This document shows positions 1-64,000 of a stretch of DNA of 64,000 bases, one piece after another. Below the pieces are notes generated by a model. It had not been told where the DNA came from. It was given only the letters and a program-made list of their open reading frames with translations, and did no database searches. The stretch spans positions 1 to 64,000 of the forward strand of contig JAFECU010000290.1 in NCBI GenBank assembly GCA_018242005.1, in the 5' to 3' direction. The DNA is from Pseudomonadota bacterium. GTDB taxonomy: Bacteria; Pseudomonadota; Gammaproteobacteria; Burkholderiales; Burkholderiaceae_C. The translations under genes and the position numbers were made by a program. Position 1 is the stretch's first letter. The number at the start of each line of letters is the position of its first letter.

Positions 1-633
1 CAGGGCCTGCACCAGCGCGGCGTTGCGGTAGGGCGTTTCGATGAAGAGCTGGCTTTGGCCTGTCTTGCGTGCCAGGGCTTCCAGTTCGCGAATCCGCGCG
101 GCGCGGGCCACCGCCTCGTGCGGCAGGTAGCCGACGAAGGCGAAGTTCTGGCCATTGAGGCCGCTGGCCGCCAGCGCCAGCAAGAGCGACACCGGGCCCA
201 CCAGCGGCACCACGCGCGCGCCCAGGTCGTGCGCGGCGCGCACCACCGAGCTGCCGGGGTCGGCCACGGCGGGCATGCCGGCCTCGCTGACCAGGCCCAT
301 GTCGTGCCCGGCCAGCAGCGGGGCGAGCAGGGCGCGGGCGTCAAAGCTCGCATGGCCCTTGCCGCCGTGGTCGCCCTTCTTGTGCACCTCGCGCGGCAGT
401 TCGGTGATCTGCTGCTCCTGCAGGGGCAGGGCCAGCGGGTGCAGGGCTGCAATGCGCTTGAGGTAGGCGCGGCAGCTCCTGGCGTTCTCGCAGATCCAGT
501 GGGTCAGCCCGGCCGCCTGGCGCAGCGTGCCTTCGGGCAGCACATGGGCCAGCGCGGTTTCACTGTCGCAGCCAAAGTCGAGCGGCGCGGGCACCAGGTA
601 CAGCGTGCCCTTGGGCGGCGTGCTCTCGCTCAT
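1..633 (-). CDS. RsmI-family SAM-dependent methyltransferase (partial)
   Basis: This is the N-terminal 211 residues of a tetrapyrrole-methylase-fold (SAM-dependent) methyltransferase; the rest lies beyond the left edge of the window. The reading begins MSESTPPKGTLYLVPAPLDF and contains SEAGMPAVADPGSSVV and VPLVGPVSLLLAL. These match the S-[DE]-A-G-x-P-x-x-x-D-P-G and G-P-[SA] motifs of the family that includes RsmI, the 16S rRNA C1402 ribose 2'-O-methyltransferase. It may be RsmI itself or the RsmI-like paralogue of Burkholderiales, which I cannot settle from the fragment. The start is chosen because its ATG overlaps the stop of the upstream maf gene (ATGA), implying translational coupling. 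Confidence 0.8.
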   Translation of the reverse strand, partial: MSESTPPKGTLYLVPAPLDFGCDSETALAHVLPEGTLRQAAGLTHWICENARSCRAYLKRIAALHPLALPLQEQQITELPREVHKKGDHGGKGHASFDARALLAPLLAGHDMGLVSEAGMPAVADPGSSVVRAAHDLGARVVPLVGPVSLLLALAASGLNGQNFAFVGYLPHEAVARAARIRELEALARKTGQSQLFIETPYRNAALVQAL

Positions 634-1229
634 GGCAGCACCAGGCCAGCGGCGCGCAGCATGCGCGCCGTGCGGATCAGGGGCAGGCCAATCAGCGCCG
701 TCGGGTCGTCGCTGTCGATGGCGTCGAGCAGCGCGATGCCCAGGCCCTCGCTCTTGGCGCTGCCGGCGCAGTCGTAGGGCTGCTCGGCCTGCAGGTAGCG
801 TTCGATCTCGGCATCCGACAGTGGGCGAAAGCGCACGCGCACCGGCGCGAGGTCCACCTGCTCGAACCCCGTGGCCTGGCAGACCACGGCCAGGGCGGTC
901 TGGAAGACCACGGTCTTGCCGCTCATCTGGCGCAGCTGGGCCGTGGCGCGCGCGTGGTTGCCGGGTTTGCCCAGCGGGGCGCCATCCAGGTCCGCGACCT
1001 GGTCCGAACCGATGACGACGGCCTCGGGGTGCAACGCCGCCACCGCATGCGCCTTGGCCAGGGCCAGGCGCTGCGCCAGTGCGCGCGGGCTCTCGCCGGG
1101 CTGCGGGGTTTCATCGACCGCGGGGGCTGCCACATCAAAGGGCAGGCCCAGCCGGGCCAGCAGTTCGCGCCGGTAGCGCGAGGTTGATCCCAATACCAGA
1201 GGGCGGGGCAGGGGGGAGGGTTCCAGCAT
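630..1229 (-). CDS. yceF: Maf-like nucleoside triphosphate pyrophosphatase, YceF subgroup
   Basis: This 199-residue protein is a Maf/HAM1-fold nucleotide pyrophosphatase. It hydrolyses a non-canonical or modified NTP to the monophosphate and pyrophosphate; the YceF subgroup prefers 7-methyl-GTP. The N-terminal substrate loop GSTSRYRRELL is at residues 14-24. GSDQVADLDG and the later YDCAGSAKSEG and DDPTALIGLPL segments are the usual Maf signatures. Length is normal. It is the first gene of a minus-strand pair, ends in a 4-base overlap with the RsmI-like gene, and is divergent from yceD with only 26 bases between the starts. The subgroup call rests on sequence flavour rather than a search. Confidence 0.88.
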   Translation of the reverse strand: MLEPSPLPRPLVLGSTSRYRRELLARLGLPFDVAAPAVDETPQPGESPRALAQRLALAKAHAVAALHPEAVVIGSDQVADLDGAPLGKPGNHARATAQLRQMSGKTVVFQTALAVVCQATGFEQVDLAPVRVRFRPLSDAEIERYLQAEQPYDCAGSAKSEGLGIALLDAIDSDDPTALIGLPLIRTARMLRAAGLVLP

Positions 1230-1255
1230 GCCCTGATTCTCTTACACTGCCCGCC

Positions 1256-1807
1256 ATGACCAAGGAACATTCCCCCGACCGGCTGGACGTCAAGGCCTTT
1301 GCACAGGCCGGCGCTCACCTGTCCGGTCATGACACGCTGCTCAAATACCAACGCCTGGCCGAGGAGGCCCAGGGCCTGCACCCCGACCTGCGCGTGGACT
1401 GGATGGCCGATGGGGAGCTGCGCACCACCCATGGCATGGATGACCAGGTCTGGCTGCGCCTGAAGGCCAGTGCAACGCTGCCCATGACCTGCCAGCGCTG
1501 CCTGCACACGGTGGACGTGCCGCTGGAGGTGGAGCGCGAATTCCGCTTCGTGGCCGATGAGGCCACGGCCGAGGCGCTGGACAGCGACAGCGAGGAGGAT
1601 CTGCTGGCCCTGAGCCGCGAGTTCAATCTGCGCGAGCTCATCGAGGACGAACTGCTGATGGTGCTGCCCGTGGTGCCGCGCCATGATGAATGCCCTACGG
1701 GCGTCAAGCTCGTGTCCAGCGATGCCGACTTCGAGGAGGCCAACGCCCAAAAAACAAATCCCTTTGCTGCCCTGGCGGGCTTGCGCAAGGACAAGCCGGG
1801 GGGCTGA
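1256..1807 (+). CDS. yceD: YceD (DUF177), 23S rRNA accumulation protein
   Basis: This 183-residue DUF177 protein is the usual partner of rpmF and is linked to 23S rRNA accumulation and large-subunit assembly. The family core LPMTCQRCLHTVDVPLEV around residues 76-93 has the paired cysteines typical of YceD. An acidic stretch rich in Asp/Glu (EEDLLAL, LRELIEDELL) follows, and later HDECPTG holds another conserved Cys. The open frame extends further upstream, but the ATG at 1256 is taken because it gives the normal family length and leaves room for the divergent yceF gene. rpmF follows after 137 bases that carry their own promoter. Confidence 0.88.
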   Translation: MTKEHSPDRLDVKAFAQAGAHLSGHDTLLKYQRLAEEAQGLHPDLRVDWMADGELRTTHGMDDQVWLRLKASATLPMTCQRCLHTVDVPLEVEREFRFVADEATAEALDSDSEEDLLALSREFNLRELIEDELLMVLPVVPRHDECPTGVKLVSSDADFEEANAQKTNPFAALAGLRKDKPGG

Positions 1808-1853
1808 CCATCCACGTGCACGCGGCGCAAGCCGGGTGCAAAAGCATTTGTCA

Positions 1854-1859
1854 TATAAT
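1854..1859 (+). promoter_or_regulatory. Candidate sigma-70 -10 box for rpmF
   Basis: A perfect TATAAT lies 86 bases before the rpmF start, in a locally AT-richer stretch. No good -35 box is seen at 16-18 bases upstream, so the promoter rests on the -10 element alone. It would drive rpmF and possibly the plsX-fab genes independently of yceD. Confidence 0.45.
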
Positions 1860-1870
1860 GGCAGGCTTCG

Positions 1871-1913
1871 CGCGAAACCCCCTCGTGTCTTTTTTGGGCT
1901 GATCGCGTTTTTT
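1871..1913 (+). terminator. Candidate leader attenuator hairpin before rpmF
   Basis: CGCGA at 1871-1875 pairs with TCGCG at 1903-1907, with an inner CCC/GGG pairing, and six T residues follow at 1908-1913. It lies downstream of the TATAAT and upstream of the rpmF ribosome binding site. If real it would attenuate rpmF transcription. The stem is short and the loop long, so this is tentative. Confidence 0.35.
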
Positions 1914-1944
1914 ACCAACCCCTTCAAGACCCTAGGAGCCGATC

Positions 1945-2127
1945 ATGGCTGTTCAGCAAAACAAGAAATCCCCCTCCAAGCGCGGCATGCACCGTTCGCA
2001 CAACGCCCTGACGACGCCCGGTACCGCCGTGGAGCCCACCACTGGCGAAGTCCACCTGCGTCACCACATCAGCCCCAACGGCTTCTACCGCGGCCGCCAG
2101 GTGCTGAAGAACAAGTCCGAAGCCTGA
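1945..2127 (+). CDS. rpmF: 50S ribosomal protein L32
   Basis: This 60-residue basic protein is bL32. It begins [20 protein letters not shown] and carries the conserved R-H-H-I-S-P-[NK]-G-[FY]-Y-R-G-R block near its C-terminus. It lacks the zinc-binding cysteines found in some L32 forms, as is usual in proteobacteria. A clear ribosome binding site (taggagcc) precedes the ATG. It sits between yceD and plsX, the conserved order at the head of the bacterial fatty-acid cluster. Confidence 0.97.
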
Positions 2128-2139
2128 TTCAGGCCGCCC

Positions 2140-2190
2140 AACAATGGGCCCGTTGCTACACATGGGGTAGCGCGGGCCTTTGTTGTTTTG
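2140..2190 (+). terminator. Imperfect hairpin after rpmF
   Basis: An AACAA-GGGCCCG arm (2140-2152, one bulged T) pairs with CGGGCC-TTTGTT (2173-2184), followed by GTTTT. It could be a partial terminator or a processing hairpin that sets the rpmF to plsX ratio. The T tract is weak. Confidence 0.4.
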
Positions 2191-2237
2191 GCGTGCTGAA
2201 ATGACAATCACCTCTCTGACGGACCGACTATCTGCCG

Positions 2238-3269
2238 ATGATCACACTGGCTGTTGACTGCATGGGGGGCGACCATGGCCCCGGTGTCACGCTTCCCGCG
2301 TGCCGCCAGTTTCTTGAGCATCACCCCGAAGCACGCCTGCTATTGGTGGGGCAGCCCGCCAGTCTGCAGGGGTTCACGCATGAGCGCGCCGCGATGGTGG
2401 CGGCCTCCGAGGTCGTCACCATGGACGACCCGGTGGAGGTGGCGTTGCGGCGCAAGAAGGACTCGTCCATGCGCCTGGCCATCCAGCAGGTCAAGGACGG
2501 TGCGGCGCAGGCGGCCGTGTCGGCCGGCAACACCGGCGCGCTGATGGCCATCGCGCGCTACCTGCTCAAGACGCTCGACGGCATTGACCGCCCCGCGATC
2601 GCCTTCGGCCTTCCCAATGCCAGGGGGACCGACACCACCATGCTGGACCTGGGGGCCAACGTGGACTGTACGGCCGAACATTTGCTGCAGTTTGCCGTGA
2701 TGGGCTCGGCCCTGGTGTCGGCGCTCAAGAACCAGGACACGCCCAGCGTGGGCCTGCTCAACATCGGCGAAGAGCTCATAAAGGGCAGCGAAGTCATCAA
2801 ACAGGCGGGGGAATTGCTGCGTTCTGCCGCCAACTCCGGCGACCTGAATTTTTTCGGCAATGTTGAGGGCAACGACATCTTCAAGGGCACGGTGGATATC
2901 GTGGTCTGCGATGGTTTCGTGGGCAACGTGACGCTCAAGGCCAGCGAGGGGGTGGCGGCGATGATCGTCGGCGGGCTCAAGCAGGAGTTTTCGCGCAATA
3001 TCCTGACCAAGCTGGCGGCCGTCATTGCCTATCCGGTGCTGTCTGCGCTGATGCGCCGCATGGATCACCGGCGTTACAACGGCGCCGCACTGCTCGGCCT
3101 GCGCGGCCTGGTATTCAAGAGCCATGGCTCGGCCGACGCGCTGGCCTTCGAGCAGGCCCTGAACCGGGCGTATGATGCGGCCCGCAACAACCTGCTCGAC
3201 CGCGTCCGGGCGCGGGTTGCGCATGCAGCGCCCCTTTTGGCCGCCGCAGGCACCCAGTCCGCACCCTGA
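2238..3269 (+). CDS. plsX: Phosphate acyltransferase PlsX
   Basis: This 343-residue enzyme converts acyl-ACP and phosphate to acyl-phosphate, the acyl donor for the PlsY route to phosphatidic acid, on the inner face of the membrane. It opens with the family signature [31 protein letters not shown] near residue 95 and DLGANVDC near residue 140 are other hallmarks, as is the [16 protein letters not shown] segment. Length is normal. It lies between rpmF and fabH, the standard arrangement that ties phospholipid synthesis to fatty-acid initiation. Confidence 0.96.
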
Positions 3270-3300
3270 CCGGCCGTGGCCCTTCCAGGTCCTTCAATTA

Positions 3301-4281
3301 ATGAGACGCTATTCCCGCATTTCCGGCACTGGCAGCTACCTGCCGCCGCGCCTTGTGACCAATGATGATCTGGTGGCCCAGCTGGCAGAGCAGGGCATCG
3401 AGACCTCCGATGACTGGATCGTGGAGCGCACCGGCATCAGGGCGCGCCACTTTGCCGAGCGCGATGTGACCGCCAGCGACCTGGCGCTGGAGGCTTCGCG
3501 CCGCGCGCTGGAGGCGGCCGGCCGCCAGGCGCAGGACATCGACCTGATCATCGTCGCCACGTCCACGCCGGACATGGTCTTCCCCTCCACCGCCGCCATC
3601 CTGCAGCACAAGCTGGGCATCACCAACGGCTGCCCCGTGTTCGACGTGCAGGCCGTCTGCAGCGGCTTCGTCTATGCGCTGACGGTGGCCGACTCCATGA
3701 TCCAGTCCGGCGCCGCCCATCGGGTTTTGGTGGTGGGCTCCGAGGTCTTCAGCCGCATCCTGGACTTCCAGGATCGCACCACCTGCGTGCTGTTCGGCGA
3801 CGGCGCCGGCGCCGTGGTGCTGGAGGCCTCCGACCAGCCGGGCATTCTGGCCAGCGCGCTGCATGCCGACGGCAGCCATGTGGGCATTCTGTGCGTGCCG
3901 GGCAATGTCTATGGCGGGCAGATCCTGGGCGACCCCCTGCTCAAGATGGATGGCCAGGCCGTCTTCAAACTGGCCGTGGGCGTGCTCGAAAAGGCCGCCC
4001 GCGCCACGCTGGAAAAGGCCGGGCTCACTGAGGGCGACATCGACTGGCTGATTCCGCACCAGGCCAACATCCGCATCATGCAGAGCACGGCGCGCCGGCT
4101 CAAGCTGTCCATGGACAAGGTGGTGGTCACGGTGGATCAGCACGGCAACACCTCGGCGGCGTCGATTCCGTTGGCCCTGGACCATGCCGTGCGCGCCGGC
4201 CAGGTGCGGCCCGGCCAGACCGTCATGCTCGAAGGCGTGGGCGGCGGTTTCACCTGGGGTGCTGTACTCCTGAAAATGTAG
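3301..4281 (+). CDS. fabH: Beta-ketoacyl-ACP synthase III
   Basis: This 326-residue thiolase-fold condensing enzyme starts each fatty-acid chain by joining acetyl-CoA and malonyl-ACP. The catalytic triad is visible: Cys120 in [11 protein letters not shown], His in PHQANIRIM (about residue 257) and Asn in [11 protein letters not shown] (about 287). The glycine-rich VGGGFTWGA lies at the C-terminus. The start at 3301 gives the family N-terminus [14 protein letters not shown]; an upstream extension of the frame would overlap the end of plsX. The stop codon TAG and the bases after it belong to a dispersed 50-base repeat, so the extreme C-terminus (LLKM) is set by that element. Confidence 0.96.
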
Positions 4282-4322
4282 CTGCTGGCGCTTGCCTGGT
4301 GGGCGCTAATAGTGGATTTTTA
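4272..4322 (+). repeat. Dispersed 50-base element, copy 1 (fabH end / fabD spacer)
   Basis: The sequence reads GTAGCTGCTGGCGCTTG, a spacer, then GGGCGCTAATAGTGGATTTT. It fits the family pattern described in the findings (left end ATAGCTG, two GCGC arms, right end GGCCATTTT-like). The copy supplies the TAG stop of fabH and most of the fabH-fabD spacer. Confidence 0.6.
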
Positions 4323-4338
4323 CTAGATATTCTTGACC

Positions 4339-5292
4339 ATGTCGAAAACGTTTGCTTTTGTCTTCCCGGGCCACGGCTCCCAGTCCGTGGGCATGCTGGA
4401 CGCCTGGGGCGGGCACCCCGTCGTGGCCGCGACGCTGCGCGAAGCCTCCGACGCCCTGGGCGAGGACGTGGGTGCGCTGATCCACGCCGGGCCCAAGGAG
4501 GCCCTGGCCCTGACCACCAACACCCAGCCCGTGATGCTGGTCGCCGGCGTGGCCGCCTGGCGTGTGTGGCGTGCCGAGGGCGGCGCACTGCCGGCGTGCG
4601 TGGCCGGGCATTCGCTCGGTGAGTATTCCGCCCTGGTGGCGTCGGGCGTGCTGACGCTGGCACAGGCCGCGCCCCTGGTGCGCCTGCGCGCCGCCGCCAT
4701 GCAGGAGGCCGTGCCCGTGGGCGTGGGCGCCATGGCAGCCATCCTGGGGCTGGACGCCTCCAAGGTCATCGCCGGCTGCGCCGAGGCCACGGCGAGCTTT
4801 GGCGCCGGAGCCACCGACGTGGTCGAGGCCGTGAATTTCAACGACCCGGTTCAGACCGTCATCGCCGGCACCAAGGCCGGCGTGGAAAAGGCCTGCGAGG
4901 TCCTCAAGGCGGCCGGTGCCAAGCGCGCGCTGCCGCTGCCCGTGTCGGCGCCGTTCCACTCCAGCCTGATGAAGCCCGCGGCCGAGAAGCTGCGCGCGGC
5001 ATTGGCGCAGACCACGTTGGCCGCGCCGCAGATTCCGGTGCTCAACAACGTGGATGTGGCCGTGCAGCAGGATGCCGACGCCATCCGCGACGCCCTGTAC
5101 CGCCAGGCCTTCGGCCCCGTGCGCTGGGTGGAATGCGTGCAGGCCCTCAAGGCCCGCGGCGTCACTCACGTGATCGAATGCGGCCCCGGCAAGGTGCTGG
5201 CCGGCATGACCAAGCGCATAGACGCCGAGCTGATGGGCGCCTCTGTGTACGACCCGGCCACGCTGGCCGAAACCAAGGAGCTGCTGGCATGA
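4339..5292 (+). CDS. fabD: Malonyl CoA-ACP transacylase
   Basis: This 317-residue enzyme moves malonyl groups from CoA to ACP for chain elongation. FVFPGHGSQSVGML at the N-terminus forms the first oxyanion loop. The nucleophile Ser92 lies in GHSLGEYSA, and the catalytic His lies in PVSAPFHSSLM (about residue 201). ATG at 4339 is preferred over an in-frame TTG two codons earlier. The stop overlaps the fabG start by four bases (ATGA), so the two are probably coupled. Confidence 0.96.
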   Translation: MSKTFAFVFPGHGSQSVGMLDAWGGHPVVAATLREASDALGEDVGALIHAGPKEALALTTNTQPVMLVAGVAAWRVWRAEGGALPACVAGHSLGEYSALVASGVLTLAQAAPLVRLRAAAMQEAVPVGVGAMAAILGLDASKVIAGCAEATASFGAGATDVVEAVNFNDPVQTVIAGTKAGVEKACEVLKAAGAKRALPLPVSAPFHSSLMKPAAEKLRAALAQTTLAAPQIPVLNNVDVAVQQDADAIRDALYRQAFGPVRWVECVQALKARGVTHVIECGPGKVLAGMTKRIDAELMGASVYDPATLAETKELLA

Positions 5293-6026
5293 GCGAGACC
5301 ACTCCCCAGATTGCGCTGGTCACCGGCGCCACGCGCGGCATTGGTGCCGCCATTGCCGCCGAGCTGGCCGCGCGCGGCCTGCGCGTGATCGGCACGGCCA
5401 CCAGTGACGAGGGCGCAGCGCGCATCAGCGAGGCCCTGGCGACCCATGGCGGCAAGGGCGTCAAGCTCAACGTGACCGACGGCGCCGCCGTGGACGCGCT
5501 GGTCGACGCCATCGTGAAGGAATATGGCGGCCTGCATGTGCTGGTGAACAACGCCGGCATCACGCGCGACCAGCTTGCCATGCGCATGAAGGACGACGAC
5601 TGGGACGCCGTGCTCGACACCAACCTGAAGGCCGTGTTCCGAGTCAGTCGCGCCGCCATCCGTCCCATGATGAAGCAGCGCTTTGGCCGCATCATCAGCA
5701 TCACCAGCGTGGTTGGCGCCTCGGGCAACCCGGGCCAGGCCAATTACGCGGCGGCCAAGGCCGGCGTGGCCGGCATGACGCGGGCGCTGGCGCGCGAGCT
5801 CGGCAGCCGCGGCATCACCGTGAACTGCGTGGCGCCGGGCTTCATCGCCACCGACATGACGGCAGACCTGGCCGACGAGCAGAAGAAGGCGCTCAAGTCG
5901 CAGATCGCCATGGGCGACCTGGGCCAGCCCAGCGACATCGCCCATGCCGTCGCCTATCTGGCCTCTGCGGGAGCCGGCTATGTGACGGGGCAGGAGTTGC
6001 ACGTCAATGGCGGCATGTACATGTAA
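5289..6026 (+). CDS. fabG: 3-oxoacyl-ACP reductase
   Basis: This 245-residue classical short-chain dehydrogenase performs the NADPH-dependent reduction of 3-oxoacyl-ACP in each elongation cycle. The cofactor loop TGATRGIG is at residues 14-21 and NNAG near residue 87. The catalytic Ser-Tyr-Lys set is present as SITSVVG, then the Y and K of NYAAAKAG. VAPGFIATDM and HVNGGMYM complete the family pattern. It begins inside the fabD stop codon. Confidence 0.96.
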   Translation: MSETTPQIALVTGATRGIGAAIAAELAARGLRVIGTATSDEGAARISEALATHGGKGVKLNVTDGAAVDALVDAIVKEYGGLHVLVNNAGITRDQLAMRMKDDDWDAVLDTNLKAVFRVSRAAIRPMMKQRFGRIISITSVVGASGNPGQANYAAAKAGVAGMTRALARELGSRGITVNCVAPGFIATDMTADLADEQKKALKSQIAMGDLGQPSDIAHAVAYLASAGAGYVTGQELHVNGGMYM

Positions 6027-6090
6027 TTGAAGCAAATTAACGCCGGATTTTCCGTGCGGCGGGCTGCTAGGGAACTTTGCCCGAAGCGGC

Positions 6091-6369
<279 letters not shown>

Positions 6370-6377
6370 GTCGCGCG

Positions 6378-6396
6378 GCCCCGTTAGTACCGGGGC
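6378..6396 (+). other. Strong hairpin in the acpP-fabF spacer
   Basis: GCCCCG at 6378-6383 pairs perfectly with CGGGGC at 6391-6396 around a 7-base loop. There is no T tract, so it is more likely a transcript-stability or partial read-through element than a full terminator. It would help keep acpP mRNA in excess over fabF. Confidence 0.4.
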
Positions 6397-6429
6397 GCCG
6401 CGGCACCCGATCAGCAAAAGGTTTAACGC

Positions 6430-7674
6430 ATGAGCCGTCGTCGCGTTGTCGTGACCGGCCTGGGTTGCGTCAGCCCCGTGGGTAACACGGTGCAGGACGC
6501 CTGGGCCAATATCCTCGCCGGAAAATCCGGCATCGACCTCATCACCAAGTTCGACACTTCGAACTTCGCCTGCAAGATCGCGGGAGAGGTCAAGGGTTTT
6601 GACCTGGAGTCCTACATGAGCGCCAAGGATGGGCGCACCATGGACAGTTTCATCCACTACGGCATAGCCGCGGCCCAGGAGGCGGTGCGCGATGCGGGCC
6701 TGCCCACCGGCGAGGCACTGGATGACGATCTGGCCACCCGCATTGGCTGCATCATCGGCTCCGGCATCGGCGGCCTGCCGCTGATCGAAAACACCCACAC
6801 CGAACTCGTCAACCGCGGCCCGCGCCGCATTACGCCGTTCTTCGTTCCGGCGTCCATCATCAACATGGTGGCGGGCCATGTGTCGATGCGTTTCGGGTTC
6901 AAGGGACCCAATCTTTCCGTGGTGACGGCCTGCACCACCGGCCTGCACTGTATTGGCGAAGCCGCGCGCAAGATCGAGTACGGCGATGCCGACGTGATCG
7001 TTGCCGGCGGCGCCGAGGCCACCGTTTCCCCGCTCGGCGTGGGCGGCTTTGCCGCCATGCGCGCCCTGTCCACGCGCAACGACGACCCGGCGACGGCCTC
7101 GCGTCCCTGGGACAAGGATCGCGACGGCTTCGTGCTGGGCGAGGGCGCCGGCGTTCTGGTGCTCGAAGAGTACGAGCACGCCAAGGCACGCGGCGCACGC
7201 ATCTATGCCGAGGTCACAGGCTATGGCATGAGCGCCGACGCCGGCCACATGACGGCCCCCAACATGGACGGCCCGCGCCGCGCCATGCTGGCCGCTCTGC
7301 GCAATGCGGGCGTGAACGCCGACCAGGTCGATTACCTCAATGCCCACGGCACCTCCACGCCGCTGGGTGACCTGAACGAAACCAACGCCATCAAGGCCGC
7401 CCTGGGCGACCATGCGAAGAAGATGGTGGTGAGCTCGACCAAGTCCATGACCGGCCACCTGCTCGGCGGTGCGGGCGGCATAGAGAGTGTGTTCACCGTG
7501 CTGGCGCTGCACCAGCAGAAGGTGCCGCCCACCATCAATATCTTCGAGCAGGACCCGGAGTGCGACCTGGATTACTGCGCCAACACCGCGCGCGACATGA
7601 AGATCGACGTCGCCGTCAAGAACAACTTCGGCTTTGGCGGAACCAACGGCACATTGGTGTTCCAGCGCGTCTGA
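6430..7674 (+). CDS. fabF: Beta-ketoacyl-ACP synthase II
   Basis: This 414-residue elongating condensing enzyme extends acyl-ACP with malonyl-ACP. The N-terminus [16 protein letters not shown] is typical. The active-site Cys lies in [12 protein letters not shown] (about residue 166). The two histidines lie in [11 protein letters not shown] (about 306) and [13 protein letters not shown] (about 343), and [10 protein letters not shown] closes the protein. It is the last gene of the fab cluster here. Confidence 0.97.
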
Positions 7675-7737
7675 GGCGCTGACCGCTTGCGTCCCGCAAG
7701 GCTTGATGCCGTCTCGCGGGTAGCTGGGATGGCCCGC

Positions 7738-8259
7738 ATGCACGCGCCCTTCCATGCCCCGGCCGTGCGCTACCCCTGTGGTCGATCTGCGCTGTCGGCT
7801 TGGGCGCTGGCCGCGGTGGCAGGCTGCGGCCTGGCCTGCACGCTCGCCTGGCTGATGGTGGGTACTGCAAATGGGTTTGCGGGAGTGAAGGCCATCGTTG
7901 GCCTGGGCCTCTGGCTGCTGTGTGCCGCCTCGGCCTGGCGTGGTTGGCGCGCCCTGGAGGGCGGACATCTGGCCTGGGATGGTGGCCAGTGGTGGCTGGA
8001 TGAGGGAGCGGCAGGGGAGAGTCCCATACGGGCCGCGCCACGCGTTCATCTGGACCTGCAATCGCAGCTGCTGCTGTCCGCACAAACCCTGCAGGGACGG
8101 CCGTTGTGGTTCTGGCTCGAACGGCGCAGCGACCCCCTGCAATGGGCCGCTCTGCGTCGTGCGGTATATTCGCCGGCCCATGACAATGCGCCAGCGCCGG
8201 TAGCAGCCACCGACGCGGCGACCTCCGAGCCCGAAGGCGCAGCAAGCCCCAAGACATGA
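7738..8259 (+). CDS. Small membrane protein of unknown function
   Basis: This predicted protein of 173 residues lies between fabF and rpoE. I do not recognise a named family. Two hydrophobic segments at about residues 20-38 (LSAWALAAVAGCGLACTLAW) and 46-62 look like membrane spans. A soluble tail with repeated Trp residues (WDGGQWWLDEG) follows. The C-terminal 20 residues are Ala/Pro-rich and low in complexity. The start at 7738 is picked for the upstream GGGA; ATG 7729 is an alternative. The stop overlaps the rpoE start (ATGA), which suggests co-translation with the sigma factor. Whether it acts in sigma-E signalling is unknown. Confidence 0.6.
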   Translation: MHAPFHAPAVRYPCGRSALSAWALAAVAGCGLACTLAWLMVGTANGFAGVKAIVGLGLWLLCAASAWRGWRALEGGHLAWDGGQWWLDEGAAGESPIRAAPRVHLDLQSQLLLSAQTLQGRPLWFWLERRSDPLQWAALRRAVYSPAHDNAPAPVAATDAATSEPEGAASPKT

Positions 8260-8891
8260 CAGCACCCCCGCCCGCGCCTGCCGATTTCGCCGACAGCGAC
8301 CTGCGACTGGTCGAGCGTACGGTCGCCGGCGATCAGCGGGCCTATGAACTGCTGGTCATCAAATACCAGCGCCGCATCGAGCGCCTGGTGGGGCGCATGG
8401 TGCGCGACGTGGACCTGATACCCGACATCACGCAGGAGACCTTTCTGCGGGCCTATCGCGCGCTGCACCAGTTCCGTGGCGAGGCCCAGTTCTACACCTG
8501 GCTGTACCGCATCGCCGTGAACACCGCCAAGAAGGCGCTGGTGGATATCAAGCGCGACCCGGTGATCTCCGAGAGCAGCCTGCGTTCAAACGGCGATGAC
8601 GAAGATGAAACTTCCCTGCTGGACCGCGAACTAACCAGCGACGAGACCCCTGAAACCGTGCTCGCCGCCCAGGAGGTGGCCGCGGCAGTGAATGCCGCCA
8701 TGGAGGCCTTGCCCGAGGATTTGCGCCAGGCCGTGACGCTCAGGGAGATTGATGGTTTGAGTTATGAGGAAATTTCCGTGGCCATGTCATGCCCGATAGG
8801 AACCGTGAGGTCGCGGATTTTCCGGGCCCGCGAGGCCATATCGGCGAAGGTCAAGCCGCTGCTTGAGAACCAATCGGGCAAGCGGTGGTAG
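8256..8891 (+). CDS. rpoE: RNA polymerase sigma-E factor
   Basis: This 211-residue ECF sigma factor controls envelope stress. Region 2 includes YELLVIKYQRRIERLVGRMV and PDITQETFLRAYRAL. Region 4 includes LPEDLRQAVTLREIDGLSYEEI with the helix-turn-helix PIGTVRSRIFRAREAI near the C-terminus. The N-terminus has a Pro/Ala-rich extension of about 10 residues. It is followed directly by its anti-sigma factor rseA, by rseB and by a MucD protease. Release of RpoE would need the site-2 protease RseP, which is encoded separately at 43589. Confidence 0.95.
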   Translation: MTAPPPAPADFADSDLRLVERTVAGDQRAYELLVIKYQRRIERLVGRMVRDVDLIPDITQETFLRAYRALHQFRGEAQFYTWLYRIAVNTAKKALVDIKRDPVISESSLRSNGDDEDETSLLDRELTSDETPETVLAAQEVAAAVNAAMEALPEDLRQAVTLREIDGLSYEEISVAMSCPIGTVRSRIFRAREAISAKVKPLLENQSGKRW

Positions 8892-8930
8892 CAACAAGGT
8901 CAAAAATAGCGCGCTATGGCAGGTGACTCC

Positions 8931-9575
8931 ATGATCGACGATGCAAAAATGCGTGAACACCTGTCGGCCCTGGCCGACGGCGAATTGCAGGGCTCCGAGT
9001 ATGCCCAGGCGCTGGCCTACGCTGCCACCGACGAGGGCGAATTGACGTGGCGGCTCTACCACCTGATTGGCGACTCCCTGCGCAGCACCCAGGTGGCGCA
9101 GGTGGCCGACCCGGCGCTGCTCGGACGGCTGCGCGCCCAGCTGGCTTTGGAGCCGCATCATGACGACCTGGCCCCACCCCAGCCCCTGGCCCAGGTGGCG
9201 CCGGCGCCGCACAAGGCCGCGCCCCATGCGCGCGATGGTGCGGCCAATGGTTCCGTCTTTCGCTGGAAGCTCGCCGCGGGCTTTGCCTCGCTCGCCGCCG
9301 TGGCGGCCCTGGGCTGGAACACCCTGGACCTGGGCCGTGGCCCCGCAGCATCCCAAGGGGCGCAGCTGGCCGTGGTGCAACCGCTACCGCCTGTCGATGC
9401 CTCGGCGCCCACGTTCGTGGCCACCGCCAGCGGGCCGCAGGGACAGCAGATCATGATCCGCGACCCGCGCCTCGATGAGCTTCTGGCCGCCCACAGGCAG
9501 TTCGGGGGTGCCTCGGCGCTGCAAATGCCCGCGGGCTTCCTGCGCAATGCCACCTTCGAGGCGCCGTCGCGTTGA
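8931..9575 (+). CDS. rseA: Anti-sigma-E factor RseA
   Basis: This 214-residue single-pass inner-membrane protein holds RpoE inactive. The N-terminal cytoplasmic part (REHLSALADGELQG) matches the RseA sigma-binding domain. A hydrophobic segment FRWKLAAGFASLAAVAALGW at about residues 105-124 is the membrane span. The periplasmic tail (EAPSR end) would be read by RseB and cut by proteases. ATG 8931 is chosen over 8916 because AGGTGA stands four bases before it. Confidence 0.88.
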   Translation: MIDDAKMREHLSALADGELQGSEYAQALAYAATDEGELTWRLYHLIGDSLRSTQVAQVADPALLGRLRAQLALEPHHDDLAPPQPLAQVAPAPHKAAPHARDGAANGSVFRWKLAAGFASLAAVAALGWNTLDLGRGPAASQGAQLAVVQPLPPVDASAPTFVATASGPQGQQIMIRDPRLDELLAAHRQFGGASALQMPAGFLRNATFEAPSR

Positions 9576-9585
9576 GGGCAGGCGC

Positions 9586-10665
9586 ATGAGGGGCCAGCGC
9601 AGGCAGACGGCACCGGACCATCGCGTCGTGCCACGCTGGCAGGCGCGCCGCCATGCGGTGCTCTGCATGCTCGGTTGCCTGGCTATCCTGGCCATGCCCG
9701 CGGCACGCGCGCAGCAGCCGCCAGCGGTTGCGGCCGCGCAATCGGGTGAGCCCGTGGATGCGGCGGCCTGGATCGCCCGCATGCGCCAGGCCGCGACCGA
9801 GCGCAACTACAGCGGCACTTTCGTGGTTCTGGCAGCGCATGGCGCCATGTCCAGTGCGCGCATCTGGCATGCCTGCGATGGGCAGAGCCAGATCGAACGC
9901 GTGGAGGCGCTGAGCGGCACGCCGCGCGTCGTGTTTCGCCGCGATGGCGAGGTTCGCGTCTTCCTGCCGCGGGAACACATCGTGCGTAGCGAGATGCAGC
10001 GCGCGCCCGGTGCCTTCCCGGCCCTGCCGTATGGCAATGGCGTGCTGCCGGCACGGCATTACCGCGTACAGATGGGTGGCCAGGAGCGCGTGGCCGGACT
10101 CGACGCTGACATGCTGAGCTTCGTTCCGCGCGACGGCTGGCGCTATGGCCACCGCGTCTGGATCGATCGCGCGTCCGGCCTGCTCGTGAAGATGCAGACC
10201 CTCGACAGCGAGGGGCGGGTGCTCGAGCAGGCCGCGTTCTCGGAGCTGACCATGGGCGTACCCCTGGACCTGCAATCCATGGGGCGCATGATGGACGATG
10301 TGGCCGGCTATCAGCAGGTGACCGTGGCCACGCAGCCGACCAGCGCCCAGGCCGAGGGCTGGAGCATGGCCGAGAACGTGGTCGGGTTTGCGTCCCAGGG
10401 GTGCTACAACAGACGCAGCCTCGCGCCGACCGAACCCGCGCAACCGGTCCTGCAATGCATATATACCGATGGACTGGCGACGCTGTCGGTCTTCATGGAA
10501 CCCTATGGCGCGCGGCGCCACCCGTTGATGCCACAGACGCTGCACATGGGCGCCACACAGATCCTGGCGCAGCGGCTCGGTGGCGACACCTGGGTCACCG
10601 CCGTGGGCGAGGTGCCCCAGCGAACGTTGCGCCAGTTCATGGAAGCCATGCGGCACGGGCGCTGA
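9586..10665 (+). CDS. rseB: Periplasmic sigma-E regulatory protein RseB (MucB)
   Basis: This 359-residue MucB/RseB protein binds the periplasmic domain of RseA and protects it until lipid or outer-membrane stress is sensed. After a signal peptide (hydrophobic LCMLGCLAILAMPAARAQ, about residues 22-39), the mature part opens with the MucB-type ATERNYSGTFVVLAAHGAMSS region. PREHIVRSEMQRAPGAFPALP and the C-terminal FMEPYGARRH domain follow. It begins 11 bases after rseA, in the conserved rpoE-rseA-rseB-mucD order. Confidence 0.9.
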   Translation: MRGQRRQTAPDHRVVPRWQARRHAVLCMLGCLAILAMPAARAQQPPAVAAAQSGEPVDAAAWIARMRQAATERNYSGTFVVLAAHGAMSSARIWHACDGQSQIERVEALSGTPRVVFRRDGEVRVFLPREHIVRSEMQRAPGAFPALPYGNGVLPARHYRVQMGGQERVAGLDADMLSFVPRDGWRYGHRVWIDRASGLLVKMQTLDSEGRVLEQAAFSELTMGVPLDLQSMGRMMDDVAGYQQVTVATQPTSAQAEGWSMAENVVGFASQGCYNRRSLAPTEPAQPVLQCIYTDGLATLSVFMEPYGARRHPLMPQTLHMGATQILAQRLGGDTWVTAVGEVPQRTLRQFMEAMRHGR

Positions 10666-10749
10666 AGCAGGGAACCAATGCCGCCGCGCACCTTCACACA
10701 CTGCATTCCCGTACACCAGCGGGGCAACTTTCGAGGATGGGATGGACCG

Positions 10750-12231
10750 ATGATGCTGAGGATCGAGTGGAAACAGGGGCTGCAGTCCTGCGCTCTGGCG
10801 CTGATGCTGGCGCTGGTCGGAGGCGTGGGCATGCTGGCGGAGCCAGCGCCGGCTCTGGCGCAATCGGCTCCTGCGCCGCGGGGCCTGCCCGATTTCACCG
10901 ACTTGGTGGATCAGGTCGGGCCCTCGGTCGTGAACATTCGCACCGTGGAGAAGGTGGCGTCCCGTCCGTCGATGAATGGCATGGACGAAGATATGCTGGA
11001 GTTCTTCAAGCGCTTCGGCCTGCCCATGCCCAATGTGCCGCGCCAGCAGGGGCCCAAGCGCCAGCAACCCGAGGAGCAGCAGCGCGGCGTGGGCTCGGGC
11101 TTCATCCTGAGCGGTGATGGCTACGTCATGACCAACGCCCATGTGGTCGATGGCGCCGATGAAGTCGTCGTCACCCTCACCGACAAGCGCGAGTTCAAGG
11201 CCAGGATCGTCGGCGCCGACAAGCGCACCGATGTCGCCGTGGTGAAGATCGACGCCACCGGCCTGCCTGCCGTGCGCATAGGCGACGTAAGCCGCCTGAA
11301 GACCGGCGAATGGGTCATGGCCATAGGCTCACCCTTCGGCCTGGACAACACGGTGACGGCCGGCATCGTCAGCGCCAAGCAGCGCGACACGGGCGACTAC
11401 CTGCCGTTCATACAGACCGACGTGGCCATCAACCCTGGCAATTCGGGCGGGCCCCTGATCAACATGCGCGGCGAGGTGGTGGGCATCAACAGCCAGATCT
11501 ATTCGCGCTCGGGCGGCTTCATGGGCATTTCATTCGCCATACCCATCGACGAGGCCATGCGCGTGAGCGAGCAGCTGCGCTCGAGCGGACGCGTGAGCCG
11601 CGGCCGCATCGGCGTGCAGATCGAGCCCGTGTCCAAGGACGTGGCCGAGTCCATAGGCCTGGGCAAGGCGCAGGGCGCGCTGGTGCGAGGCGTCGAATCG
11701 GGCTCGCCGGCCGAAAAGGCCGGCATCGAGGCCGGGGACATCATTACCCGCTACGACGGCAAGGCGGTGGAGAAGGTGGTTGACCTGCCACGCCTGGTCG
11801 GAAATACCAGGCCCGGAACCAAGGCCAGCATCACGGTGTTTCGCCGTGGCGCCTCGCGCGACCTGTCGATCACCATTGCCGAGGTCGAGCCCGATGAAAA
11901 GCTTGTGGCCAAGGCTAGCGACGCGAACGGCAAGGCCAAGCCTGCCTCCTCGGCCGCACAGCAGCTGGGCCTGGTGGTGGCGGAGCTCACGCCCGCCCAG
12001 GTCAAGGAACTCAAGATCAAGGGCGGCGTGCGCGTGGTGTCGGCCGACGACGCCGCCGCACGCGCCGGCCTGCGTGCCGACGACGTGATCGTGGCGCTGG
12101 CCAACACCGAGGTCCGCAGCCTCAAGGAGTTCGATGCCGCGCTGGCCAAGGCCGATAAGGGCAAGCCTGTGAACGTGCTGCTGCGCCGGGGCGAGTGGGC
12201 GCAGTACGCGCTGATCCGACCCGTGCGCTGA
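10750..12231 (+). CDS. mucD: Periplasmic DegP/MucD-type serine protease
   Basis: This 493-residue HtrA-family protease degrades misfolded envelope proteins. After a signal peptide ending near PALAQS (about residue 38), the trypsin-like domain shows His131 (TNAHVVDGAD), Asp161 (KRTDVAVVK) and Ser232 (NPGNSGGPL). Two PDZ domains follow, at about residues 270-365 and 395-490. The start is the tandem ATG at 10750, which leaves a good signal peptide; the frame is open further upstream. Placement after rseB marks it as the MucD-type member of the sigma-E operon. Confidence 0.93.
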   Translation: MMLRIEWKQGLQSCALALMLALVGGVGMLAEPAPALAQSAPAPRGLPDFTDLVDQVGPSVVNIRTVEKVASRPSMNGMDEDMLEFFKRFGLPMPNVPRQQGPKRQQPEEQQRGVGSGFILSGDGYVMTNAHVVDGADEVVVTLTDKREFKARIVGADKRTDVAVVKIDATGLPAVRIGDVSRLKTGEWVMAIGSPFGLDNTVTAGIVSAKQRDTGDYLPFIQTDVAINPGNSGGPLINMRGEVVGINSQIYSRSGGFMGISFAIPIDEAMRVSEQLRSSGRVSRGRIGVQIEPVSKDVAESIGLGKAQGALVRGVESGSPAEKAGIEAGDIITRYDGKAVEKVVDLPRLVGNTRPGTKASITVFRRGASRDLSITIAEVEPDEKLVAKASDANGKAKPASSAAQQLGLVVAELTPAQVKELKIKGGVRVVSADDAAARAGLRADDVIVALANTEVRSLKEFDAALAKADKGKPVNVLLRRGEWAQYALIRPVR

Positions 12232-12448
12232 AAATTTCTATTTGCCTGTTTCGATAGAATGACATCCCTGATACAGAACAATTCAATATAAACTCGCTGC
12301 CGCGCCATATGTCATGCGCCATCGCATGGCGACATCCTCAGATGTTCCACAGCTTGCGCACATGTTGTTCGGCGGCGCTTGTGTTTTCTGTGGATAATTT
12401 GTTGATAAGTTTGCGTTGCACCATGGCAACGGCCCTAGTCGGCCCTCG

Positions 12449-12475
12449 GATGCCCGCCTCGTGAGGGGCTTTTTG
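12449..12475 (+). terminator. Possible terminator after mucD
   Basis: CCTC pairs with GAGG across a 2-base loop, extended by CC/GG with bulges, and five T residues follow (about 12470-12474). It may end transcripts from the mucD side. It is weaker than the terminator at 12524. The spacer from 12232 to 12448 shows nothing else I can name; it is AT-richer than the genes. Confidence 0.35.
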
Positions 12476-12477
12476 CC

Positions 12478-12483
12478 TACAAT
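12478..12483 (+). promoter_or_regulatory. Candidate -10 box of the sRNA-like locus
   Basis: TACAAT stands seven bases before the first base of a hairpin at 12490, the distance expected between a -10 box and a transcription start. No good -35 was found at 17 bases. Confidence 0.35.
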
Positions 12484-12489
12484 GAGGAT

Positions 12490-12555
12490 CCAACCATCGC
12501 AGTTGCCAAAGATTGTTGGTTCAGGGCGCGTCGCTTGTTTGACGCGCCCTTTTTT
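12490..12555 (+). ncRNA. Candidate small RNA or lepA leader with intrinsic terminator
   Basis: Two hairpins lie in tandem. CCAAC-C-ATC (12490-12498) pairs with GAT-T-GTTGG (12511-12519) with one mismatch. GGGCGCGTC (12524-12532) pairs perfectly with GACGCGCCC (12541-12549) and is followed by six T residues (12550-12555), a textbook intrinsic terminator. A TACAAT box sits seven bases upstream of the first hairpin. Together they predict a transcript of about 66 nucleotides ending 44 bases before lepA. It could be a stand-alone sRNA, or an attenuator for the lepA-lepB-rnc-era operon. The terminator itself is near certain; the RNA gene is an inference. Confidence 0.45.
12524..12555 (+). terminator. 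Strong intrinsic terminator upstream of lepA
   Basis: A perfect 9-bp GC-rich stem (12524-12532 with 12541-12549), an 8-base loop and a run of six T residues. It isolates the rpoE/mucD region or the short upstream transcript from lepA. Confidence 0.85.
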
Positions 12556-12599
12556 CTTGTCCTGGGCCCTGCCAATCCATCATTTGTCGTATCCCGTTG

Positions 12600-14408
<1,809 letters not shown>

Positions 14409-14414
14409 TAGGCG

Positions 14415-15389
14415 ATGCAAGCCATGCAATACATCACGGCCGCGGTGCTCGCAGCCTTCGTCGGTTATATCGGGGCCTGGTATATGGGTGCCATCGAGGG
14501 CAATTTTGCGCTGCTGCTGTTCCTGGCCACCGTGGTCACGGGCGCCTACTGGTTGGCCGAGCGCCTGGTGTTCCTGCCGCGCCGGCGCCGCGCCGCGCAG
14601 GCGCTCGAGGACGCCGCGGCCCAGCGCCGCGCCGAGCTCGATCGCATGGGCATTCAGAAGGTGGACGGCGACGTGGCCGAGGCCCAGGGCCGCATCCTCA
14701 TGCAGCCCTGGTGGCTCGATTGGACGGCGGGCCTGTTCCCCGTGATCGCCGTGGTGTTCCTGCTGCGCTCCTTCCTGTTCGAGCCGTTCAAGATCCCTTC
14801 GGGCTCAATGATCCCCACGCTGCTCGTGGGCGACCTGATCCTGGTGAATAAGTTCACCTACGGCCTGCGCCTGCCCGTGATCAACACCAAGATCACGCAG
14901 GGCAACCCGATAGCGCGCGGCGACGTGGTCGTGTTCCGCTATCCGCCCCAGCCCAGCATGGACTACATCAAGCGCGTGGTCGGCCTGCCCGGCGACGAGG
15001 TGGCCTACCTGAACAAGCGCCTCACCGTGAACGGCCAGCCGGTGCCGACCGCGGCCCTGCCCGACTTCTTCGACCGTGATGCGATGCGCTACTTCAAGCA
15101 GTTCGAGGAGCAGCTGGGCACGCACAAGCACCGCATTCTCATCAACCCCGAGGTGCCGGCCTTCGTGCAGGGCGCCAGCAACTTCCAGTTCCGCGACCAG
15201 TGCCGTTACAGCGTCGAGGGCGTGGCCTGCAAGGTGCCCGAGGGCCACTATTTCATGATGGGCGACAACCGCGATAATTCGCTCGATTCGCGCTACTGGG
15301 GTTTTGTGCCGGACGCCAACATCGTCGGCCGGGCCTTCTTCGTGTGGATGAATTTTGGTGACCTGAAACGCATAGGCTCGTTCAACTGA
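14415..15389 (+). CDS. lepB: Signal peptidase I
   Basis: This 324-residue membrane-anchored protease removes Sec and Tat signal peptides. Two N-terminal hydrophobic segments (about residues 6-25 and 33-47) and a third near 108-122 (LFPVIAVVFLLRSFLF) precede the catalytic domain. The Ser-Lys dyad is Ser131 in IPSGSMIPTL and Lys186 in DYIKRVVGLPGDEV. GDNRDNSLDSRYWG is the family's final box. ATG 14424 is an alternative start three codons in. Confidence 0.95.
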   Translation: MQAMQYITAAVLAAFVGYIGAWYMGAIEGNFALLLFLATVVTGAYWLAERLVFLPRRRRAAQALEDAAAQRRAELDRMGIQKVDGDVAEAQGRILMQPWWLDWTAGLFPVIAVVFLLRSFLFEPFKIPSGSMIPTLLVGDLILVNKFTYGLRLPVINTKITQGNPIARGDVVVFRYPPQPSMDYIKRVVGLPGDEVAYLNKRLTVNGQPVPTAALPDFFDRDAMRYFKQFEEQLGTHKHRILINPEVPAFVQGASNFQFRDQCRYSVEGVACKVPEGHYFMMGDNRDNSLDSRYWGFVPDANIVGRAFFVWMNFGDLKRIGSFN

Positions 15390-15403
15390 GGGAGGGGATA
15401 GGT

Positions 15404-15769
15404 ATGGGTCTGCAACGCATGGCCGCACGTTCGCGCCAACGGGGCTTGTCTTTCATCGGCGTGATTTTCGTGGGCCTGATCGCCGTGGCGGCATTTGCCA
15501 TCGGTGGTCAGTCGGTTCCGGTTTTCATTGAATATGCGGCCATCAAGAAGGCCGCCGCCAAGGCCTCGCGCGATGGCAACACCGTGCCCGAGATCCGCGC
15601 CGCGTTCGATCGCGCCGCGCAGATCGACGACATTCACTCCATCTCCGGCAAGGACCTGGAGATCACCAAACGCAACGACAAGATCGTCGTCTCGTTCAGT
15701 TACGCGCGCGAGATTGCGCTCGCCGGGCCGGCCTATCTGGTCTACCGCTTCCAAGAATCGACCCATTAG
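15404..15769 (+). CDS. DUF4845 family single-pass membrane protein
   Basis: This 121-residue protein belongs to DUF4845, small proteins found between lepB and rnc in many proteobacteria. The basic N-terminus ([20 protein letters not shown]) leads into a hydrophobic segment at about residues 15-33, with a pilin-like flavour. The rest is a small soluble domain probably facing the periplasm. Function is unknown. Its TAG stop shares its last base with the GTG start of rnc, implying translational coupling. Confidence 0.8.
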
Positions 15770-16455
15770 TGCCATCTGACAGTCTCTTGGCGCTGCAGCA
15801 GCGGCTGCAGCACCCGTTTTCCGATCCCGCGCTGCTGCAGCGTGCCGTCACGCATCGCAGCTACTGCGCCGAGCACAACGAGCGCCTGGAGTTCCTGGGC
15901 GATTCGGTGCTGAACCTGGCGGTCTCCAGCCTGCTGTTCAGGCGCATGCAGAGCCTGCCCGAGGGCGAGCTCTCGCGCGTGCGCGCCCTGCTGGTCAAGC
16001 AGGATTCGCTGCACCGCATCGCCATGCGGCTTGAGCTGCCCGAGGTGCTGCGCCTGGGCGAGGGTGAAACCAAGTCCGGCGGCAAGCAGCGCCCGTCCAT
16101 CCTGGCCGATGCGCTCGAAGCCGTCATCGGCGCCGTCTATCTCGACGCGGGCTATGAAGTCGCCGAGGCCCTGGTGCATCGCTTGTTCGAGGGCGTGGAA
16201 CTGAGTCCGCGCCTGCAGGAGGCCGCCAAGGACGCCAAGACTGCGTTGCAGGAGTGGCTGCAGGGTCGCAAAATGAGCCTGCCGCAGTACCAGGTGGTGG
16301 ACACCACGGGCGCCGCGCACAAGCAGCTGTTCCATGTGGCCTGCGAGGTCCCCGCGCTGCAGCTGGCCGCGCGCGGCAGCGGCGCGTCGCGCCGTGCGGC
16401 AGAACAGGCGGCGGCCACCGCCATGCTCGTCCTATTGAAAGCGAAGCGCTCATGA
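15769..16455 (+). CDS. rnc: Ribonuclease III
   Basis: This 228-residue dsRNA-specific endonuclease processes rRNA precursors and many mRNAs. The catalytic signature [14 protein letters not shown] is at residues 37-50. The second acidic cluster includes [14 protein letters not shown] (about 114-127). A C-terminal double-stranded RNA-binding domain starts near residue 152 ([13 protein letters not shown]). It starts with GTG, overlapping the previous stop, and ends in an ATGA overlap with era, the classic rnc-era coupling. Confidence 0.95.
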
Positions 16456-17468
16456 ATGCTATGAATACCGAAGCTGTCAGCGCCGATGAATCGGGCGCTG
16501 GCGGCCAAAATGACCTTGAATCCATGCTCTCAGCGGCGCGCCCGGGCGGTGCCGCGCCGGGCGACGGCGGCGCAGGCCAGCGCTGCGGCCTGATCGCCAT
16601 CGTCGGCAAGCCCAATGTGGGCAAGTCCACGCTGATGAATGCGCTGGTGGGCCAGAAAATCTCGATCACGAGCCGCAAGGCCCAGACCACGCGCCACCGC
16701 ATCACCGGCATCCGCACGCGCGGGCAGACGCAGTTCGTGTTCGTCGATACGCCGGGCTTTCAGACGCGCCACAGCACGGCTTTGAACAAGTCGCTGAACA
16801 AGACCGTGATGGGCGCCATCGGCGACGTGGATCTGATCCTGTTCGTCGTCGAGGCCGGCAGCTTCACGCTGGCCGATGCCAAGGTGTTGTCGCTGTTCAA
16901 GCCCGGCATTCCCACACTGCTCATCGCCAACAAGCTCGACACCGTGCACCGCCGCGCCGAGATCGCGCCCTGGCTCAAGAGCATGCAGGAGAGGCACCCG
17001 TTCGCCGAGTTCGTGCCCATGTCGGCCAAGAACCGTGGCGATATCGAGCGCCTGTTTGGCATTTGCGAGAAATACCTGCCCGAGCAGCCCTGGTGGTACT
17101 CAGAGGACGAGCTGACTGACCGCAGCGAAAAATTCCTCGCCAGCGAGACCGTGCGCGAGAAGCTGTTTCGTTTCACGGGCGACGAGCTGCCCTACACCTC
17201 CACGGTCGTCATCGACAAGTTCGACGAGGAAAAGAGCAAGCAGCACAAGCGTTTCCTGCGCATTGCGGCCACCATCGTGGTCGAGCGCGATGGCCACAAG
17301 GCCATGGTGATCGGCGAGAAGGGCGAGCGGCTCAAGCGCATCAGCACCGAGGCGCGCCAGGAGCTTGAAAAGCTCATGGACGCCAAGGTGTTCCTCGAGG
17401 TCTGGGTCAAGGTGCGCTCGGGCTGGGCCGATGACGAGGCGCGCGTGCGCTCCTTCGGGTATGAGTGA
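16452..17468 (+). CDS. era: GTPase Era with an element-encoded N-terminal extension
   Basis: This 338-residue GTPase binds 16S rRNA and is needed for 30S assembly. G1 is GKPNVGKST (residues 52-60). G3 is DTPGFQT, G4 is NKLD, and the KH RNA-binding domain fills the last 100 residues ([17 protein letters not shown]). Era proteins usually start just before G1, so about 45 extra residues precede it here. Part of that extension ([16 protein letters not shown]) is encoded by a dispersed 50-base element. The ATG overlapping the rnc stop is the only good start upstream; translation from a later codon cannot be excluded. Confidence 0.94.
16463..16512 (+). repeat. Dispersed 50-base element, copy 2 (inside era)
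   Basis: AAGCTGTCAGCGCCGATG, a spacer, then GGGCGCTGGCGGCCAAAATG. It lies in frame in the N-terminal extension of era, upstream of the GTPase domain. Confidence 0.6.
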
Positions 17469-17477
17469 ATCCGCGCT

Positions 17478-17600
17478 GAGTCGCCTGCGGCGCCTTCCCC
17501 CCGGGGGGACGACGCCCGTGGCCTGGCAAAGCCGGCTCCACGGCGTCCGCTGGTATGGCCTGCTCCGCGGCCTTCTGGCGGGTGACCCGGGTGCCGGTTT
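17478..17600. repeat. GC-rich palindromic spacer element between era and recO
   Basis: This spacer holds a perfect 14-base palindrome TCCCCCCGGGGGGA at 17496-17509. A series of short inverted repeats follows (GGCCTGGCAAAGCCGG, then CCACGGCGTCCG, then GCTCCGCGGCC). I recall similar segments dispersed in Comamonadaceae genomes, but only one copy is in this window. No credible gene is present between era and recO. Confidence 0.35.
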
Positions 17601-17639
17601 CGGGCCTTGCCCGCAGTGCGTGGCTACGGCGGTTCAATG

Positions 17640-17690
17640 AAAACAGGCCTCTGACGCTTATCCGTAAAGCGCATAAAGCTATTGAAAAAA
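17640..17690 (-). repeat. Dispersed 50-base element, copy 3 (era-recO spacer)
   Basis: Read on the minus strand: CAATAGCTTTATGCGC, a short spacer, then AAGCGTCAGAGGCCTGTTTT. It lies just before the recO start codon. Confidence 0.6.
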
Positions 17691-17700
17691 TAGCATTCTC

Positions 17701-18486
17701 ATGGCCGCACGCCGCATCACCGACGAACCCGCCTACATCCTGCACGCCTACGACTGGAGCGAGTCCAGCCTGATCCTGGACGTGTTCACGCGTCACTGGG
17801 GGCGCGTGGCGCTGGTCGCCAAGGGCGCGAAGAAACCCACCTCCAACTTCCGCCCCGTGCTGCTGCCGCTGCAGCCGCTGCGCCTGGCCTGGGGCTGGGC
17901 GGGCGAGGTGGGGCAGGGCGAGATCCACAGCCTCAAGGGCGCGGAATGGGCCGGCGGCCATGTGCTGCCCACGGGCGACGCGCTGATCGCCGGCCTGTAC
18001 CTGAACGAGCTGCTCATGCGCCTGCTGGCGCGCGAGGACACCCATGCCCAGCTCTTTGACCTCTATGCGGGCGTGGTGCGCGTGTTGGGCAGCGGGGCGC
18101 ATGGCGAGGCGCTGGAGCCCGTGCTGCGCGCCTTCGAGCTGCTGCTGCTGCGCGAGATCGGGCTGCTGCCCGCGCTCGATGCCGAAACGGCAACGCTGTC
18201 GCCGCTGGAGCCGGCGACGCGCTACGCCCTGGTGGCCGAGGGCGGCCTGCGCGCCACCGGCGAAGGCGAGCGCGCGGCGCTCGCTGGCGCCCAGTGGCTG
18301 GCCCTGCAGCGCGCGCTGGGGGAGGGCGGGGCCGCGGACTACACGGCAGTCCTGCGCGCCGTGGCGGCTGCGGGAGCCCCCGCGGCCGCCGAGCTCAAAG
18401 CACAATTGCGCACGTTGCTGCAATACCATTGCGGCAGCCCCCTGCTGCGCACGCGCCAGCTCATGATGGATCTGCAATCGCTATGA
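17701..18486 (+). CDS. recO: DNA repair protein RecO
   Basis: This 261-residue protein works with RecR and RecF to load RecA on SSB-coated gaps. It has the N-terminal OB fold ([20 protein letters not shown]) and the helical C-terminal region, with [20 protein letters not shown] near the end. ATG 17701 sits immediately after a copy of the dispersed element, with no clear Shine-Dalgarno sequence. The stop overlaps pdxJ (ATGA). Confidence 0.92.
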
Positions 18487-19265
18487 CCTCTCATCCCCGC
18501 ACTGCACTCTCGGTCAACGTCAACAAGGTCGCCCTGGTGCGCAACACGCGCCATCTGGGCATTCCCAGCGTCACGCGCGCCGCGCAGCTGTGCCTGGAGG
18601 CCGGCGCCCAGGGCATCACCGTGCACCCGCGGCCCGACGAGCGCCACATCCGCGCGCAGGACGTGCACGAGCTCGCCGAGCTGCTCAAGGACTGGCCGCA
18701 GGCCGAATTCAACATCGAGGGCAACCCCACCCACAACCTGATGGAGTTCGTACGCGAGCTTGCGGGCCAGGGCATGCGCCCGCATCAGGCCACCTTCGTG
18801 CCCGACGGCGTGGGCCAGTTCACCAGCGACCATGGCTGGCACTTCCCCGAAGACGCCGAGCGCCTTGCGCCGCTGATCGCCGAATGCCGGGATCTGGGCG
18901 TGCGCGTGAGCCTGTTCATGGACCCCATCCCCGAGCAGATGGCCCCGGCGCGGGCCGTGGGCGCCGACCGCGTCGAGCTCTACACCGAACCCTACGCCGC
19001 TGCCTGGGGCGGGCCCCAGCAGTCGGCGGAACTTGCGCGCTACCGCCTGGCCGCCATGGCGGCTGCGGCCGCGGGCCTGGGCATCAACGCCGGCCACGAC
19101 CTGAACCGCGACAACCTGGCCGACTTTCTGGCCGCCGTGCCGGGCGTGCTCGAGGTGTCCATAGGCCACGCCCTGATCGCCGATGCGCTGGAGCTGGGCT
19201 ATGACGATACGGTGCGCGCCTACCAGCGCTGCATCGACCAGGGCATGGCCGAGCGGGACTCCTGA
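18483..19265 (+). CDS. pdxJ: Pyridoxine 5'-phosphate synthase
   Basis: This 260-residue TIM-barrel enzyme condenses 1-deoxyxylulose 5-phosphate with 3-amino-2-oxopropyl phosphate to pyridoxine 5'-phosphate. [15 protein letters not shown] starts strand 1. [13 protein letters not shown] holds the catalytic region, with FNIEGNP, VSLFMDP and [11 protein letters not shown] as later hallmarks. Length is slightly above the usual 243. It overlaps recO by four bases, the common recO-pdxJ-acpS order. Confidence 0.95.
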
Positions 19266-19316
19266 ATTCATAGCTGTCAGCGCTTTCTGTAAAAGTGCTG
19301 GGAGCCACTTTTATTG
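19265..19316 (+). repeat. Dispersed 50-base element, copy 4 (pdxJ-acpS spacer)
   Basis: TCATAGCTGTCAGCGCTTT, spacer, AAGTGCTGGGAGCCACTTTT. It begins right after the pdxJ stop and fills nearly the whole spacer. Confidence 0.65.
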
Positions 19317-19322
19317 GTAACC

Positions 19323-19715
19323 ATGATTTATGGCATCGGCACGGACATCTGCGACGTGCGCCGCATCCGCGCCAGCGTGGAGCGCCATGGCGAGCGCTTC
19401 GCCCAGCGCATCCTGGCCCCGGGCGAGCTGGCCACCTGGCACGCCCGCAAGGCGCGCTGGCCCGAGCGTGGCCTGCGCTACCTGGCCACGCGCTTTTCGG
19501 CCAAGGAGGCGTTCTCCAAGGCCATAGGTCTGGGCATGGTGATGCCCATGACCTGGCGCGCCTGCGAGGTGGTCAAGCGCGAAAGCGGCCAGCCGGCCAT
19601 CGTGCTGCACGGTGCGCTCAAAGACTGGTTCGAGGCGCGCGGCCTGCGCTGCCACATCAGCGTGACCGATGAGAGCGACTACGCGGCAAGCTTTTGCGTG
19701 GTCGAGAAGGATTGA
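19323..19715 (+). CDS. acpS: Holo-ACP synthase
   Basis: This 130-residue enzyme moves 4'-phosphopantetheine from CoA to Ser of AcpP, here probably Ser37 of the protein at 6130. The metal-binding Asp lies in [12 protein letters not shown] (residues 4-15), and the Glu in [13 protein letters not shown] (about residues 57-69). ATG 19323 gives the standard N-terminus MIYGIGTD. Copies of the dispersed element flank it on both sides. Confidence 0.94.
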
Positions 19716-19769
19716 AGCATAAACCGCCTACAGCGCCCGCCAATAAAGCGTGGGTAGCTCTTAAAACGA
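19715..19769 (-). repeat. Dispersed 50-base element, copy 5 (acpS-nagZ spacer)
   Basis: On the minus strand: AAGAGCTACCCACGCTTTA, spacer, GGGCGCTGTAGGCGGTTTAT. It is more degenerate than copy 4 but keeps both GCGC/GCGT arms and both ends. Confidence 0.5.
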
Positions 19770-19782
19770 AAGCAAGCACCAC

Positions 19783-20865
19783 ATGACAGAACACGCCCCC
19801 CTCATCATCGACGTGGCCGGCACCGATCTCAGCGCCACCGACCGCCGCCGCCTGGCGCACCCGCTGGTCGGCGGCGTGATCCTGTTCGCGCGCAACTGGC
19901 AGGACCGGGCGCAGCTGCTGCAGCTCACCGCCGACATCAAGGCCGTGCGCCACGACCTGTTGATCTGCGTGGACCACGAGGGTGGGCGCGTGCAGCGCTT
20001 TCGCACCGACGGCTTCACCCACATCCCGCCCATGCGCGCCCTGGGCGAGCTGTGGATGCGGGACGGCAAGGCGGGTGAGGGCAGTGGCGCCATGCGCGCC
20101 ATTGATGCGGCCACGGCCGCGGGCTATGTGCTGGGCAGCGAGCTGCGCGCCTGCGGCGTGGATTTCTCGTTCACACCCGTGCTGGACCTCGACTGGGGCG
20201 AGAGCGGCGTGATCGGCGACCGCGCCTTTGCCCGCGACCCGCGCGTGGTCGCCCTGCTGGCGCGCGCGCTCATGCAGGGTCTGCTGCAGGCGGGCATGGC
20301 CAACTGTGGCAAGCATTTCCCCGGCCACGGCTTTGTGCGGGCCGACTCGCACACCGAGGTGCCGGTCGACAGGCGCAGCCTCAAGGCCATTCTGGCAGAC
20401 GACGCGGCGCCGTATCCGTGGCTGTCCACCGTGCTCACCAGCGTCATGCCCGCCCATGTCATCTACCCCAGGGTGGACGCACGCCCGGCGGGCTTTTCGG
20501 CCAAGTGGCTGCAGGACATTCTGCGCGGGCGGCTGCGCTTTGACGGCGCCATTTTCAGCGACGACCTGAGCATGGAGGGTGCGCGCCGTCTGGACGGCCG
20601 GCTGGTCAGCTACACCGACGCCGGCGTGGCGGCCCTGAACGCGGGCTGCGACCTGGTGCTGCTGTGCAACCAGAGCCTGGGCGCGGGCGAGGCCGTGGAC
20701 GAGCTCATTGACGGCCTGGCCGCCGCCCAGGCCGCGGGCCGCTGGCAGGCCAGCGGCGCCAGCGAGGCGCGCCGCCAGGCCCTGCTGCCCGAGACCCTGC
20801 CCCAGCCCTGGGACGAGCTGATGGTGCAGCCGGCCTACATGCACGCGCTGGATCTGCTGCCCTGA
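19783..20865 (+). CDS. nagZ: Beta-N-acetylhexosaminidase NagZ
   Basis: This 360-residue family 3 glycoside hydrolase removes N-acetylglucosamine from anhydro-muropeptides during cell-wall recycling in the cytoplasm. DHEGGRVQRFR (about residues 64-74), the catalytic loop KHFPGHGFVRADSHTEVP (about 176-193) and the nucleophile Asp in FSDDLSMEGA (about 256-265) are typical. No signal peptide is present, as expected. It ends 13 bases before the phosphofructokinase gene. Confidence 0.94.
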   Translation: MTEHAPLIIDVAGTDLSATDRRRLAHPLVGGVILFARNWQDRAQLLQLTADIKAVRHDLLICVDHEGGRVQRFRTDGFTHIPPMRALGELWMRDGKAGEGSGAMRAIDAATAAGYVLGSELRACGVDFSFTPVLDLDWGESGVIGDRAFARDPRVVALLARALMQGLLQAGMANCGKHFPGHGFVRADSHTEVPVDRRSLKAILADDAAPYPWLSTVLTSVMPAHVIYPRVDARPAGFSAKWLQDILRGRLRFDGAIFSDDLSMEGARRLDGRLVSYTDAGVAALNAGCDLVLLCNQSLGAGEAVDELIDGLAAAQAAGRWQASGASEARRQALLPETLPQPWDELMVQPAYMHALDLLP

Positions 20866-20878
20866 GAAAGGCCAAACC

Positions 20879-21931
20879 ATGCGCGTAGGCGTACTTACCG
20901 GAGGTGGCGACTGCCCGGGCCTGAATGCGGTGATCCGGGCCGTCACCAAGTCGCTGATCCACCACGGCCACTGCGAGGTGCTGGGCATTGCCGACGGCTT
21001 CGAGGGCCTCATGGGCGCCGCTGCGCGCACGCTGCCGCTGGCCTGGGTGCAGGTGTCGGGCATCCTGCACATGGGCGGCACCATCCTGGGCACGAGCAAC
21101 AGCGCCAATCCCTTGAAGGACGAGGCCACGCTGGCCCAGGTGGAGCGCAATGTGCGCGCCCTGGGCCTGGACGTGGTCGTGGTCATAGGCGGCGACGGCA
21201 CCATGAGCCTGGCCCATGGCCTGCAGAGCATCGGCCTGGCCTGCGTGGGCGTGCCCAAGACCATCGATAACGACATCGCGCTGTGCGAGCGCAGCTTCGG
21301 CTTCGACACGGCCGTGGCCACGGCCACCGAGGCGCTGCACCGTGTGCAGAGCACGGCCAACAGCCACCACCGAGTGATGATCGTCGAGACCATGGGCCGC
21401 AACGCCGGCTGGCTGGCGCTGGAGGCGGGCATTGCCGGCGCGGCCGACATCATCCTGCTGCCCGAGATCGACTACGACCTCGATGCCGTCATAGCCCGCT
21501 GCCGCGAGCGCGAGCAGCGCCAGCGCTACACCATCATCTGCATAGGCGAGGGCGCCAAACAGCGCGGCGGCGCCATCACCGTGCGCGAGCATGTGGCCGG
21601 CAGCCCCGACCCGGTGCGCCTGGGGGGCGTCGGCCATGTGCTGCGCCAGCAGCTACAGCCGCACCTCAAGAGCGAGGTGCGCACCACCGTGCTCGGCTAC
21701 GTGCAGCGCGGCGGCGACCCCACGCCGTTCGACCGCGTGCTGGCCACGCGCTTTGGCCACCATGCGGCGCAGCTGGTGATCGCCGGACAACTCGACCGCA
21801 TGGTCACGCTGCAGGATGGTCGCACGGGCAGCGTGGACATTGCCCAGGTGGCCAACACCCAGCGCAAGGTGCCGCCGGATCACGAGCTGATCACCATGGC
21901 GCGCGACATCGGCGTGTGTCTGGGGGACTGA
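20879..21931 (+). CDS. 6-phosphofructokinase family protein
   Basis: This 350-residue protein phosphorylates fructose 6-phosphate at C1. Motifs are TGGGDCPGLNAVIRAV (residues 7-22), IGGDGTMSLAHG (about 102-113), PKTIDNDIAL (about 125-134), MGRNAGWLAL and RGGDPTPFDRVLATRFG. The Gly in GGDGT is the ATP-type residue, whereas the Lys in PKTIDND is seen in pyrophosphate-dependent and some group III ATP enzymes. The phosphoryl donor is therefore uncertain, and no symbol is given. The stop codon lies inside a perfect hairpin arm (21922-21943). Confidence 0.88.
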   Translation: MRVGVLTGGGDCPGLNAVIRAVTKSLIHHGHCEVLGIADGFEGLMGAAARTLPLAWVQVSGILHMGGTILGTSNSANPLKDEATLAQVERNVRALGLDVVVVIGGDGTMSLAHGLQSIGLACVGVPKTIDNDIALCERSFGFDTAVATATEALHRVQSTANSHHRVMIVETMGRNAGWLALEAGIAGAADIILLPEIDYDLDAVIARCREREQRQRYTIICIGEGAKQRGGAITVREHVAGSPDPVRLGGVGHVLRQQLQPHLKSEVRTTVLGYVQRGGDPTPFDRVLATRFGHHAAQLVIAGQLDRMVTLQDGRTGSVDIAQVANTQRKVPPDHELITMARDIGVCLGD

Positions 21932-22053
21932 CCCAAGTCCCCCTGGAATGCAGCGGCGCATCGGATGGGTCGCCTGCCGTATCGGCGGGCACCGGTGACA
22001 GACGGGTGTCTTGAACCGTTGCCCGCTGGTTACAACGTTGGTCCGTCGTCCCC
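21922..22053. ncRNA. Strongly structured spacer; candidate 6S-like RNA
   Basis: The region between the convergent pfk gene and zapA is rich in complementarity. GGGGGACT (21922-21929) pairs with AGTCCCCC (21936-21943). A GCGGGCA/TGCCCGC arm pair with an inner CGGT/ACCG folds 21975-22027 into a long hairpin. GGGGAC (21923-21928) can instead close with GTCCCC (22048-22053), with further GAC/GTC and CCAA/TTGG pairs inside. The zapA neighbourhood is where 6S RNA (ssrS) lies in gamma- and many betaproteobacteria. On the plus strand, CTTGAACC-N10-GGTTACA resembles the 3' half of E. coli 6S RNA, but synteny would favour the minus strand. Bidirectional termination is the alternative. Confidence 0.35.
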
Positions 22054-22395
22054 GAGGGCCTGGTCAAGGCGCAGCAGCAGCTGCTGCATGCGCCGTTCCT
22101 GAGCGGGGGCCGGCGCGGTGTCGGCGGCATCGGCAACCTCTGGCGGCGCCAGGGCGGCATTGCGCTGGGTCGTGGCGGCGGCCAGTTCGGTGGCCTCGCG
22201 GTCGGCGATCTCGAAGGCCAGATTGAGCGCGGCCAGCACGGCAATGCGCTCGCGCGCGCGCACCTTGCCGGCATCGCGGATGCGCGTCATGGCGGTGTCC
22301 ACGCGCTCCACGGCCTCCAGCAGGCGCGACTCATGGCCGTCGGGGCAGGCCAGCAGATAGCTTTGCTGCAGGATCTGGACCTCGATCTGCTTCAT
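22030..22395 (-). CDS. zapA: Cell division protein ZapA
   Basis: This 121-residue protein bundles FtsZ filaments and stabilises the Z-ring. MKQIEVQILQQSYLLACP is the typical beta-strand start. The central helix reads RERIAVLAALNLAFEIADRE. The C-terminal part is a helix broken by an Ala/Pro-rich linker (about residues 85-100). Its ATG overlaps the stop of the upstream zapB-like gene (ATGA), so the two coiled-coil division proteins are probably coupled. Confidence 0.9.
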   Translation of the reverse strand: MKQIEVQILQQSYLLACPDGHESRLLEAVERVDTAMTRIRDAGKVRARERIAVLAALNLAFEIADREATELAAATTQRNAALAPPEVADAADTAPAPAQERRMQQLLLRLDQALGDDGPTL

Positions 22396-22628
22396 GGCGC
22401 GTCTTTCGTCTCGGTGGGGCTGGAAATCTGCTGGGCGGGCAGGCGGTCGAGCAGGGTGTCCACGCGCGAGCGGGCCGCCTGCAGGCGAGACTTCAGGGAG
22501 TCGCGCTCCTGGGTGAGTGCCGAGACCTGCTCTGCCAGCAGGGCATTGGTGCGCTGCAGTTGCGCGTGGCGCTGCAGCAGCCGTTCAACACGTTCGGCAA
22601 TCTGATCGAGGTGGGAGGGGTGGTCCAT
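22392..22628 (-). CDS. Small coiled-coil protein, ZapB-like (TIGR02449 type)
   Basis: This 78-residue protein is almost entirely a heptad-rich coiled coil (LDQIAERVERLLQRHAQL, then LLAEQVSALTQERDSL). It matches the small ZapB-like / TIGR02449 proteins that precede zapA in betaproteobacteria and probably acts with ZapA at the septum. ATG 22628 (MDHPSHLDQ) is preferred to an upstream in-frame start because it gives the family length. It is divergent from the cobalamin riboswitch, with only about 50 bases between. Confidence 0.75.
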   Translation of the reverse strand: MDHPSHLDQIAERVERLLQRHAQLQRTNALLAEQVSALTQERDSLKSRLQAARSRVDTLLDRLPAQQISSPTETKDAP

Positions 22629-22665
22629 ACGCTGCCAATTGTAGGGACCGGCGCGCAATCGGGCG

Positions 22666-22671
22666 TAAAAT
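22666..22671 (+). promoter_or_regulatory. Candidate -10 box of the riboswitch-btuB transcript
   Basis: TAAAAT lies ten bases before the first conserved riboswitch base, an appropriate position for the start of the btuB leader RNA. No clear -35 is visible. Confidence 0.4.
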
Positions 22672-22680
22672 CGTGCAGTT

Positions 22681-22893
22681 GGTGCTCGCGGCGTGGTTCA
22701 CAGGCCGCAGTTCAACGGGAAGCAGGGAGGGGGCCTTCGCCATGAAGCACACCCCGAGCCTGCGCTGCCCCCGCAACGGTCAGCGGATGAGTCGCCAAAG
22801 CCGGCTCCACTTTCATTCACACGCCACTGGGTGCCTTGAACAAGCGCCTGGGAAGGCCATGAAAGCTGTTCCGCCAGCCCGGATACCGGCCAA
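22681..22893 (+). promoter_or_regulatory. Cobalamin riboswitch
   Basis: The element has the expected order of conserved blocks. GGTGCTCG opens it, followed by CGGGAA. The B12 box GCTGCCCCCGCAACGG is at 22764-22779 and CAGCGGATGAGTC follows. CGCCACTGGG, CGCCTGGGAAGG and the closing CCAGCCCGGATACCGGCC (ending about 22892) complete it. It precedes btuB by about 100 bases. That gap contains GC-rich segments able to form an expression platform over the btuB start. Binding of adenosylcobalamin should repress btuB and probably the whole B12 operon. Confidence 0.93.
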
Positions 22894-22995
22894 CTTGGTG
22901 GTTGTGCATGTCCATGCAGAGAATGGGCGCGTGCGGCCGTTTCACCCAACGCCGGCGGGGAAGCTGGCACGGGTTAGCTAATCGTGATTTTCCCT

Positions 22996-24891
22996 ATGAC
23001 GAATCCGTCTTTTTGCGAGAGCGCCGCGGCCTGCACGCGCGTGCGCCTGCGCCATTCGGCACTGGCCTTGGCCGCCATGGTGGCCTGCGCGGCCCATGCC
23101 CAGGAGGGCAGCGTGCAGGTGGCGCAGAACCTGCACGCACCGTCCCTGAACGAGGTCGTGGTGACGGCGACGCGCAGCGCGCAGCCACTGTCCGACATCG
23201 TCGCCGACGTATCCATCCTGGACCGCGCAAGCATTGAACAAAGCGGCGCCACCGGCCTGGCCGACGTGCTCGCGCGCCTGCCCGGCATCGAGATGGTGCG
23301 CAATGGTGGCCCGGGCACCAGCACCAGCCTGTATCTGCGCGGAGCAGAGACGCGTTTCACGGCCGTGTACATCGATGGCGTGCGCGTTGATTCGCAGGCC
23401 ACGGGCGGCGCGTCCTGGGAGGCGATCCCGCTCGCGCTCATCGACCGCATCGAGGTGCTGCGCGGCCCGGCCGCCGCCGTGTACGGCTCGGACGCCGTCG
23501 CCGGCGTGGTGCAGATTTTCACCAAGAAGGGCGAGGCTGGCGTGTCCCCCTATGTGGGCGTGGGCGCCGGCAGCTATGGCACCTACCGGGCCGAGGCCGG
23601 CGTGAGCGGTGCCAGCGGCCAGGTGGACTATGCGCTTGGCCTGGTGCGCGAGACCAGCCGCGGCTTCAACGCCACCACCCCGGCCAACCGCTCCTACAAC
23701 CCCGACCGTGACGGCTACCGCACCACGGGCGCCAATGGCCGCCTGGGCCTGCAGATCAACTCGGTGCATCGCCTGGAAGGCACCTTCCTGTACAGCGACA
23801 GCAACAGCGGCTACGACGCCAGCAAGACCGGCGACGACCGGAACCTTCACCGTCTGCAGACGCTGGGCTTGAATTGGCAGGCGCAGTGGAGCAGCAACTA
23901 CAAGACCCGCCTGTCGGTCACTGACTCCAGGGATCGCTACGAAACCACGCCCTCGCCCTACCTGACACAGACGCAACTGCGCGGCTACCTGCTGCAGAAC
24001 GAGTGGCGCTACGGGCTACACCAGTTCAGTGCCGCTCTGGAGCGCCGCGAAGACCACCTGCAGAACGCCCCGATAGACCGCCACCGCGCGCAGAACGCGC
24101 TGGCGCTGGGCTATGGCCTGCACAGCGGTGCGCACACGCTGCAGCTCAATGCGCGCCACGACGATGACAGCGAGTTTGGCGGCAAGAGCACGGGCAGCGC
24201 GGCCTACGGCTACGAGTTCGTCAAGAACTGGCGCGCGACGGCCTCCGTGGGCACGGCCTTCCGTGCGCCCACGCTCTACCAGCGCTTCAGCATGTACGGC
24301 GATGCCTCGCTACAGCCCGAAACCAGCCGCAACGCGGAGCTGGGCCTCAAGTGGCTGCAGGGCGCGAACAGCTTCTCGGTCACGGCCTATCGCAACAAGG
24401 TCAGCAACCTGATCAACTGGGTCGGCGGTGCGGGCCCCTGCCCGGGGGGCTCCGGTCCCTTCCCCGGCTGCTATGGCAACGTGGGCCATGCGCGCTACGA
24501 GGGCATCACCGTGGCCGGCACCACCCGGGTCGGACAGGTGCAGCTGCGTGGTTCGCTGGACTTCCAGAACCCCAAGAACCTGGACACGGGCAAGTTGCTC
24601 GCACGTCGCTCCCGCCAGCACGCCAGCCTGGGCGCCGATACCCTGGTTGCGGGCTGGACGCTGGGCGGCGAGGTGCAGGCGACGGGCCAGCGCTATGACG
24701 ACGCCGCCAACAAGACCCGCCTGGGCGGCTACACCCTGGTGAACCTCTACGCCAGCCGCCGCCTTGCGCGCGACTACCAGGTGGTGGCGCGCGTGGACAA
24801 CCTGGCCGACAAGAACTACACCCTGGCCAACGGCTACGCCACGCCGGGGCGCATGCTCTACGTCGGCCTGAAGTGGGCGCCGCAGTATTGA
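22996..24891 (+). CDS. btuB: TonB-dependent vitamin B12 receptor BtuB
   Basis: This 631-residue outer-membrane receptor imports cobalamin using TonB energy. A signal peptide ends at AAHAQ (about residue 36). A TonB box-like segment LNEVVVTATRSAQ follows, then the plug domain (GLADVLARLPGIEM, IDRIEVLRGPAAAVYGSDAVAGVV). A 22-strand barrel ends GRMLYVGLKWAPQY, with the terminal aromatic residue expected for Bam recognition. ATG 22996 is used; a GTG four codons upstream is possible. The upstream cobalamin riboswitch fixes the substrate with good confidence. Confidence 0.94.
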   Translation: MTNPSFCESAAACTRVRLRHSALALAAMVACAAHAQEGSVQVAQNLHAPSLNEVVVTATRSAQPLSDIVADVSILDRASIEQSGATGLADVLARLPGIEMVRNGGPGTSTSLYLRGAETRFTAVYIDGVRVDSQATGGASWEAIPLALIDRIEVLRGPAAAVYGSDAVAGVVQIFTKKGEAGVSPYVGVGAGSYGTYRAEAGVSGASGQVDYALGLVRETSRGFNATTPANRSYNPDRDGYRTTGANGRLGLQINSVHRLEGTFLYSDSNSGYDASKTGDDRNLHRLQTLGLNWQAQWSSNYKTRLSVTDSRDRYETTPSPYLTQTQLRGYLLQNEWRYGLHQFSAALERREDHLQNAPIDRHRAQNALALGYGLHSGAHTLQLNARHDDDSEFGGKSTGSAAYGYEFVKNWRATASVGTAFRAPTLYQRFSMYGDASLQPETSRNAELGLKWLQGANSFSVTAYRNKVSNLINWVGGAGPCPGGSGPFPGCYGNVGHARYEGITVAGTTRVGQVQLRGSLDFQNPKNLDTGKLLARRSRQHASLGADTLVAGWTLGGEVQATGQRYDDAANKTRLGGYTLVNLYASRRLARDYQVVARVDNLADKNYTLANGYATPGRMLYVGLKWAPQY

Positions 24892-24903
24892 GTGGAACCG
24901 GCC

Positions 24904-26244
24904 ATGAGCACCGCGGCCCGCTGCCCCGCCCTGGTTGTTGCCGCCTGCGCCTCCGGCCAGGGCAAGACCACCGTGACCGCCGCCCTGGCGCGCCTGCATG
25001 CGAGGAAGGGCCGGCGCGTGCGCGTGTTCAAGTGCGGACCGGACTATCTGGACCCGTACTGGCACGGGCTCGCCAGCGGCGCGCCCGTGGAGCAGCTCGA
25101 CCTGTGGATGACCGGCGCCGAGGACTGCGCCGCGCGCCTGCATGCCGCTGCGCTTGATGCCGACCTGCTCCTCATCGAAGGTGTGATGGGCCTGTTCGAC
25201 GGCGCCGACAGCGTGGCTGACCTGGCCGCGCGCTTTGCCATCCCCGTGCTCGCCGTGGTCGATGCCTGGGCCATGGGCGGCACGCTGGGTGCCATTGCGC
25301 ATGGCCTCAAGACCTTCCGCCCCGGCCTGCCCTGGGCGGGCGTGCTGGCCAACCGCGTGGCGGGCGAGCACCATGCCCGGCTGCTGCAGGACGGCCTGCG
25401 GGAGGCCTCTGACTGGCTGGGCGCGCTGCCGCGGCTGGCGGGCGAGGGCGGCGGGCCGCTGCTGCCCGAGCGCCATCTGGGCCTGGTGGCGGCGCATGAG
25501 TTGCCCGATGCACTGGCCCGCCTGGACATGGCAGCCGACGCCCTGGCCGCCACGCCCCTGGGCCAGATGGACACCGCCGCGCTCGGGCGCTTTGCCGTGG
25601 AATTTGCGGCGCAGCCGCAGGCCGACGCGCCGCCGCTGCTCGCGGGCCGCACCGTGGCCGTGGCGCGCGATGCGGCCTTTGCCTTCATCTACCCGGCCAA
25701 CCTGCAGACGCTGACAGCGCTGGGTGCACGCCTGGCGTTCTTCTCGCCGCTGGCAGGCGATCGCCTGCCGGCCTGCGACGCCGTCTGGCTGCCCGGGGGC
25801 TACCCGGAGCTGCACGCGGAAGCCATCGCCGCCAACCGCGCCCTGCGGGCCGACCTGTGCGCCCATGTGGTGGCCGGCCGCCCCATCTGGGCCGAGTGCG
25901 GCGGCATGATGGCGCTCGCCGAATCGATTGCTCTGCCCGACGGCCGCGAGCTGCCCCTGTGGGGCCTGCTGCCCGGCCGCGTCACGCAGCAGCAGCGCCT
26001 GGCGGGCCTCGGGCCGCAGCAGCTGGCCCTGCCGCAGGGCGTGCTGCGCGGCCATACCTTTCACTACTCGCGCTTTGACAGTCTGGCCCGGGTGGCCACG
26101 CGCACGGCGCGGCCGGGGCAGGGCGTGGCCAGCGATGCGGGCGAGGCCGTGTACCGGCAGGGCAGCCTGCAGGCCAGCTACTTTCACGCCTGGTTTGCAT
26201 CCAGCCCCGTCGCCACGGCGGCCCTGTTTGGAGGACTGGCCTGA
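24904..26244 (+). CDS. cobB: Cobyrinate a,c-diamide synthase
   Basis: This 446-residue CobB/CbiA-type glutamine amidotransferase makes the a- and c-amides of cobyrinic acid in B12 synthesis. The N-terminal ATP-binding domain has ACASGQGKTTVTAAL (about residues 14-28) and VFKCGPDYLDPYWH. The C-terminal GATase domain has LPGGYPELHAEAI, the catalytic Cys in WAECGGMMALAE and the late His in FHYSRFD. Twelve bases separate btuB from the chosen ATG. The stop TGA shares its last base with the cobU start. Confidence 0.94.
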   Translation: MSTAARCPALVVAACASGQGKTTVTAALARLHARKGRRVRVFKCGPDYLDPYWHGLASGAPVEQLDLWMTGAEDCAARLHAAALDADLLLIEGVMGLFDGADSVADLAARFAIPVLAVVDAWAMGGTLGAIAHGLKTFRPGLPWAGVLANRVAGEHHARLLQDGLREASDWLGALPRLAGEGGGPLLPERHLGLVAAHELPDALARLDMAADALAATPLGQMDTAALGRFAVEFAAQPQADAPPLLAGRTVAVARDAAFAFIYPANLQTLTALGARLAFFSPLAGDRLPACDAVWLPGGYPELHAEAIAANRALRADLCAHVVAGRPIWAECGGMMALAESIALPDGRELPLWGLLPGRVTQQQRLAGLGPQQLALPQGVLRGHTFHYSRFDSLARVATRTARPGQGVASDAGEAVYRQGSLQASYFHAWFASSPVATAALFGGLA

Positions 26245-26891
26245 TGCTGTCGATTGCGCGCAGCGAGCTCATCCTCGGCGGCCAGAAGAGCGGCAAGTCG
26301 CGCCGTGCCGAGTTGTTGGCACGCGCATGGCTCGCGCAATCGCCCGCGCACCGCGCCGTGCTCATCGCCACGGGCCAGGCCTGGGACGCCGAGATGCGCC
26401 AGCGCATAGAGCGCCACCAGCGCGAGCGCGCCGAGCGCGTGCCCGGCATGCTGACGGTGGAGGAGCCGCGCGACCTCGCCGCCACGCTGGCGCGCGTGAG
26501 CAGCCCGCAGGCGCTGGTGGTGGTCGACTGCCTGACACTGTGGCTGACCCACTGGCTCATGCCGGCCGCACCGGACCCGCTCCCTGAGCCTGCGGGAGAG
26601 GGCAGGGGCGAGGGCAGGCAGCTTCGGTCGAGGCTGGTGGATTCTTATGAAAAACAGGCTGCAACGACCGACTGGCAAGCGCAGGCAGCTCTCTTTTTGA
26701 CAGCAATACAACAGGCCGCCGGCCCCGTCGTGCTGGTGGGCAACGAGATCGGCCTGGGCGTCATACCGCTGGGGCGCGAGGTGCGCGCCTTCGTCGATGC
26801 GCTGGGTGTGCTGAACCAGCAGATGGCCGCCGCCTGCGAGCGCGTCACGCTCATGGCCGCGGGCCTGCCACTGATATTGAAAACGCCTTGA
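26244..26891 (+). CDS. cobU: Adenosylcobinamide kinase / guanylyltransferase with a repeat-encoded insert
   Basis: This 215-residue bifunctional enzyme phosphorylates adenosylcobinamide and forms the GDP derivative. The P-loop GGQKSGKS is at residues 12-19. RIERHQRERAERV holds the GMP-accepting His region, VVVDCLTLWLTHWL the B motif, and VGNEIGLGVIPLGREVRAFVDALG the family C-terminal box. The usual length is about 175-185. The excess sits between residues 107 and 145. It is encoded by a palindromic GC-rich repeat (PLPEPAGEGRGEG) and then a copy of the dispersed 50-base element (EKQAATTDWQAQAALFL). Conserved motifs on both sides are intact, so the enzyme is probably active. Confidence 0.92.
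   Translation: MLSIARSELILGGQKSGKSRRAELLARAWLAQSPAHRAVLIATGQAWDAEMRQRIERHQRERAERVPGMLTVEEPRDLAATLARVSSPQALVVVDCLTLWLTHWLMPAAPDPLPEPAGEGRGEGRQLRSRLVDSYEKQAATTDWQAQAALFLTAIQQAAGPVVLVGNEIGLGVIPLGREVRAFVDALGVLNQQMAAACERVTLMAAGLPLILKTP
26571..26622 (+). repeat. GC-rich palindromic repeat inside cobU
   Basis: GCTCCCTGAGCCTGCGGGAGAG contains the inverted pair CTCCC/GGGAG, followed by a purine-rich GGGCAGGGGCGAGGGCAG tail. It is translated as PLPEPAGEGRGEG. Peptides of this PLPxGEGxGEG kind are the usual read-through of a widespread intergenic repeat, so this is probably an element recruited into the coding sequence. Confidence 0.5.
26646..26700 (-). repeat. Dispersed 50-base element, copy 6 (inside cobU)
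   Basis: On the minus strand: AGAGAGCTGCCTGCGCTTG, a spacer, then TCGTTGCAGCCTGTTTTTC. It lies in frame in cobU and is clearly AT-richer than the flanking codons. Confidence 0.5.
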
Positions 26892-26898
26892 AAGCGCC

Positions 26899-27801
26899 AT
26901 GAAGCCCACGCCCGTCAAACGCATCCTCATCGTCGTCGGCCTGCTGCTGGCGCTGCTGCTGCTCATGTGGGGCACGGCGCAGGCCCAGCCCGTGCAGGTT
27001 ACCGACGACCGCGGGCGCCAGGTGCAGTTGCCGCGCGCGCCCCAGCGCATCGTGAGCCTGCTGCCTTCGCTTGCAGAGACCGTCTGCGCGCTGGGCGAAT
27101 GCCAGCGCCTGGTGGGCGTGGACCGCTACACCAACTGGCCCGACAGCGTGAAGCAGCTTCCCAAGGTGGGCGGTGGGCTGGACCCGAACATCGAGGCCAT
27201 CGTCGCCCTGCGGCCCGACGTGGTGCTCATGGCCACCTCCTCGCGTGCGGCAGACCGGCTGCAGGCCCTGGGCATTCCCGTGCTGGCGCTGGAGCCCAAG
27301 ACCCATGCCGACGTGCAGCGCGTGATGGGCAAGATCGGCCAGCTGCTGGGCGTCCACGATGCCCAGCAGGTCTGGCGCAGCATAGACGCCGGAGTGGCCG
27401 CGGCCGCCCAGTCCCTGCCGCCCGCGGCACGCGGCCTGCGCGTGTACTTCGAGGTCAGCCCCGGCCCATTTGGGGCGGGCGAGGCCTCGTTCATCGGCGA
27501 GACCCTCACGCGCCTGGGGGCGCGCAACATCCTTCCCGCGCAGCTCGGCCCCTTCCCCAAGCTCAACCCCGAATACGTGGTGCGCGCCGACCCGGACCTG
27601 ATCATGGTCGGCGCCCGCAGCGCCCAGGGCCTGCTGGCGCGGCCCGGCTGGGACCGCATGCGTGCGCTGCGCGACGGCCGGCTGTGCCGCTTCTCGCCAG
27701 AAGAATCCGACGTACTGATCCGCCCCGGCCCGCGCATGGCCGAGGCCGCGCGCCTCATGGCGGCCTGCCTGCAGCGCCACGCCAAAGAAGGCACGCGATG
27801 A
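26899..27801 (+). CDS. btuF: Periplasmic cobalamin-binding protein of an ABC importer
   Basis: This 300-residue class III substrate-binding protein has an N-terminal hydrophobic signal (ILIVVGLLLALLLLMWGTAQA, residues 9-29). The TroA/BtuF fold follows: QRIVSLLPSLAETVCALG (about residues 46-63), VGVDRYTNWPDSVKQLPKVG, IEAIVALRPDVVLM, LEPKTHADV, and a C-terminal LLARPGWDRMRALRDGRL. The riboswitch-led context and adjacent btuCD make cobalamin the likely ligand. The stop overlaps the btuC start (ATGA). Confidence 0.88.
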   Translation: MKPTPVKRILIVVGLLLALLLLMWGTAQAQPVQVTDDRGRQVQLPRAPQRIVSLLPSLAETVCALGECQRLVGVDRYTNWPDSVKQLPKVGGGLDPNIEAIVALRPDVVLMATSSRAADRLQALGIPVLALEPKTHADVQRVMGKIGQLLGVHDAQQVWRSIDAGVAAAAQSLPPAARGLRVYFEVSPGPFGAGEASFIGETLTRLGARNILPAQLGPFPKLNPEYVVRADPDLIMVGARSAQGLLARPGWDRMRALRDGRLCRFSPEESDVLIRPGPRMAEAARLMAACLQRHAKEGTR

Positions 27802-28958
27802 AAAAAACGGGGGTCAGATTCCAATTGATCGGCCGGTCTCGTCCGAAATCAACCGGAGAAGCGGTCAATAATTGGAATCTGACCCCAATTAAAACCGGGG
27901 CGCAGGGCTGGGGGGGGCGCTGGCTCGGGTTGGGACTGGTGTTGCTGGGCCTGGTGCTGGTGGTGCTGGGCCTGGCCGTGGGCAGCACGGGGCTGGAGAG
28001 CCTGCGCCCGCTCTGGGTGGGCGAGGGCGATGCTGCCGCCATGGCGCGCCAGATCGTCTGGGACATACGCCTGCCGCGCACCCTGGGCGCGTGGGCCGCG
28101 GGCGCGCTGCTGGGCCTGGCTGGGGCCGTGGCGCAGGGCTTGTTTCGCAATCCGCTGGCCGACCCGTATCTGCTGGGCAGCGCCTCGGGCGCATCGCTGG
28201 GCGTGGCCGCGGCGCTGGCGCTGATGGGCGGGGCCGGCGGCATGCTCGGCGCCTCCAGCACGGTGGCCGTGGTGTCGGTGTATTCGGGCCACTGGCTGGT
28301 GCGACTGGGGCTGACGGGCGCGGCCTTCGTCGGCGCCGTGGCCGCCGTGCTGCTGACCCTGGTGCTGGCGCGCGGCGTGCAGCACACGCTGCGCCTGCTG
28401 CTGGCCGGCGTGGTCGTGGGCGTGGTGCTGGGCGCGTGCACCTCCCTCATCCTGCTGCTGTCGCCCGATTCGCTGCAGGCCATGCAGGGCTTTTTGCTGG
28501 GCTCCACGGGCTTTGTCGGTTGGACGGCCTGCGTGCTGCTGCTGGCCGTCTGGCTGCCCTGTCTGGCGACCGCCTGGGGCCTGTCGCGCGCACTTGACGC
28601 GCTGGCGCTGGGCGAGGCCACGGCGCACAGCCTGGGCCTGCCGCTGGCGCCGCTGCGCGCGGCCCTGGTGGCGGTGCTGGCCCTGGCCACGGGCACGGCG
28701 GTGGCGCAGACCGGGCTGATCGCCTTCGTGGGCCTGGCGGCGCCGCACCTCGTGCGCGCCGCCGTCACCGTGCCCCATGGCCGGCTGATGTGGCTGGCCA
28801 GCCTGATGGGCGGCGCGCTGCTGGCCGCGGCCGACCTGCTGGCGCGCGGCCTGCTGGCGCCGCAGGAGCTGCCCGTGGGCGTGCTCACCGCCGTGCTCGG
28901 CGGCGGCTACCTGCTGTGGCTGATGCACCGGCGCACGTCGCCGGGGGGGCTGTTGTGA
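27798..28958 (+). CDS. btuC: Cobalamin ABC transporter permease, N-terminus built from a repeat
   Basis: This 386-residue FecCD/BtuC-type permease has about ten hydrophobic spans. Family motifs include IRLPRTLGAWAAGALLGLAGAVAQGLFRNPLADPYLLG (quoted here in pieces: IRLPRTLGAWAAGALLG and QGLFRNPLADPYLLG), GFLLGST, and GLIAFVGLAAPHLVRA. The first span begins only at residue about 40. The first 31 codons (RFQLIGRSRPKS, NNWNLTPIK) are translated from an element with 17-base inverted ends. A G8 run at 27910-27917 lies just after it. The ATG overlapping the btuF stop is the apparent start; an internal TTG or GTG near codon 48 could be the original one. Confidence 0.88.
   Translation: MKKTGVRFQLIGRSRPKSTGEAVNNWNLTPIKTGAQGWGGRWLGLGLVLLGLVLVVLGLAVGSTGLESLRPLWVGEGDAAAMARQIVWDIRLPRTLGAWAAGALLGLAGAVAQGLFRNPLADPYLLGSASGASLGVAAALALMGGAGGMLGASSTVAVVSVYSGHWLVRLGLTGAAFVGAVAAVLLTLVLARGVQHTLRLLLAGVVVGVVLGACTSLILLLSPDSLQAMQGFLLGSTGFVGWTACVLLLAVWLPCLATAWGLSRALDALALGEATAHSLGLPLAPLRAALVAVLALATGTAVAQTGLIAFVGLAAPHLVRAAVTVPHGRLMWLASLMGGALLAAADLLARGLLAPQELPVGVLTAVLGGGYLLWLMHRRTSPGGLL
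27810..27886. repeat. 77-base element with perfect 17-bp inverted ends in btuC
   Basis: GGGGTCAGATTCCAATT at 27810-27826 is exactly complementary to AATTGGAATCTGACCCC at 27870-27886. An inner CCGGT/ACCGG pair (27833-27837 with 27852-27856) sits in the 43-base centre. From memory, ends of the GGGGTCAGA type accompany REP-associated tyrosine transposases (RAYT, IS200-like) in proteobacteria; no transposase gene is present here. The element lies in frame at codons 5-30 of btuC. Confidence 0.8.
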
Positions 28959-29737
28959 CTACTGAATCAATAGCGGTCAGCGCCCGCCAGATAAGTGCTG
29001 GAGCCGGAAAAGACTGCATATTGCAGGGCATGAACCTGCACATTGCCGCGGGCCGCTGGACCAGCATCGTCGGCCCCAACGGTGCGGGCAAGTCCACGCT
29101 GCTCAAGGCCCTGGCCGGGCTGCTGCCCACGCGCGGCGGTCATGTCGAGCTGCTGGGGCGCGAGCTGCACGCCTGGCCGCGGCGCGAGCGTGCGCGGCGC
29201 CTGGCGTGGCTGGGCCAGAACGAGGCCGCCGCCGACGACCTCACGGTGTACGACGTCGCGATGCTCGGCCGCCTGCCGCACCAGGGTTGGATGCAGCCCG
29301 CCAGCGCCCAGGACCGCGCCGCCGTGGAGCAGGCGCTGCGCGCCACGCAGGCCTGGGACTGGCGCGCGCGCGCGCTGGGTGCGCTCTCGGGCGGCGAGCG
29401 TCAGCGCGTGCTGCTGGCGCGCGCCCTGGCCGTGCAGGCCCAGGTGCTGCTCATGGACGAGCCGCTCGCCAACCTCGATCCGCCGCACCAGGCCGACTGG
29501 CTGCGCCTGGTGCGTGCCCTGGTGGCGCGCGGCCACACGGTGGTCAGCGTGCTGCATGAAATCTCTCTGGCGCTGCATGCCGACGACATGCTCATCATCG
29601 ACCGCGGCCAGGTGCACCACCAGGGCGCGGCCGGCGACCGCGCCACGCACCGTGCGCTCGAGCGCGTGTTCGACGACCGCATCGCCATTCACCATGTGGC
29701 GGGCCAGTGGCTGGCCCTGCCGCGCATCGACATTTGA
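28955..29737 (+). CDS. btuD: Cobalamin ABC transporter ATP-binding protein
   Basis: This 260-residue ABC ATPase pairs with the BtuC permease. Walker A is VGPNGAGKST (about residues 39-48), the Q-loop follows at LGQNEAAADD, the signature is ALSGGERQRVLLARAL, Walker B is VLLMDEPLANLD, and the H-loop His is in VLHEISLALH. GTG 28955 overlaps the btuC stop (GTGA) and keeps the first beta-strand. The first 20 codons (ESIAVSARQISAGAGK) coincide with a copy of the dispersed element. Confidence 0.9.
   Translation: MTTESIAVSARQISAGAGKDCILQGMNLHIAAGRWTSIVGPNGAGKSTLLKALAGLLPTRGGHVELLGRELHAWPRRERARRLAWLGQNEAAADDLTVYDVAMLGRLPHQGWMQPASAQDRAAVEQALRATQAWDWRARALGALSGGERQRVLLARALAVQAQVLLMDEPLANLDPPHQADWLRLVRALVARGHTVVSVLHEISLALHADDMLIIDRGQVHHQGAAGDRATHRALERVFDDRIAIHHVAGQWLALPRIDI
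28963..29010 (+). repeat. Dispersed 50-base element, copy 7 (start of btuD)
   Basis: TCAATAGCGGTCAGCGCCC, spacer, AAGTGCTGGAGCCGGAAAAG. It lies in frame in the first codons of btuD, immediately after the btuC-btuD junction. Confidence 0.55.
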
Positions 29738-29753
29738 AGGAGGCTTGCACCAC

Positions 29754-30323
29754 ATGCAGATCGAATCCCCGCCCACCGAGGCCCGCTACGAAAAACCCGA
29801 GGGCGAGCGCCGCGGCCTGGTCATCGTCAACACCGGCGACGGCAAGGGCAAGAGCACGGCCGCCTTCGGCCTGGCGTTTCGCGCCACGGGCCGGGGCAAG
29901 GCCGTGAAGGTGTTCCAGTTCATGAAGGTGCCCAGCGCCCGTTTTGGCGAGCACCGCCTGGCCGAGCGCGTGGGCCTGCCCATCGAGGGCCTGGGCGACG
30001 GCTTCAGCTGGAAGAGCAAGGACCTGGAGCATTCCGCCGAGCTCGCGCGTGCGGGCTGGGCCAAGGCGCGCGCGGCCATCCTCTCGGGCGAGTACTTCCT
30101 CGTGGTGCTCGACGAGATCACCTACCCGCTGATCTACGGCTGGCTGCCGCTGCAGGAGGTGCTGGACACCCTGGCCGCCCGCCCCAGGGAGGTGCATGTG
30201 TGCCTGACCGGCCGGCGCTGCCCCGAGGAGATCATCGCCGTCGCCGACACGGTGACCGAGATGAAACTCATCAAGCATGCCTTCCAGGCCGGCGTGCCGG
30301 CGCAGCGCGGCATCGAGGACTGA
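29754..30323 (+). CDS. cobO: Cob(I)yrinic acid a,c-diamide adenosyltransferase
   Basis: This 189-residue CobO/BtuR-type enzyme adds the 5'-deoxyadenosyl group to the reduced corrinoid. The P-loop GDGKGKSTAAFG is near residues 29-40. VFQFMKVPSARFGEH, FLVVLDEITYPLIYGWL and VCLTGRRCPEEIIAVADTVTEM are family blocks. ATG 29754 follows a strong Shine-Dalgarno (gaaggagg). It closes the B12 gene group that starts at the riboswitch. Confidence 0.94.
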   Translation: MQIESPPTEARYEKPEGERRGLVIVNTGDGKGKSTAAFGLAFRATGRGKAVKVFQFMKVPSARFGEHRLAERVGLPIEGLGDGFSWKSKDLEHSAELARAGWAKARAAILSGEYFLVVLDEITYPLIYGWLPLQEVLDTLAARPREVHVCLTGRRCPEEIIAVADTVTEMKLIKHAFQAGVPAQRGIED

Positions 30324-30327
30324 GGCC

Positions 30328-30840
30328 ATGGCTCTGCTGTCCTGCCGCCTGGGCACGCCGTTGGGCGACATGCTGGCCGTGGCCTCCACCCAGGGCCTGT
30401 GCCTGCTGGAATTCATCGGCCAAGGCGGGGTGGGGCGCGAGCTGGCGCAGGTGGAGGCCGCCCGCGGCGGCCCGGCCCAGCCGGGCGACAGCCCCATCCT
30501 GGCGCAGACGCGCGCCGAGCTGGCCCAGTACTTTGCCGGTCAGCGGCGGGATTTCGGCGTGCCGCTGGATCTGGTGGGCACGCCGTTTCAGCTGCGCGTG
30601 TGGCAGGCGCTGCTGGCCATTCCCTGCGGCCAGACCTGGAGCTATGCGCAGCAAGCCGCCCATATCGGCCAGCCCACGGCCACGCGCGCCGTCGCCGCCG
30701 CCAATGGCGCCAACAAGGTGTCCATCATCGTGCCCTGCCACCGCGTCATCGGCAGCAATGGGCGCCTGACGGGCTATGGTGGCGGCCTGCCGCGCAAGCA
30801 GGCGCTGCTGGCGCTGGAGGGCGGGGGAGGGCTGTTCTAG
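30328..30840 (+). CDS. ogt: Methylated-DNA--protein-cysteine methyltransferase
   Basis: This 170-residue suicide repair protein takes O6-alkyl groups from guanine. The acceptor Cys is in IIVPCHRVIGSNG (about residues 133-145). The DNA-binding helix-turn-helix region is TWSYAQQAAHIGQPTATRAVAAANG, and the domain starts at FQLRVWQALLAIPCG. Size fits the Ogt form rather than the larger Ada. It is five bases from cobO and converges on a methyltransferase gene with a 4-base overlap of their ends. Confidence 0.92.
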   Translation: MALLSCRLGTPLGDMLAVASTQGLCLLEFIGQGGVGRELAQVEAARGGPAQPGDSPILAQTRAELAQYFAGQRRDFGVPLDLVGTPFQLRVWQALLAIPCGQTWSYAQQAAHIGQPTATRAVAAANGANKVSIIVPCHRVIGSNGRLTGYGGGLPRKQALLALEGGGGLF

Positions 30841-31532
30841 GGCCTGCGCTGCAGCAGCCGCACATGCATGGGCCGCACAAAGCGTGCGCCTTGCGGCGTG
30901 CAGTGGGGCGCAAAGGCCGCGGCCACGCGCGCCTGCAGTGCGTCGTCGATATGGTGGTCGGCGAACGTGGGGCGCATCATGCGCCGCTCGAAATCGGCAA
31001 AGTCGCTGAACTCCACGGGCATCTCGAAACGCTGCTGCGTCACCTCCAGCCAGGGGCTGCCAGTGGCCGCCAGCGCGCGGTCTACGGCCGCCTGCGCAGC
31101 GGCGCGTACCGCGCCCTCGTCGTTGTACAGGCGCGTGATCTCGTTGAGCGGACCGGCGAACACGGGCTCGGACACGTACAGCAGACCGCCCGGGCGCAGT
31201 ACCCGCGCCACCTCGGCCAGCGCCTGGTCCATGTCCGCCAGCGGCACATGGTGCAGCGACTTGAGCATCAACGCCAGGTCGAACTGAGCATCCTCGCTCG
31301 GAATGTCCTGCGCGCCCGCCGCCACGAAGCGCATGCCGGCCGGTGCGTCCCGCAGATTGCGTGCGTGCTGTATGGCATCCACCTCCAGCCCCACATAACC
31401 CAGCCCCGGCCAGCGCTGCAGCATCTGCCGCGCCATGCCCGCCGCGCCACAGCCCAACTCAATGATCCGCGGGCCGGGTGCGGGCACCAGCTGGGCGAGG
31501 AGGTCGATTTCGTTGGTGATCAGGTTTGGCAT
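30837..31532 (-). CDS. Class I SAM-dependent methyltransferase
   Basis: This 231-residue Rossmann-fold methyltransferase has motif I IIELGCGAAGMARQML (about residues 23-38), motif II acidic residue in YVGLEVDAIQHA, and motif IV FDLALMLKSLHHVPLADM. LRPGGLLYVSEPVF follows. Such proteins methylate small molecules or proteins, and nothing in the neighbourhood defines the substrate. ATG 31532 (MPNLITNEID) is chosen because the longer frame would run into the control region shared with the next gene upstream. Confidence 0.8.
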   Translation of the reverse strand: MPNLITNEIDLLAQLVPAPGPRIIELGCGAAGMARQMLQRWPGLGYVGLEVDAIQHARNLRDAPAGMRFVAAGAQDIPSEDAQFDLALMLKSLHHVPLADMDQALAEVARVLRPGGLLYVSEPVFAGPLNEITRLYNDEGAVRAAAQAAVDRALAATGSPWLEVTQQRFEMPVEFSDFADFERRMMRPTFADHHIDDALQARVAAAFAPHCTPQGARFVRPMHVRLLQRRP

Positions 31533-31576
31533 GGCGTCGAACGGTTGGGCCAAAACCGGCAATGATAGTGGCCGGG

Positions 31577-32011
31577 TCAGCGCGTATAGCCCGGCACCTG
31601 GTTGCCGCGCGAGTACATGCACTGCATGTAGGCGTTGTTGTACTGGTACTGGATAGCCCCCTGCGAATAGGAGGTGCTGGGCCCCGAGGCACCGGTGCCC
31701 ACGATCGCGCCACCGGCCGCGCCTATGCCGGCACCCTGGTGATTACCCACGGCCGCACCCAGTGCGGCGCCGAGCACGGCGCCGACGGCGGCCGAGCCCA
31801 CGGCGCGCTCGTTGGCCGCCTGGGCCTGGCCACCGACCATGGACTGCGCGTACTGCATGCACATCGCCTGGTCTTGCTGGAACACTTCGAATGGCTTGGT
31901 CGGCGCAGGCATGACCAGCACCGTCGGGCCCATGGGCTGGGTGGCGCAGCCCACGAGCGCCAGCGTGCCCGGGAGTGCCAGAGCCAGCAAACGGGAGGAT
32001 ATGAACTTCAT
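31577..32011 (-). CDS. Glycine-zipper lipoprotein
   Basis: This predicted 144-residue envelope lipoprotein has a lipobox LALVGC at residues 17-22. A short linker and a glycine-zipper segment (about residues 72-108: VGSAAVGAVLGAALGAAVG, GIGAAGGAIVG) follow. The tail is Tyr/Gln-rich (YSQGAIQYQYNNAYMQCMYS). Glycine-zipper lipoproteins are common in Burkholderiales; their role in the outer membrane is not known. ATG 32011 is used; another ATG two codons earlier is possible. It lies 49 bases after a second small envelope gene on the same strand. Confidence 0.8.
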   Translation of the reverse strand: MKFISSRLLALALPGTLALVGCATQPMGPTVLVMPAPTKPFEVFQQDQAMCMQYAQSMVGGQAQAANERAVGSAAVGAVLGAALGAAVGNHQGAGIGAAGGAIVGTGASGPSTSYSQGAIQYQYNNAYMQCMYSRGNQVPGYTR

Positions 32012-32060
32012 GATCATCGACTCGGTAGCATCAAAAGAAATGGCAAGCGAGCGCTGGCGC

Positions 32061-32669
32061 TCAGGGAGTGCCGGCAGGCGGTGGCTGCGGTGTCTCCGGC
32101 GTCCTGGACTCGTGCCATGGCGTGCTGCATTGCGGGACCGCAGGGTAGTAGCCCGGAGGATCGTCGCAGTAGTATGAAAACGTCGGCTGTGGCGCCAGGC
32201 CCGCATCTCCCGCCGTGTACGGCACCAGCGGTACCTGCGCCGGGTAATAGACTGGCGCCGCGTAGGTAACGGGCGACACCACCAGCGGGTACGGGTAGAT
32301 CGGCGCGCCATAGAAGTACCACAGGCCGCCCGTCGCCCACCACCAGCCGCAGCGCCCGCCCCAGCAGGTGTGGTTCCAGCGCCCGCCGCTCCAGCGCGCG
32401 AATTCGGGCCGGCTGAAGCCGTGCACGTCGTAGCCCGGCCGATACGCCCATCGGCCCGAATTCATGCGGAAACTGCCTTGGCCGCTCCAGTGGCGACCAC
32501 CGTAGCCCGCGCCGCCATGGCTGTGACCACTGCCGCCGTAGGCGCCATGGCCGCCATGGCCGCCATGGCCGCCATGTTTCGCGAGCGCCGGGCCCGAGCC
32601 AAGCAAGAGAAGAGCACTCGCGAGCAGCCAACGCAGGCCGCGCGTGCGAGGTGAAGAAGATGCAGACAT
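32061..32669 (-). CDS. Secreted His/Gly- and aromatic-rich protein, unknown
   Basis: This predicted 202-residue exported protein has a signal peptide (GLRWLLASALLLLGSGPALA, residues 11-30). The mature N-terminus is a His-Gly tract (HGGHGGHGGHGAYGGSGHSHGG), encoded by a 9-base tandem repeat. A Trp/Tyr-rich middle (WWWATGGLWYFYGAPIYPYPL) and a Pro-rich end follow. The His clusters suggest metal binding. Similar short proteins are annotated as hypothetical in relatives; I do not recognise a named family. The start is supported by GAGGAG nine bases upstream. Confidence 0.7.
   Translation of the reverse strand: MSASSSPRTRGLRWLLASALLLLGSGPALAKHGGHGGHGGHGAYGGSGHSHGGAGYGGRHWSGQGSFRMNSGRWAYRPGYDVHGFSRPEFARWSGGRWNHTCWGGRCGWWWATGGLWYFYGAPIYPYPLVVSPVTYAAPVYYPAQVPLVPYTAGDAGLAPQPTFSYYCDDPPGYYPAVPQCSTPWHESRTPETPQPPPAGTP
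32544..32576. repeat. 9-base tandem repeat (GCCATGGCC) in coding sequence
   Basis: The unit GCCATGGCC occurs three times plus six bases, without interruption. On the coding (minus) strand it encodes the repeated His-Gly-Gly tract of the secreted protein at 32061-32669. Slippage would change the tract by whole codons. Confidence 0.8.
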
Positions 32670-32931
32670 GTCCGTGCTCCTCGGCCATCGAATTGCGCCC
32701 TCGCAACGCCGGGAGGAACGCATCGATCGATCCCTTCCAAAATATACCTGTGCTGTAAAGCCTGCATTGCTGCAGCGTAAACCTTGCTCCGGCAGTCTCC
32801 CGGGTCGCGAAACCCGTTGAACATGCTGCCTGACGGGTGATTCGGCCCATGTCGGGACCCATTGGTTTCCTAGCCGCTGCGTCTGAAACGCCACTGCGAC
32901 GGCTTGCCTGCGCAAGGCGCGCCGGCGTGGG

Positions 32932-33069
32932 CCTTTCCGTGAGAAGGTGCCGGTGCTGGTGCCGGCGCTGGTGGCGCGCGACCACGCGGGCCAGACTGCC
33001 GATGTCATCGTGGAAGTGGACGACTCCGAGCCGGTCTTCGCCACGCCGTCAACTGGGCCAGAGGCCTGA
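32932..33069 (+). pseudogene. Possible decayed coding remnant
   Basis: The 446-base gap from 32670 to 33115 has no intact gene. On the plus strand one frame reads PFREKVPVLVPALVARDHAG, continues TADVIVEVDDSEPVF and ends at a TGA, with the high third-position GC typical of genes here but no start codon. It looks like the C-terminal end of a lost gene of unrecognised family. It could also be chance. The rest of the gap holds the presumed promoter of the minus-strand secreted protein (a TATATT on the minus strand near 32740) and nothing else I can name. Confidence 0.3.
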
Positions 33070-33115
33070 CCGGGTGTTGTCGGGGCGCATGGTGCGCCCT
33101 GCCGTGCTCGCGCAG

Positions 33116-34633
33116 CTATCGACTGGCCAGCGCCCGCGCCAAGCGGCCTGCCGTCAGCGCCTGGCCCTGCGGCCAGCGGTCTGCCGCGGCGCCATGCAGC
33201 CAGCAGGCGTGGTTGGCGGCGTCGAATGCGGCCATGGCGCTGGTCGGCGGCGCGGCGGCCAGGCGGGCGCCGACCAGGCCGGCCAGCACGTCGCCCGTGC
33301 CGCCCGTGCCCAGCAGGGCGTTGCCCGTGGGGTTGATGCGCGGCGGCTGGCCCGGGGCGGCGATGACGCTGCCCGAGCCCTTGAGCAGCGCCGTGCAGCC
33401 GAACCGATCCGCGAGCGCGCGGGCGGCGGCCAGGCGGTCGGCCTGCACGGCGCCCGTGTCGCAGCCCAGCAGGCGCGCTGCCTCCAGCGGGTGGGGCGTG
33501 AGCACGGTGGCGCAGCCCGGGCGCTGGCTGCGCGCGTGCAGCAGTTTCTGAAGCGGTGCTTCGGCGGCGATGGCGTTGAGCGCGTCCGCATCCAGCACCA
33601 GGCGCGTCGCCTGCTGCAGCACCTGCGGCAGCACGCCGGCCACGGCCGCCCCGCCGCCGCAGCCGCAGACCAGGGTCGTTCTGTCCAGTACCAGGGCCTC
33701 GAAGCGGCGCAGCATGAGCTCGGGCTGCTGCGGCAGGGCCCCGGTGGCGCCGCCATCGAGCAGGGCGAGCATCACGCGCCCGGCGCCGGCGTGCAGCGCC
33801 GCGCTGGCCGCCAGCAGGGCCGCGCCCGTCATGCCCATGCCGCGCGCGGCCAGGCCCTCTCCGCCGACGATGGCTACGTCGCCATGGCTGCCCTTGTGGC
33901 TGGCATGGGGGCGTGCGGTGGCCGGCGGCGGCCCGGCGAGCCAGGCGCCGGGGGCCTCGGCCGTCGATACGCCCAGGTCGTCGAACCAGACGCTGCCCGC
34001 GCCGTCGCGCCCATGGGCCGTGAACAGGCCGCTCTTGAGCGTGAGCAGGGCCAGGGTGTGGCGTGCAGCCGCAGGTGAGCCGGCCATGGCCAGGCCGGGC
34101 GCGTACTGGCCGGTGTCCGCGATCAGGCCCGAGGGCAGGTCTACGCACAGGGTGGGCGCGGCGCTGGCGTGCATGTGCGAGAGGCAGGCCATCAGGCGCG
34201 CGTCGGGCGGTCGGGCCCGCGCCTGCGCGGTAAGGCCCAGGCCCAGCAGCGCATCCACGCACAGATCCTGTGGCCCGAGCGGCGGCGGCGCGTCGGCAAA
34301 GGGCACGCCGGCCTCGTGTGCGCGCTGCCAGGACAGGCGCGCGTCGGCCGGCAGCGCATCGGGCGTACCCAGCCAGGTGACGACCGCGCGGTGGCCCGCG
34401 CGGTGCAGCAGCGTGGCAGCCTCCAGCCCGTCGCCACCGTTGTTGCCGCCGCCGCAGGCGATCCAGATCGTGCGTGCATGCGGCGCCAGGGCCAGCGCCA
34501 GCCGGGCCGTGGCGCGGCCGGCGCGCTGCATCAGCGTATGCGGCGGCAGGGCCGCGGCGGCGGCCGCCTCGATGCGGCGCGTGGCGCTGGTGTCGTACAG
34601 GGCGTGGGGATGGTCGGGGGTGATGCGCTGCAT
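33116..34633 (-). CDS. nnr: Bifunctional NAD(P)H-hydrate epimerase / dehydratase
   Basis: This 505-residue enzyme repairs hydrated NAD(P)H. The N-terminal YjeF domain (about residues 1-215) has IACGGGNNGGDGLEAA and CVDALLGLGL and epimerises the R and S forms. The C-terminal ribokinase-like domain (about 225-505) has ATVLTPHPLEAARLLG, LLKGSGSVIAAPG and the nucleotide-binding GTGGTGDVLAGLVGA, and removes water with ADP or ATP. Start MQRITPDHPHALYDTSATR is normal. It stands alone on the minus strand, 42 bases after dadA. Confidence 0.93.
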   Translation of the reverse strand: MQRITPDHPHALYDTSATRRIEAAAAAALPPHTLMQRAGRATARLALALAPHARTIWIACGGGNNGGDGLEAATLLHRAGHRAVVTWLGTPDALPADARLSWQRAHEAGVPFADAPPPLGPQDLCVDALLGLGLTAQARARPPDARLMACLSHMHASAAPTLCVDLPSGLIADTGQYAPGLAMAGSPAAARHTLALLTLKSGLFTAHGRDGAGSVWFDDLGVSTAEAPGAWLAGPPPATARPHASHKGSHGDVAIVGGEGLAARGMGMTGAALLAASAALHAGAGRVMLALLDGGATGALPQQPELMLRRFEALVLDRTTLVCGCGGGAAVAGVLPQVLQQATRLVLDADALNAIAAEAPLQKLLHARSQRPGCATVLTPHPLEAARLLGCDTGAVQADRLAAARALADRFGCTALLKGSGSVIAAPGQPPRINPTGNALLGTGGTGDVLAGLVGARLAAAPPTSAMAAFDAANHACWLHGAAADRWPQGQALTAGRLARALASR

Positions 34634-34675
34634 GGGGGCATTGTGGCGCCGCCCACGGCCGATCTGAAAGCCGAT

Positions 34676-35923
34676 CTAAAAGCGCTGCGCGCCGAATGGC
34701 TGCAGGTCAACGGCGGGCGCGCGCCCCGCGATCAGGTCGGCCAGCGCGCGTGCGCTGCCGCAGGCCTGGGCCCAGCCGCAAGCGCCGTGGCCGGCGTTGA
34801 TCCACAGGCCGCTGCGGCCGCTGTTGCCGATCACGGGGGCGCCGTCGGGCAGCGTGGGGCGGGCGCCGCGCCAGACCTGCACCTGGTGCGAGGAGGTGAG
34901 GGCCCCGCCCGGAAACCAGCCAGACAGCGCCAGGTACAGGGTTTGCAGCGTGGGAGCATGCTGGACGCCGCCGCCGTGGCCCAGCTCTGCGCCGCCGGAT
35001 ACGCGCACGCGCTGGCCCTGGCGTGTGATGGTGATGTGGTGCAGCGGGTCGATCACGCTGCCCTGGGGGGCGTGGGTGTCCTCGCGCAGCGGGGCGCTGA
35101 TGGTGTAGCCGTGAACGGCGGCCATGGGCAGGTGCAGTCCCTGCGGGCGCAGTAGGGCGGCGCTGTCCAGGCCCGCGCACAGCACCACGGCGTCAAAGGG
35201 CCGGGGTGCGGCCTCGCCCGCGACCTGCAGGCTTGCGCTACCTTTGCCCAGCGCCTGTACCCGAGCACCAAAGACATACTGAGCGCCCAGCTCCTGGGCC
35301 GCGTGGCGCAGGATTTGCGCGAACAGGCGGCAGTTGCTGGCCTCGCCGTCGGGCGCGTGCAGGGCCCCGGCCAGTGGTGCGTCGGTGGACAGTCCGGGTT
35401 CTATGAGCCGGGCGGTGTCGGCGTCCACCTCGTGCAGGGTTTCGCCGGCGTCGCGCAGAACCTGCAGTGCGGGCTGCAGTTGCTCCAGGTCCTCGGGCCT
35501 GCGCAGCAGCACCAGGGTGCCACGGCTGGTTTCCGGGTCCACGTCGAACAACCCGGCCAGTTCACGCGTGCGCATCCGGCTGTAGCGGCCCAGGCCTTCC
35601 AGAGCGGCGAGCAAGGCCCGCACCCCGGGACTGCGGCCCGCCTGCGACCAGCGCCAGCGCCAAGCCAGGCCGCCGCTGCCGGCGCCTCGCACCAGGTGCG
35701 GCGCGGCCGAGCCGCCCCAGAGGCGGCGCTTCTGCCCATCACCCAGGCCGGGCGTGGCCCAGGGCACGAGCAGCGCGGGGGCAAGCAGACCGGCGCTGCC
35801 AAAACTGGCCTCCTCGGCCGCGGCGCCGCGCTGCTCAAAGACGGTGACCTCGTGGCCGTCGGCGGCCAGTTCATAGGCAGTGGCAGCGCCGACGATGCCG
35901 GCGCCCACGATGGCAATTCGCAT
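34676..35923 (-). CDS. dadA: D-amino acid dehydrogenase (DadA-type FAD oxidoreductase)
   Basis: This 415-residue DAO-fold flavoprotein oxidatively deaminates D-amino acids, passing electrons to the respiratory chain. The FAD-binding motif IAIVGAGIVGAATAYELAADG is at residues 3-23 (shown as its first 20: IAIVGAGIVGAATAYELAAD). SFGSAGLLAPALLVPW resembles the DadA substrate loop, and LWINAGHGACGWAQACGSAR the second FAD contact. Other glycine-oxidase-like members are possible. A copy of the dispersed element separates it from the amidase upstream. Confidence 0.82.
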   Translation of the reverse strand: MRIAIVGAGIVGAATAYELAADGHEVTVFEQRGAAAEEASFGSAGLLAPALLVPWATPGLGDGQKRRLWGGSAAPHLVRGAGSGGLAWRWRWSQAGRSPGVRALLAALEGLGRYSRMRTRELAGLFDVDPETSRGTLVLLRRPEDLEQLQPALQVLRDAGETLHEVDADTARLIEPGLSTDAPLAGALHAPDGEASNCRLFAQILRHAAQELGAQYVFGARVQALGKGSASLQVAGEAAPRPFDAVVLCAGLDSAALLRPQGLHLPMAAVHGYTISAPLREDTHAPQGSVIDPLHHITITRQGQRVRVSGGAELGHGGGVQHAPTLQTLYLALSGWFPGGALTSSHQVQVWRGARPTLPDGAPVIGNSGRSGLWINAGHGACGWAQACGSARALADLIAGRAPAVDLQPFGAQRF

Positions 35924-35924
35924 G

Positions 35925-35985
35925 AAATTTTGGGATAAATGGCCTGTAGCGCCTATATGGTAAGCGCTGGCAGCTATTGTTTTTG
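35925..35985 (-). repeat. Dispersed 50-base element, copy 8 (amidase end / dadA)
   Basis: On the minus strand: ACAATAGCTGCCAGCGCTTA, short spacer, AGGCGCTACAGGCCATTTAT. Its first TAG is the stop codon of the amidase gene, as in copy 1 with fabH. Confidence 0.65.
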
Positions 35986-37317
35986 TAACTCCCGTTCGAT
36001 CAGCCGGCCGACGTTAAGCACCGCGTCGTCGCGCAGCGCCCCATGCCACACCATCAGGCCCATGGGCAGCTCGCCCGCCTGGTGGCATGGCAGGGACAGG
36101 GCGCAGCCGTCCAGCACATTGATGACGCTGGTATTGCGCAGCAGCAGGGCGTTGACGCGGAAGAACTCCGCGTCGCGCTCGCTGCCCGGCGCCACGGATT
36201 CGATGGTGGGCGCGACGATGGGCACGGTCGGCGAGAGCAGGGCGTCGAAGCTCGCCATGGCCGCCTCCATGCGCGCGATCCAGGCGCGGCGCGCGTGCAG
36301 CAGGTTGATGTAGTCGGCGGCAGACATGCTGGCGCCGCGCTCTATGCGGCTGCGCACGCGCGGGTCGTAGCGGTCTGCGTGCTGCTGCAGCAGCGTCCGG
36401 TGCCAGGCGTAGCTTTCGGCGGCAGAGAAGCCGCCGGTGGCGTTCACCTCGGCCAGCTGCGCGGTCTCGGGCAGGGCGATCTCGGTGATGCGCGCGCCGG
36501 CGCTGCGCAGCTGCTGCAGCGTCCGCTCGAATGCCCTGGCCACGGCGTCATCCAGGCCGTCCAGAAACAGCGCTGACGGTACGGCCAGACGCCAGGCGGA
36601 CAAGGGCGCCGGGCTGCGCGTGATGCGGCGCGCGGCCAGAATCTCGTGCGCCACGATGGCGTCGCGCACGCTGCGCGTGAGCGCGCAGGCCGTGTCCAGC
36701 GTGGTCGAAAGCGGCAAGGCGCCATCGGTGGGCACCAGGCGTGCCGTGTTCTTGAAGCCCACGATGCCGTTCAGGGCCGCCGGAATGCGGATGGAGCCGC
36801 CCGTGTCAGAGCCCAACCCTATAAAGGCCGCGCCCGTGGCCACCGACACGCCCGCGCCCGAGGACGAGCCGCCCGGCACGCGCGCAGGGCCGGGCAGGGC
36901 GCCGTGGCGTGCGTCATGGGCGGCGGGCGTACCGAAATGCGGGTTCACGCCCACGCCGGAGAATGCGAACTCCACCATGTGCGTATGGCCCACGATGGCC
37001 GCCCCCGCGCGGCGCAGGCGCGCCACGGCCGTGCAGTCGGCCAGGGCCGGCGGCGCATCGGCCAGCACGGTGGAGCCGGCGGCGGTGGTCAGGCCGCGGA
37101 TGTCGAACAGGTCCTTGACGGAAACGGCAAGACCTGCGAGCGGCAGCCGTGCCGCGGCGGGGATTGCGGCGGCGCGCGCCTCGTCGTGGCAGGTCTGGCG
37201 AAACACATGGGCGCAGGCGGGATCGTTAGCGGCCGCTATGCAGCGCTCGAGTTCTGCCGGCGCACTGGAACGCCCGGCGGCAAGTTCGCTGCGGGTTGAG
37301 ACAAGGTCGGCCAACAT
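35974..37317 (-). CDS. Amidase signature family enzyme
   Basis: This 447-residue amidase-signature hydrolase has the Ser-cisSer-Lys triad: Lys in LAVSVKDLFDIRG (about residue 68), the cis-Ser in PGGSSSGAGVSVA, and the nucleophile in GSDTGGSIRIPA (about residues 148-176). It cleaves a carboxamide of unknown identity. It is not part of a gatCAB set. The C-terminal residues RELQKQ end at a TAG supplied by a dispersed element. It is divergent from rpsB; the 176 bases between contain the rpsB promoter and leader. Confidence 0.85.
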   Translation of the reverse strand: MLADLVSTRSELAAGRSSAPAELERCIAAANDPACAHVFRQTCHDEARAAAIPAAARLPLAGLAVSVKDLFDIRGLTTAAGSTVLADAPPALADCTAVARLRRAGAAIVGHTHMVEFAFSGVGVNPHFGTPAAHDARHGALPGPARVPGGSSSGAGVSVATGAAFIGLGSDTGGSIRIPAALNGIVGFKNTARLVPTDGALPLSTTLDTACALTRSVRDAIVAHEILAARRITRSPAPLSAWRLAVPSALFLDGLDDAVARAFERTLQQLRSAGARITEIALPETAQLAEVNATGGFSAAESYAWHRTLLQQHADRYDPRVRSRIERGASMSAADYINLLHARRAWIARMEAAMASFDALLSPTVPIVAPTIESVAPGSERDAEFFRVNALLLRNTSVINVLDGCALSLPCHQAGELPMGLMVWHGALRDDAVLNVGRLIERELQKQ

Positions 37318-37325
37318 GGTGGGTG

Positions 37326-37334
37326 TGCTAGAAT
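37326..37334 (+). promoter_or_regulatory. Candidate extended -10 promoter for rpsB
   Basis: TGCTAGAAT is an extended -10 element (TG, one base, TAGAAT), which needs no strong -35. It lies 160 bases before rpsB and just before the leader stem. Confidence 0.5.
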
Positions 37335-37339
37335 CCTTG

Positions 37340-37389
37340 GGTTTTGCTGAGAGCTGCTCGCCCTGTGGTGCGCGGCTTGCGGCAAAACC
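37340..37389 (+). promoter_or_regulatory. rpsB leader stem, candidate S2 autoregulatory site
   Basis: GGTTTTGC at 37340-37347 pairs perfectly with GCAAAACC at 37382-37389 around a 34-base loop. It stands at the 5' end of the predicted leader. In E. coli, S2 represses its own rpsB-tsf mRNA through the leader. A similar role here is inferred from position and structure only. Confidence 0.4.
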
Positions 37390-37493
37390 AATCGCAAACC
37401 GGCCCCTTCAAGGTGTCGCGACCCGCAGTAAGCCTTTGCTGCAGGTCGTGATTTTTGGGGCTGGATTTTAGACCCAACCTTCGGAGAAATCTC

Positions 37494-38246
37494 ATGTCCG
37501 TCACCATGCGCGAAATGCTGGAGGCCGGTGTCCATTTTGGCCACCAGACCCGCTTCTGGAACCCCAAGATGGCCCCCTTCATCTTCGGCCATCGCAACAA
37601 GATTCACATCATCAACCTGGAAAAGTCGCTGCCGATGTTCCAGGAGGCGCAGAAGTTCGCCAAGCAGCTGTCTGCCAACCGCGGCACCATCCTGATGGTG
37701 GGCACCAAGCGCCAGGCGCGCGAACTGGTGGCCGAGCAGGCGCAGCGCGCCGGCGTGCCCTATGTGGACCAGCGCTGGCTGGGCGGCATGCTGACCAACT
37801 TCAAGACCGTCAAGACCTCGATCAAGCGTCTCAAGGACATGAAGGCCCAGCAGGAAGCAGGCCTTGAGTCCATGAGCAAGAAGGAGCAGCTCACGTTCAC
37901 CCGCGAGATCGAGAAGCTCGAGAAGGACATCGGTGGCATCCAGGACATGAACGCCCTGCCCGATGCCATCTTCGTGATCGACGTGGGCTTCCACAAGATC
38001 GCCGTGGCCGAGGCCAAGAAGCTGGGCATTCCGCTGATCGGCGTGGTGGACTCCAACCACAATCCCGAGGGCATCGACTACGTGATCCCCGGTAACGACG
38101 ACTCGGCCAAGGCCGTGGCGCTGTACGCCCGTGGCATCGCCGACGCCATCCTCGAAGGCCGTGCCAACGCCGTGGACGAGGTGGTCAAGGCCGCCGCTGG
38201 CGAAGGCTCCGACGAATTCGTGGAAGTGGACGAGCACGCCGCCTAA
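37494..38246 (+). CDS. rpsB: 30S ribosomal protein S2
   Basis: This 250-residue protein is uS2. It begins [20 protein letters not shown] and includes [39 protein letters not shown] and the late [17 protein letters not shown] block. ATG 37494 follows a ggagaa site. It is separated from tsf by a terminator-like hairpin, as in many bacteria, where S2 is made in excess over EF-Ts. Confidence 0.97.
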
Positions 38247-38280
38247 ATCAACGGGCCGCGCACTGCGTCGCAAAAGAAGC

Positions 38281-38307
38281 GGGGCCCAGGTGAGCCCCCT
38301 TTTTTTT
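38281..38307 (+). terminator. Terminator/attenuator between rpsB and tsf
   Basis: GGGGC (38281-38285) pairs with GCCCC (38294-38298) around an 8-base loop and is followed by a run of eight T residues from 38300. It is probably leaky, since tsf has no obvious promoter in the remaining 48 bases. Confidence 0.7.
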
Positions 38308-38355
38308 AGCCCTCATTCCTGTAACGAACTGAACTGAAACACTGGAGAAATACCG

Positions 38356-39282
38356 ATGGCTGCTATTACCGCAAGCATGGTCGCTGAACTGCGTGGCAAG
38401 ACTGACGCCCCCATGATGGAATGCAAGAAGGCCCTGACCGAGGCCGGCGGCGACATGGCCAAGGCCGAAGAGCTGCTGCGCGTGAAGCTCGGCACCAAGG
38501 CCGGCAAGGCCGCCTCGCGCGTCACGGCCGAGGGCGTGGTGGCCGCCAGCATCAGCGGCAACGTGGGTGCTCTGATCGAGGTCAACAGCGAGACCGACTT
38601 CGTGTCCAAGAATGACAGCTTCATCGCCATGGCCAACGCCGCGGCCAAGCTGGTGGCCGAGCACAACCCCGCCAACATCGAAGCCCTGGGCGCCCTGGCC
38701 TATAGCCAGGACGGCTTCGGCCCCACGCTGGAAGACGTGCGCAAGGGCCTGATCGGCAAGATCGGCGAGAACATGTCCTTCCGCCGCTTCAAGCGCTTTG
38801 CGGGCAGCAACCTGGCGCACTACCTGCACGGCTCGCGCATCGGTGTGGTGGTGGAGTACGACGGTGACGCCGTCGCTGCCAAGGATGTGGCCATGCATGT
38901 GGCCGCCATGAAGCCCGCCGCGTTGACCAGCGCCGACGTGCCCGCCGACCTGATCGCCAAGGAACGTGCCGTGGCCGAGGGCAAGGCCGAAGAGGCCAAC
39001 AAGGAGCTGGTTGCCGCCGGCAAGCCCGCGCAGAGCGCCGAGATCACGGCCAAGCGCATCGAGGGCGCCGTGCAGAAGTTCCTGAAGGAAGTCTCGCTGG
39101 CCGACCAGGTCTTCGTGAAGGCCGCGGACGGCAAGCAGACCGTGGCCGCCATGCTCAAGGGAGCCGGCACCACCGTCAAGGGCTTCACCCTGTACGTGGT
39201 GGGCGAGGGCATTGAGAAGAAGACCGACGACTTTGCCGCGGAAGTGGCCGCCCAGGTCGCAGCCGCCAAGTCCGGCGCCTGA
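38356..39282 (+). CDS. tsf: Elongation factor Ts
   Basis: This 308-residue guanine-nucleotide exchange factor regenerates EF-Tu-GTP. The N-terminal UBA-like part [20 protein letters not shown] is followed by [19 protein letters not shown]. The exchange core has [15 protein letters not shown] and the C-terminal [11 protein letters not shown]. Length and start are standard. Confidence 0.97.
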
Positions 39283-39339
39283 CCGCCCGACTGCCCGCCG
39301 TCCCCGCCCTTCTGATCCCGCCTTACGGAGAAATAGCCC

Positions 39340-40062
39340 ATGACATCAACCACACCGGCCCATAAGCGCATCCTGCTCAAGTTGTCTGGTGAGGCGCTGA
39401 TGGGCGATGACGCCTTTGGCATCAACCGCAACACCATCGTGCGCATGGTCGGCGAGGTGGCCGAGGTCACCCGCCTGGGCGTGCAGGTGGCGCTGGTCAT
39501 AGGTGGGGGCAACATCTTTCGCGGTGTGGCCGGTGGTGCCGAGGGCATGGACCGCGCCACGGCCGACTACATGGGCATGCTGGCCACGGTGATGAACTCG
39601 CTGGCGCTGGCCGATGCCCTGAACAAGCAGGGCGTGACCGCGCGCGTCATGTCGGCCATCGACATCCAGCAGGTGGTCGAGCCCTATGTGCGCCCCAAGG
39701 CACTGCAATACCTCGAAGAGGGCAAGGTGGTGGTGTTCGCCGCAGGCACCGGCAACCCGTTCTTCACCACCGACACGGCGGCGGCGCTGCGCGGTGCAGA
39801 GATCGGCGCCGAGCTGGTGCTCAAGGCCACCAAGGTCGATGGCGTGTACACGGCCGACCCGATGAAGGATCCCACGGCCACGCGCTACGCCAGGCTGACC
39901 TTCGACGAGGCCATGGTGCGCAACCTGGGCATCATGGATGCGACGGCGTTTGCGCTGTGCCGTGACCAGAAGCTGCCCATCCGCGTGTTCTCCATCCTGA
40001 AGCCCGGCGCCCTCAAGCGCGTGGTCATGGGCGAGGATGAGGGCACCTTGGTGTACGCTTGA
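39340..40062 (+). CDS. pyrH: UMP kinase
   Basis: This 240-residue amino-acid-kinase-fold enzyme phosphorylates UMP to UDP. Motifs are [14 protein letters not shown] (residues 8-21), [12 protein letters not shown] (about 49-60), [16 protein letters not shown] and [14 protein letters not shown]. It sits between tsf and frr, a nearly universal order in proteobacteria. Confidence 0.97.
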
Positions 40063-40114
40063 GCGTTTTTCCGAGTCTGGCTCGTGCCGATCACCGCACG
40101 CTGGAGGATTTCAC

Positions 40115-40675
40115 ATGACGATTGCCGACATCAAGAAGAACCTGGACGCCAAGATGGACCAGTCCATCACCGCGCTCAAGAACAACCTGGCCAAGGTGCG
40201 CACCGGCCGCGCCAACCCGGCGCTGCTCGATTCCATTCACGTCGAGTACTACGGCTCCATGGTGCCGCTGTCGCAGGTGGCCAACGTGGCGCTGCTCGAC
40301 GCGCGCACCATCAGCGTTCAGCCCTGGGAAAAGAACATGAGCGCCAAGGTCGAGAAGGCCATACGCGAGAGCGACCTGGGCCTGAACCCGGCCAGCCTGG
40401 GCGACCTGATCCGCGTGCCCATGCCGCCCATGAGCGAGGAGCGACGCAAGGAAATGACCAAGCTCGCGCGCAACGAGGGCGAGAGCTCCAAGGTGGCCGT
40501 GCGCAACCTGCGCCGCGACGCCAATGAGGCCGTGAAGAAGCTGGTCAAGGACAAGCTCGCGTCCGAGGATGAGCAGAAGCGTGCCGAGGCCGACATCCAG
40601 AAGGCCACGGACAAGCACATCGCCGCGATCGAAGCCTTGGTTGCGGCCAAGGAACAGGACATTCTGGCGATCTGA
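40115..40675 (+). CDS. frr: Ribosome recycling factor
   Basis: This 186-residue protein splits post-termination ribosomes with EF-G. The helical domain begins [31 protein letters not shown] and [14 protein letters not shown] follow, and [14 protein letters not shown] is conserved. ATG 40115 follows a ggagg site; a longer frame upstream would overlap pyrH. Confidence 0.97.
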
Positions 40676-40685
40676 TCGCGGATTC

Positions 40686-41426
40686 ATGTCCACTGCAGCG
40701 CCAGCCGTTCCCTATCACATTGCCATCGTCATGGATGGCAACGGCCGTTGGGCCACGCGGCGCTTTCTGCCGCGCCTGGCCGGGCACCGCCAGGGCGTGG
40801 AGTCACTCAGGCGCTGTGTGCGTGCGTGCGCCGCGCGCGGCGTGGGCGTGCTCACCGTGTTTGCGTTCTCCTCCGAGAACTGGAACCGCCCGCAGGACGA
40901 GGTCTCCGGCCTCATGGAGCTGATGGGCAAGGCACTGGTGCGCGAGGTGCCGCAGCTCACCAAGGACGGTGTGCGCCTGTGTTTCGTCGGCGAGCGTGCC
41001 AGCCTGTCCGCCGGCATGCGCGGTGCACTCGAACAGGCCGAGGCTGCGACCGCCGCAAACTCGCGCATGACGCTCAATGTCTGCTTCAACTATGGCGGCC
41101 GCTGGGACATCGCCCAGGCTGCTGCGGGATTGGCCGCGCGTGGCGAGCCCATCACCGAGTCCAGCCTGCATGCGGCCATGGGTATGGCCCATGTGCCCGA
41201 CCCCGACCTGTTGATACGCACCGGCGGCGAAAAGCGCATCAGCAACTTCCTGCTATGGCAGGCCGCCTATACCGAGCTGTATTTCAGCGAGCGCCTGTGG
41301 CCCGAGTTCGACGAGGCGGCGCTCGACGAAGCCATTGCGGACTATGCTGCGCGCGAGCGCCGCTTCGGCCGCACCTCCGAGCAGCTGCGGCAGGAGCAGG
41401 AGCAGCCCGATCCCCTGCGCGCCTGA
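40686..41426 (+). CDS. uppS: Undecaprenyl diphosphate synthase
   Basis: This 246-residue cis-prenyltransferase makes the C55 lipid carrier for peptidoglycan and O-antigen. Hallmarks are IAIVMDGNGRWATRR (residues 12-26), the catalytic Asp within it, GHRQGVESLRR, FAFSSENWNRP, and DLLIRTGGEKRISNFLLWQ. It begins 10 bases after frr and is followed by cdsA and dxr, so two isoprenoid genes flank a phospholipid gene. Confidence 0.96.
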   Translation: MSTAAPAVPYHIAIVMDGNGRWATRRFLPRLAGHRQGVESLRRCVRACAARGVGVLTVFAFSSENWNRPQDEVSGLMELMGKALVREVPQLTKDGVRLCFVGERASLSAGMRGALEQAEAATAANSRMTLNVCFNYGGRWDIAQAAAGLAARGEPITESSLHAAMGMAHVPDPDLLIRTGGEKRISNFLLWQAAYTELYFSERLWPEFDEAALDEAIADYAARERRFGRTSEQLRQEQEQPDPLRA

Positions 41427-41461
41427 ACGTCGGGGTTCCCAATTTTCGCGAAAGGGCTTCG

Positions 41462-42307
41462 ATGCTCAAGCAACGTGTCATCACCGCCCTGGTCCTGCTG
41501 GCCATACTGCTGCCGGCGCTGTTCTATCCCTCGTTCGTGCCGTTCGCCGCGGTCACGCTGGTGCTCATGGCGGCCGGGGCCTGGGAATGGGGGCGGCTGA
41601 ACGCCTTGGGCGGCATGGCCAGTTGGGCGCTGGGTGCGCTGTGCCTGCTGCTGTGCGGCCTGAGCTGGCTGGGCGGCTGGCTGCAGCGGCCGCTGCCCTG
41701 GCTGTGGACCCTGGGAGGAGGCGCTTGGGTGCTGGGCGGCGCGCTGTTGCTGCGCGCGGGTGTGGCGGGCTGGCCGCAGGTGCCTCGGTTCCTGCGCATC
41801 GTCGGTGGCGTGCTGGCGCTGTGGCTGGCCTGGCTGGCCGTGGCCCAGGCGCGCGTGGCGGGTGTCAATTTCCTCCTTTCGGTGCTGACCCTGGTCTGGG
41901 CGGCCGACATCTGTGCCTACTTTGCAGGCCGCGCCTTCGGCCTGCGCCTTACCAAGGGCAAGCTCGCGCCCAGCATCAGCCCCGGCAAGAGCTGGGAGGG
42001 CGTCTGGGGCGGCATGGCGGGTGTGCTGCTGCTGGCCATCGCCTGGGTGGCGGGCGATGCGCACTGGCAGGCCACGGTGCCCAGTCTCTACACCCAGCTG
42101 GCGCACCGGGGCTGGTGGCTGCTGTTCATCGGCGTGGCCTTCATGGCGGCCATGAGCGTGGTCGGTGACCTGGTGGAATCGCTCATCAAGCGCAGTGCCG
42201 GCGTCAAGGACAGCAGCGGCCTGCTGCCCGGTCACGGCGGTGTGCTTGACCGCATCGATGCGCTGCTGCCCACGCTGCCTCTGGCCATGATGCTTACCCA
42301 GTTTTGA
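41462..42307 (+). CDS. cdsA: Phosphatidate cytidylyltransferase
   Basis: This 281-residue polytopic inner-membrane enzyme makes CDP-diacylglycerol from phosphatidic acid and CTP. About eight hydrophobic spans are seen, starting VITALVLLAILLPALFY. The signature SVVGDLVESLIKRSAGVKDS continues with GLLPGHGGVLDRIDAL near the C-terminus. It ends three bases before dxr. Confidence 0.95.
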   Translation: MLKQRVITALVLLAILLPALFYPSFVPFAAVTLVLMAAGAWEWGRLNALGGMASWALGALCLLLCGLSWLGGWLQRPLPWLWTLGGGAWVLGGALLLRAGVAGWPQVPRFLRIVGGVLALWLAWLAVAQARVAGVNFLLSVLTLVWAADICAYFAGRAFGLRLTKGKLAPSISPGKSWEGVWGGMAGVLLLAIAWVAGDAHWQATVPSLYTQLAHRGWWLLFIGVAFMAAMSVVGDLVESLIKRSAGVKDSSGLLPGHGGVLDRIDALLPTLPLAMMLTQF

Positions 42308-42310
42308 CGC

Positions 42311-43486
42311 ATGAAACAACGACTTACCATCCTCGGCTCAACGGGGTCTATCGGCACCAGCACGCTGGACGTGGTGGCGCGCCATCCCGACCGTTATGAG
42401 GTCTTTGCCCTGAGCGCTGCCACGCAGGTGGACCTGATGCTTGCGCAATGCGCGCAGTTCCGCCCCCGCTATGCCGTCATGGCGAGCGGGGCCCATGCCC
42501 GCCTGCTGGCCGAGAGGTTGAAGCAGAACGACCTTCCAACGCAGGTGCTGCAGGCGCCAGATGCTCTTGAAACAATAGCTTCGCACGAGCAGGTCGATGC
42601 CGTCATGGGCGCGATCGTGGGCGCGGCGGGCCTGGCGCCCTGCCTGGCGGCGGCGCGCGCGGGCAAGCGCCTGCTGCTGGCCAACAAGGAGGCGCTGGTC
42701 GTCGGTGGCGAGGTCTTCATGCGTGCCGTGCGCGAGGGCGGCGCCACGCTGCTGCCCATCGACAGCGAGCATTCCGCCATCTTCCAGAGCCTGCCCGAGG
42801 ATCCCACGACCTGGGGGCGGCGTGTCGATCACGTGGTGCTCACCGCCTCGGGCGGGCCGTTTCGCACGCGCGATCCGGCCGGCCTGCGCGACGTGACGCC
42901 GGATGAGGCTTGCGCCCACCCGAACTTTTCCATGGGCCGCAAGATCTCCGTCGACTCGGCCACCATGATGAACAAGGCGCTGGAGGTGATCGAGGCGCAC
43001 TGGCTGTTCGGTCTGGCGCCCGAGCAGATCAAGGTGGTGATCCATCCGCAGCAGATCATCCACTCCATGGTGCAGTTCAGGGACGCGTCCATCATCGCCC
43101 AACTGGGCACGCCCGACATGCGTGTGCCTATCGCCTGCGGCCTGGCCTGGCCCGAGCGCGTGGAAAGCGGCGCCGCCACGCTCGACTTCACGAGTCTGGC
43201 CGCGCTGACCTTCGAGCCTGCCGACGCGGCGCGCTTTCCCGGCCTGCATCTGTCGTGGCAGGCGCTGGCCGCGGCGCCGGGCACGACGGCCGTGCTCAAT
43301 GCCGCAAACGAGGTTGCGGTTGACGCCTTCCTGCAGGGGCGCATACGCTTCGATCAGATTCACGCGCTCAATCTCGCAACTCTGGAGGCGGTGTTACCCT
43401 CCAACCCGGACTCGCTGCAGGCCCTGCTGGCACTGGACGCGCAGGCGCGCGCCAGGGCACGGCAGCTGGTGCAGCGCTTCAATTAA
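42311..43486 (+). CDS. dxr: 1-deoxy-D-xylulose 5-phosphate reductoisomerase
   Basis: This 391-residue enzyme forms MEP, the committed step of the non-mevalonate isoprenoid pathway. NADPH binding: TILGSTGSIGTSTLDVVARH (residues 6-25). Metal and substrate: DSEHSAIFQ, TASGGPFR, NFSMGRKISVDSATMMNKALE (split here as NFSMGRKISVD and SATMMNKALE). The short segment near 42560-42590 (ALETIASHE) is AT-rich and resembles one arm of the dispersed element, but I do not count it as a copy. Confidence 0.96.
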   Translation: MKQRLTILGSTGSIGTSTLDVVARHPDRYEVFALSAATQVDLMLAQCAQFRPRYAVMASGAHARLLAERLKQNDLPTQVLQAPDALETIASHEQVDAVMGAIVGAAGLAPCLAAARAGKRLLLANKEALVVGGEVFMRAVREGGATLLPIDSEHSAIFQSLPEDPTTWGRRVDHVVLTASGGPFRTRDPAGLRDVTPDEACAHPNFSMGRKISVDSATMMNKALEVIEAHWLFGLAPEQIKVVIHPQQIIHSMVQFRDASIIAQLGTPDMRVPIACGLAWPERVESGAATLDFTSLAALTFEPADAARFPGLHLSWQALAAAPGTTAVLNAANEVAVDAFLQGRIRFDQIHALNLATLEAVLPSNPDSLQALLALDAQARARARQLVQRFN

Positions 43487-43534
43487 GTGAGCTGACTGCA
43501 GTCGTCAGATGGATGTTTCAGTTGTAGTACGTTG

Positions 43535-43576
43535 CAAAACACTTGCGTGAAAAGCACTGTCAGCTATGAATTTTGA
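43535..43576 (-). repeat. Dispersed 50-base element, copy 9 (dxr-rseP spacer)
   Basis: On the minus strand: TTCATAGCTGACAGTGCTTT, spacer, GCAAGTGTTTTGC. The left half matches the family well; the right half is eroded. Confidence 0.5.
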
Positions 43577-43588
43577 GGAAACCTCCGC

Positions 43589-44950
43589 ATGCTGCTGACC
43601 GTTGTTGCCTTTGTCGTCGCCCTCGGCGTGCTGATCGCCGTGCACGAATATGGCCACTACCGCGTGGCCGTGGCCTGCGGCGTGAAGGTGCTGCGGTTCT
43701 CCATCGGCTTTGGCCGGCCGTTGCTGCGCTGGCAGCGCAAGGGCTCGCCCACGGAGTTCGTCATCGCCGCGTTTCCGCTCGGCGGCTACGTGCGCATGCT
43801 CGATGAGCGCGAGGCGCCCGTGGCGCCCGAAGAGCGCCACCTGGCCTTCAACACCCAGCCGCTGCGCGCCCGCGCGGCCGTCGTGGCAGCCGGGCCGCTG
43901 GCCAATCTGTTGCTGGCCGTGGTGCTCTATGCCACGGTCAACTGGAGCGGCGTGGACGAGCCCCGGGCGGTGCTGTCCAGTCCCGTGGCTGGCTCCATTG
44001 CGCAGCGCGCCGGGCTGCAGGGGGGCGAACTGGTAGTCAGCGCCGCCATTGGCGAGGACGATGCCGAACCCGTGCGCTCCTTCGAGGACCTGCGCTGGGT
44101 GCTCACGCGCGGGGCGCTGGATGGCGAGAACGTGCGCCTGCTGCTGCAACCCGAGCGCGGGGCGCAGCGCGAGGTGGTGCTGCCGCTGGAAGGCATGCAG
44201 GTGCGCGATGCCGACGCGCAGCTGTTTCGCCGCATAGGCATCGTCGGCCCATGGACGCGCCCCGTGTTGGGCGAGGTCATGCCCGGCGGCGCCGCCGAGC
44301 GAGCCGGCCTGCATCCGGGCGACCTGGTGCTGCGCCTGGGCGGCACCGATGTGGTGGACGGAGTCCAGCTGCGCGACCTGATACGCGCCAGCGTGCAGGA
44401 CGGCAAGCCGCGCACCCAGGTTTGGCGCATAGACCGTGACGGGCGCCTGCTCGACGTCGCCGTCACGCCGCAACTGGTGCCCGAGGCCCAGGGCCCCGTG
44501 GGCCGCATCGGTGCCTATGTGGGCAACCCGCCCGAGATGGTGAACGTGCGCTATGGCCCCGTGGAAGGGCTGTGGAGGGGCGTGCAACGCACCTGGGAGG
44601 TCTCGGTGCTGACCCTGCGCATGATGGGGCGCATGGTGATAGGAGAGGCCTCCATCAAGAACCTGAGCGGGCCGCTGACCATTGCCGACTATGCGGGCCG
44701 ATCGGCCAGCATGGGGTTGACGCAGTACCTCGCGTTCATGGCCCTCATCAGCGTCAGCCTGGGGGTGCTGAACCTGCTGCCGCTGCCCGTTCTGGATGGG
44801 GGGCACCTGATGTATTATCTTTGGGAAGGGCTCACGGGTCGCAGCGTATCCGAAGCCTGGATGGACCGGTTGCAGCGTGCGGGCGTCGTGGTGCTCCTCC
44901 TCATGATGTCCATCGCCCTGTTCAACGATCTCACCCGGCTATTTGGCTAA
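43589..44950 (+). CDS. rseP: Site-2 zinc metalloprotease RseP
   Basis: This 453-residue inner-membrane protease makes the second cut in RseA, freeing RpoE. The zinc site HEYGHY is at residues 22-27, within the first span (TVVAFVVALGVLIAVHEYGH). The third ligand is in LPVLDGGHLMYYL near residue 405. Two PDZ domains lie between, at about residues 115-200 and 210-300. It directly precedes bamA and skp, whose products it indirectly controls. Confidence 0.95.
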   Translation: MLLTVVAFVVALGVLIAVHEYGHYRVAVACGVKVLRFSIGFGRPLLRWQRKGSPTEFVIAAFPLGGYVRMLDEREAPVAPEERHLAFNTQPLRARAAVVAAGPLANLLLAVVLYATVNWSGVDEPRAVLSSPVAGSIAQRAGLQGGELVVSAAIGEDDAEPVRSFEDLRWVLTRGALDGENVRLLLQPERGAQREVVLPLEGMQVRDADAQLFRRIGIVGPWTRPVLGEVMPGGAAERAGLHPGDLVLRLGGTDVVDGVQLRDLIRASVQDGKPRTQVWRIDRDGRLLDVAVTPQLVPEAQGPVGRIGAYVGNPPEMVNVRYGPVEGLWRGVQRTWEVSVLTLRMMGRMVIGEASIKNLSGPLTIADYAGRSASMGLTQYLAFMALISVSLGVLNLLPLPVLDGGHLMYYLWEGLTGRSVSEAWMDRLQRAGVVVLLLMMSIALFNDLTRLFG

Positions 44951-44995
44951 CCTTTTCGCCGCTATCGCACCGTGGTAGCGGTTTCAGCTTCACCC

Positions 44996-47293
44996 ATGAG
45001 AAAACATATCAATCGCCTGGGCGTGCGCACGGCGGCGGCCTTTACGGCCATGGTCTTTGCCGCCAATGCTGCATGGGCCCTGGCGCCGTTCAAGGTGCAG
45101 GACATCCGCGTGGAGGGCCTGCAGCGCGTGGAGCCCGGCACCGTCTTCGCATCTCTGCCGCTGCGCGTGGGCGACGAGTACAACGACGAGAAGGGCGCCG
45201 CCGCCATCCGAGCGCTGTTTGCGCTGGGCCTGTTCAAGGACGTGCGCCTGGAGGCCTCGGGCAACGTGCTGGTGGTGGTGGTCGAGGAACGCCCGACCAT
45301 CGCCGATGTCGAGTTCGCCGGCACCAAGGAGTTCGACAAGGAACAGCTCAAGAAGGCCATGCGCGATGTGGGCCTGGCCGAGGGGCGCCCCTTCGACAAG
45401 GCGCTGGCCGACCGCGCCGAGCAGGAATTGAAGCGCCAGTACATCAACAAGAGCCTGTACGGCGCCGAGGTAGTGACCACCGTCACGCCCATCGAGCGCA
45501 ACCGCGTCAACCTGACCTTCACCGTGACCGAGGGCGAGCCCGCCAAGATCAAGGACATCCGCATCGTCGGCAACCAGGCCTTCAGCGAGTCCACGCTCAA
45601 GGGCCTGTTCGACCAGGATACGGGCGGCTGGATGAGCTGGTACACCAAGTCCAACCGCTATTCGCGTGCCAAGCTCAATGCCGACCTGGAGACGCTGCGC
45701 TCCTACTACCTGGCGCGCGGCTACATGGAGTTCCGCATCGACTCCACGCAGGTGGCGATCTCGCCTGACAAGCAGGACATCTCCATCACCATCAACGTGA
45801 CCGAGGGCCCGCGCTATGTGGTCTCGGCCGTCAAGCTCGAGGGCAACTACCTCGGCCGCGACGACGAGTTCAAGTCCTTGATCGCCATCCGCCCCGGCGA
45901 GCCCTACAACGCCGACAAGGTGGCAGAAACCACCAAGGCCTTCACCGACCATTTCGGCAATTTTGGCTTTGCCTTTGCCCGCGTGGAGCCCGTGCCCGAG
46001 ATCGACCGCGAGCACAACCGTGTGGCCCTGGTGCTGCGCGCCGACCCCTCGCGCCGCGCCTATGTGCGCCGCATCCAGGTCAGCGGCAACAACCGCACGC
46101 GCGACGCCGTCGTGCGCCGCGAGTTCCGCCAGTACGAGGCCTCCTGGTATGACGGCGACAAGATCAAGCTCTCGCGCGACCGCGTGGACCGCCTGGGCTT
46201 TTTCACCGAGGTCAACGTCGAGACCCAGGAGGTTCCGGGCTCGCCCGACCAGGTGGATCTGATCATCAACGTGGTCGAAAAGCCCACCGGCTCGCTGCAG
46301 TTGGGCGCGGGCTTCTCCAGCGCCGAGAAGGTCGCGCTGTCGTTCGGCATCAAGCAGGAAAACGTCTTCGGCTCGGGCAACTACCTGGGCGTGGACGTCA
46401 ACACCAGCAAGTACCGCCGCACCCTGGTGCTCTCCACCACCGACCCGTATTTCACGCAGGACGGCATCTCCCGGACGCTGGATGTGTACTACCGCTCGGC
46501 CAAGCCCTATCAATACCAGGGCGGCAACTACGAGCTGGTCACGGCGGGTACCAGCGTGCGCTTTGGTGTGCCCTTCAGCGAGACCGACACCGTGTTCTTC
46601 GGCGGCGGCGTCGAGCGGACCAACATCAAGATCGGTACCAACATACCGGCCGCGTATTTGTTGTACATCCAAAACTTTGGCGATACCAGCTGGGGCCTGC
46701 CGCTCACCATCGGCTGGTCGCGTGACGACCGCGACAGCGCCCTGGCGCCCAATTCCGGGCGCTACCAGCGACTGAACACCGAATGGTCGGTGGCCGGCGA
46801 TTCACGCTATGTGCGGGCCAATTACCAGTACCAGCAGTACATACCGCTGAACAAGCAATACACCCTGGCCTTCAACGGCGAGTTGGGCCTGGGCAAGGGC
46901 ATGAACGGACGGGCCTTCCCGGTGTTCAAGAATTTCTATTCGGGTGGCCTGGGCTCGGTGCGCGGCTTCGACCAGGGCACGCTGGGTCCGCGGGACGTGA
47001 CGGGCTCCTCGCTGGGCGGCCCCAAGAAAATCACGCTGAATGCCGAATTCATAGCGCCCGTCCCCGGCGCCGGCAACGACCGCACGCTGCGCTGGTTCGC
47101 CTTCGTCGATGCGGGCAATGTGTTCGGCGAGGACGAGAAGTGGCAGCTGAGCGAACTGCGCGCCTCGGCGGGCCTGGGCTTGAGCTGGATTTCCCCGCTC
47201 GGTCCGCTGCGTCTTGCCTATGCGCAGCCGGTGCGCAGTTTCGCCGGCGATAGAATCCAGAAACTGCAATTCCAGATCGGAACATCCTTCTAA
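44996..47293 (+). CDS. bamA: Outer-membrane protein assembly factor BamA
   Basis: This 765-residue Omp85 protein is the core of the Bam complex. A signal peptide ends near AANAAWA (about residue 28). Five POTRA domains span about residues 29-430 (first: FKVQDIRVEGLQRVEPGTVF). The beta-barrel follows, with the family motif GGLGSVRGFDQGTLGP (the VRGF loop) near residue 655. The last strand ends FQIGTSF, with the terminal Phe. It overlaps skp by one base (TAATG). Confidence 0.96.
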   Translation: MRKHINRLGVRTAAAFTAMVFAANAAWALAPFKVQDIRVEGLQRVEPGTVFASLPLRVGDEYNDEKGAAAIRALFALGLFKDVRLEASGNVLVVVVEERPTIADVEFAGTKEFDKEQLKKAMRDVGLAEGRPFDKALADRAEQELKRQYINKSLYGAEVVTTVTPIERNRVNLTFTVTEGEPAKIKDIRIVGNQAFSESTLKGLFDQDTGGWMSWYTKSNRYSRAKLNADLETLRSYYLARGYMEFRIDSTQVAISPDKQDISITINVTEGPRYVVSAVKLEGNYLGRDDEFKSLIAIRPGEPYNADKVAETTKAFTDHFGNFGFAFARVEPVPEIDREHNRVALVLRADPSRRAYVRRIQVSGNNRTRDAVVRREFRQYEASWYDGDKIKLSRDRVDRLGFFTEVNVETQEVPGSPDQVDLIINVVEKPTGSLQLGAGFSSAEKVALSFGIKQENVFGSGNYLGVDVNTSKYRRTLVLSTTDPYFTQDGISRTLDVYYRSAKPYQYQGGNYELVTAGTSVRFGVPFSETDTVFFGGGVERTNIKIGTNIPAAYLLYIQNFGDTSWGLPLTIGWSRDDRDSALAPNSGRYQRLNTEWSVAGDSRYVRANYQYQQYIPLNKQYTLAFNGELGLGKGMNGRAFPVFKNFYSGGLGSVRGFDQGTLGPRDVTGSSLGGPKKITLNAEFIAPVPGAGNDRTLRWFAFVDAGNVFGEDEKWQLSELRASAGLGLSWISPLGPLRLAYAQPVRSFAGDRIQKLQFQIGTSF

Positions 47294-47817
47294 TGAAATC
47301 CCTTTCCCGCCATATCCCCCTGGTTCTTCTGCTGGGCTCGCTGGCTGCCGCCGTGCCCGCACAGGCCCAGGAATTCAAGGCCGGCTTCGTGAATACCGAC
47401 CGCATCTTCCGCGAGGCCAATACCGCCAAGGCGGCGCAGGCCAAACTGGAGCAGGAGTTCTCCAAGCGCGAGAAGGAACTCGTGGACATGGGCAATACCC
47501 TCAAGAGCGCCACGGAGAAGTTCGAGCGTGAGGCCCCCACCTTGGCCGAGAGCCAGCGTGTCGCGCGCCAGCGCCAATTGGTTGATCAGGACCGCGACTT
47601 CCAGCGCAAGCGCCGTGAGTTCCAGGAAGACCTGGGCGCGCGCAAGAACGAGGAGCTGGGCCAGGTGCTGGAGCGCGCCAACAAGGTCGTCAAGCAGCTC
47701 GCAGAGGCCGAGAAGTACGACGTGATCCTGCAGGAAGCCGTCTACATCAATCCCAAGCATGACATCACCGACAAGGTGATCAAGGCCATGAACGCGGCCG
47801 GCAACACCGGCAAGTAA
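47293..47817 (+). CDS. skp: Periplasmic chaperone Skp (OmpH)
   Basis: This 174-residue chaperone holds unfolded outer-membrane proteins on their way to BamA. A signal peptide ends at VPAQAQ (about residue 25). GFVNTDRIFREANTAKAAQA starts the body domain, and a long helical arm rich in Lys/Glu/Gln follows (REKELVDMG, RDFQRKRREFQEDLGARKNE). The C-terminal strand is YDVILQEAVYINPKHDITD. Confidence 0.93.
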   Translation: MKSLSRHIPLVLLLGSLAAAVPAQAQEFKAGFVNTDRIFREANTAKAAQAKLEQEFSKREKELVDMGNTLKSATEKFEREAPTLAESQRVARQRQLVDQDRDFQRKRREFQEDLGARKNEELGQVLERANKVVKQLAEAEKYDVILQEAVYINPKHDITDKVIKAMNAAGNTGK

Positions 47818-47846
47818 GGCCTCGGCCGTACAAGGGCAGGTAGCGC

Positions 47847-48827
47847 GTGAGCTTGCGACTCGGGCAGATCGTCGATGCACTCGGGGGCAGCCTAGAGGGG
47901 GGCGACAGGAGCACCGAGATCGCGCGTCTGGCGCCGCTGGAGTCGGCCGGCAGCGCCGACTTGGCCTTTCTGAGCAATCCGCGCTACGCGTCACAGCTGG
48001 CCGTCTCCCGTGCGGCCTGCGTCATCGTCGCGCCCGCGATGCGTGCCGCCGCTCTGGCGCGCGGCGCCTGCATCGTCGCGGACCAACCCTATGTCTACTA
48101 TGCACGTGTCACCCAGCTGTGGGCGCGTGCCCTGGGGCTGGGCGCCCAGCCAGGTGTGCATCCCAGTGCCGTCGTCGATGCGCTGGCGCAGGTGCACCCC
48201 ACGGCGTCCATAGGCCCGCTTTGCGTGGTCGAGCGCGGTGCCGTGATTGGCGCGCATACGGTGCTCAAGTCCCGCGTCACCGTGGGCGAGCGCTGTACCG
48301 TGGGCGAGCGCTGCATCCTGCACGCGGGTGTAGTGATAGGGGCAGACGGCTTCGGCTTTGCTCAGCAGCAGGGCGAGTGGGTCAAGATCGAGCAGCTCGG
48401 CGCAGTGCGCATCGGCGACGACGTGGAGATCGGGGCCAATACCTGCGTCGATCGCGGTGCGCTAGACGACACGGTGATCGAGGAGGGCGTCAAGCTCGAC
48501 AACCTCATCCAGATTGCCCACAACGTGCACATAGGCCGGCACACGGCCATGGCTGGCTGCGCCGCAGTGGCGGGCAGCACGCACATCGGCGCGCATTGCA
48601 CCATTGCCGGTGCGGCGCGCATCGTGGGGCATTTGCAATTGGCTGACAATGTGCATGTTTCCACCAGCACGGTGGTCACCCATTCGATCACCAGGCCGGG
48701 GCAGTACACCGGTGTGTTTCCCATGGATGACAACGCGAAGTGGGAAAAGAACGCGGCCACGCTGCGCCAGCTCTACAGGCTGCGCGAACGTGTCAAGGCG
48801 CTGGAACAAACACTCAAGGACGGCTAA
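47847..48827 (+). CDS. lpxD: UDP-3-O-acylglucosamine N-acyltransferase
   Basis: This 326-residue left-handed beta-helix enzyme adds the second 3-hydroxyacyl chain in lipid A synthesis. The N-terminal uridine-binding domain ([29 protein letters not shown]) is followed by hexapeptide repeats. [20 protein letters not shown] contains the catalytic His. A C-terminal helix ends [13 protein letters not shown]. It starts with GTG after a gggcagg site. Confidence 0.95.
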
Positions 48828-48841
48828 GCCGCAATACAACA

Positions 48842-49285
48842 ATGATGGACATTCACGCAATCCTCAAGCAACTGCCGCACCGCTACCCCTTCCTGCTCGT
48901 GGACAAGGTGGTGGAGCTTGAGCGCAATACGCGCATCCGTGCGATCAAGAACGTCACCTTCAACGAGCCCTATTTCACCGGCCATTTCCCGGGGCGCCCG
49001 GTCATGCCAGGCGTGCTCATCCTCGAAGCCCTGGCCCAGGCCGCGGGCCTGCTGGCCTTTGACGCCATGGGGCAGGTGCCGGACGAGAACAACATCTATT
49101 ACTTCGTCGGCATCGACGGCGCACGCTTCAAGCGCCCGGTGGAGCCGGGCGACCAGCTGATTCTGGAGATCACCATCGACCGCGTGCGCGGCGGTGTCTG
49201 GAAGTTCAACGGTGTGGCCCGCGTGGACGATGAGGTGGCCTGCGAGGCGCAGCTCATGTGCACCATGCGCAACGTCGGCGGTTGA
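48842..49285 (+). CDS. fabZ: 3-hydroxyacyl-ACP dehydratase FabZ
   Basis: This 147-residue hot-dog-fold enzyme dehydrates 3-hydroxyacyl-ACP. The active site is [20 protein letters not shown], with the catalytic His (about residue 50) and Glu (about 64). [17 protein letters not shown] is the usual start. Two ATGs are adjacent (48842, 48845). It lies between lpxD and lpxA and balances fatty-acid elongation against lipid A for their shared 3-hydroxyacyl-ACP. Confidence 0.96.
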
Positions 49286-49295
49286 AGCGCGGCCC

Positions 49296-50084
49296 GTGAG
49301 CAACATTCACGTCACGGCCATCATCACCCCGGGGGCCGAAATCGACCCCAGCGCGACGGTGGGGCCCTACGCGGTCATTGGCGCGCATGTGCGCATTGGC
49401 GCGCGCACCAGCGTGGGCTCGCATTGCGTGATCGAGGGGCATACCACCATTGGCGCAGACAACCGCATCTTCCAGTTCGCCTCGCTGGGCGCTGCGCCGC
49501 AGGACAAGAAGTACGCGGGCGAGCCCACGCGCCTGGTGATTGGCGATCGCAACACCATCCGCGAGTTCTGCACCTTCAACACCGGCACCGTGCAGGATCG
49601 GGGCGAAACACGCGTGGGCGACGACAACTGGATCATGGCCTACGTGCACATCGCGCACGACTGCGTGGTGGGCAATCAGGTCATCCTGGCGAACAACGCC
49701 ACGCTGGCCGGCCATGTGCATGTGGGCGATCAGGTCATCATCGGCGGGCTCACGGGCGTGCACCAGTATTCGCGCATCGGCGCCCATGCCATGGCGGGCT
49801 TTGCCAGCCATGTCTCGCAGGACGTGCCACCCTTCATGATGGTGGACGGCAACCCCCTGGCCGTGCGCGGCATGAACCTCGAGGGCCTGCGCCGCCGGGG
49901 TTTTTCGGCCCAGCGCGTGGCCGCGCTCAAGCAGGCCTATCGTCTGCTCTACCGCCAGGGCCTGACGCTGGAGGCCGCGCTGTCGGCCATGGCCGAGCTG
50001 CCGCAGTCGCACCCCGAGGCCGCAGGCGACGTCGCACTGCTGTGCGATTTCATCGCGGCATCGCGGCGTGGCATTGCCCGCTGA
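49296..50084 (+). CDS. lpxA: UDP-N-acetylglucosamine O-acyltransferase
   Basis: This 262-residue trimeric beta-helix enzyme performs the first step of lipid A synthesis. Hexapeptide repeats run from residue 6 ([20 protein letters not shown]). The catalytic His lies in [18 protein letters not shown] (about residue 125). [20 protein letters not shown] leads into the C-terminal helices. The start is GTG 49296, 10 bases after fabZ. Confidence 0.95.
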
Positions 50085-50100
50085 CCGGCAGCCTGGCGCA

Positions 50101-51258
50101 ATGCAGTCACGCTCGCCCAGCGTTGCCATGGTGGCCGGCGAAACGTCGGGCGATCTGCTTGCCGGCCTGCTGCTCGACGGCCTGCGTGCCCAATGGCCGG
50201 ACGTAACCGGCATGGGCATCGGCGGGCCGCGCATGCAGGAGCGCGGCTTTGACGCCTGGTGGCCCAGCGAGCGACTGGCCGTGCATGGCTACAGCATCGA
50301 GCTGGTGCGGCGCCTGCTGGGCATCCTCAAAATCCGCAGGCAACTGCGCGCGCGACTGCTGGCCGACAGGCCCGATGTGTTCATAGGCGTGGACGCGCCC
50401 GACTTCAACCTGGGGCTCGAAGCCGACCTGCGCGCCGCCGGCGTCAAGACCGTGCACTTCGTCTGCCCGTCGATCTGGGCCTGGCGCGCCGACCGGGTGG
50501 ACAAGATCCGTGCCAGCGCCGACCATGTGCTGTGCATCTTCCCGTTCGAGCCCGAACTGCTCGCGCGCCACGGCATCGCCGCCACCTACGTGGGGCATCC
50601 GCTTGCCAGCGTCATTCCCATGCGGCCCGACCGCGCGGCCGCGCGCGCCCGGCTGGGCCTGGCGGGCGGGGATGAGGTGCTGGCCATTCTGCCGGGCAGC
50701 CGATCGGCCGAGGTGGCCTACATCGCAAAACCATTCTTTCTGGCCGCAGCGCTTATCAGACAAGCGCGGCCAGCTATCAAAATGGTGGTGCCGGCCGTGC
50801 CCGCACAGCGCGCGCGCATCGAGCAGATCGCGCGCGAATGTGGCGTGCAGGACAGCATCACCATCGTCACCGGACAGTCGCACCAGGTGCTGGCCGCCTG
50901 CGACGTGACGCTCATCGCCAGCGGCACGGCCACGCTGGAGGCGGCGCTGTTCAAGCGGCCGATGGTGATTGCCTACCACATGCATCCGATCAGCTGGCGC
51001 CTTATGCGGCGCAAGCAGCTGCAGCCCTGGGTGGGCCTGCCCAACATCCTGTGCCGTGACTTCGTCGTGCCCGAGCTGCTGCAGGACGCCGCCAGCCCTC
51101 AGGCCCTGGCTGCCGCCGTGCAGCAATGGCTGGACGCGCCCACCCAAGACCCCGCGCGCCTTGCGCGCCTGACGCAGCGCTTCACGGCACTGCATGAAGA
51201 TTTGCTGCGCGACACCCCGCGCCTGGCCGCCGATGCCATCCGAAAAATCCTTTCCTGA
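50101..51258 (+). CDS. lpxB: Lipid-A-disaccharide synthase
   Basis: This 385-residue GT-B glycosyltransferase joins lipid X and UDP-diacylglucosamine. Hallmarks are [15 protein letters not shown] (residues 8-22), [42 protein letters not shown] and [20 protein letters not shown] copy of the dispersed element covers residues about 209-227 ([19 protein letters not shown]). As far as I can align from memory it does not lengthen the protein. ATG 50101 is preferred over a GTG at 50068 that overlaps lpxA. Confidence 0.95.
50725..50783 (-). repeat. Dispersed 50-base element, copy 10 (inside lpxB)
   Basis: On the minus strand: TTTGATAGCTGGCCGCGCTT, a 6-base spacer, AAGCGCTGCGGCCAGAAAG. It is one of the best-preserved copies and lies in frame within lpxB between LPGSRSAEV and VVPAVPAQR. 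Confidence 0.65.
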
Positions 51259-51865
51259 GCAGGCCCGCTTTGACTGGCATGCCGGCGGCCTGGTCGCCGG
51301 CGTGGACGAGGCCGGCCGTGGCCCCCTGGCGGGGCCCGTGGTGGCGGCCGCGGTCATTCTGGACGAACTGCAGCCCATTGCCGGCCTGGCCGACTCCAAG
51401 ACCCTGAGCGCGGCGCGGCGCGAGCGCCTGTTTGACGAAATCCGCGCCAAGGCCCTGTGCTGCAGCATTGCCGAGGCCAGCGTCGAGGAGATCGACCGCC
51501 TCAACATCCTTCAGGCCACTATGCTGGCCATGCGCCGCGCCGTGCAGGGGCTGCGCCTCAAGCCCCGGCTGGTGCTGGTGGACGGCAACCGCCTGCCGCA
51601 GCTCGATACGCCGGCCGAGGCCATCGTCAAGGGCGATGCGCGCGTGGCGGCGATCTCGGCGGCCTCCATCCTGGCCAAGGTCACGCGCGACCGCTGGTGC
51701 GCCGAACTGCACGCGCAGTACCCGCAGTATGGCTTTGCCGGCCACAAGGGCTATGGCACGGCCGAACATTTGGCGGCTTTGCAGGCGCACGGCGCCTGTC
51801 CGCAGCACCGCCGCTCCTTTGCCCCGGTCACGCGTGCCCTCGAGGCCGCGCCCGCACGCCCATGA
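51233..51865 (+). CDS. rnhB: Ribonuclease HII
   Basis: This 210-residue enzyme nicks RNA-DNA hybrids and removes single ribonucleotides from DNA. The catalytic signature [19 protein letters not shown] starts near residue 21. Other acidic residues lie in LADSKTLS and VDGNRLP, and [21 protein letters not shown] is the conserved helix (about residues 124-144). ATG 51233 overlaps the end of lpxB by 26 bases. The lpxB-rnhB-methyltransferase order is common in betaproteobacteria. Confidence 0.94.
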
Positions 51866-52635
51866 CTGCCCAGCCCACCGTCATCCATTCGCGCGACAAC
51901 GCGCTGCTCAAGGACTTGCGCCGCCTGTCGCAGGACAGCACGGCCTACCGCAAGCAGGGCCGCGTGTGGCTGGAGGGTGACCACCTGTGCAGCGCCGCGC
52001 TGGCGCGAGGGCAGCGCCCGGCCATGGCGGTTTTTTCTGAGTCTTTTTGGCCTCTTGCGCCTATCCAATATACGCAATCAGCTCCTAAAAACATAGTTGT
52101 TTCTGATGTGCTGTGGCGCGACATCAGTGGCCTGGAGTCGCCCGCGCGCATGGGCTTCGTGCTTGCGCTGCCCGCCGATCAGGGGCTGGACGCGCAGGCG
52201 CCCACGGTGGTGCTCGACCGCCTGCAGGATGCGGGCAACGTCGGCTCCATCCTGCGCAGCGCCTCGGCCTTCGGCTTTACGCAGATCGCGGCGCTCAAGG
52301 GTACGGCGGCGCTGTGGTCGGTCAAGGTGCTGCGCGCTGGCATGGGTGCGCATTTCGCGTTGCGCCTGGTGGAAGGGCTGGAGCTGGCGGACATCGACGG
52401 CCTGGCCGTGCCGCTTCTGGCCACGAGCTCGCACCAGGGCGACTGGCTGCACCACGCCCGGCTGCCCTGGCCCTGCGGCTGGATCATGGGCCACGAAGGG
52501 CAGGGTGTCTCGGCCGCGCTGCAGCAGCGTGCGTGCCAGCATATCCGCATTGCCCAGCCGGGTGGCGAGGAGTCGCTCAACGTCGGTGCCGCCGCCGCCA
52601 TCTGCCTGCACGCGAGTGCAGCGGCGCGGGGCTGA
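51862..52635 (+). CDS. TrmH/SpoU-family RNA 2'-O-methyltransferase
   Basis: This 257-residue trefoil-knot methyltransferase probably modifies rRNA (RlmB-like). The N-terminal substrate-binding region reads [21 protein letters not shown]. The SPOUT motifs are motif 1 [17 protein letters not shown] (about residues 122-138), motif 2 [12 protein letters not shown] and motif 3 [15 protein letters not shown]. Residues 57-75 ([19 protein letters not shown]) coincide with an AT-rich copy of the dispersed element. It overlaps rnhB by four bases (ATGA). The exact target nucleotide is not known. Confidence 0.9.
52040..52092 (-). repeat. Dispersed 50-base element, copy 11 (inside the rRNA methyltransferase gene)
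   Basis: On the minus strand: TAGGAGCTGATTGCGTATA, spacer, AGGCGCAAGAGGCCAAAAAG. The segment is strikingly AT-rich compared with the codons around it and is in frame. Confidence 0.55.
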
Positions 52636-52735
52636 ACCGCGGCAAGGCGCAGGGATTTGCCCGCTGGCGTATGCCGGCAGAATCGAGTTCCCCGGGGCAT
52701 GCGCTGTCCCGGGCGGTCCTGGTGCCGCCGCTTCA

Positions 52736-52918
52736 TGGCCTGCATGGGGGCGCGGCTTCTGAGCGCCGACTGTGGCCGTTGTTGGCGCTGTACGAGGCCA
52801 ACTCGTCGCGCATGAAGTTGCGCGCATGCTCGGTGCGCAAGCCAGTCCAGGGCACGGTGGTGCTCCGGGCGCTGGCCGCGTCGTCGATGGAGCAATCGGA
52901 CGGCCCGAAGCTCCCGAG
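52736..52918 (-). pseudogene. Decayed EVE-domain (YTH-like fold) gene fragment
   Basis: The 312-base gap between the methyltransferase and the GlsB-like gene holds a 61-codon open stretch without a start on the minus strand. It reads SDCSIDDAASARSTTVPWTG and continues LRTEHARNFMRDELASYSAN. This matches the N-terminal block of EVE-domain proteins (recalled pattern: KSEPxxFSIDDL, then W-x-G-V-R-N-Y-Q-A-R-N-F-M-R-D). Only about 45 of the usual 150 residues are recognisable. The start, the rest of the domain and the conserved NYQ (here TEH) are lost. A TGA stands directly upstream. It is a dead remnant. Confidence 0.6.
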
Positions 52919-52947
52919 TCAGCCGCAGGGCGCGTCGTCGGGCCGGG

Positions 52948-53199
52948 TCATGACTTGCGCTGCAGCAGGTCGTAGAGCACCAGCAGCGCGATGGCTCCGA
53001 CGACGGAGCCAATCCACCCCGCCGTCTCGCCCTGTTCATACCAGTTCATGGCAACACCCACGTAGGTGGCCACCAAGGAGCCCGCGACGCCCAGCAGCAT
53101 GGTCATGAGCCAGCCGAGCCGGTCGTCGCCGGGTTTGATGGCGCGTGCCAGCAGGCCGACGATCAGTCCGGTCAGCACGATACCGAGAAAATTCATCAT
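52948..53199 (-). CDS. GlsB/YeaQ/YmgE family membrane protein
   Basis: This 83-residue protein has three hydrophobic spans: FLGIVLTGLIVGLLARAI, LMTMLLGVAGSLVATYVGVA and GWIGSVVGAIALLVLYDLL. The family GLLARAIKPGDD-x-x-G-W loop lies between the first two. These transglycosylase-associated / stress-response proteins are common and of unclear function. The start MMNFLG at 53199 has AAGGTG eight bases upstream. Confidence 0.85.
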   Translation of the reverse strand: MMNFLGIVLTGLIVGLLARAIKPGDDRLGWLMTMLLGVAGSLVATYVGVAMNWYEQGETAGWIGSVVGAIALLVLYDLLQRKS

Positions 53200-53365
53200 G
53201 AAGATGCACCTTTCGCAGGCACGAGCGGACATGCCCTGGGCGTGTGAGAGCCCACTGTAGGCCCGTGCCCGCGCGGCTGCGTGTCGGACAAGCCCACATC
53301 CGCGTGGAGTCCAAAGCAAACCGGCCGCTACATGGCGGCCGGTGGTGGGAAGGGGCGGCTTCGGG

Positions 53366-53920
53366 TCAGCGCTGCGCCGAGGCGGAGATGGCGGACGCCG
53401 CGTCGCCCTCGTCCTGCAGCACGCGGCGGGCGCCATTGAAGCGGCGCTGCCAGTACGAGGCGCCCATGTCCTCCACGCGCACCTGTGCGCCCGAGCGCGG
53501 TGCGTGGATGAACTTGCCGTCGCCCAGGTAGATGCCCACATGGCTGAAGGCACGGCGCATGGTGTTGAAGAACACCAGGTCACCCGGTTGCAGATCCTTC
53601 TTGTCGATGACTTCGGTGGCGGCGGCCTGCTCGTTGGCGCGGCGCGGCAGCACCATGCCCTTGGCCTGCTCGTAAATGGCGCGCACGAAGCCGCTGCAGT
53701 CAAAACCCGTTTCCACGCTGTTGCCGCCACGGCGATAGGGCACGCCGATGAAGCCCATGGCCGTGGAAATCAGGCTCGAGGTGCGGTCCGCGACACTGTG
53801 GCGCATTTCCTGCAATTGCACGATCAGGCCGCGTTCGGCCAGCATGCGTTCCATGTCGTCGGCGGGTGCCGCGTAAGCATTCGCGCAGAAAAGTAACAAG
53901 AAGAAAACACGACGAAACAT
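53366..53920 (-). CDS. NlpC/P60 family (C40) cell-wall hydrolase
   Basis: This 184-residue exported peptidase cuts peptidoglycan stem peptides. A short signal peptide (RRVFFLLLFCANAYA, residues 3-17) is followed by a linker and the C40 domain. The catalytic Cys is in ETGFDCSGFVRAIY (about residues 79-92), His in FSHVGIYLGDGKFIHAP and a third polar residue after it. ATG 53920 is chosen for the signal peptide; a longer in-frame start exists 22 codons upstream. It diverges from mdtD across 221 bases. Confidence 0.88.
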   Translation of the reverse strand: MFRRVFFLLLFCANAYAAPADDMERMLAERGLIVQLQEMRHSVADRTSSLISTAMGFIGVPYRRGGNSVETGFDCSGFVRAIYEQAKGMVLPRRANEQAAATEVIDKKDLQPGDLVFFNTMRRAFSHVGIYLGDGKFIHAPRSGAQVRVEDMGASYWQRRFNGARRVLQDEGDAASAISASAQR

Positions 53921-54088
53921 GGAGCGCGAGCGTACCACGGGACTGGCCAAACCTGTTAGCCAGACTGTCGCAAATTGTTGATTCATTTCAATTTCAATCG
54001 ATGGCGGCAGTCCATAGGTGTTGACTTACGAGCGCGATAGCGGTTAGCAATGCCGTAGAACTTGGTAGTGTTCGCCTGATGGCGCATT

Positions 54089-54108
54089 CCGCCTGCGGGG
54101 GCAGGCGG
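54089..54108 (+). other. Perfect hairpin in the mdtD leader
   Basis: CCGCCTGC at 54089-54096 pairs with GCAGGCGG at 54101-54108 around four G residues, 34 bases before the start codon. There is no T tract. It may stabilise the mRNA or bind a regulator. A TTGACT at 54021 is a possible -35 box, but no good -10 follows. Confidence 0.35.
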
Positions 54109-54141
54109 GCCGGCCCGGTGGCACACTTGCGGTTTACCGAC

Positions 54142-55581
54142 ATGTCTACCGCCTTGAAACCCGTGAACGCGGCCTCCGCTCCCCTTGGCTCGCGATCGGC
54201 CCTGCTGTGGCTGGTATCCCTGGGTTTCTTCATGCAGACGCTGGACGCCACTATCGTCAACACGGCCCTGCCGGCCATGGCGCGCGACCTGAGCGAGAGC
54301 CCGCTACAGATGCACTCGGTGATCGTGGCCTATTCGCTGGCCATGGCCGTCCTGATCCCGGCGTCGGGCTGGCTGGCCGACCGCTTTGGCACGCGGCGGG
54401 TGTTCATGTCGGCGATTGGGCTGTTCGTGGTGGGTTCGGTGCTGTGCGCGCTGGCTCCCACTCTGGCCATGCTCGTGGGGGCACGCGTGGTGCAAGGCCT
54501 GGGCGGGGCCTTGCTGCTGCCCGTAGGGCGGCTGGCGGTGCTGCGCGCCTTCCCGCGAGAGGAGTTCCTCCACGCCATGAGCCTGGTGGCCATTCCCGGC
54601 CTGGTGGGGCCGCTGATAGGGCCTACGCTGGGCGGCTGGATCGTGGAATACGCCTCGTGGCACTGGATCTTCTGGGTCAACGTGCCGGTGGGCATCGTCG
54701 GCCTGATCGCGGCGTGGCGCTATATGCAGGCGGGGCAGGCATTGACGCACCGGGGTTTTGACGCCGTGGGCTACGGCCTGCTGGCCTTTGCCATGGCGGC
54801 CGTGTCGCTGGCGGTGGAGGGCATGGCCGGCGGTGGCGCGCGCGGTGCGTCGGCGCTGGTCCTGATGGTCTTCGGCCTGGCCAGCCTGGCCGCCTACTGG
54901 CTGCATGCGCTGCGCAGCAGCAATCCGTTGTTCGTGCCCGGCTTGTTCGAGGTGCGCACGGTGCGCGTGGGCCTGCTGGGCAACCTGTTCTCGCGCCTGG
55001 GCAGTTCCTGCATGCCCTTCATGATCCCGCTGGTGCTGCAGGTCAGCCTGGGCTACACGCCCATGCAGGCCGGCATGATGATGCTGCCCACGGTGCTCGG
55101 CAGCATGGTGGCCAAGCCCCTGGTCACCCGCATCGTGCGCCATTGGGGCTATCGTGAGGTGCTGGTAACCAACACCTGCGCGCTGGCGCTGCTGATCGCC
55201 AGCTTCGCGCTGCTGACGCCCAACCCGCCGCCGGCGCAGCTGATCGTGCAGCTGGCCCTGTTCGGGGGGGTAAATTCCATGCAGTTCTCGGCCATGAATA
55301 CGGTCACGCTCAAGGACCTGGACGGCCTGGACGCCAGCAGCGGCAACAGCCTGCTGTCCATGGTGCAGATGCTGGCCCTGGGCATGGGCGTGGCGGCGGC
55401 GGGCGCGGTGCTGGCCAGCTTTGAGGGCTACTTTGGCCCGCAGCAGCATGCGCTCAATGCGTTTCGCGCCACCTTTGCGTGCATGGGGCTGCTGACGCTG
55501 GCGGCGACGGCGCTGTTCCTGCAGCTGCCGGCCCACGAGCCGCCGCGCCCGCACCCGCGGTGGCCGGAGGAGCAGGGCTGA
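54142..55581 (+). CDS. mdtD: MFS multidrug transporter of the DHA2 (MdtD) type
   Basis: This 479-residue proton-driven exporter has 14 predicted spans. Family motifs are LDATIVNTALPAMARDL (motif D1, about residues 33-49), GWLADRFGTRRVFM (motif A, about 76-89), RVVQGLGGALLLPVGRLAV (motif B) and GPLIGPTLGGWI (motif C). The substrate is unknown; the E. coli MdtD homologue has been proposed to export citrate and iron chelates. ATG 54142 gives the normal length. Confidence 0.88.
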   Translation: MSTALKPVNAASAPLGSRSALLWLVSLGFFMQTLDATIVNTALPAMARDLSESPLQMHSVIVAYSLAMAVLIPASGWLADRFGTRRVFMSAIGLFVVGSVLCALAPTLAMLVGARVVQGLGGALLLPVGRLAVLRAFPREEFLHAMSLVAIPGLVGPLIGPTLGGWIVEYASWHWIFWVNVPVGIVGLIAAWRYMQAGQALTHRGFDAVGYGLLAFAMAAVSLAVEGMAGGGARGASALVLMVFGLASLAAYWLHALRSSNPLFVPGLFEVRTVRVGLLGNLFSRLGSSCMPFMIPLVLQVSLGYTPMQAGMMMLPTVLGSMVAKPLVTRIVRHWGYREVLVTNTCALALLIASFALLTPNPPPAQLIVQLALFGGVNSMQFSAMNTVTLKDLDGLDASSGNSLLSMVQMLALGMGVAAAGAVLASFEGYFGPQQHALNAFRATFACMGLLTLAATALFLQLPAHEPPRPHPRWPEEQG

Positions 55582-55590
55582 CGGTCGCGC

Positions 55591-55604
55591 CGGAACCGGT
55601 TCCG
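55591..55604. promoter_or_regulatory. 14-bp perfect palindrome after mdtD
   Basis: CGGAACCGGTTCCG is fully self-complementary and lies 10 bases after the mdtD stop, 182 bases before the GGDEF-EAL gene. It could be a dimeric repressor site or a simple hairpin. No T tract follows. Confidence 0.3.
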
Positions 55605-55785
55605 TGGAACTATTGAATTGACAGCAGTCAAATAGGGCTTGCCCCTATGTTGCCTGGGTGTCGCAGACCATGAGCCTTGTCCGGCTTTCGCGCCGGCCAC
55701 AGGCGGCCAGGCCGAAAGTACCCCCAAATGCCGTTATGCTGAGTCGCGCTCTTGCGATTCCCTACGCGGCCGTCCCGACTTGACC

Positions 55786-58700
55786 ATGCCCCTTTTTTCC
55801 GCTGTGCGCCTTTCGCCCCGGCTCTGGCTGCCGGGCATGGCCGTGGCGCTTGCCGGCTGCGTGGTCAGTTACGCGCTGTGGCAACAGCAGCGATCATCGA
55901 TGGACGCCATTGCATCGCTGCGTGTCGAGCAGGAGACGCGATTGTTTGCCGACGCGCTGCAGCGGCATATGGAGTCGCACACCGATCTGTTGCAGGGCAT
56001 GCGCGGCCTGTTCACCGTGAACCCGCAGCTGCGTCGCGGCCAGTTCGAACGCGTGGCCAGCGAGCTGTCGCTGGCGCGCAATCACCCGGGCGTCAAGAAC
56101 ATCAACTTCACCCGCTACGTGGACGGCGCGCAGCTCGAGGCCTTCCAGGCACGCACGCGCGACGATGCACATATGGACGGCAGCCTGCCCAAGGGCTTTG
56201 CCATTCATCCCCAGTTGGAGCGGCCGGAGCATTTCATCGTCGAATTCCTGTGGCCTGCGGCCGGCAATACCGGCATGCAGGGACTAGACATTCACGTTGA
56301 GCCGGTGGCGCTGGAAGCCTTGCTGCGCGCGCGCGACAGCCGTTCGCTGGTGGCATCGGCGCCGTTCGAGCTGGCACTCAATGGCACGCACCGCACCGGA
56401 ATCATGATCCGTGTCCCGGTGTTCGCCGCTGCCGCGCCGGGATCGGACGGCCGCTTCCTGGGCGCCGTGGGCGTGAGCGTGCGCATCTACGATGTGGTGC
56501 AGGCCTTGCGCCGCGAAGGGCATCTCGACGGCCTGGCTCTGAACCTGTCCGACATCGGGTTGGCGGGCGCCAAGGAGGCCTCTCCCGCGCAGCCGCTCTT
56601 CAGCACCGGCACGCCCGACCAGGGCGGCATGGTGCGTACGCAGCAGGTCCAGGTGGGCGGTAGGCTCTGGCGCCTTCAGTTTCAGCCGACGGCCGGCTTT
56701 TTGTCGCCGCAGGAACAGCGCCAGCCCTGGCTGCTGGGCCTGGGCAGCCTGCTGGTCACGGCGCTGCTCACGGTCATGGTCAGCCTGCTCACGTGGCGTC
56801 GCGCTCGGGCGCTGGACGCGGCGAAGCTTGCCGGTTCCGCGCTGGACGAGAGCGAGGAGCGTTTTCGCGCCGTGTTCAACCAGGCCGCCGTGGGCATGGC
56901 CGAGGTCGACCTGCACAGCGATCGCCTGCTGAGCGTGAACCAGAAGTTCTGCGACCTGCTGGGCTATACCGAGGCCGAGCTGCAGCGGTTGCGCTTCCAG
57001 GACATCAGCGACAGTCGCGACCTGGACACCGACCTGGCCTTCATGGAGCGCGTGCGCGCGGGCGAGATCGGCGAATTCCGCATGGAAAAGCGCTATCGCC
57101 ACAAGGACGGGCACATTGTGTGGGCCGAGCTCATGGTCTCGCGCCTGCGCATTGGCGGCGAGATTGACTGCCACCTGGCCATGGTGCAGGACATAGGCGA
57201 GCGCAAGCAGATGGAGCAGGCGCTGAGCGACAGCGAGCAGCACCTGCTGGGCATCCTCAACCACATGCCCGTGGGGGTGAACCTGGTGCGAGACGGTGTC
57301 ATCGTGTTCCGCAACGACCGCCATGTGCAGATCTGCGGCTATGGTGCGCAGGACGCCCCGGACGTGGACCGCTGGTGGCAACTGGTACTGCCCGACGACA
57401 CCCAGCGCCGGCAGGCGCGCGAGGCCTGGCGCGACGCGTGCGCGGCGGCGCGGCACCATGCCGATCGCGCCATTCGCCCGGTCGAATGCCTCATCACCAG
57501 CAAGGCCGGGCTGCAGCGCGCCGTCGAGCTGTCGGGGGTGATGCTGGAGGACAGCCACATCGTGACGATGGTGGACCAGAGCCGGCGCCGGCAGGCCGAG
57601 GAAGAGGTTCGCTACCTGGCCTACAACGACCCGCTCACCGGCCTGCCCAACCGGCGCCTGCTGCTCGACCGACTGCAGCAGGCCCTGGCGTTCAGCGCGC
57701 GCCACCGGCAATGCGGCGCGGTGCTGATGCTGGACCTGGACCATTTCAAGCACATCAACGAGACCCAGGGCCACGACATGGGCGACCGGCTGCTGCATGC
57801 CGTTGCCGAGCGCCTGCGCGCGTGCATACCCGCGGACGACACCCTGGCACGCCATGGCGGCGACGAATTCGTCGTCGTGCTCAAGGACTTGGGGGCCAAT
57901 CTGCAGGAGGCGGCGGCCAACGCGGAGGCCGTGGGCCACAAGCTTCTCGATGCCATGCGCGAGCCCTTTGTGATCGGCGGCGGTGAACCCATCCACAGCA
58001 CCCTGAGCGTGGGCATTGCCATCTTCCAGGGCCTGAGCGAATCGGCCGACGAGCTGCTCAAGCGCAGCGACCTGGCGATGTACGAGGCCAAGGGCGCGGG
58101 GCGCGACGCCCTGCGATTCTTCGACCCGCAGATGCAGGCGCAGATGGCCGCGCGCGTGGCGCTCGAGGCCGACATGCGCAGCGGCCTGGAGGCCGGCGCG
58201 TTCGAACTCTTCTACCAGCCGAAGATGGTGCGCAGCCGCATCACGGGCGCCGAGGCGCTGCTGCGCTGGAAGCATCCGGCCAGGGGCTATGTACCGCCGT
58301 CCGAGTTCATTCCCCTGGCCGAGCAAACCGGCCTCATCCTGCGCCTGGGCCAATGGGTGCTGCGCACGGCCTGCGAGCGGCTGGCGCTGTGGAACGGCCA
58401 CCCGGTGCTGGGGCAGCTGACGGTGGCAGTGAATGTCAGCCCGCGCCAGTTTCATGAAGCGAGCTTCGTGCCCCAGGTGCTGGAGGCACTGGCCGGCACC
58501 GGTGCCGACGCGCGCAAGCTGCGCCTGGAGTTGACCGAAGGCATGCTGCTGCGCGACGTGGAGGACACCATTGCCAAGATGGTGCAGCTGCGCGGCTATG
58601 GCGTGGGCTTCTCGCTGGACGACTTCGGCACGGGCTACTCCTCGCTCGCCTACCTGAAGCGCCTGCCGCTGCACGAGCTCAAGATCGACCAGGGTTTTGT

Positions 58701-58938
58701 GCGCGACGTGCTCATCGACCCCAACGACGCCGCCATCGCCCGCACCATCGTCGCCCTGGGCACCAGCCTGGGCCTGCAGGTGGTGGCCGAGGGCGTGGAG
58801 ACCGAGGCCCAGCGCGCGTTTCTGGAGCGCAATGGCTGCCATGCCTGGCAGGGCTACCTGCTGAGCCGGCCACTTCCGGGGCTGGCCTTCGAGGACTTCG
58901 TGCAGGCGCATGTTGCCACCGCGCCACTGCCGGTCTGA
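55786..58938 (+). CDS. CHASE-PAS-GGDEF-EAL cyclic-di-GMP signalling protein
   Basis: This 1050-residue membrane sensor has a first span at about residues 9-26 and a periplasmic CHASE domain ([30 protein letters not shown]). A second span lies at about 312-331 ([18 protein letters not shown]). Two PAS regions follow ([35 protein letters not shown]). The GGDEF signature is intact ([11 protein letters not shown], about residue 691) without an obvious RxxD inhibitory site five residues before. The EAL domain is intact ([10 protein letters not shown], about 822; [39 protein letters not shown]). Both diguanylate cyclase and phosphodiesterase activity are possible; EAL activity looks likely from its full set of acidic residues. 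Confidence 0.92.
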
Positions 58939-58951
58939 ACGCCTGTTGCCC

Positions 58952-59284
58952 ATGCAGGTTCTCTCCACGCTAGGCCTGTTCCTCGCCACGGCCCTGGCCG
59001 AGATCGTTGGCTGCTACCTGCCTTGGCTGTGGCTGCGCCAGGGGCGCAGCGCCTGGCTGCTGCTGCCGGCCGCCGCCAGCCTGGCGCTGTTTGCCTGGCT
59101 GCTCACGCTGCACCCGGCGGCGGCGGGGCGTGTCTATGCGGCCTATGGTGGCGTCTATGTGGCGGTGGCGCTGGCCTGGCTGTGGGCGGTGGACGGCATC
59201 CGCCCCGGCCCCTGGGACTGGCTGGGCGCGGCCGTCACGCTGTGCGGCATGGCCATCATTGCGTTTGCGCCGCGTGGGGCCTGA
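58952..59284 (+). CDS. ynfA: YnfA family (UPF0060) small membrane protein
   Basis: This 110-residue protein has four spans and the UPF0060 signatures [20 protein letters not shown] and [20 protein letters not shown] with the D-G-x-R-P block. The family is related to small multidrug resistance exporters. It begins 13 bases after the GGDEF-EAL gene on the same strand; a functional link is not implied. Confidence 0.9.
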
Positions 59285-59295
59285 TCGGTAAACTT

Positions 59296-59347
59296 CTAAA
59301 TTGATAGCTGCTTGCGCTTAATGGTAAAGCGTTGGCGCCATTTTTAT
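59296..59347 (+). repeat. Dispersed 50-base element, copy 12 (ynfA-smc spacer)
   Basis: TTGATAGCTGCTTGCGCTTA, spacer, AAAGCGTTGGCGCCATTTTT. This is the copy closest to the family pattern and the best seed for a search. The rest of the 162-base spacer has a TATGAT (59397-59402) that may be the smc -10 box. Confidence 0.7.
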
Positions 59348-59446
59348 CCGAAGTGCCAGGCGCCGCCGGCGGTCTGGGGCGTCCATGGCGCCACGGTATG
59401 ATTCCCACTTGCCTTTTTCCTGAGTAGCCCACTACACGCCTGACCC

Positions 59447-62971
<3,525 letters not shown>

Positions 62972-62982
62972 AGCAATTCATC

Positions 62983-64000
62983 ATGAGCAACTTTCAACTC
63001 GGACTCATCATCGCCGGCGGCCTCGTGCTGCTCCTCATCATTGCCTACAACAGCTGGGTCACCCGGCGCAACATGCCCAAGCGCGCCAGCCCGCGCGAGG
63101 GCGACGTTGCGCAGGAGCCCGCCGTCCGCCAGGAGCCGGTCTTTGACGGCGCCGGGCTTGGCAGCGCCACGGCGGCAGCCACCGAACCCCATTTCGAGGG
63201 CCACGCCGTGGATGCCGGCGATTCGCTTCAGCTGCCCGTGCCGCCCACCGAGCGCCGCGGCGGGCTCGATCCGCTCATCGACGTGATCGCCCCGATTGCG
63301 GCCGAGCAAGCGGTCTCGGGCGACGCCGCCCTGGCCGCCATGCCGCCCACGCGGCGCGCGGGCAGCAAACCCTTTGCGGTCGAGGGCTACAACGAGGCGC
63401 GCCAGCAGTGGGAAACGCCCCAGCCGGGCCAGCGCTACCAGCAGTTCCAGGCCGGGGTGCAGCTGGCCAACCGCGTGGGTGCGCTCAACGAGATCGAATA
63501 TTCCGAGTTCGTCATGAAGGCCCAGGCCTTTGCCGACGCGATCAACGCCACGCCGGACTTCCCCGACATGCTGCACGAGGTGGCGCGTGCCCGCGAGCTC
63601 GACCAGTTTGCCAATGACCATGATGCGCAGCTGACCTTCGTGCTGCGCGCGCGCCAGGCCGCGTGGAGCCCCGGCTACGTGCAGCAGAACGCCGCGCGTT
63701 CGGGTTTCGTGGCCGGCGCCATACCCGGGCGCCTGGTGCTGCCGGCCAGCGGCGCCGGCCTGCCGCCCCTGCTGACGCTGATCTACGACGCCCAGGCCGC
63801 CATGTCCGACGACCCCGAGCAGTCCGCCGTGCGCGACGTCCTGCTGAGCCTGGACGTTGCCCAGGTGCACCGCGCCGAGCAGCCCTTTGCGCGCCTGCGC
63901 GAGGTGGCCGCCACTCTGGGCGAGGCCATGGACGGCGTGCTCTGCGACCAGAACGGCACGCCCCTGCCCGCCATGACCATGGAGCCCATCGCCGCCGATC
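62983..64000 (+). CDS. zipA: Cell division protein ZipA (partial, right edge)
   Basis: The first 339 residues of a ZipA-like protein are present; the C-terminus is beyond the window. A very short periplasmic start is followed by one span (LGLIIAGGLVLLLIIAYNSW, residues 6-25). A Pro/Glu/Ala-rich linker comes next. The ZipA C-terminal FtsZ-binding domain starts near residue 200 (ATPDFPDMLHEVARARELDQ). ZipA anchors FtsZ to the membrane. The smc-zipA order, usually continued by ligA, is typical of Burkholderiales. Confidence 0.85.
   Translation, partial: MSNFQLGLIIAGGLVLLLIIAYNSWVTRRNMPKRASPREGDVAQEPAVRQEPVFDGAGLGSATAAATEPHFEGHAVDAGDSLQLPVPPTERRGGLDPLIDVIAPIAAEQAVSGDAALAAMPPTRRAGSKPFAVEGYNEARQQWETPQPGQRYQQFQAGVQLANRVGALNEIEYSEFVMKAQAFADAINATPDFPDMLHEVARARELDQFANDHDAQLTFVLRARQAAWSPGYVQQNAARSGFVAGAIPGRLVLPASGAGLPPLLTLIYDAQAAMSDDPEQSAVRDVLLSLDVAQVHRAEQPFARLREVAATLGEAMDGVLCDQNGTPLPAMTMEPIAAD

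Follow-up and report, generated by a model that had tools for sequence, protein, structure and literature searches.

Twelve copies of a short dispersed repeat lie in the window, by which we mean the whole 64,000-nucleotide stretch analysed here. Genes in the window and in genome G021 were called with a custom gene finder. Scores below come from a profile made independently of the window and, where a second value follows, from a model of the window's own genome. The first copy (4262..4331, plus strand, 27.3 bits) lies between a FabH-type gene (3301–4281) and an acyl-transferase gene (4339–5292; both by Pfam), and the stop codon at 4279–4281 is formed by the TAG within the copy's ATAG-like motif. 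An eroded copy (16463..16530, plus, 11.9 bits) forms an N-terminal extension of Era (Pfam; orthologs compared). Directly upstream of recO, which starts at 17701 and was identified by Pfam, is a minus-strand copy (17637..17696, 28.8 bits) that some relatives have and others lack. The copy in the pdxJ/acpS spacer (19257..19320, plus, 45.4 bits; genes by Pfam, 89 loci compared) supplies the pdxJ stop codon with its left end, and a second copy, inverted relative to it, separates acpS from nagZ, a glycosyl-hydrolase-3 gene (19710..19774, minus, 14.7 and 22.3 bits).

Further along, a copy runs in frame within cobU (26244–26891; Pfam, PDB alignment to 8yep) at 26642..26706 (minus, 13.1 and 26.4 bits), and another touches the end of a FecCD-type permease gene (27930–28958; Pfam) at 28957..29020 (plus, 27.9 and 20.6 bits). 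Between two minus-strand genes, as called, the copy at 35926..35991 (minus, 33.4 and 47.6 bits) overlaps the end of the gene at 35974–37317; its other neighbour, 34676–35923, belongs to the DAO family (Pfam). A 102-bp spacer, where one gene ends at 43486 and the next starts at 43589, holds an eroded copy (43530..43596, minus, 12.4 and 13.5 bits). The copy within lpxB (50739..50795, minus, 25.7 and 40.4 bits; Pfam) leaves gene length unchanged versus orthologs, and an eroded one sits within a SpoU-type methylase gene (52030..52100, minus, 15.1 bits; Pfam), in whose orthologs scores reach 28.7 bits. Last comes a well-preserved intergenic copy (59290..59353, plus, 42.1 and 50.0 bits) between a gene end at 59284 and a gene start at 59447.

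The initial annotation had described these as about a dozen copies of a dispersed 50-base imperfect palindrome. All 12 of its positions were matched, at 11.9–45.4 bits, by a profile without window sequence, derived from an alignment (A2) of 45 orthologous pdxJ–acpS copies in other genomes. A2 holds 45 of 47 reference loci (L097 and L102 were left out), a set that excludes one locus lacking a recognised start as well as those whose spacers were very short or very long; since it is anchored on the ATAGC/GTAGC motif, the near-invariance of that motif is partly by construction. The weakest copies by this model are 16463 (11.9 bits), 43535 (12.4) and 26646 (13.1), and among 30 first-order Markov windows matched in composition there was a single match above 8 bits, with a maximum of 9.0. 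The own-genome model, trained on 28 rows, two of them window copies (35926, 59290), recovered 10 of the 12 at 13.5–50.0 bits (shuffled maximum 9.7) and missed 16463 and 52040. Genome-wide, a pattern scan with up to three mismatches returned 151 matches, versus 0 for the reversed pattern. The initial annotation would have dropped the family had a genome scan yielded no more matches than shuffled sequence of equal composition, and this was not the outcome. A chance repeat is ruled out by the reversed-pattern control and by window copies that score above the shuffled maximum.

Several of the expected properties were borne out. Both strand orientations occur among the 12 copies, which are AT-richer than their surroundings (38–61% GC versus 68% for the window), and copies are found in genes (CobU, LpxB and SpoU, with one more at the Era N-terminus) as well as in or at spacers. 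The length had to be revised: the unit is ∼66–68 bp, since conserved positions run from roughly −15 to +52 relative to ATAGCTG. The imperfect palindrome holds as a description of the dispersed family, but the core varies with lineage and some of its variants hardly fold. The initial annotation had not anticipated this, nor the steady left end, the homogenised cores within genomes and the gene copies of unchanged length described below.

The initial annotation placed related sequences in the Comamonadaceae, and the family is indeed present in Comamonadaceae-type genomes. A core-independent pattern had at least one match in 150 of 299 genomes of the Comamonadaceae-type family, ∼87 of them (a hand count from the match list) with ten or more, and counts were near background in 243 genomes of other bacterial families. 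Searches of genomes with the profile models scored the best 150 candidates per genome, which caps their counts. Hundreds of copies occupy old, fixed places, and high copy number is restricted to the Comamonadaceae-type family, whose members live in soil and water. We conclude that the repeat family is old and chiefly vertically inherited, with sites that persist across genera. Synteny of G258 and G175 against the first 240 kb of G021 was uninformative.

Of 56 sites, 47 fell outside genes or at gene edges; 85% of random 36-mers are in genes. At pdxJ–acpS (89 loci), 30 of the 51 occupied loci have an intergenic distance of 57–58 bp, and 14 of the 38 unoccupied ones a distance of −4, where unoccupied means no match of at least 9 bits; the other 24 unoccupied loci have distances of 2–94 bp, and some of these resemble decayed copies. 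The acpS–nagZ site is occupied in 53 of 87 loci. The hallmarks of a MITE, terminal inverted repeats and a target-site duplication, were not recognised by eye at pdxJ–acpS, where the variable 3′ end of pdxJ could hide them. These data show that insertion accounts for at least some of the gains: a unit of ∼62 bp or slightly longer has entered spacers, frequently at stop codons, and sometimes genes, in frame.

The new part of this work is the finding of lineage-specific ‘dialects’, cores of ∼26 bp common to different sites of one genome, in several lineages. We compared the copies at pdxJ–acpS (site A) and acpS–nagZ (site B) in 49 genomes, assigning matches within 40 bp to a site and dropping five duplicate-genome loci. 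Core distance between A and B was 0.381 within genomes and 0.447 between them (P = 5e-5). Left ends gave 0.443 within and 0.434 between (P = 0.90), and right ends, which are too variable to judge, 0.466 and 0.483 (P = 0.08). The core effect was retained after thinning to 33 or to 20 diverged genomes (P = 5e-5 and 0.00035, respectively) and under GC-block permutation (P = 0.00015). It depends on the dialect lineages: removal of 12 such genomes left P = 0.054. The era–recO site, compared in 17 genomes, lent weaker support, with P = 0.005 against A and P = 0.04 against B. For ten copies in each of nine genomes, core distance was 0.346 within genomes and 0.557 overall (P = 0.0005); these were nine of 16 candidate genomes, and some near-identical G094 copies were skipped, which enlarges the within-genome value.

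Orthologous cores from different genomes lie 0.418 apart at A and 0.434 at B, further than A lies from B in one genome. Orthologous left ends at A, by contrast, differ by only 0.224, the left end being the steadiest part of the repeat. Because orthologous cores diverge while left ends stay alike, sites do not appear to be refilled by whole new elements. Repeated lineage-specific bursts of transposition, in which old copies are lost and their sites refilled, would fit the nearly identical cores at many sites of G094 and the existence of plasmid copies. Yet site-specific left ends persist in dialect genomes, left ends change separately from cores at two sites, and the left boundary of pdxJ–acpS copies is the same across genera in most rows, all of which makes bursts highly improbable.

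The explanation we favour, tentatively and with doubt still outweighing confidence, is an old family of inserted short interspersed elements that resembles REPs in length, abundance and placement and whose cores undergo rewriting at their sites, most likely by copy-to-copy gene conversion. A resident core would be overwritten from another copy in the same genome through short-tract conversion, for which the conserved flanks TTTGATAGCTG ... GGCCNATTT could provide homology. Most copies may do little for the host and would persist through renewal by the spreading process. Gene conversion was reportedly suggested for REP sequences by Higgins et al. in 1988. RecA-type conversion between 70-bp copies that are ∼40% diverged would be unusual. 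Here conversion is read from patterns across genomes rather than from strain pairs.

Copies inside genes bear on how far such rewriting might extend. In the ortholog scan, ‘without element’ means no match of at least 16 bits, so eroded copies may count as absent, and open antisense frames over intergenic copies were disregarded. Reading frames through copies add residues to Era, CobU, UDG and ParB; for the last three these are in-frame insertions, and the cobU copy sits in a stretch of ∼33 extra residues relative to the solved CobU (8yep, PDB alignment). Element-like DNA is also found at unchanged length, in LpxB, SpoU and PurK. The lpxB copy accounts for 0 net residues in 9/9 orthologs without a match and 9/9 with one, and the SpoU-type gene shows no length change among orthologs bearing the copy. 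Constraint at the coding level was rejected for the copies in LpxB and SpoU, each of which shows lower conservation than the remainder of its gene. Insertion leaves the length-neutral copies unexplained; they call for conversion acting on non-element DNA, for convergence, or for an insertion offset by an equal deletion. One further copy, with an AAGGGC arm, was met in a class 1 integron, inside the cassette ORF annotated as DUF1010, and hints that the source was of Comamonadaceae type; the repeat may explain part of the DUF1010 Pfam family.

Length-neutral copies are likewise expected of a motif evolving in place. The core could be the site of a trans-acting factor, such as a DNA-uptake receptor as in Neisseriaceae, with transformation bias shifting every site to the new word once specificity changes; genome-wide dialects that differ between lineages resemble those of DNA uptake sequences (DUS) as described in the available text of PMC3630211. 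A ComEC-type Competence domain is present in 48/48 genomes tested, which shows only the existence of uptake genes; it is equally present in element-free genomes and was rejected as a discriminating factor. Compared with DUS, the unit is much longer and much less frequent; it is also largely intergenic, and was gained by insertion at pdxJ–acpS. Moreover, conservation of synonymous codons is lower within the LpxB copy (0.572) than elsewhere in the gene (0.718), which argues against a recognition drive. We consider this alternative unlikely.

A Y1 transposase, single-copy in most genomes, might instead move the hairpin or exchange cores between resident copies. Y1_Tnp was found in 34 of 40 genomes, mostly as one gene, and 10 of the 27 loci inspected have a copy no more than ∼600 bp from the Y1 domain (3′ side 7, 5′ side 5). 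Pairing of an excised hairpin with its target, proposed in the available part of the REPIN work (PMC3116915), could swap cores only. RAYT genes are always flanked by two inverted REP copies according to the portion of PMC2817692 consulted. Copies stand on both sides of the Y1 gene in 2/27 loci here, inverted in one of them (L194, in G242); at L195 a second, half copy was seen by eye, also 3′ of the gene. Against a role for Y1, G171, G284 and G315 carry the element without a Y1 match, while G008, G011, G013, G019, G027, G028, G034 and G293 have Y1 and only 0–1 flank-pattern matches; Y1 was accordingly rejected as the discriminating factor. No conserved GTAG adjoins the palindrome, and several dialects barely fold, which argues against a Y1 hairpin. 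The Y1 gene's own palindrome, TCTGACCCC, has 35 matches in 98 kb at Y1 loci but is not dispersed, with 8 matches in 2.7 Mb of other loci versus 39 in shuffled sequence. We regard Y1-driven movement or exchange as rather unlikely.

Fold also bears on whether the repeat is a functional RNA or DNA hairpin, for instance a terminator or mRNA stabiliser, under per-site selection. Copies at stop codons and in operon spacers would suit this, as would the compensatory-looking cores (GAGCTT..AAGCTC) in part of the G315 copies, a perfect copy (L139) with a stronger fold than its shuffles (z −2.4 and −2.7), and modest covariation at pdxJ–acpS, where 81.4% of cells are paired versus 78.7% in shuffles, a level reached by 1/500. 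Nevertheless, RNAalifold predicted no consensus pairing for A2. Folding of the well-preserved 59290 copy does not surpass that of shuffles (z −0.38, 0.02), folding is weak in three dialects (G094 z −0.26, G061 −0.55, G025 −0.74), and four of the seven listed copies in L105 share a mismatched AAGGGC arm. Strict hairpin selection was rejected given the modest covariation, the RNAalifold result and the weak folding of the 59290 copy and dialects. Between 15500 and 30000, 0 of 9 terminator-like sites (5.1 expected) use a copy's core stem, and the stem was rejected as an intrinsic terminator for this 14.5-kb stretch; one such site, 29014–29026, shares bases with the right margin of the 28957 copy. 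A known RNA family was likewise rejected, as Rfam gave no match above gathering score at the copies and a cobalamin riboswitch as the sole match in the window. Per-site hairpin selection is quite improbable.

Returning to the rewriting of cores in place, it is possible, though we say so with reserve, that the genome edits hundreds of fixed sites, bringing each 26-bp core to the form current in the lineage by copying from other copies, and that the same process can imprint coding DNA without length change (LpxB, SpoU, PurK). Conversion, the Y1 enzyme or biased uptake would each be a route. Cores would then change together throughout the chromosome, and the left borders, at least, would be passed down separately at each site. 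Orthologous sites that stay in place, and whose left ends can be told apart from their cores, open the conversion idea to measurement, and dialects could serve as lineage watermarks.

The initial annotation knew of no description of the origin or function of such sequences, and no account of the repeat was found in the titles, abstracts and passages of the papers listed, subscription papers lying outside this scope. It named the Rickettsia palindromic element (RPE) as the closest precedent. In-frame insertion (CobU, UDG, ParB) fits that precedent; the CGTC tag that RPEs carry, according to the available text of PMC3733652, is absent here. That text describes GTAG/CGTC-tagged REP sequences, RPE included, as short imperfect palindromes in high copy and mostly extragenic, with some copies in ORFs and ends that supply stop codons. 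The present repeat is likewise a short imperfect palindrome, high in copy and mainly extragenic, with a palindrome that is weak in some dialects. It differs in being longer, in having AT-rich flanks as its signature and lineage-specific cores at fixed sites, and in that the Y1 gene is not generally between two inverted copies. An unpaired GTAG/CGTC tag at the palindrome end is absent, the consensus by eye being GATA/GCTG adjoining the stem; a minority has an outer left end of GCTAC (GTAGC reversed), with A in 13/29 and C in 13/29 rows at two positions.

REPIN-RAYT systems also form within-genome populations with genome-specific sequence, and the main dialect here is hairpin-capable, but Y1 presence does not track the repeat, sites are common to genera, and left ends and cores differ in history. 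The beta-proteobacterial repeat element (BRE) of Bordetella occurs in Bordetella and Comamonadaceae genomes, intergenically and within genes, as the consulted passages of PMC3110155 report, and so resembles our repeat in its Comamonadaceae hosts and its placement. By that account BRE is 75–91 bp, ∼69% GC and can be tandem, whereas the repeat is 66–68 bp, 38–61% GC in the window and dispersed; the two are set apart by the BRE description, not letter by letter. DUS of Neisseriaceae are ∼10–12 bp, in thousands of copies and with a known receptor, unlike this insertion-born repeat of ∼66 bp. Even so, the available text of PMC3630211 gives DUS one genome-wide word per lineage, intragenic copies and inverted pairs that can form stem-loops, and lineage-specific genome-wide dialects are found in our repeat as well.

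All twelve window positions proposed in the initial annotation belong to one repeat family: a profile made solely from the pdxJ-acpS copies of other genomes scored them at 11.9–45.4 bits, compared to a maximum of 9.0 bits in 30 composition-matched Markov windows. The copies were also described as AT-richer than their surroundings, and they are (38–61% GC versus 68% for the window). The unit, however, is longer than the 50 bases first described. In column statistics for 29 copies of the source genome, picked with the core pattern, conservation extends from about −15 to +52 relative to the ATAGCTG motif, and the unit is therefore ~66–68 bp. Its left end is AT-rich (GCT..T.AWTTTGATAGCTG), its core is palindromic (AGCGCTT-N7-AAGCGCT), and its right end reads GGCC.ATTT.ACTCAAA. 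Other features of the window are a cobalamin riboswitch (Rfam RF00174, 22663–22908, plus strand, 74 bits) and short tandem GCCGCCATG-like units (family D3, 32532–32588), a stretch in which our in-house gene finder called no gene.

Scanning the source genome with the core pattern gave 151 matches (reversed pattern, 0). Seven genomes of the same genus gave 126–301, and the pattern is present in 108/299 genomes of the Comamonadaceae-type family. When the flanks were fixed and the 26 core bases left free, matches were found in 150/299 family genomes, representing 85/141 genera (controls, 0–2 matches per genome). By hand count, ~87 family genomes have at least 10 such matches; many of the other positive genomes have one or two matches, close to the background level. 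Genomes nearly devoid of core-pattern matches can abound in another core, with core versus flank counts of 6 versus 323 (G065), 1 versus 180 (G094), 4 versus 168 (G129) and 0 versus 85 (G061). For other families of the Burkholderiales (243 of 250 genomes scanned), there were 0–5 matches each, versus 0–3 for the control. Taxa named in the survey include Diaphorobacter, Alicycliphilus, Acidovorax, Comamonas, Delftia and Curvibacter.

In 240 kb of one compared genome (G021) there are 56 copies: 44 between genes, 3 at gene edges and 9 within genes, compared to 85% of random positions inside genes. The 46 non-genic copies make 20 contacts with gene 3′ ends (left element end 8, right end 12) and 11 with 5′ ends (left 6, right 5). 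Of 89 pdxJ-acpS loci, 51 are occupied and 38 unoccupied. The two genes are 57 or 58 bp apart in 30 occupied loci; in 14 unoccupied ones the distance is −4, with stop and start overlapping as ATGA. The left end contains the pdxJ stop in most of the filled rows. Some copies lengthen proteins, adding ~25 residues to UDG (versus PDB 1ui0) and 18 to ParB (versus 7bnk); the window's CobU has ~33 extra residues relative to 8yep, and a copy falls within them. Around acpS (window 19257–19774 and orthologs), 49 of the 59 genomes with a copy on either side have both, and in the listed rows the two are inverted relative to each other.

Other genic copies leave length unchanged. LpxB length is identical in 9/9 orthologs with a match and 9/9 without (window row), and the LpxB copy agrees with the core pattern at all 22 of its fixed positions. 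SpoU-type orthologs carrying the repeat show a 0-residue difference (8/8, row L052), while those without differ by 0 to 8 residues; PurK of G021 aligns with PDB 4e4t ungapped across the repeat. Identical-codon use is lower in the repeat stretch than in the rest of the gene for LpxB (0.572 versus 0.718), SpoU (0.600 versus 0.694) and Era (0.731 versus 0.778), which speaks against per-site function. The Era N-terminal extension of this genus is largely a translated, eroded copy (window 16461–16575 and orthologs); several other genera have weak matches at the same place, and three genomes (G010, G012, G014) have no recognisable copy there. A proline-utilisation-type protein of G021 (named by eye; L081, around 3100–3400) bears a copy adjoining another coding repeat, LPHAGEGGGEG..PSPQPSPQRGEGE.

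In several lineages, non-orthologous copies within one genome have unusual cores in common. AAGGGC arms occur in 4/7 listed copies of Paenacidovorax caeni (L105), and ATATGGGC in 3/3 copies of Oryzisolibacter (L095). In Acidovorax loci L121, L131, L141, L152 and partly L116, the copies on either side of acpS combine AAGGCAT or AAGGAAT with right arms of the GCGCGG type; L144, L146 and L150 have GCATAT/ACATAT-type cores. We compared the pdxJ-acpS (A) and acpS-nagZ (B) copies of 49 genomes. Core distance is 0.381 within genomes and 0.447 between them (P = 5e-5, the lowest value attainable with 20,000 permutations). For the left end, the values are 0.443 and 0.434 (P = 0.90), and the right end (0.466 and 0.483, P = 0.08) is too variable to tell. 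For the era-recO copy, compared in 17 genomes, P was 0.005 against A and 0.04 against B. The between-genome distances of orthologous A copies are 0.418 (core), 0.224 (left end) and 0.397 (right end); those of B copies are 0.434, 0.347 and 0.454. Thus, cores from different sites of one genome resemble each other more than orthologous cores from different genomes do, and the opposite is true of the left end. The A-B core effect persists after thinning by Era identity and under GC-block permutation; without 12 genomes with lineage-specific cores P is 0.054, and hence these lineages carry the effect. Across nine genomes with ten copies each, core distance is 0.346 within versus 0.557 overall (P = 0.0005). 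With RNA parameters, main-type cores (G290, G115, G001) fold better than their shuffled versions (z about −2.3); the variant cores of G094, G061 and G025 hardly do.

Sites are inherited together with their left ends, and cores are common across the chromosome. Refilling of sites by whole elements is disfavoured, as it would replace the left ends, which stay site-specific; the sequences suggest instead that some process rewrites cores in place. Our first choice is short-tract conversion between copies of a genome, which would need no dedicated factor. Alternatively, a Y1 transposase could rewrite cores via hairpin exchange. The gene was found in 34/40 genomes, with a copy nearby in 10/27 loci. 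Three genomes that bear the element are without the gene, however, and several that are element-free possess it. At loci L172–L198, it is mostly a single-copy gene before a gltB-like gene (named by eye) in many family genomes, and its own palindrome, AATTGGGGTCAGATTCCAATT, is not dispersed. An uptake-type drive with a putative receptor would best account for both the lineage-specific cores and the length-neutral gene copies; however, the Competence domain, found in 48/48 genomes, is non-discriminating.

A perfect copy matches 1,749 plasmid records, largely from Enterobacterales and mostly outside the Comamonadaceae. Among 20 matches listed, three come from plasmids of Comamonadaceae, and in 15 a DUF1010 ORF lies beneath a 40-base match; a phage-collection record labelled Salmonella has a match to these 40 bases as well. 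In pCTX-M3 of Citrobacter freundii (NC_004464.2), the one plasmid record examined for copy position, the copy lies inside the DUF1010 ORF (L199:1052–1342), an integron cassette between dfrA12 and aadA2 that is presumably the one named gcuF/orfF. This copy (35 bits over model positions 14–54) has the AAGGGC arm, which suggests a Comamonadaceae-type source for the cassette. Two of four other ORFs that read through copies are weakly similar to positions 1–22 of the 66 in Pfam DUF1010 (E 0.02 and 0.1, below the cut-off); a connection between this Pfam family and the repeat is therefore suggestive only.

REP families (PMC3733652) have some copies inside ORFs, with ends supplying stop codons. These traits, as well as size, number and spacer preference, are common to our repeat, but the GTAG/CGTC tag is missing. 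RAYT genes have inverted copies on both sides, according to PMC2817692; such an arrangement surrounds the Y1 gene in 1/27 loci by the model (L194) and perhaps a second by eye (L195). BRE (PMC3110155) differs in GC, length and arrangement. We therefore assign the repeat to no named family and call it a REP-like, untagged family.
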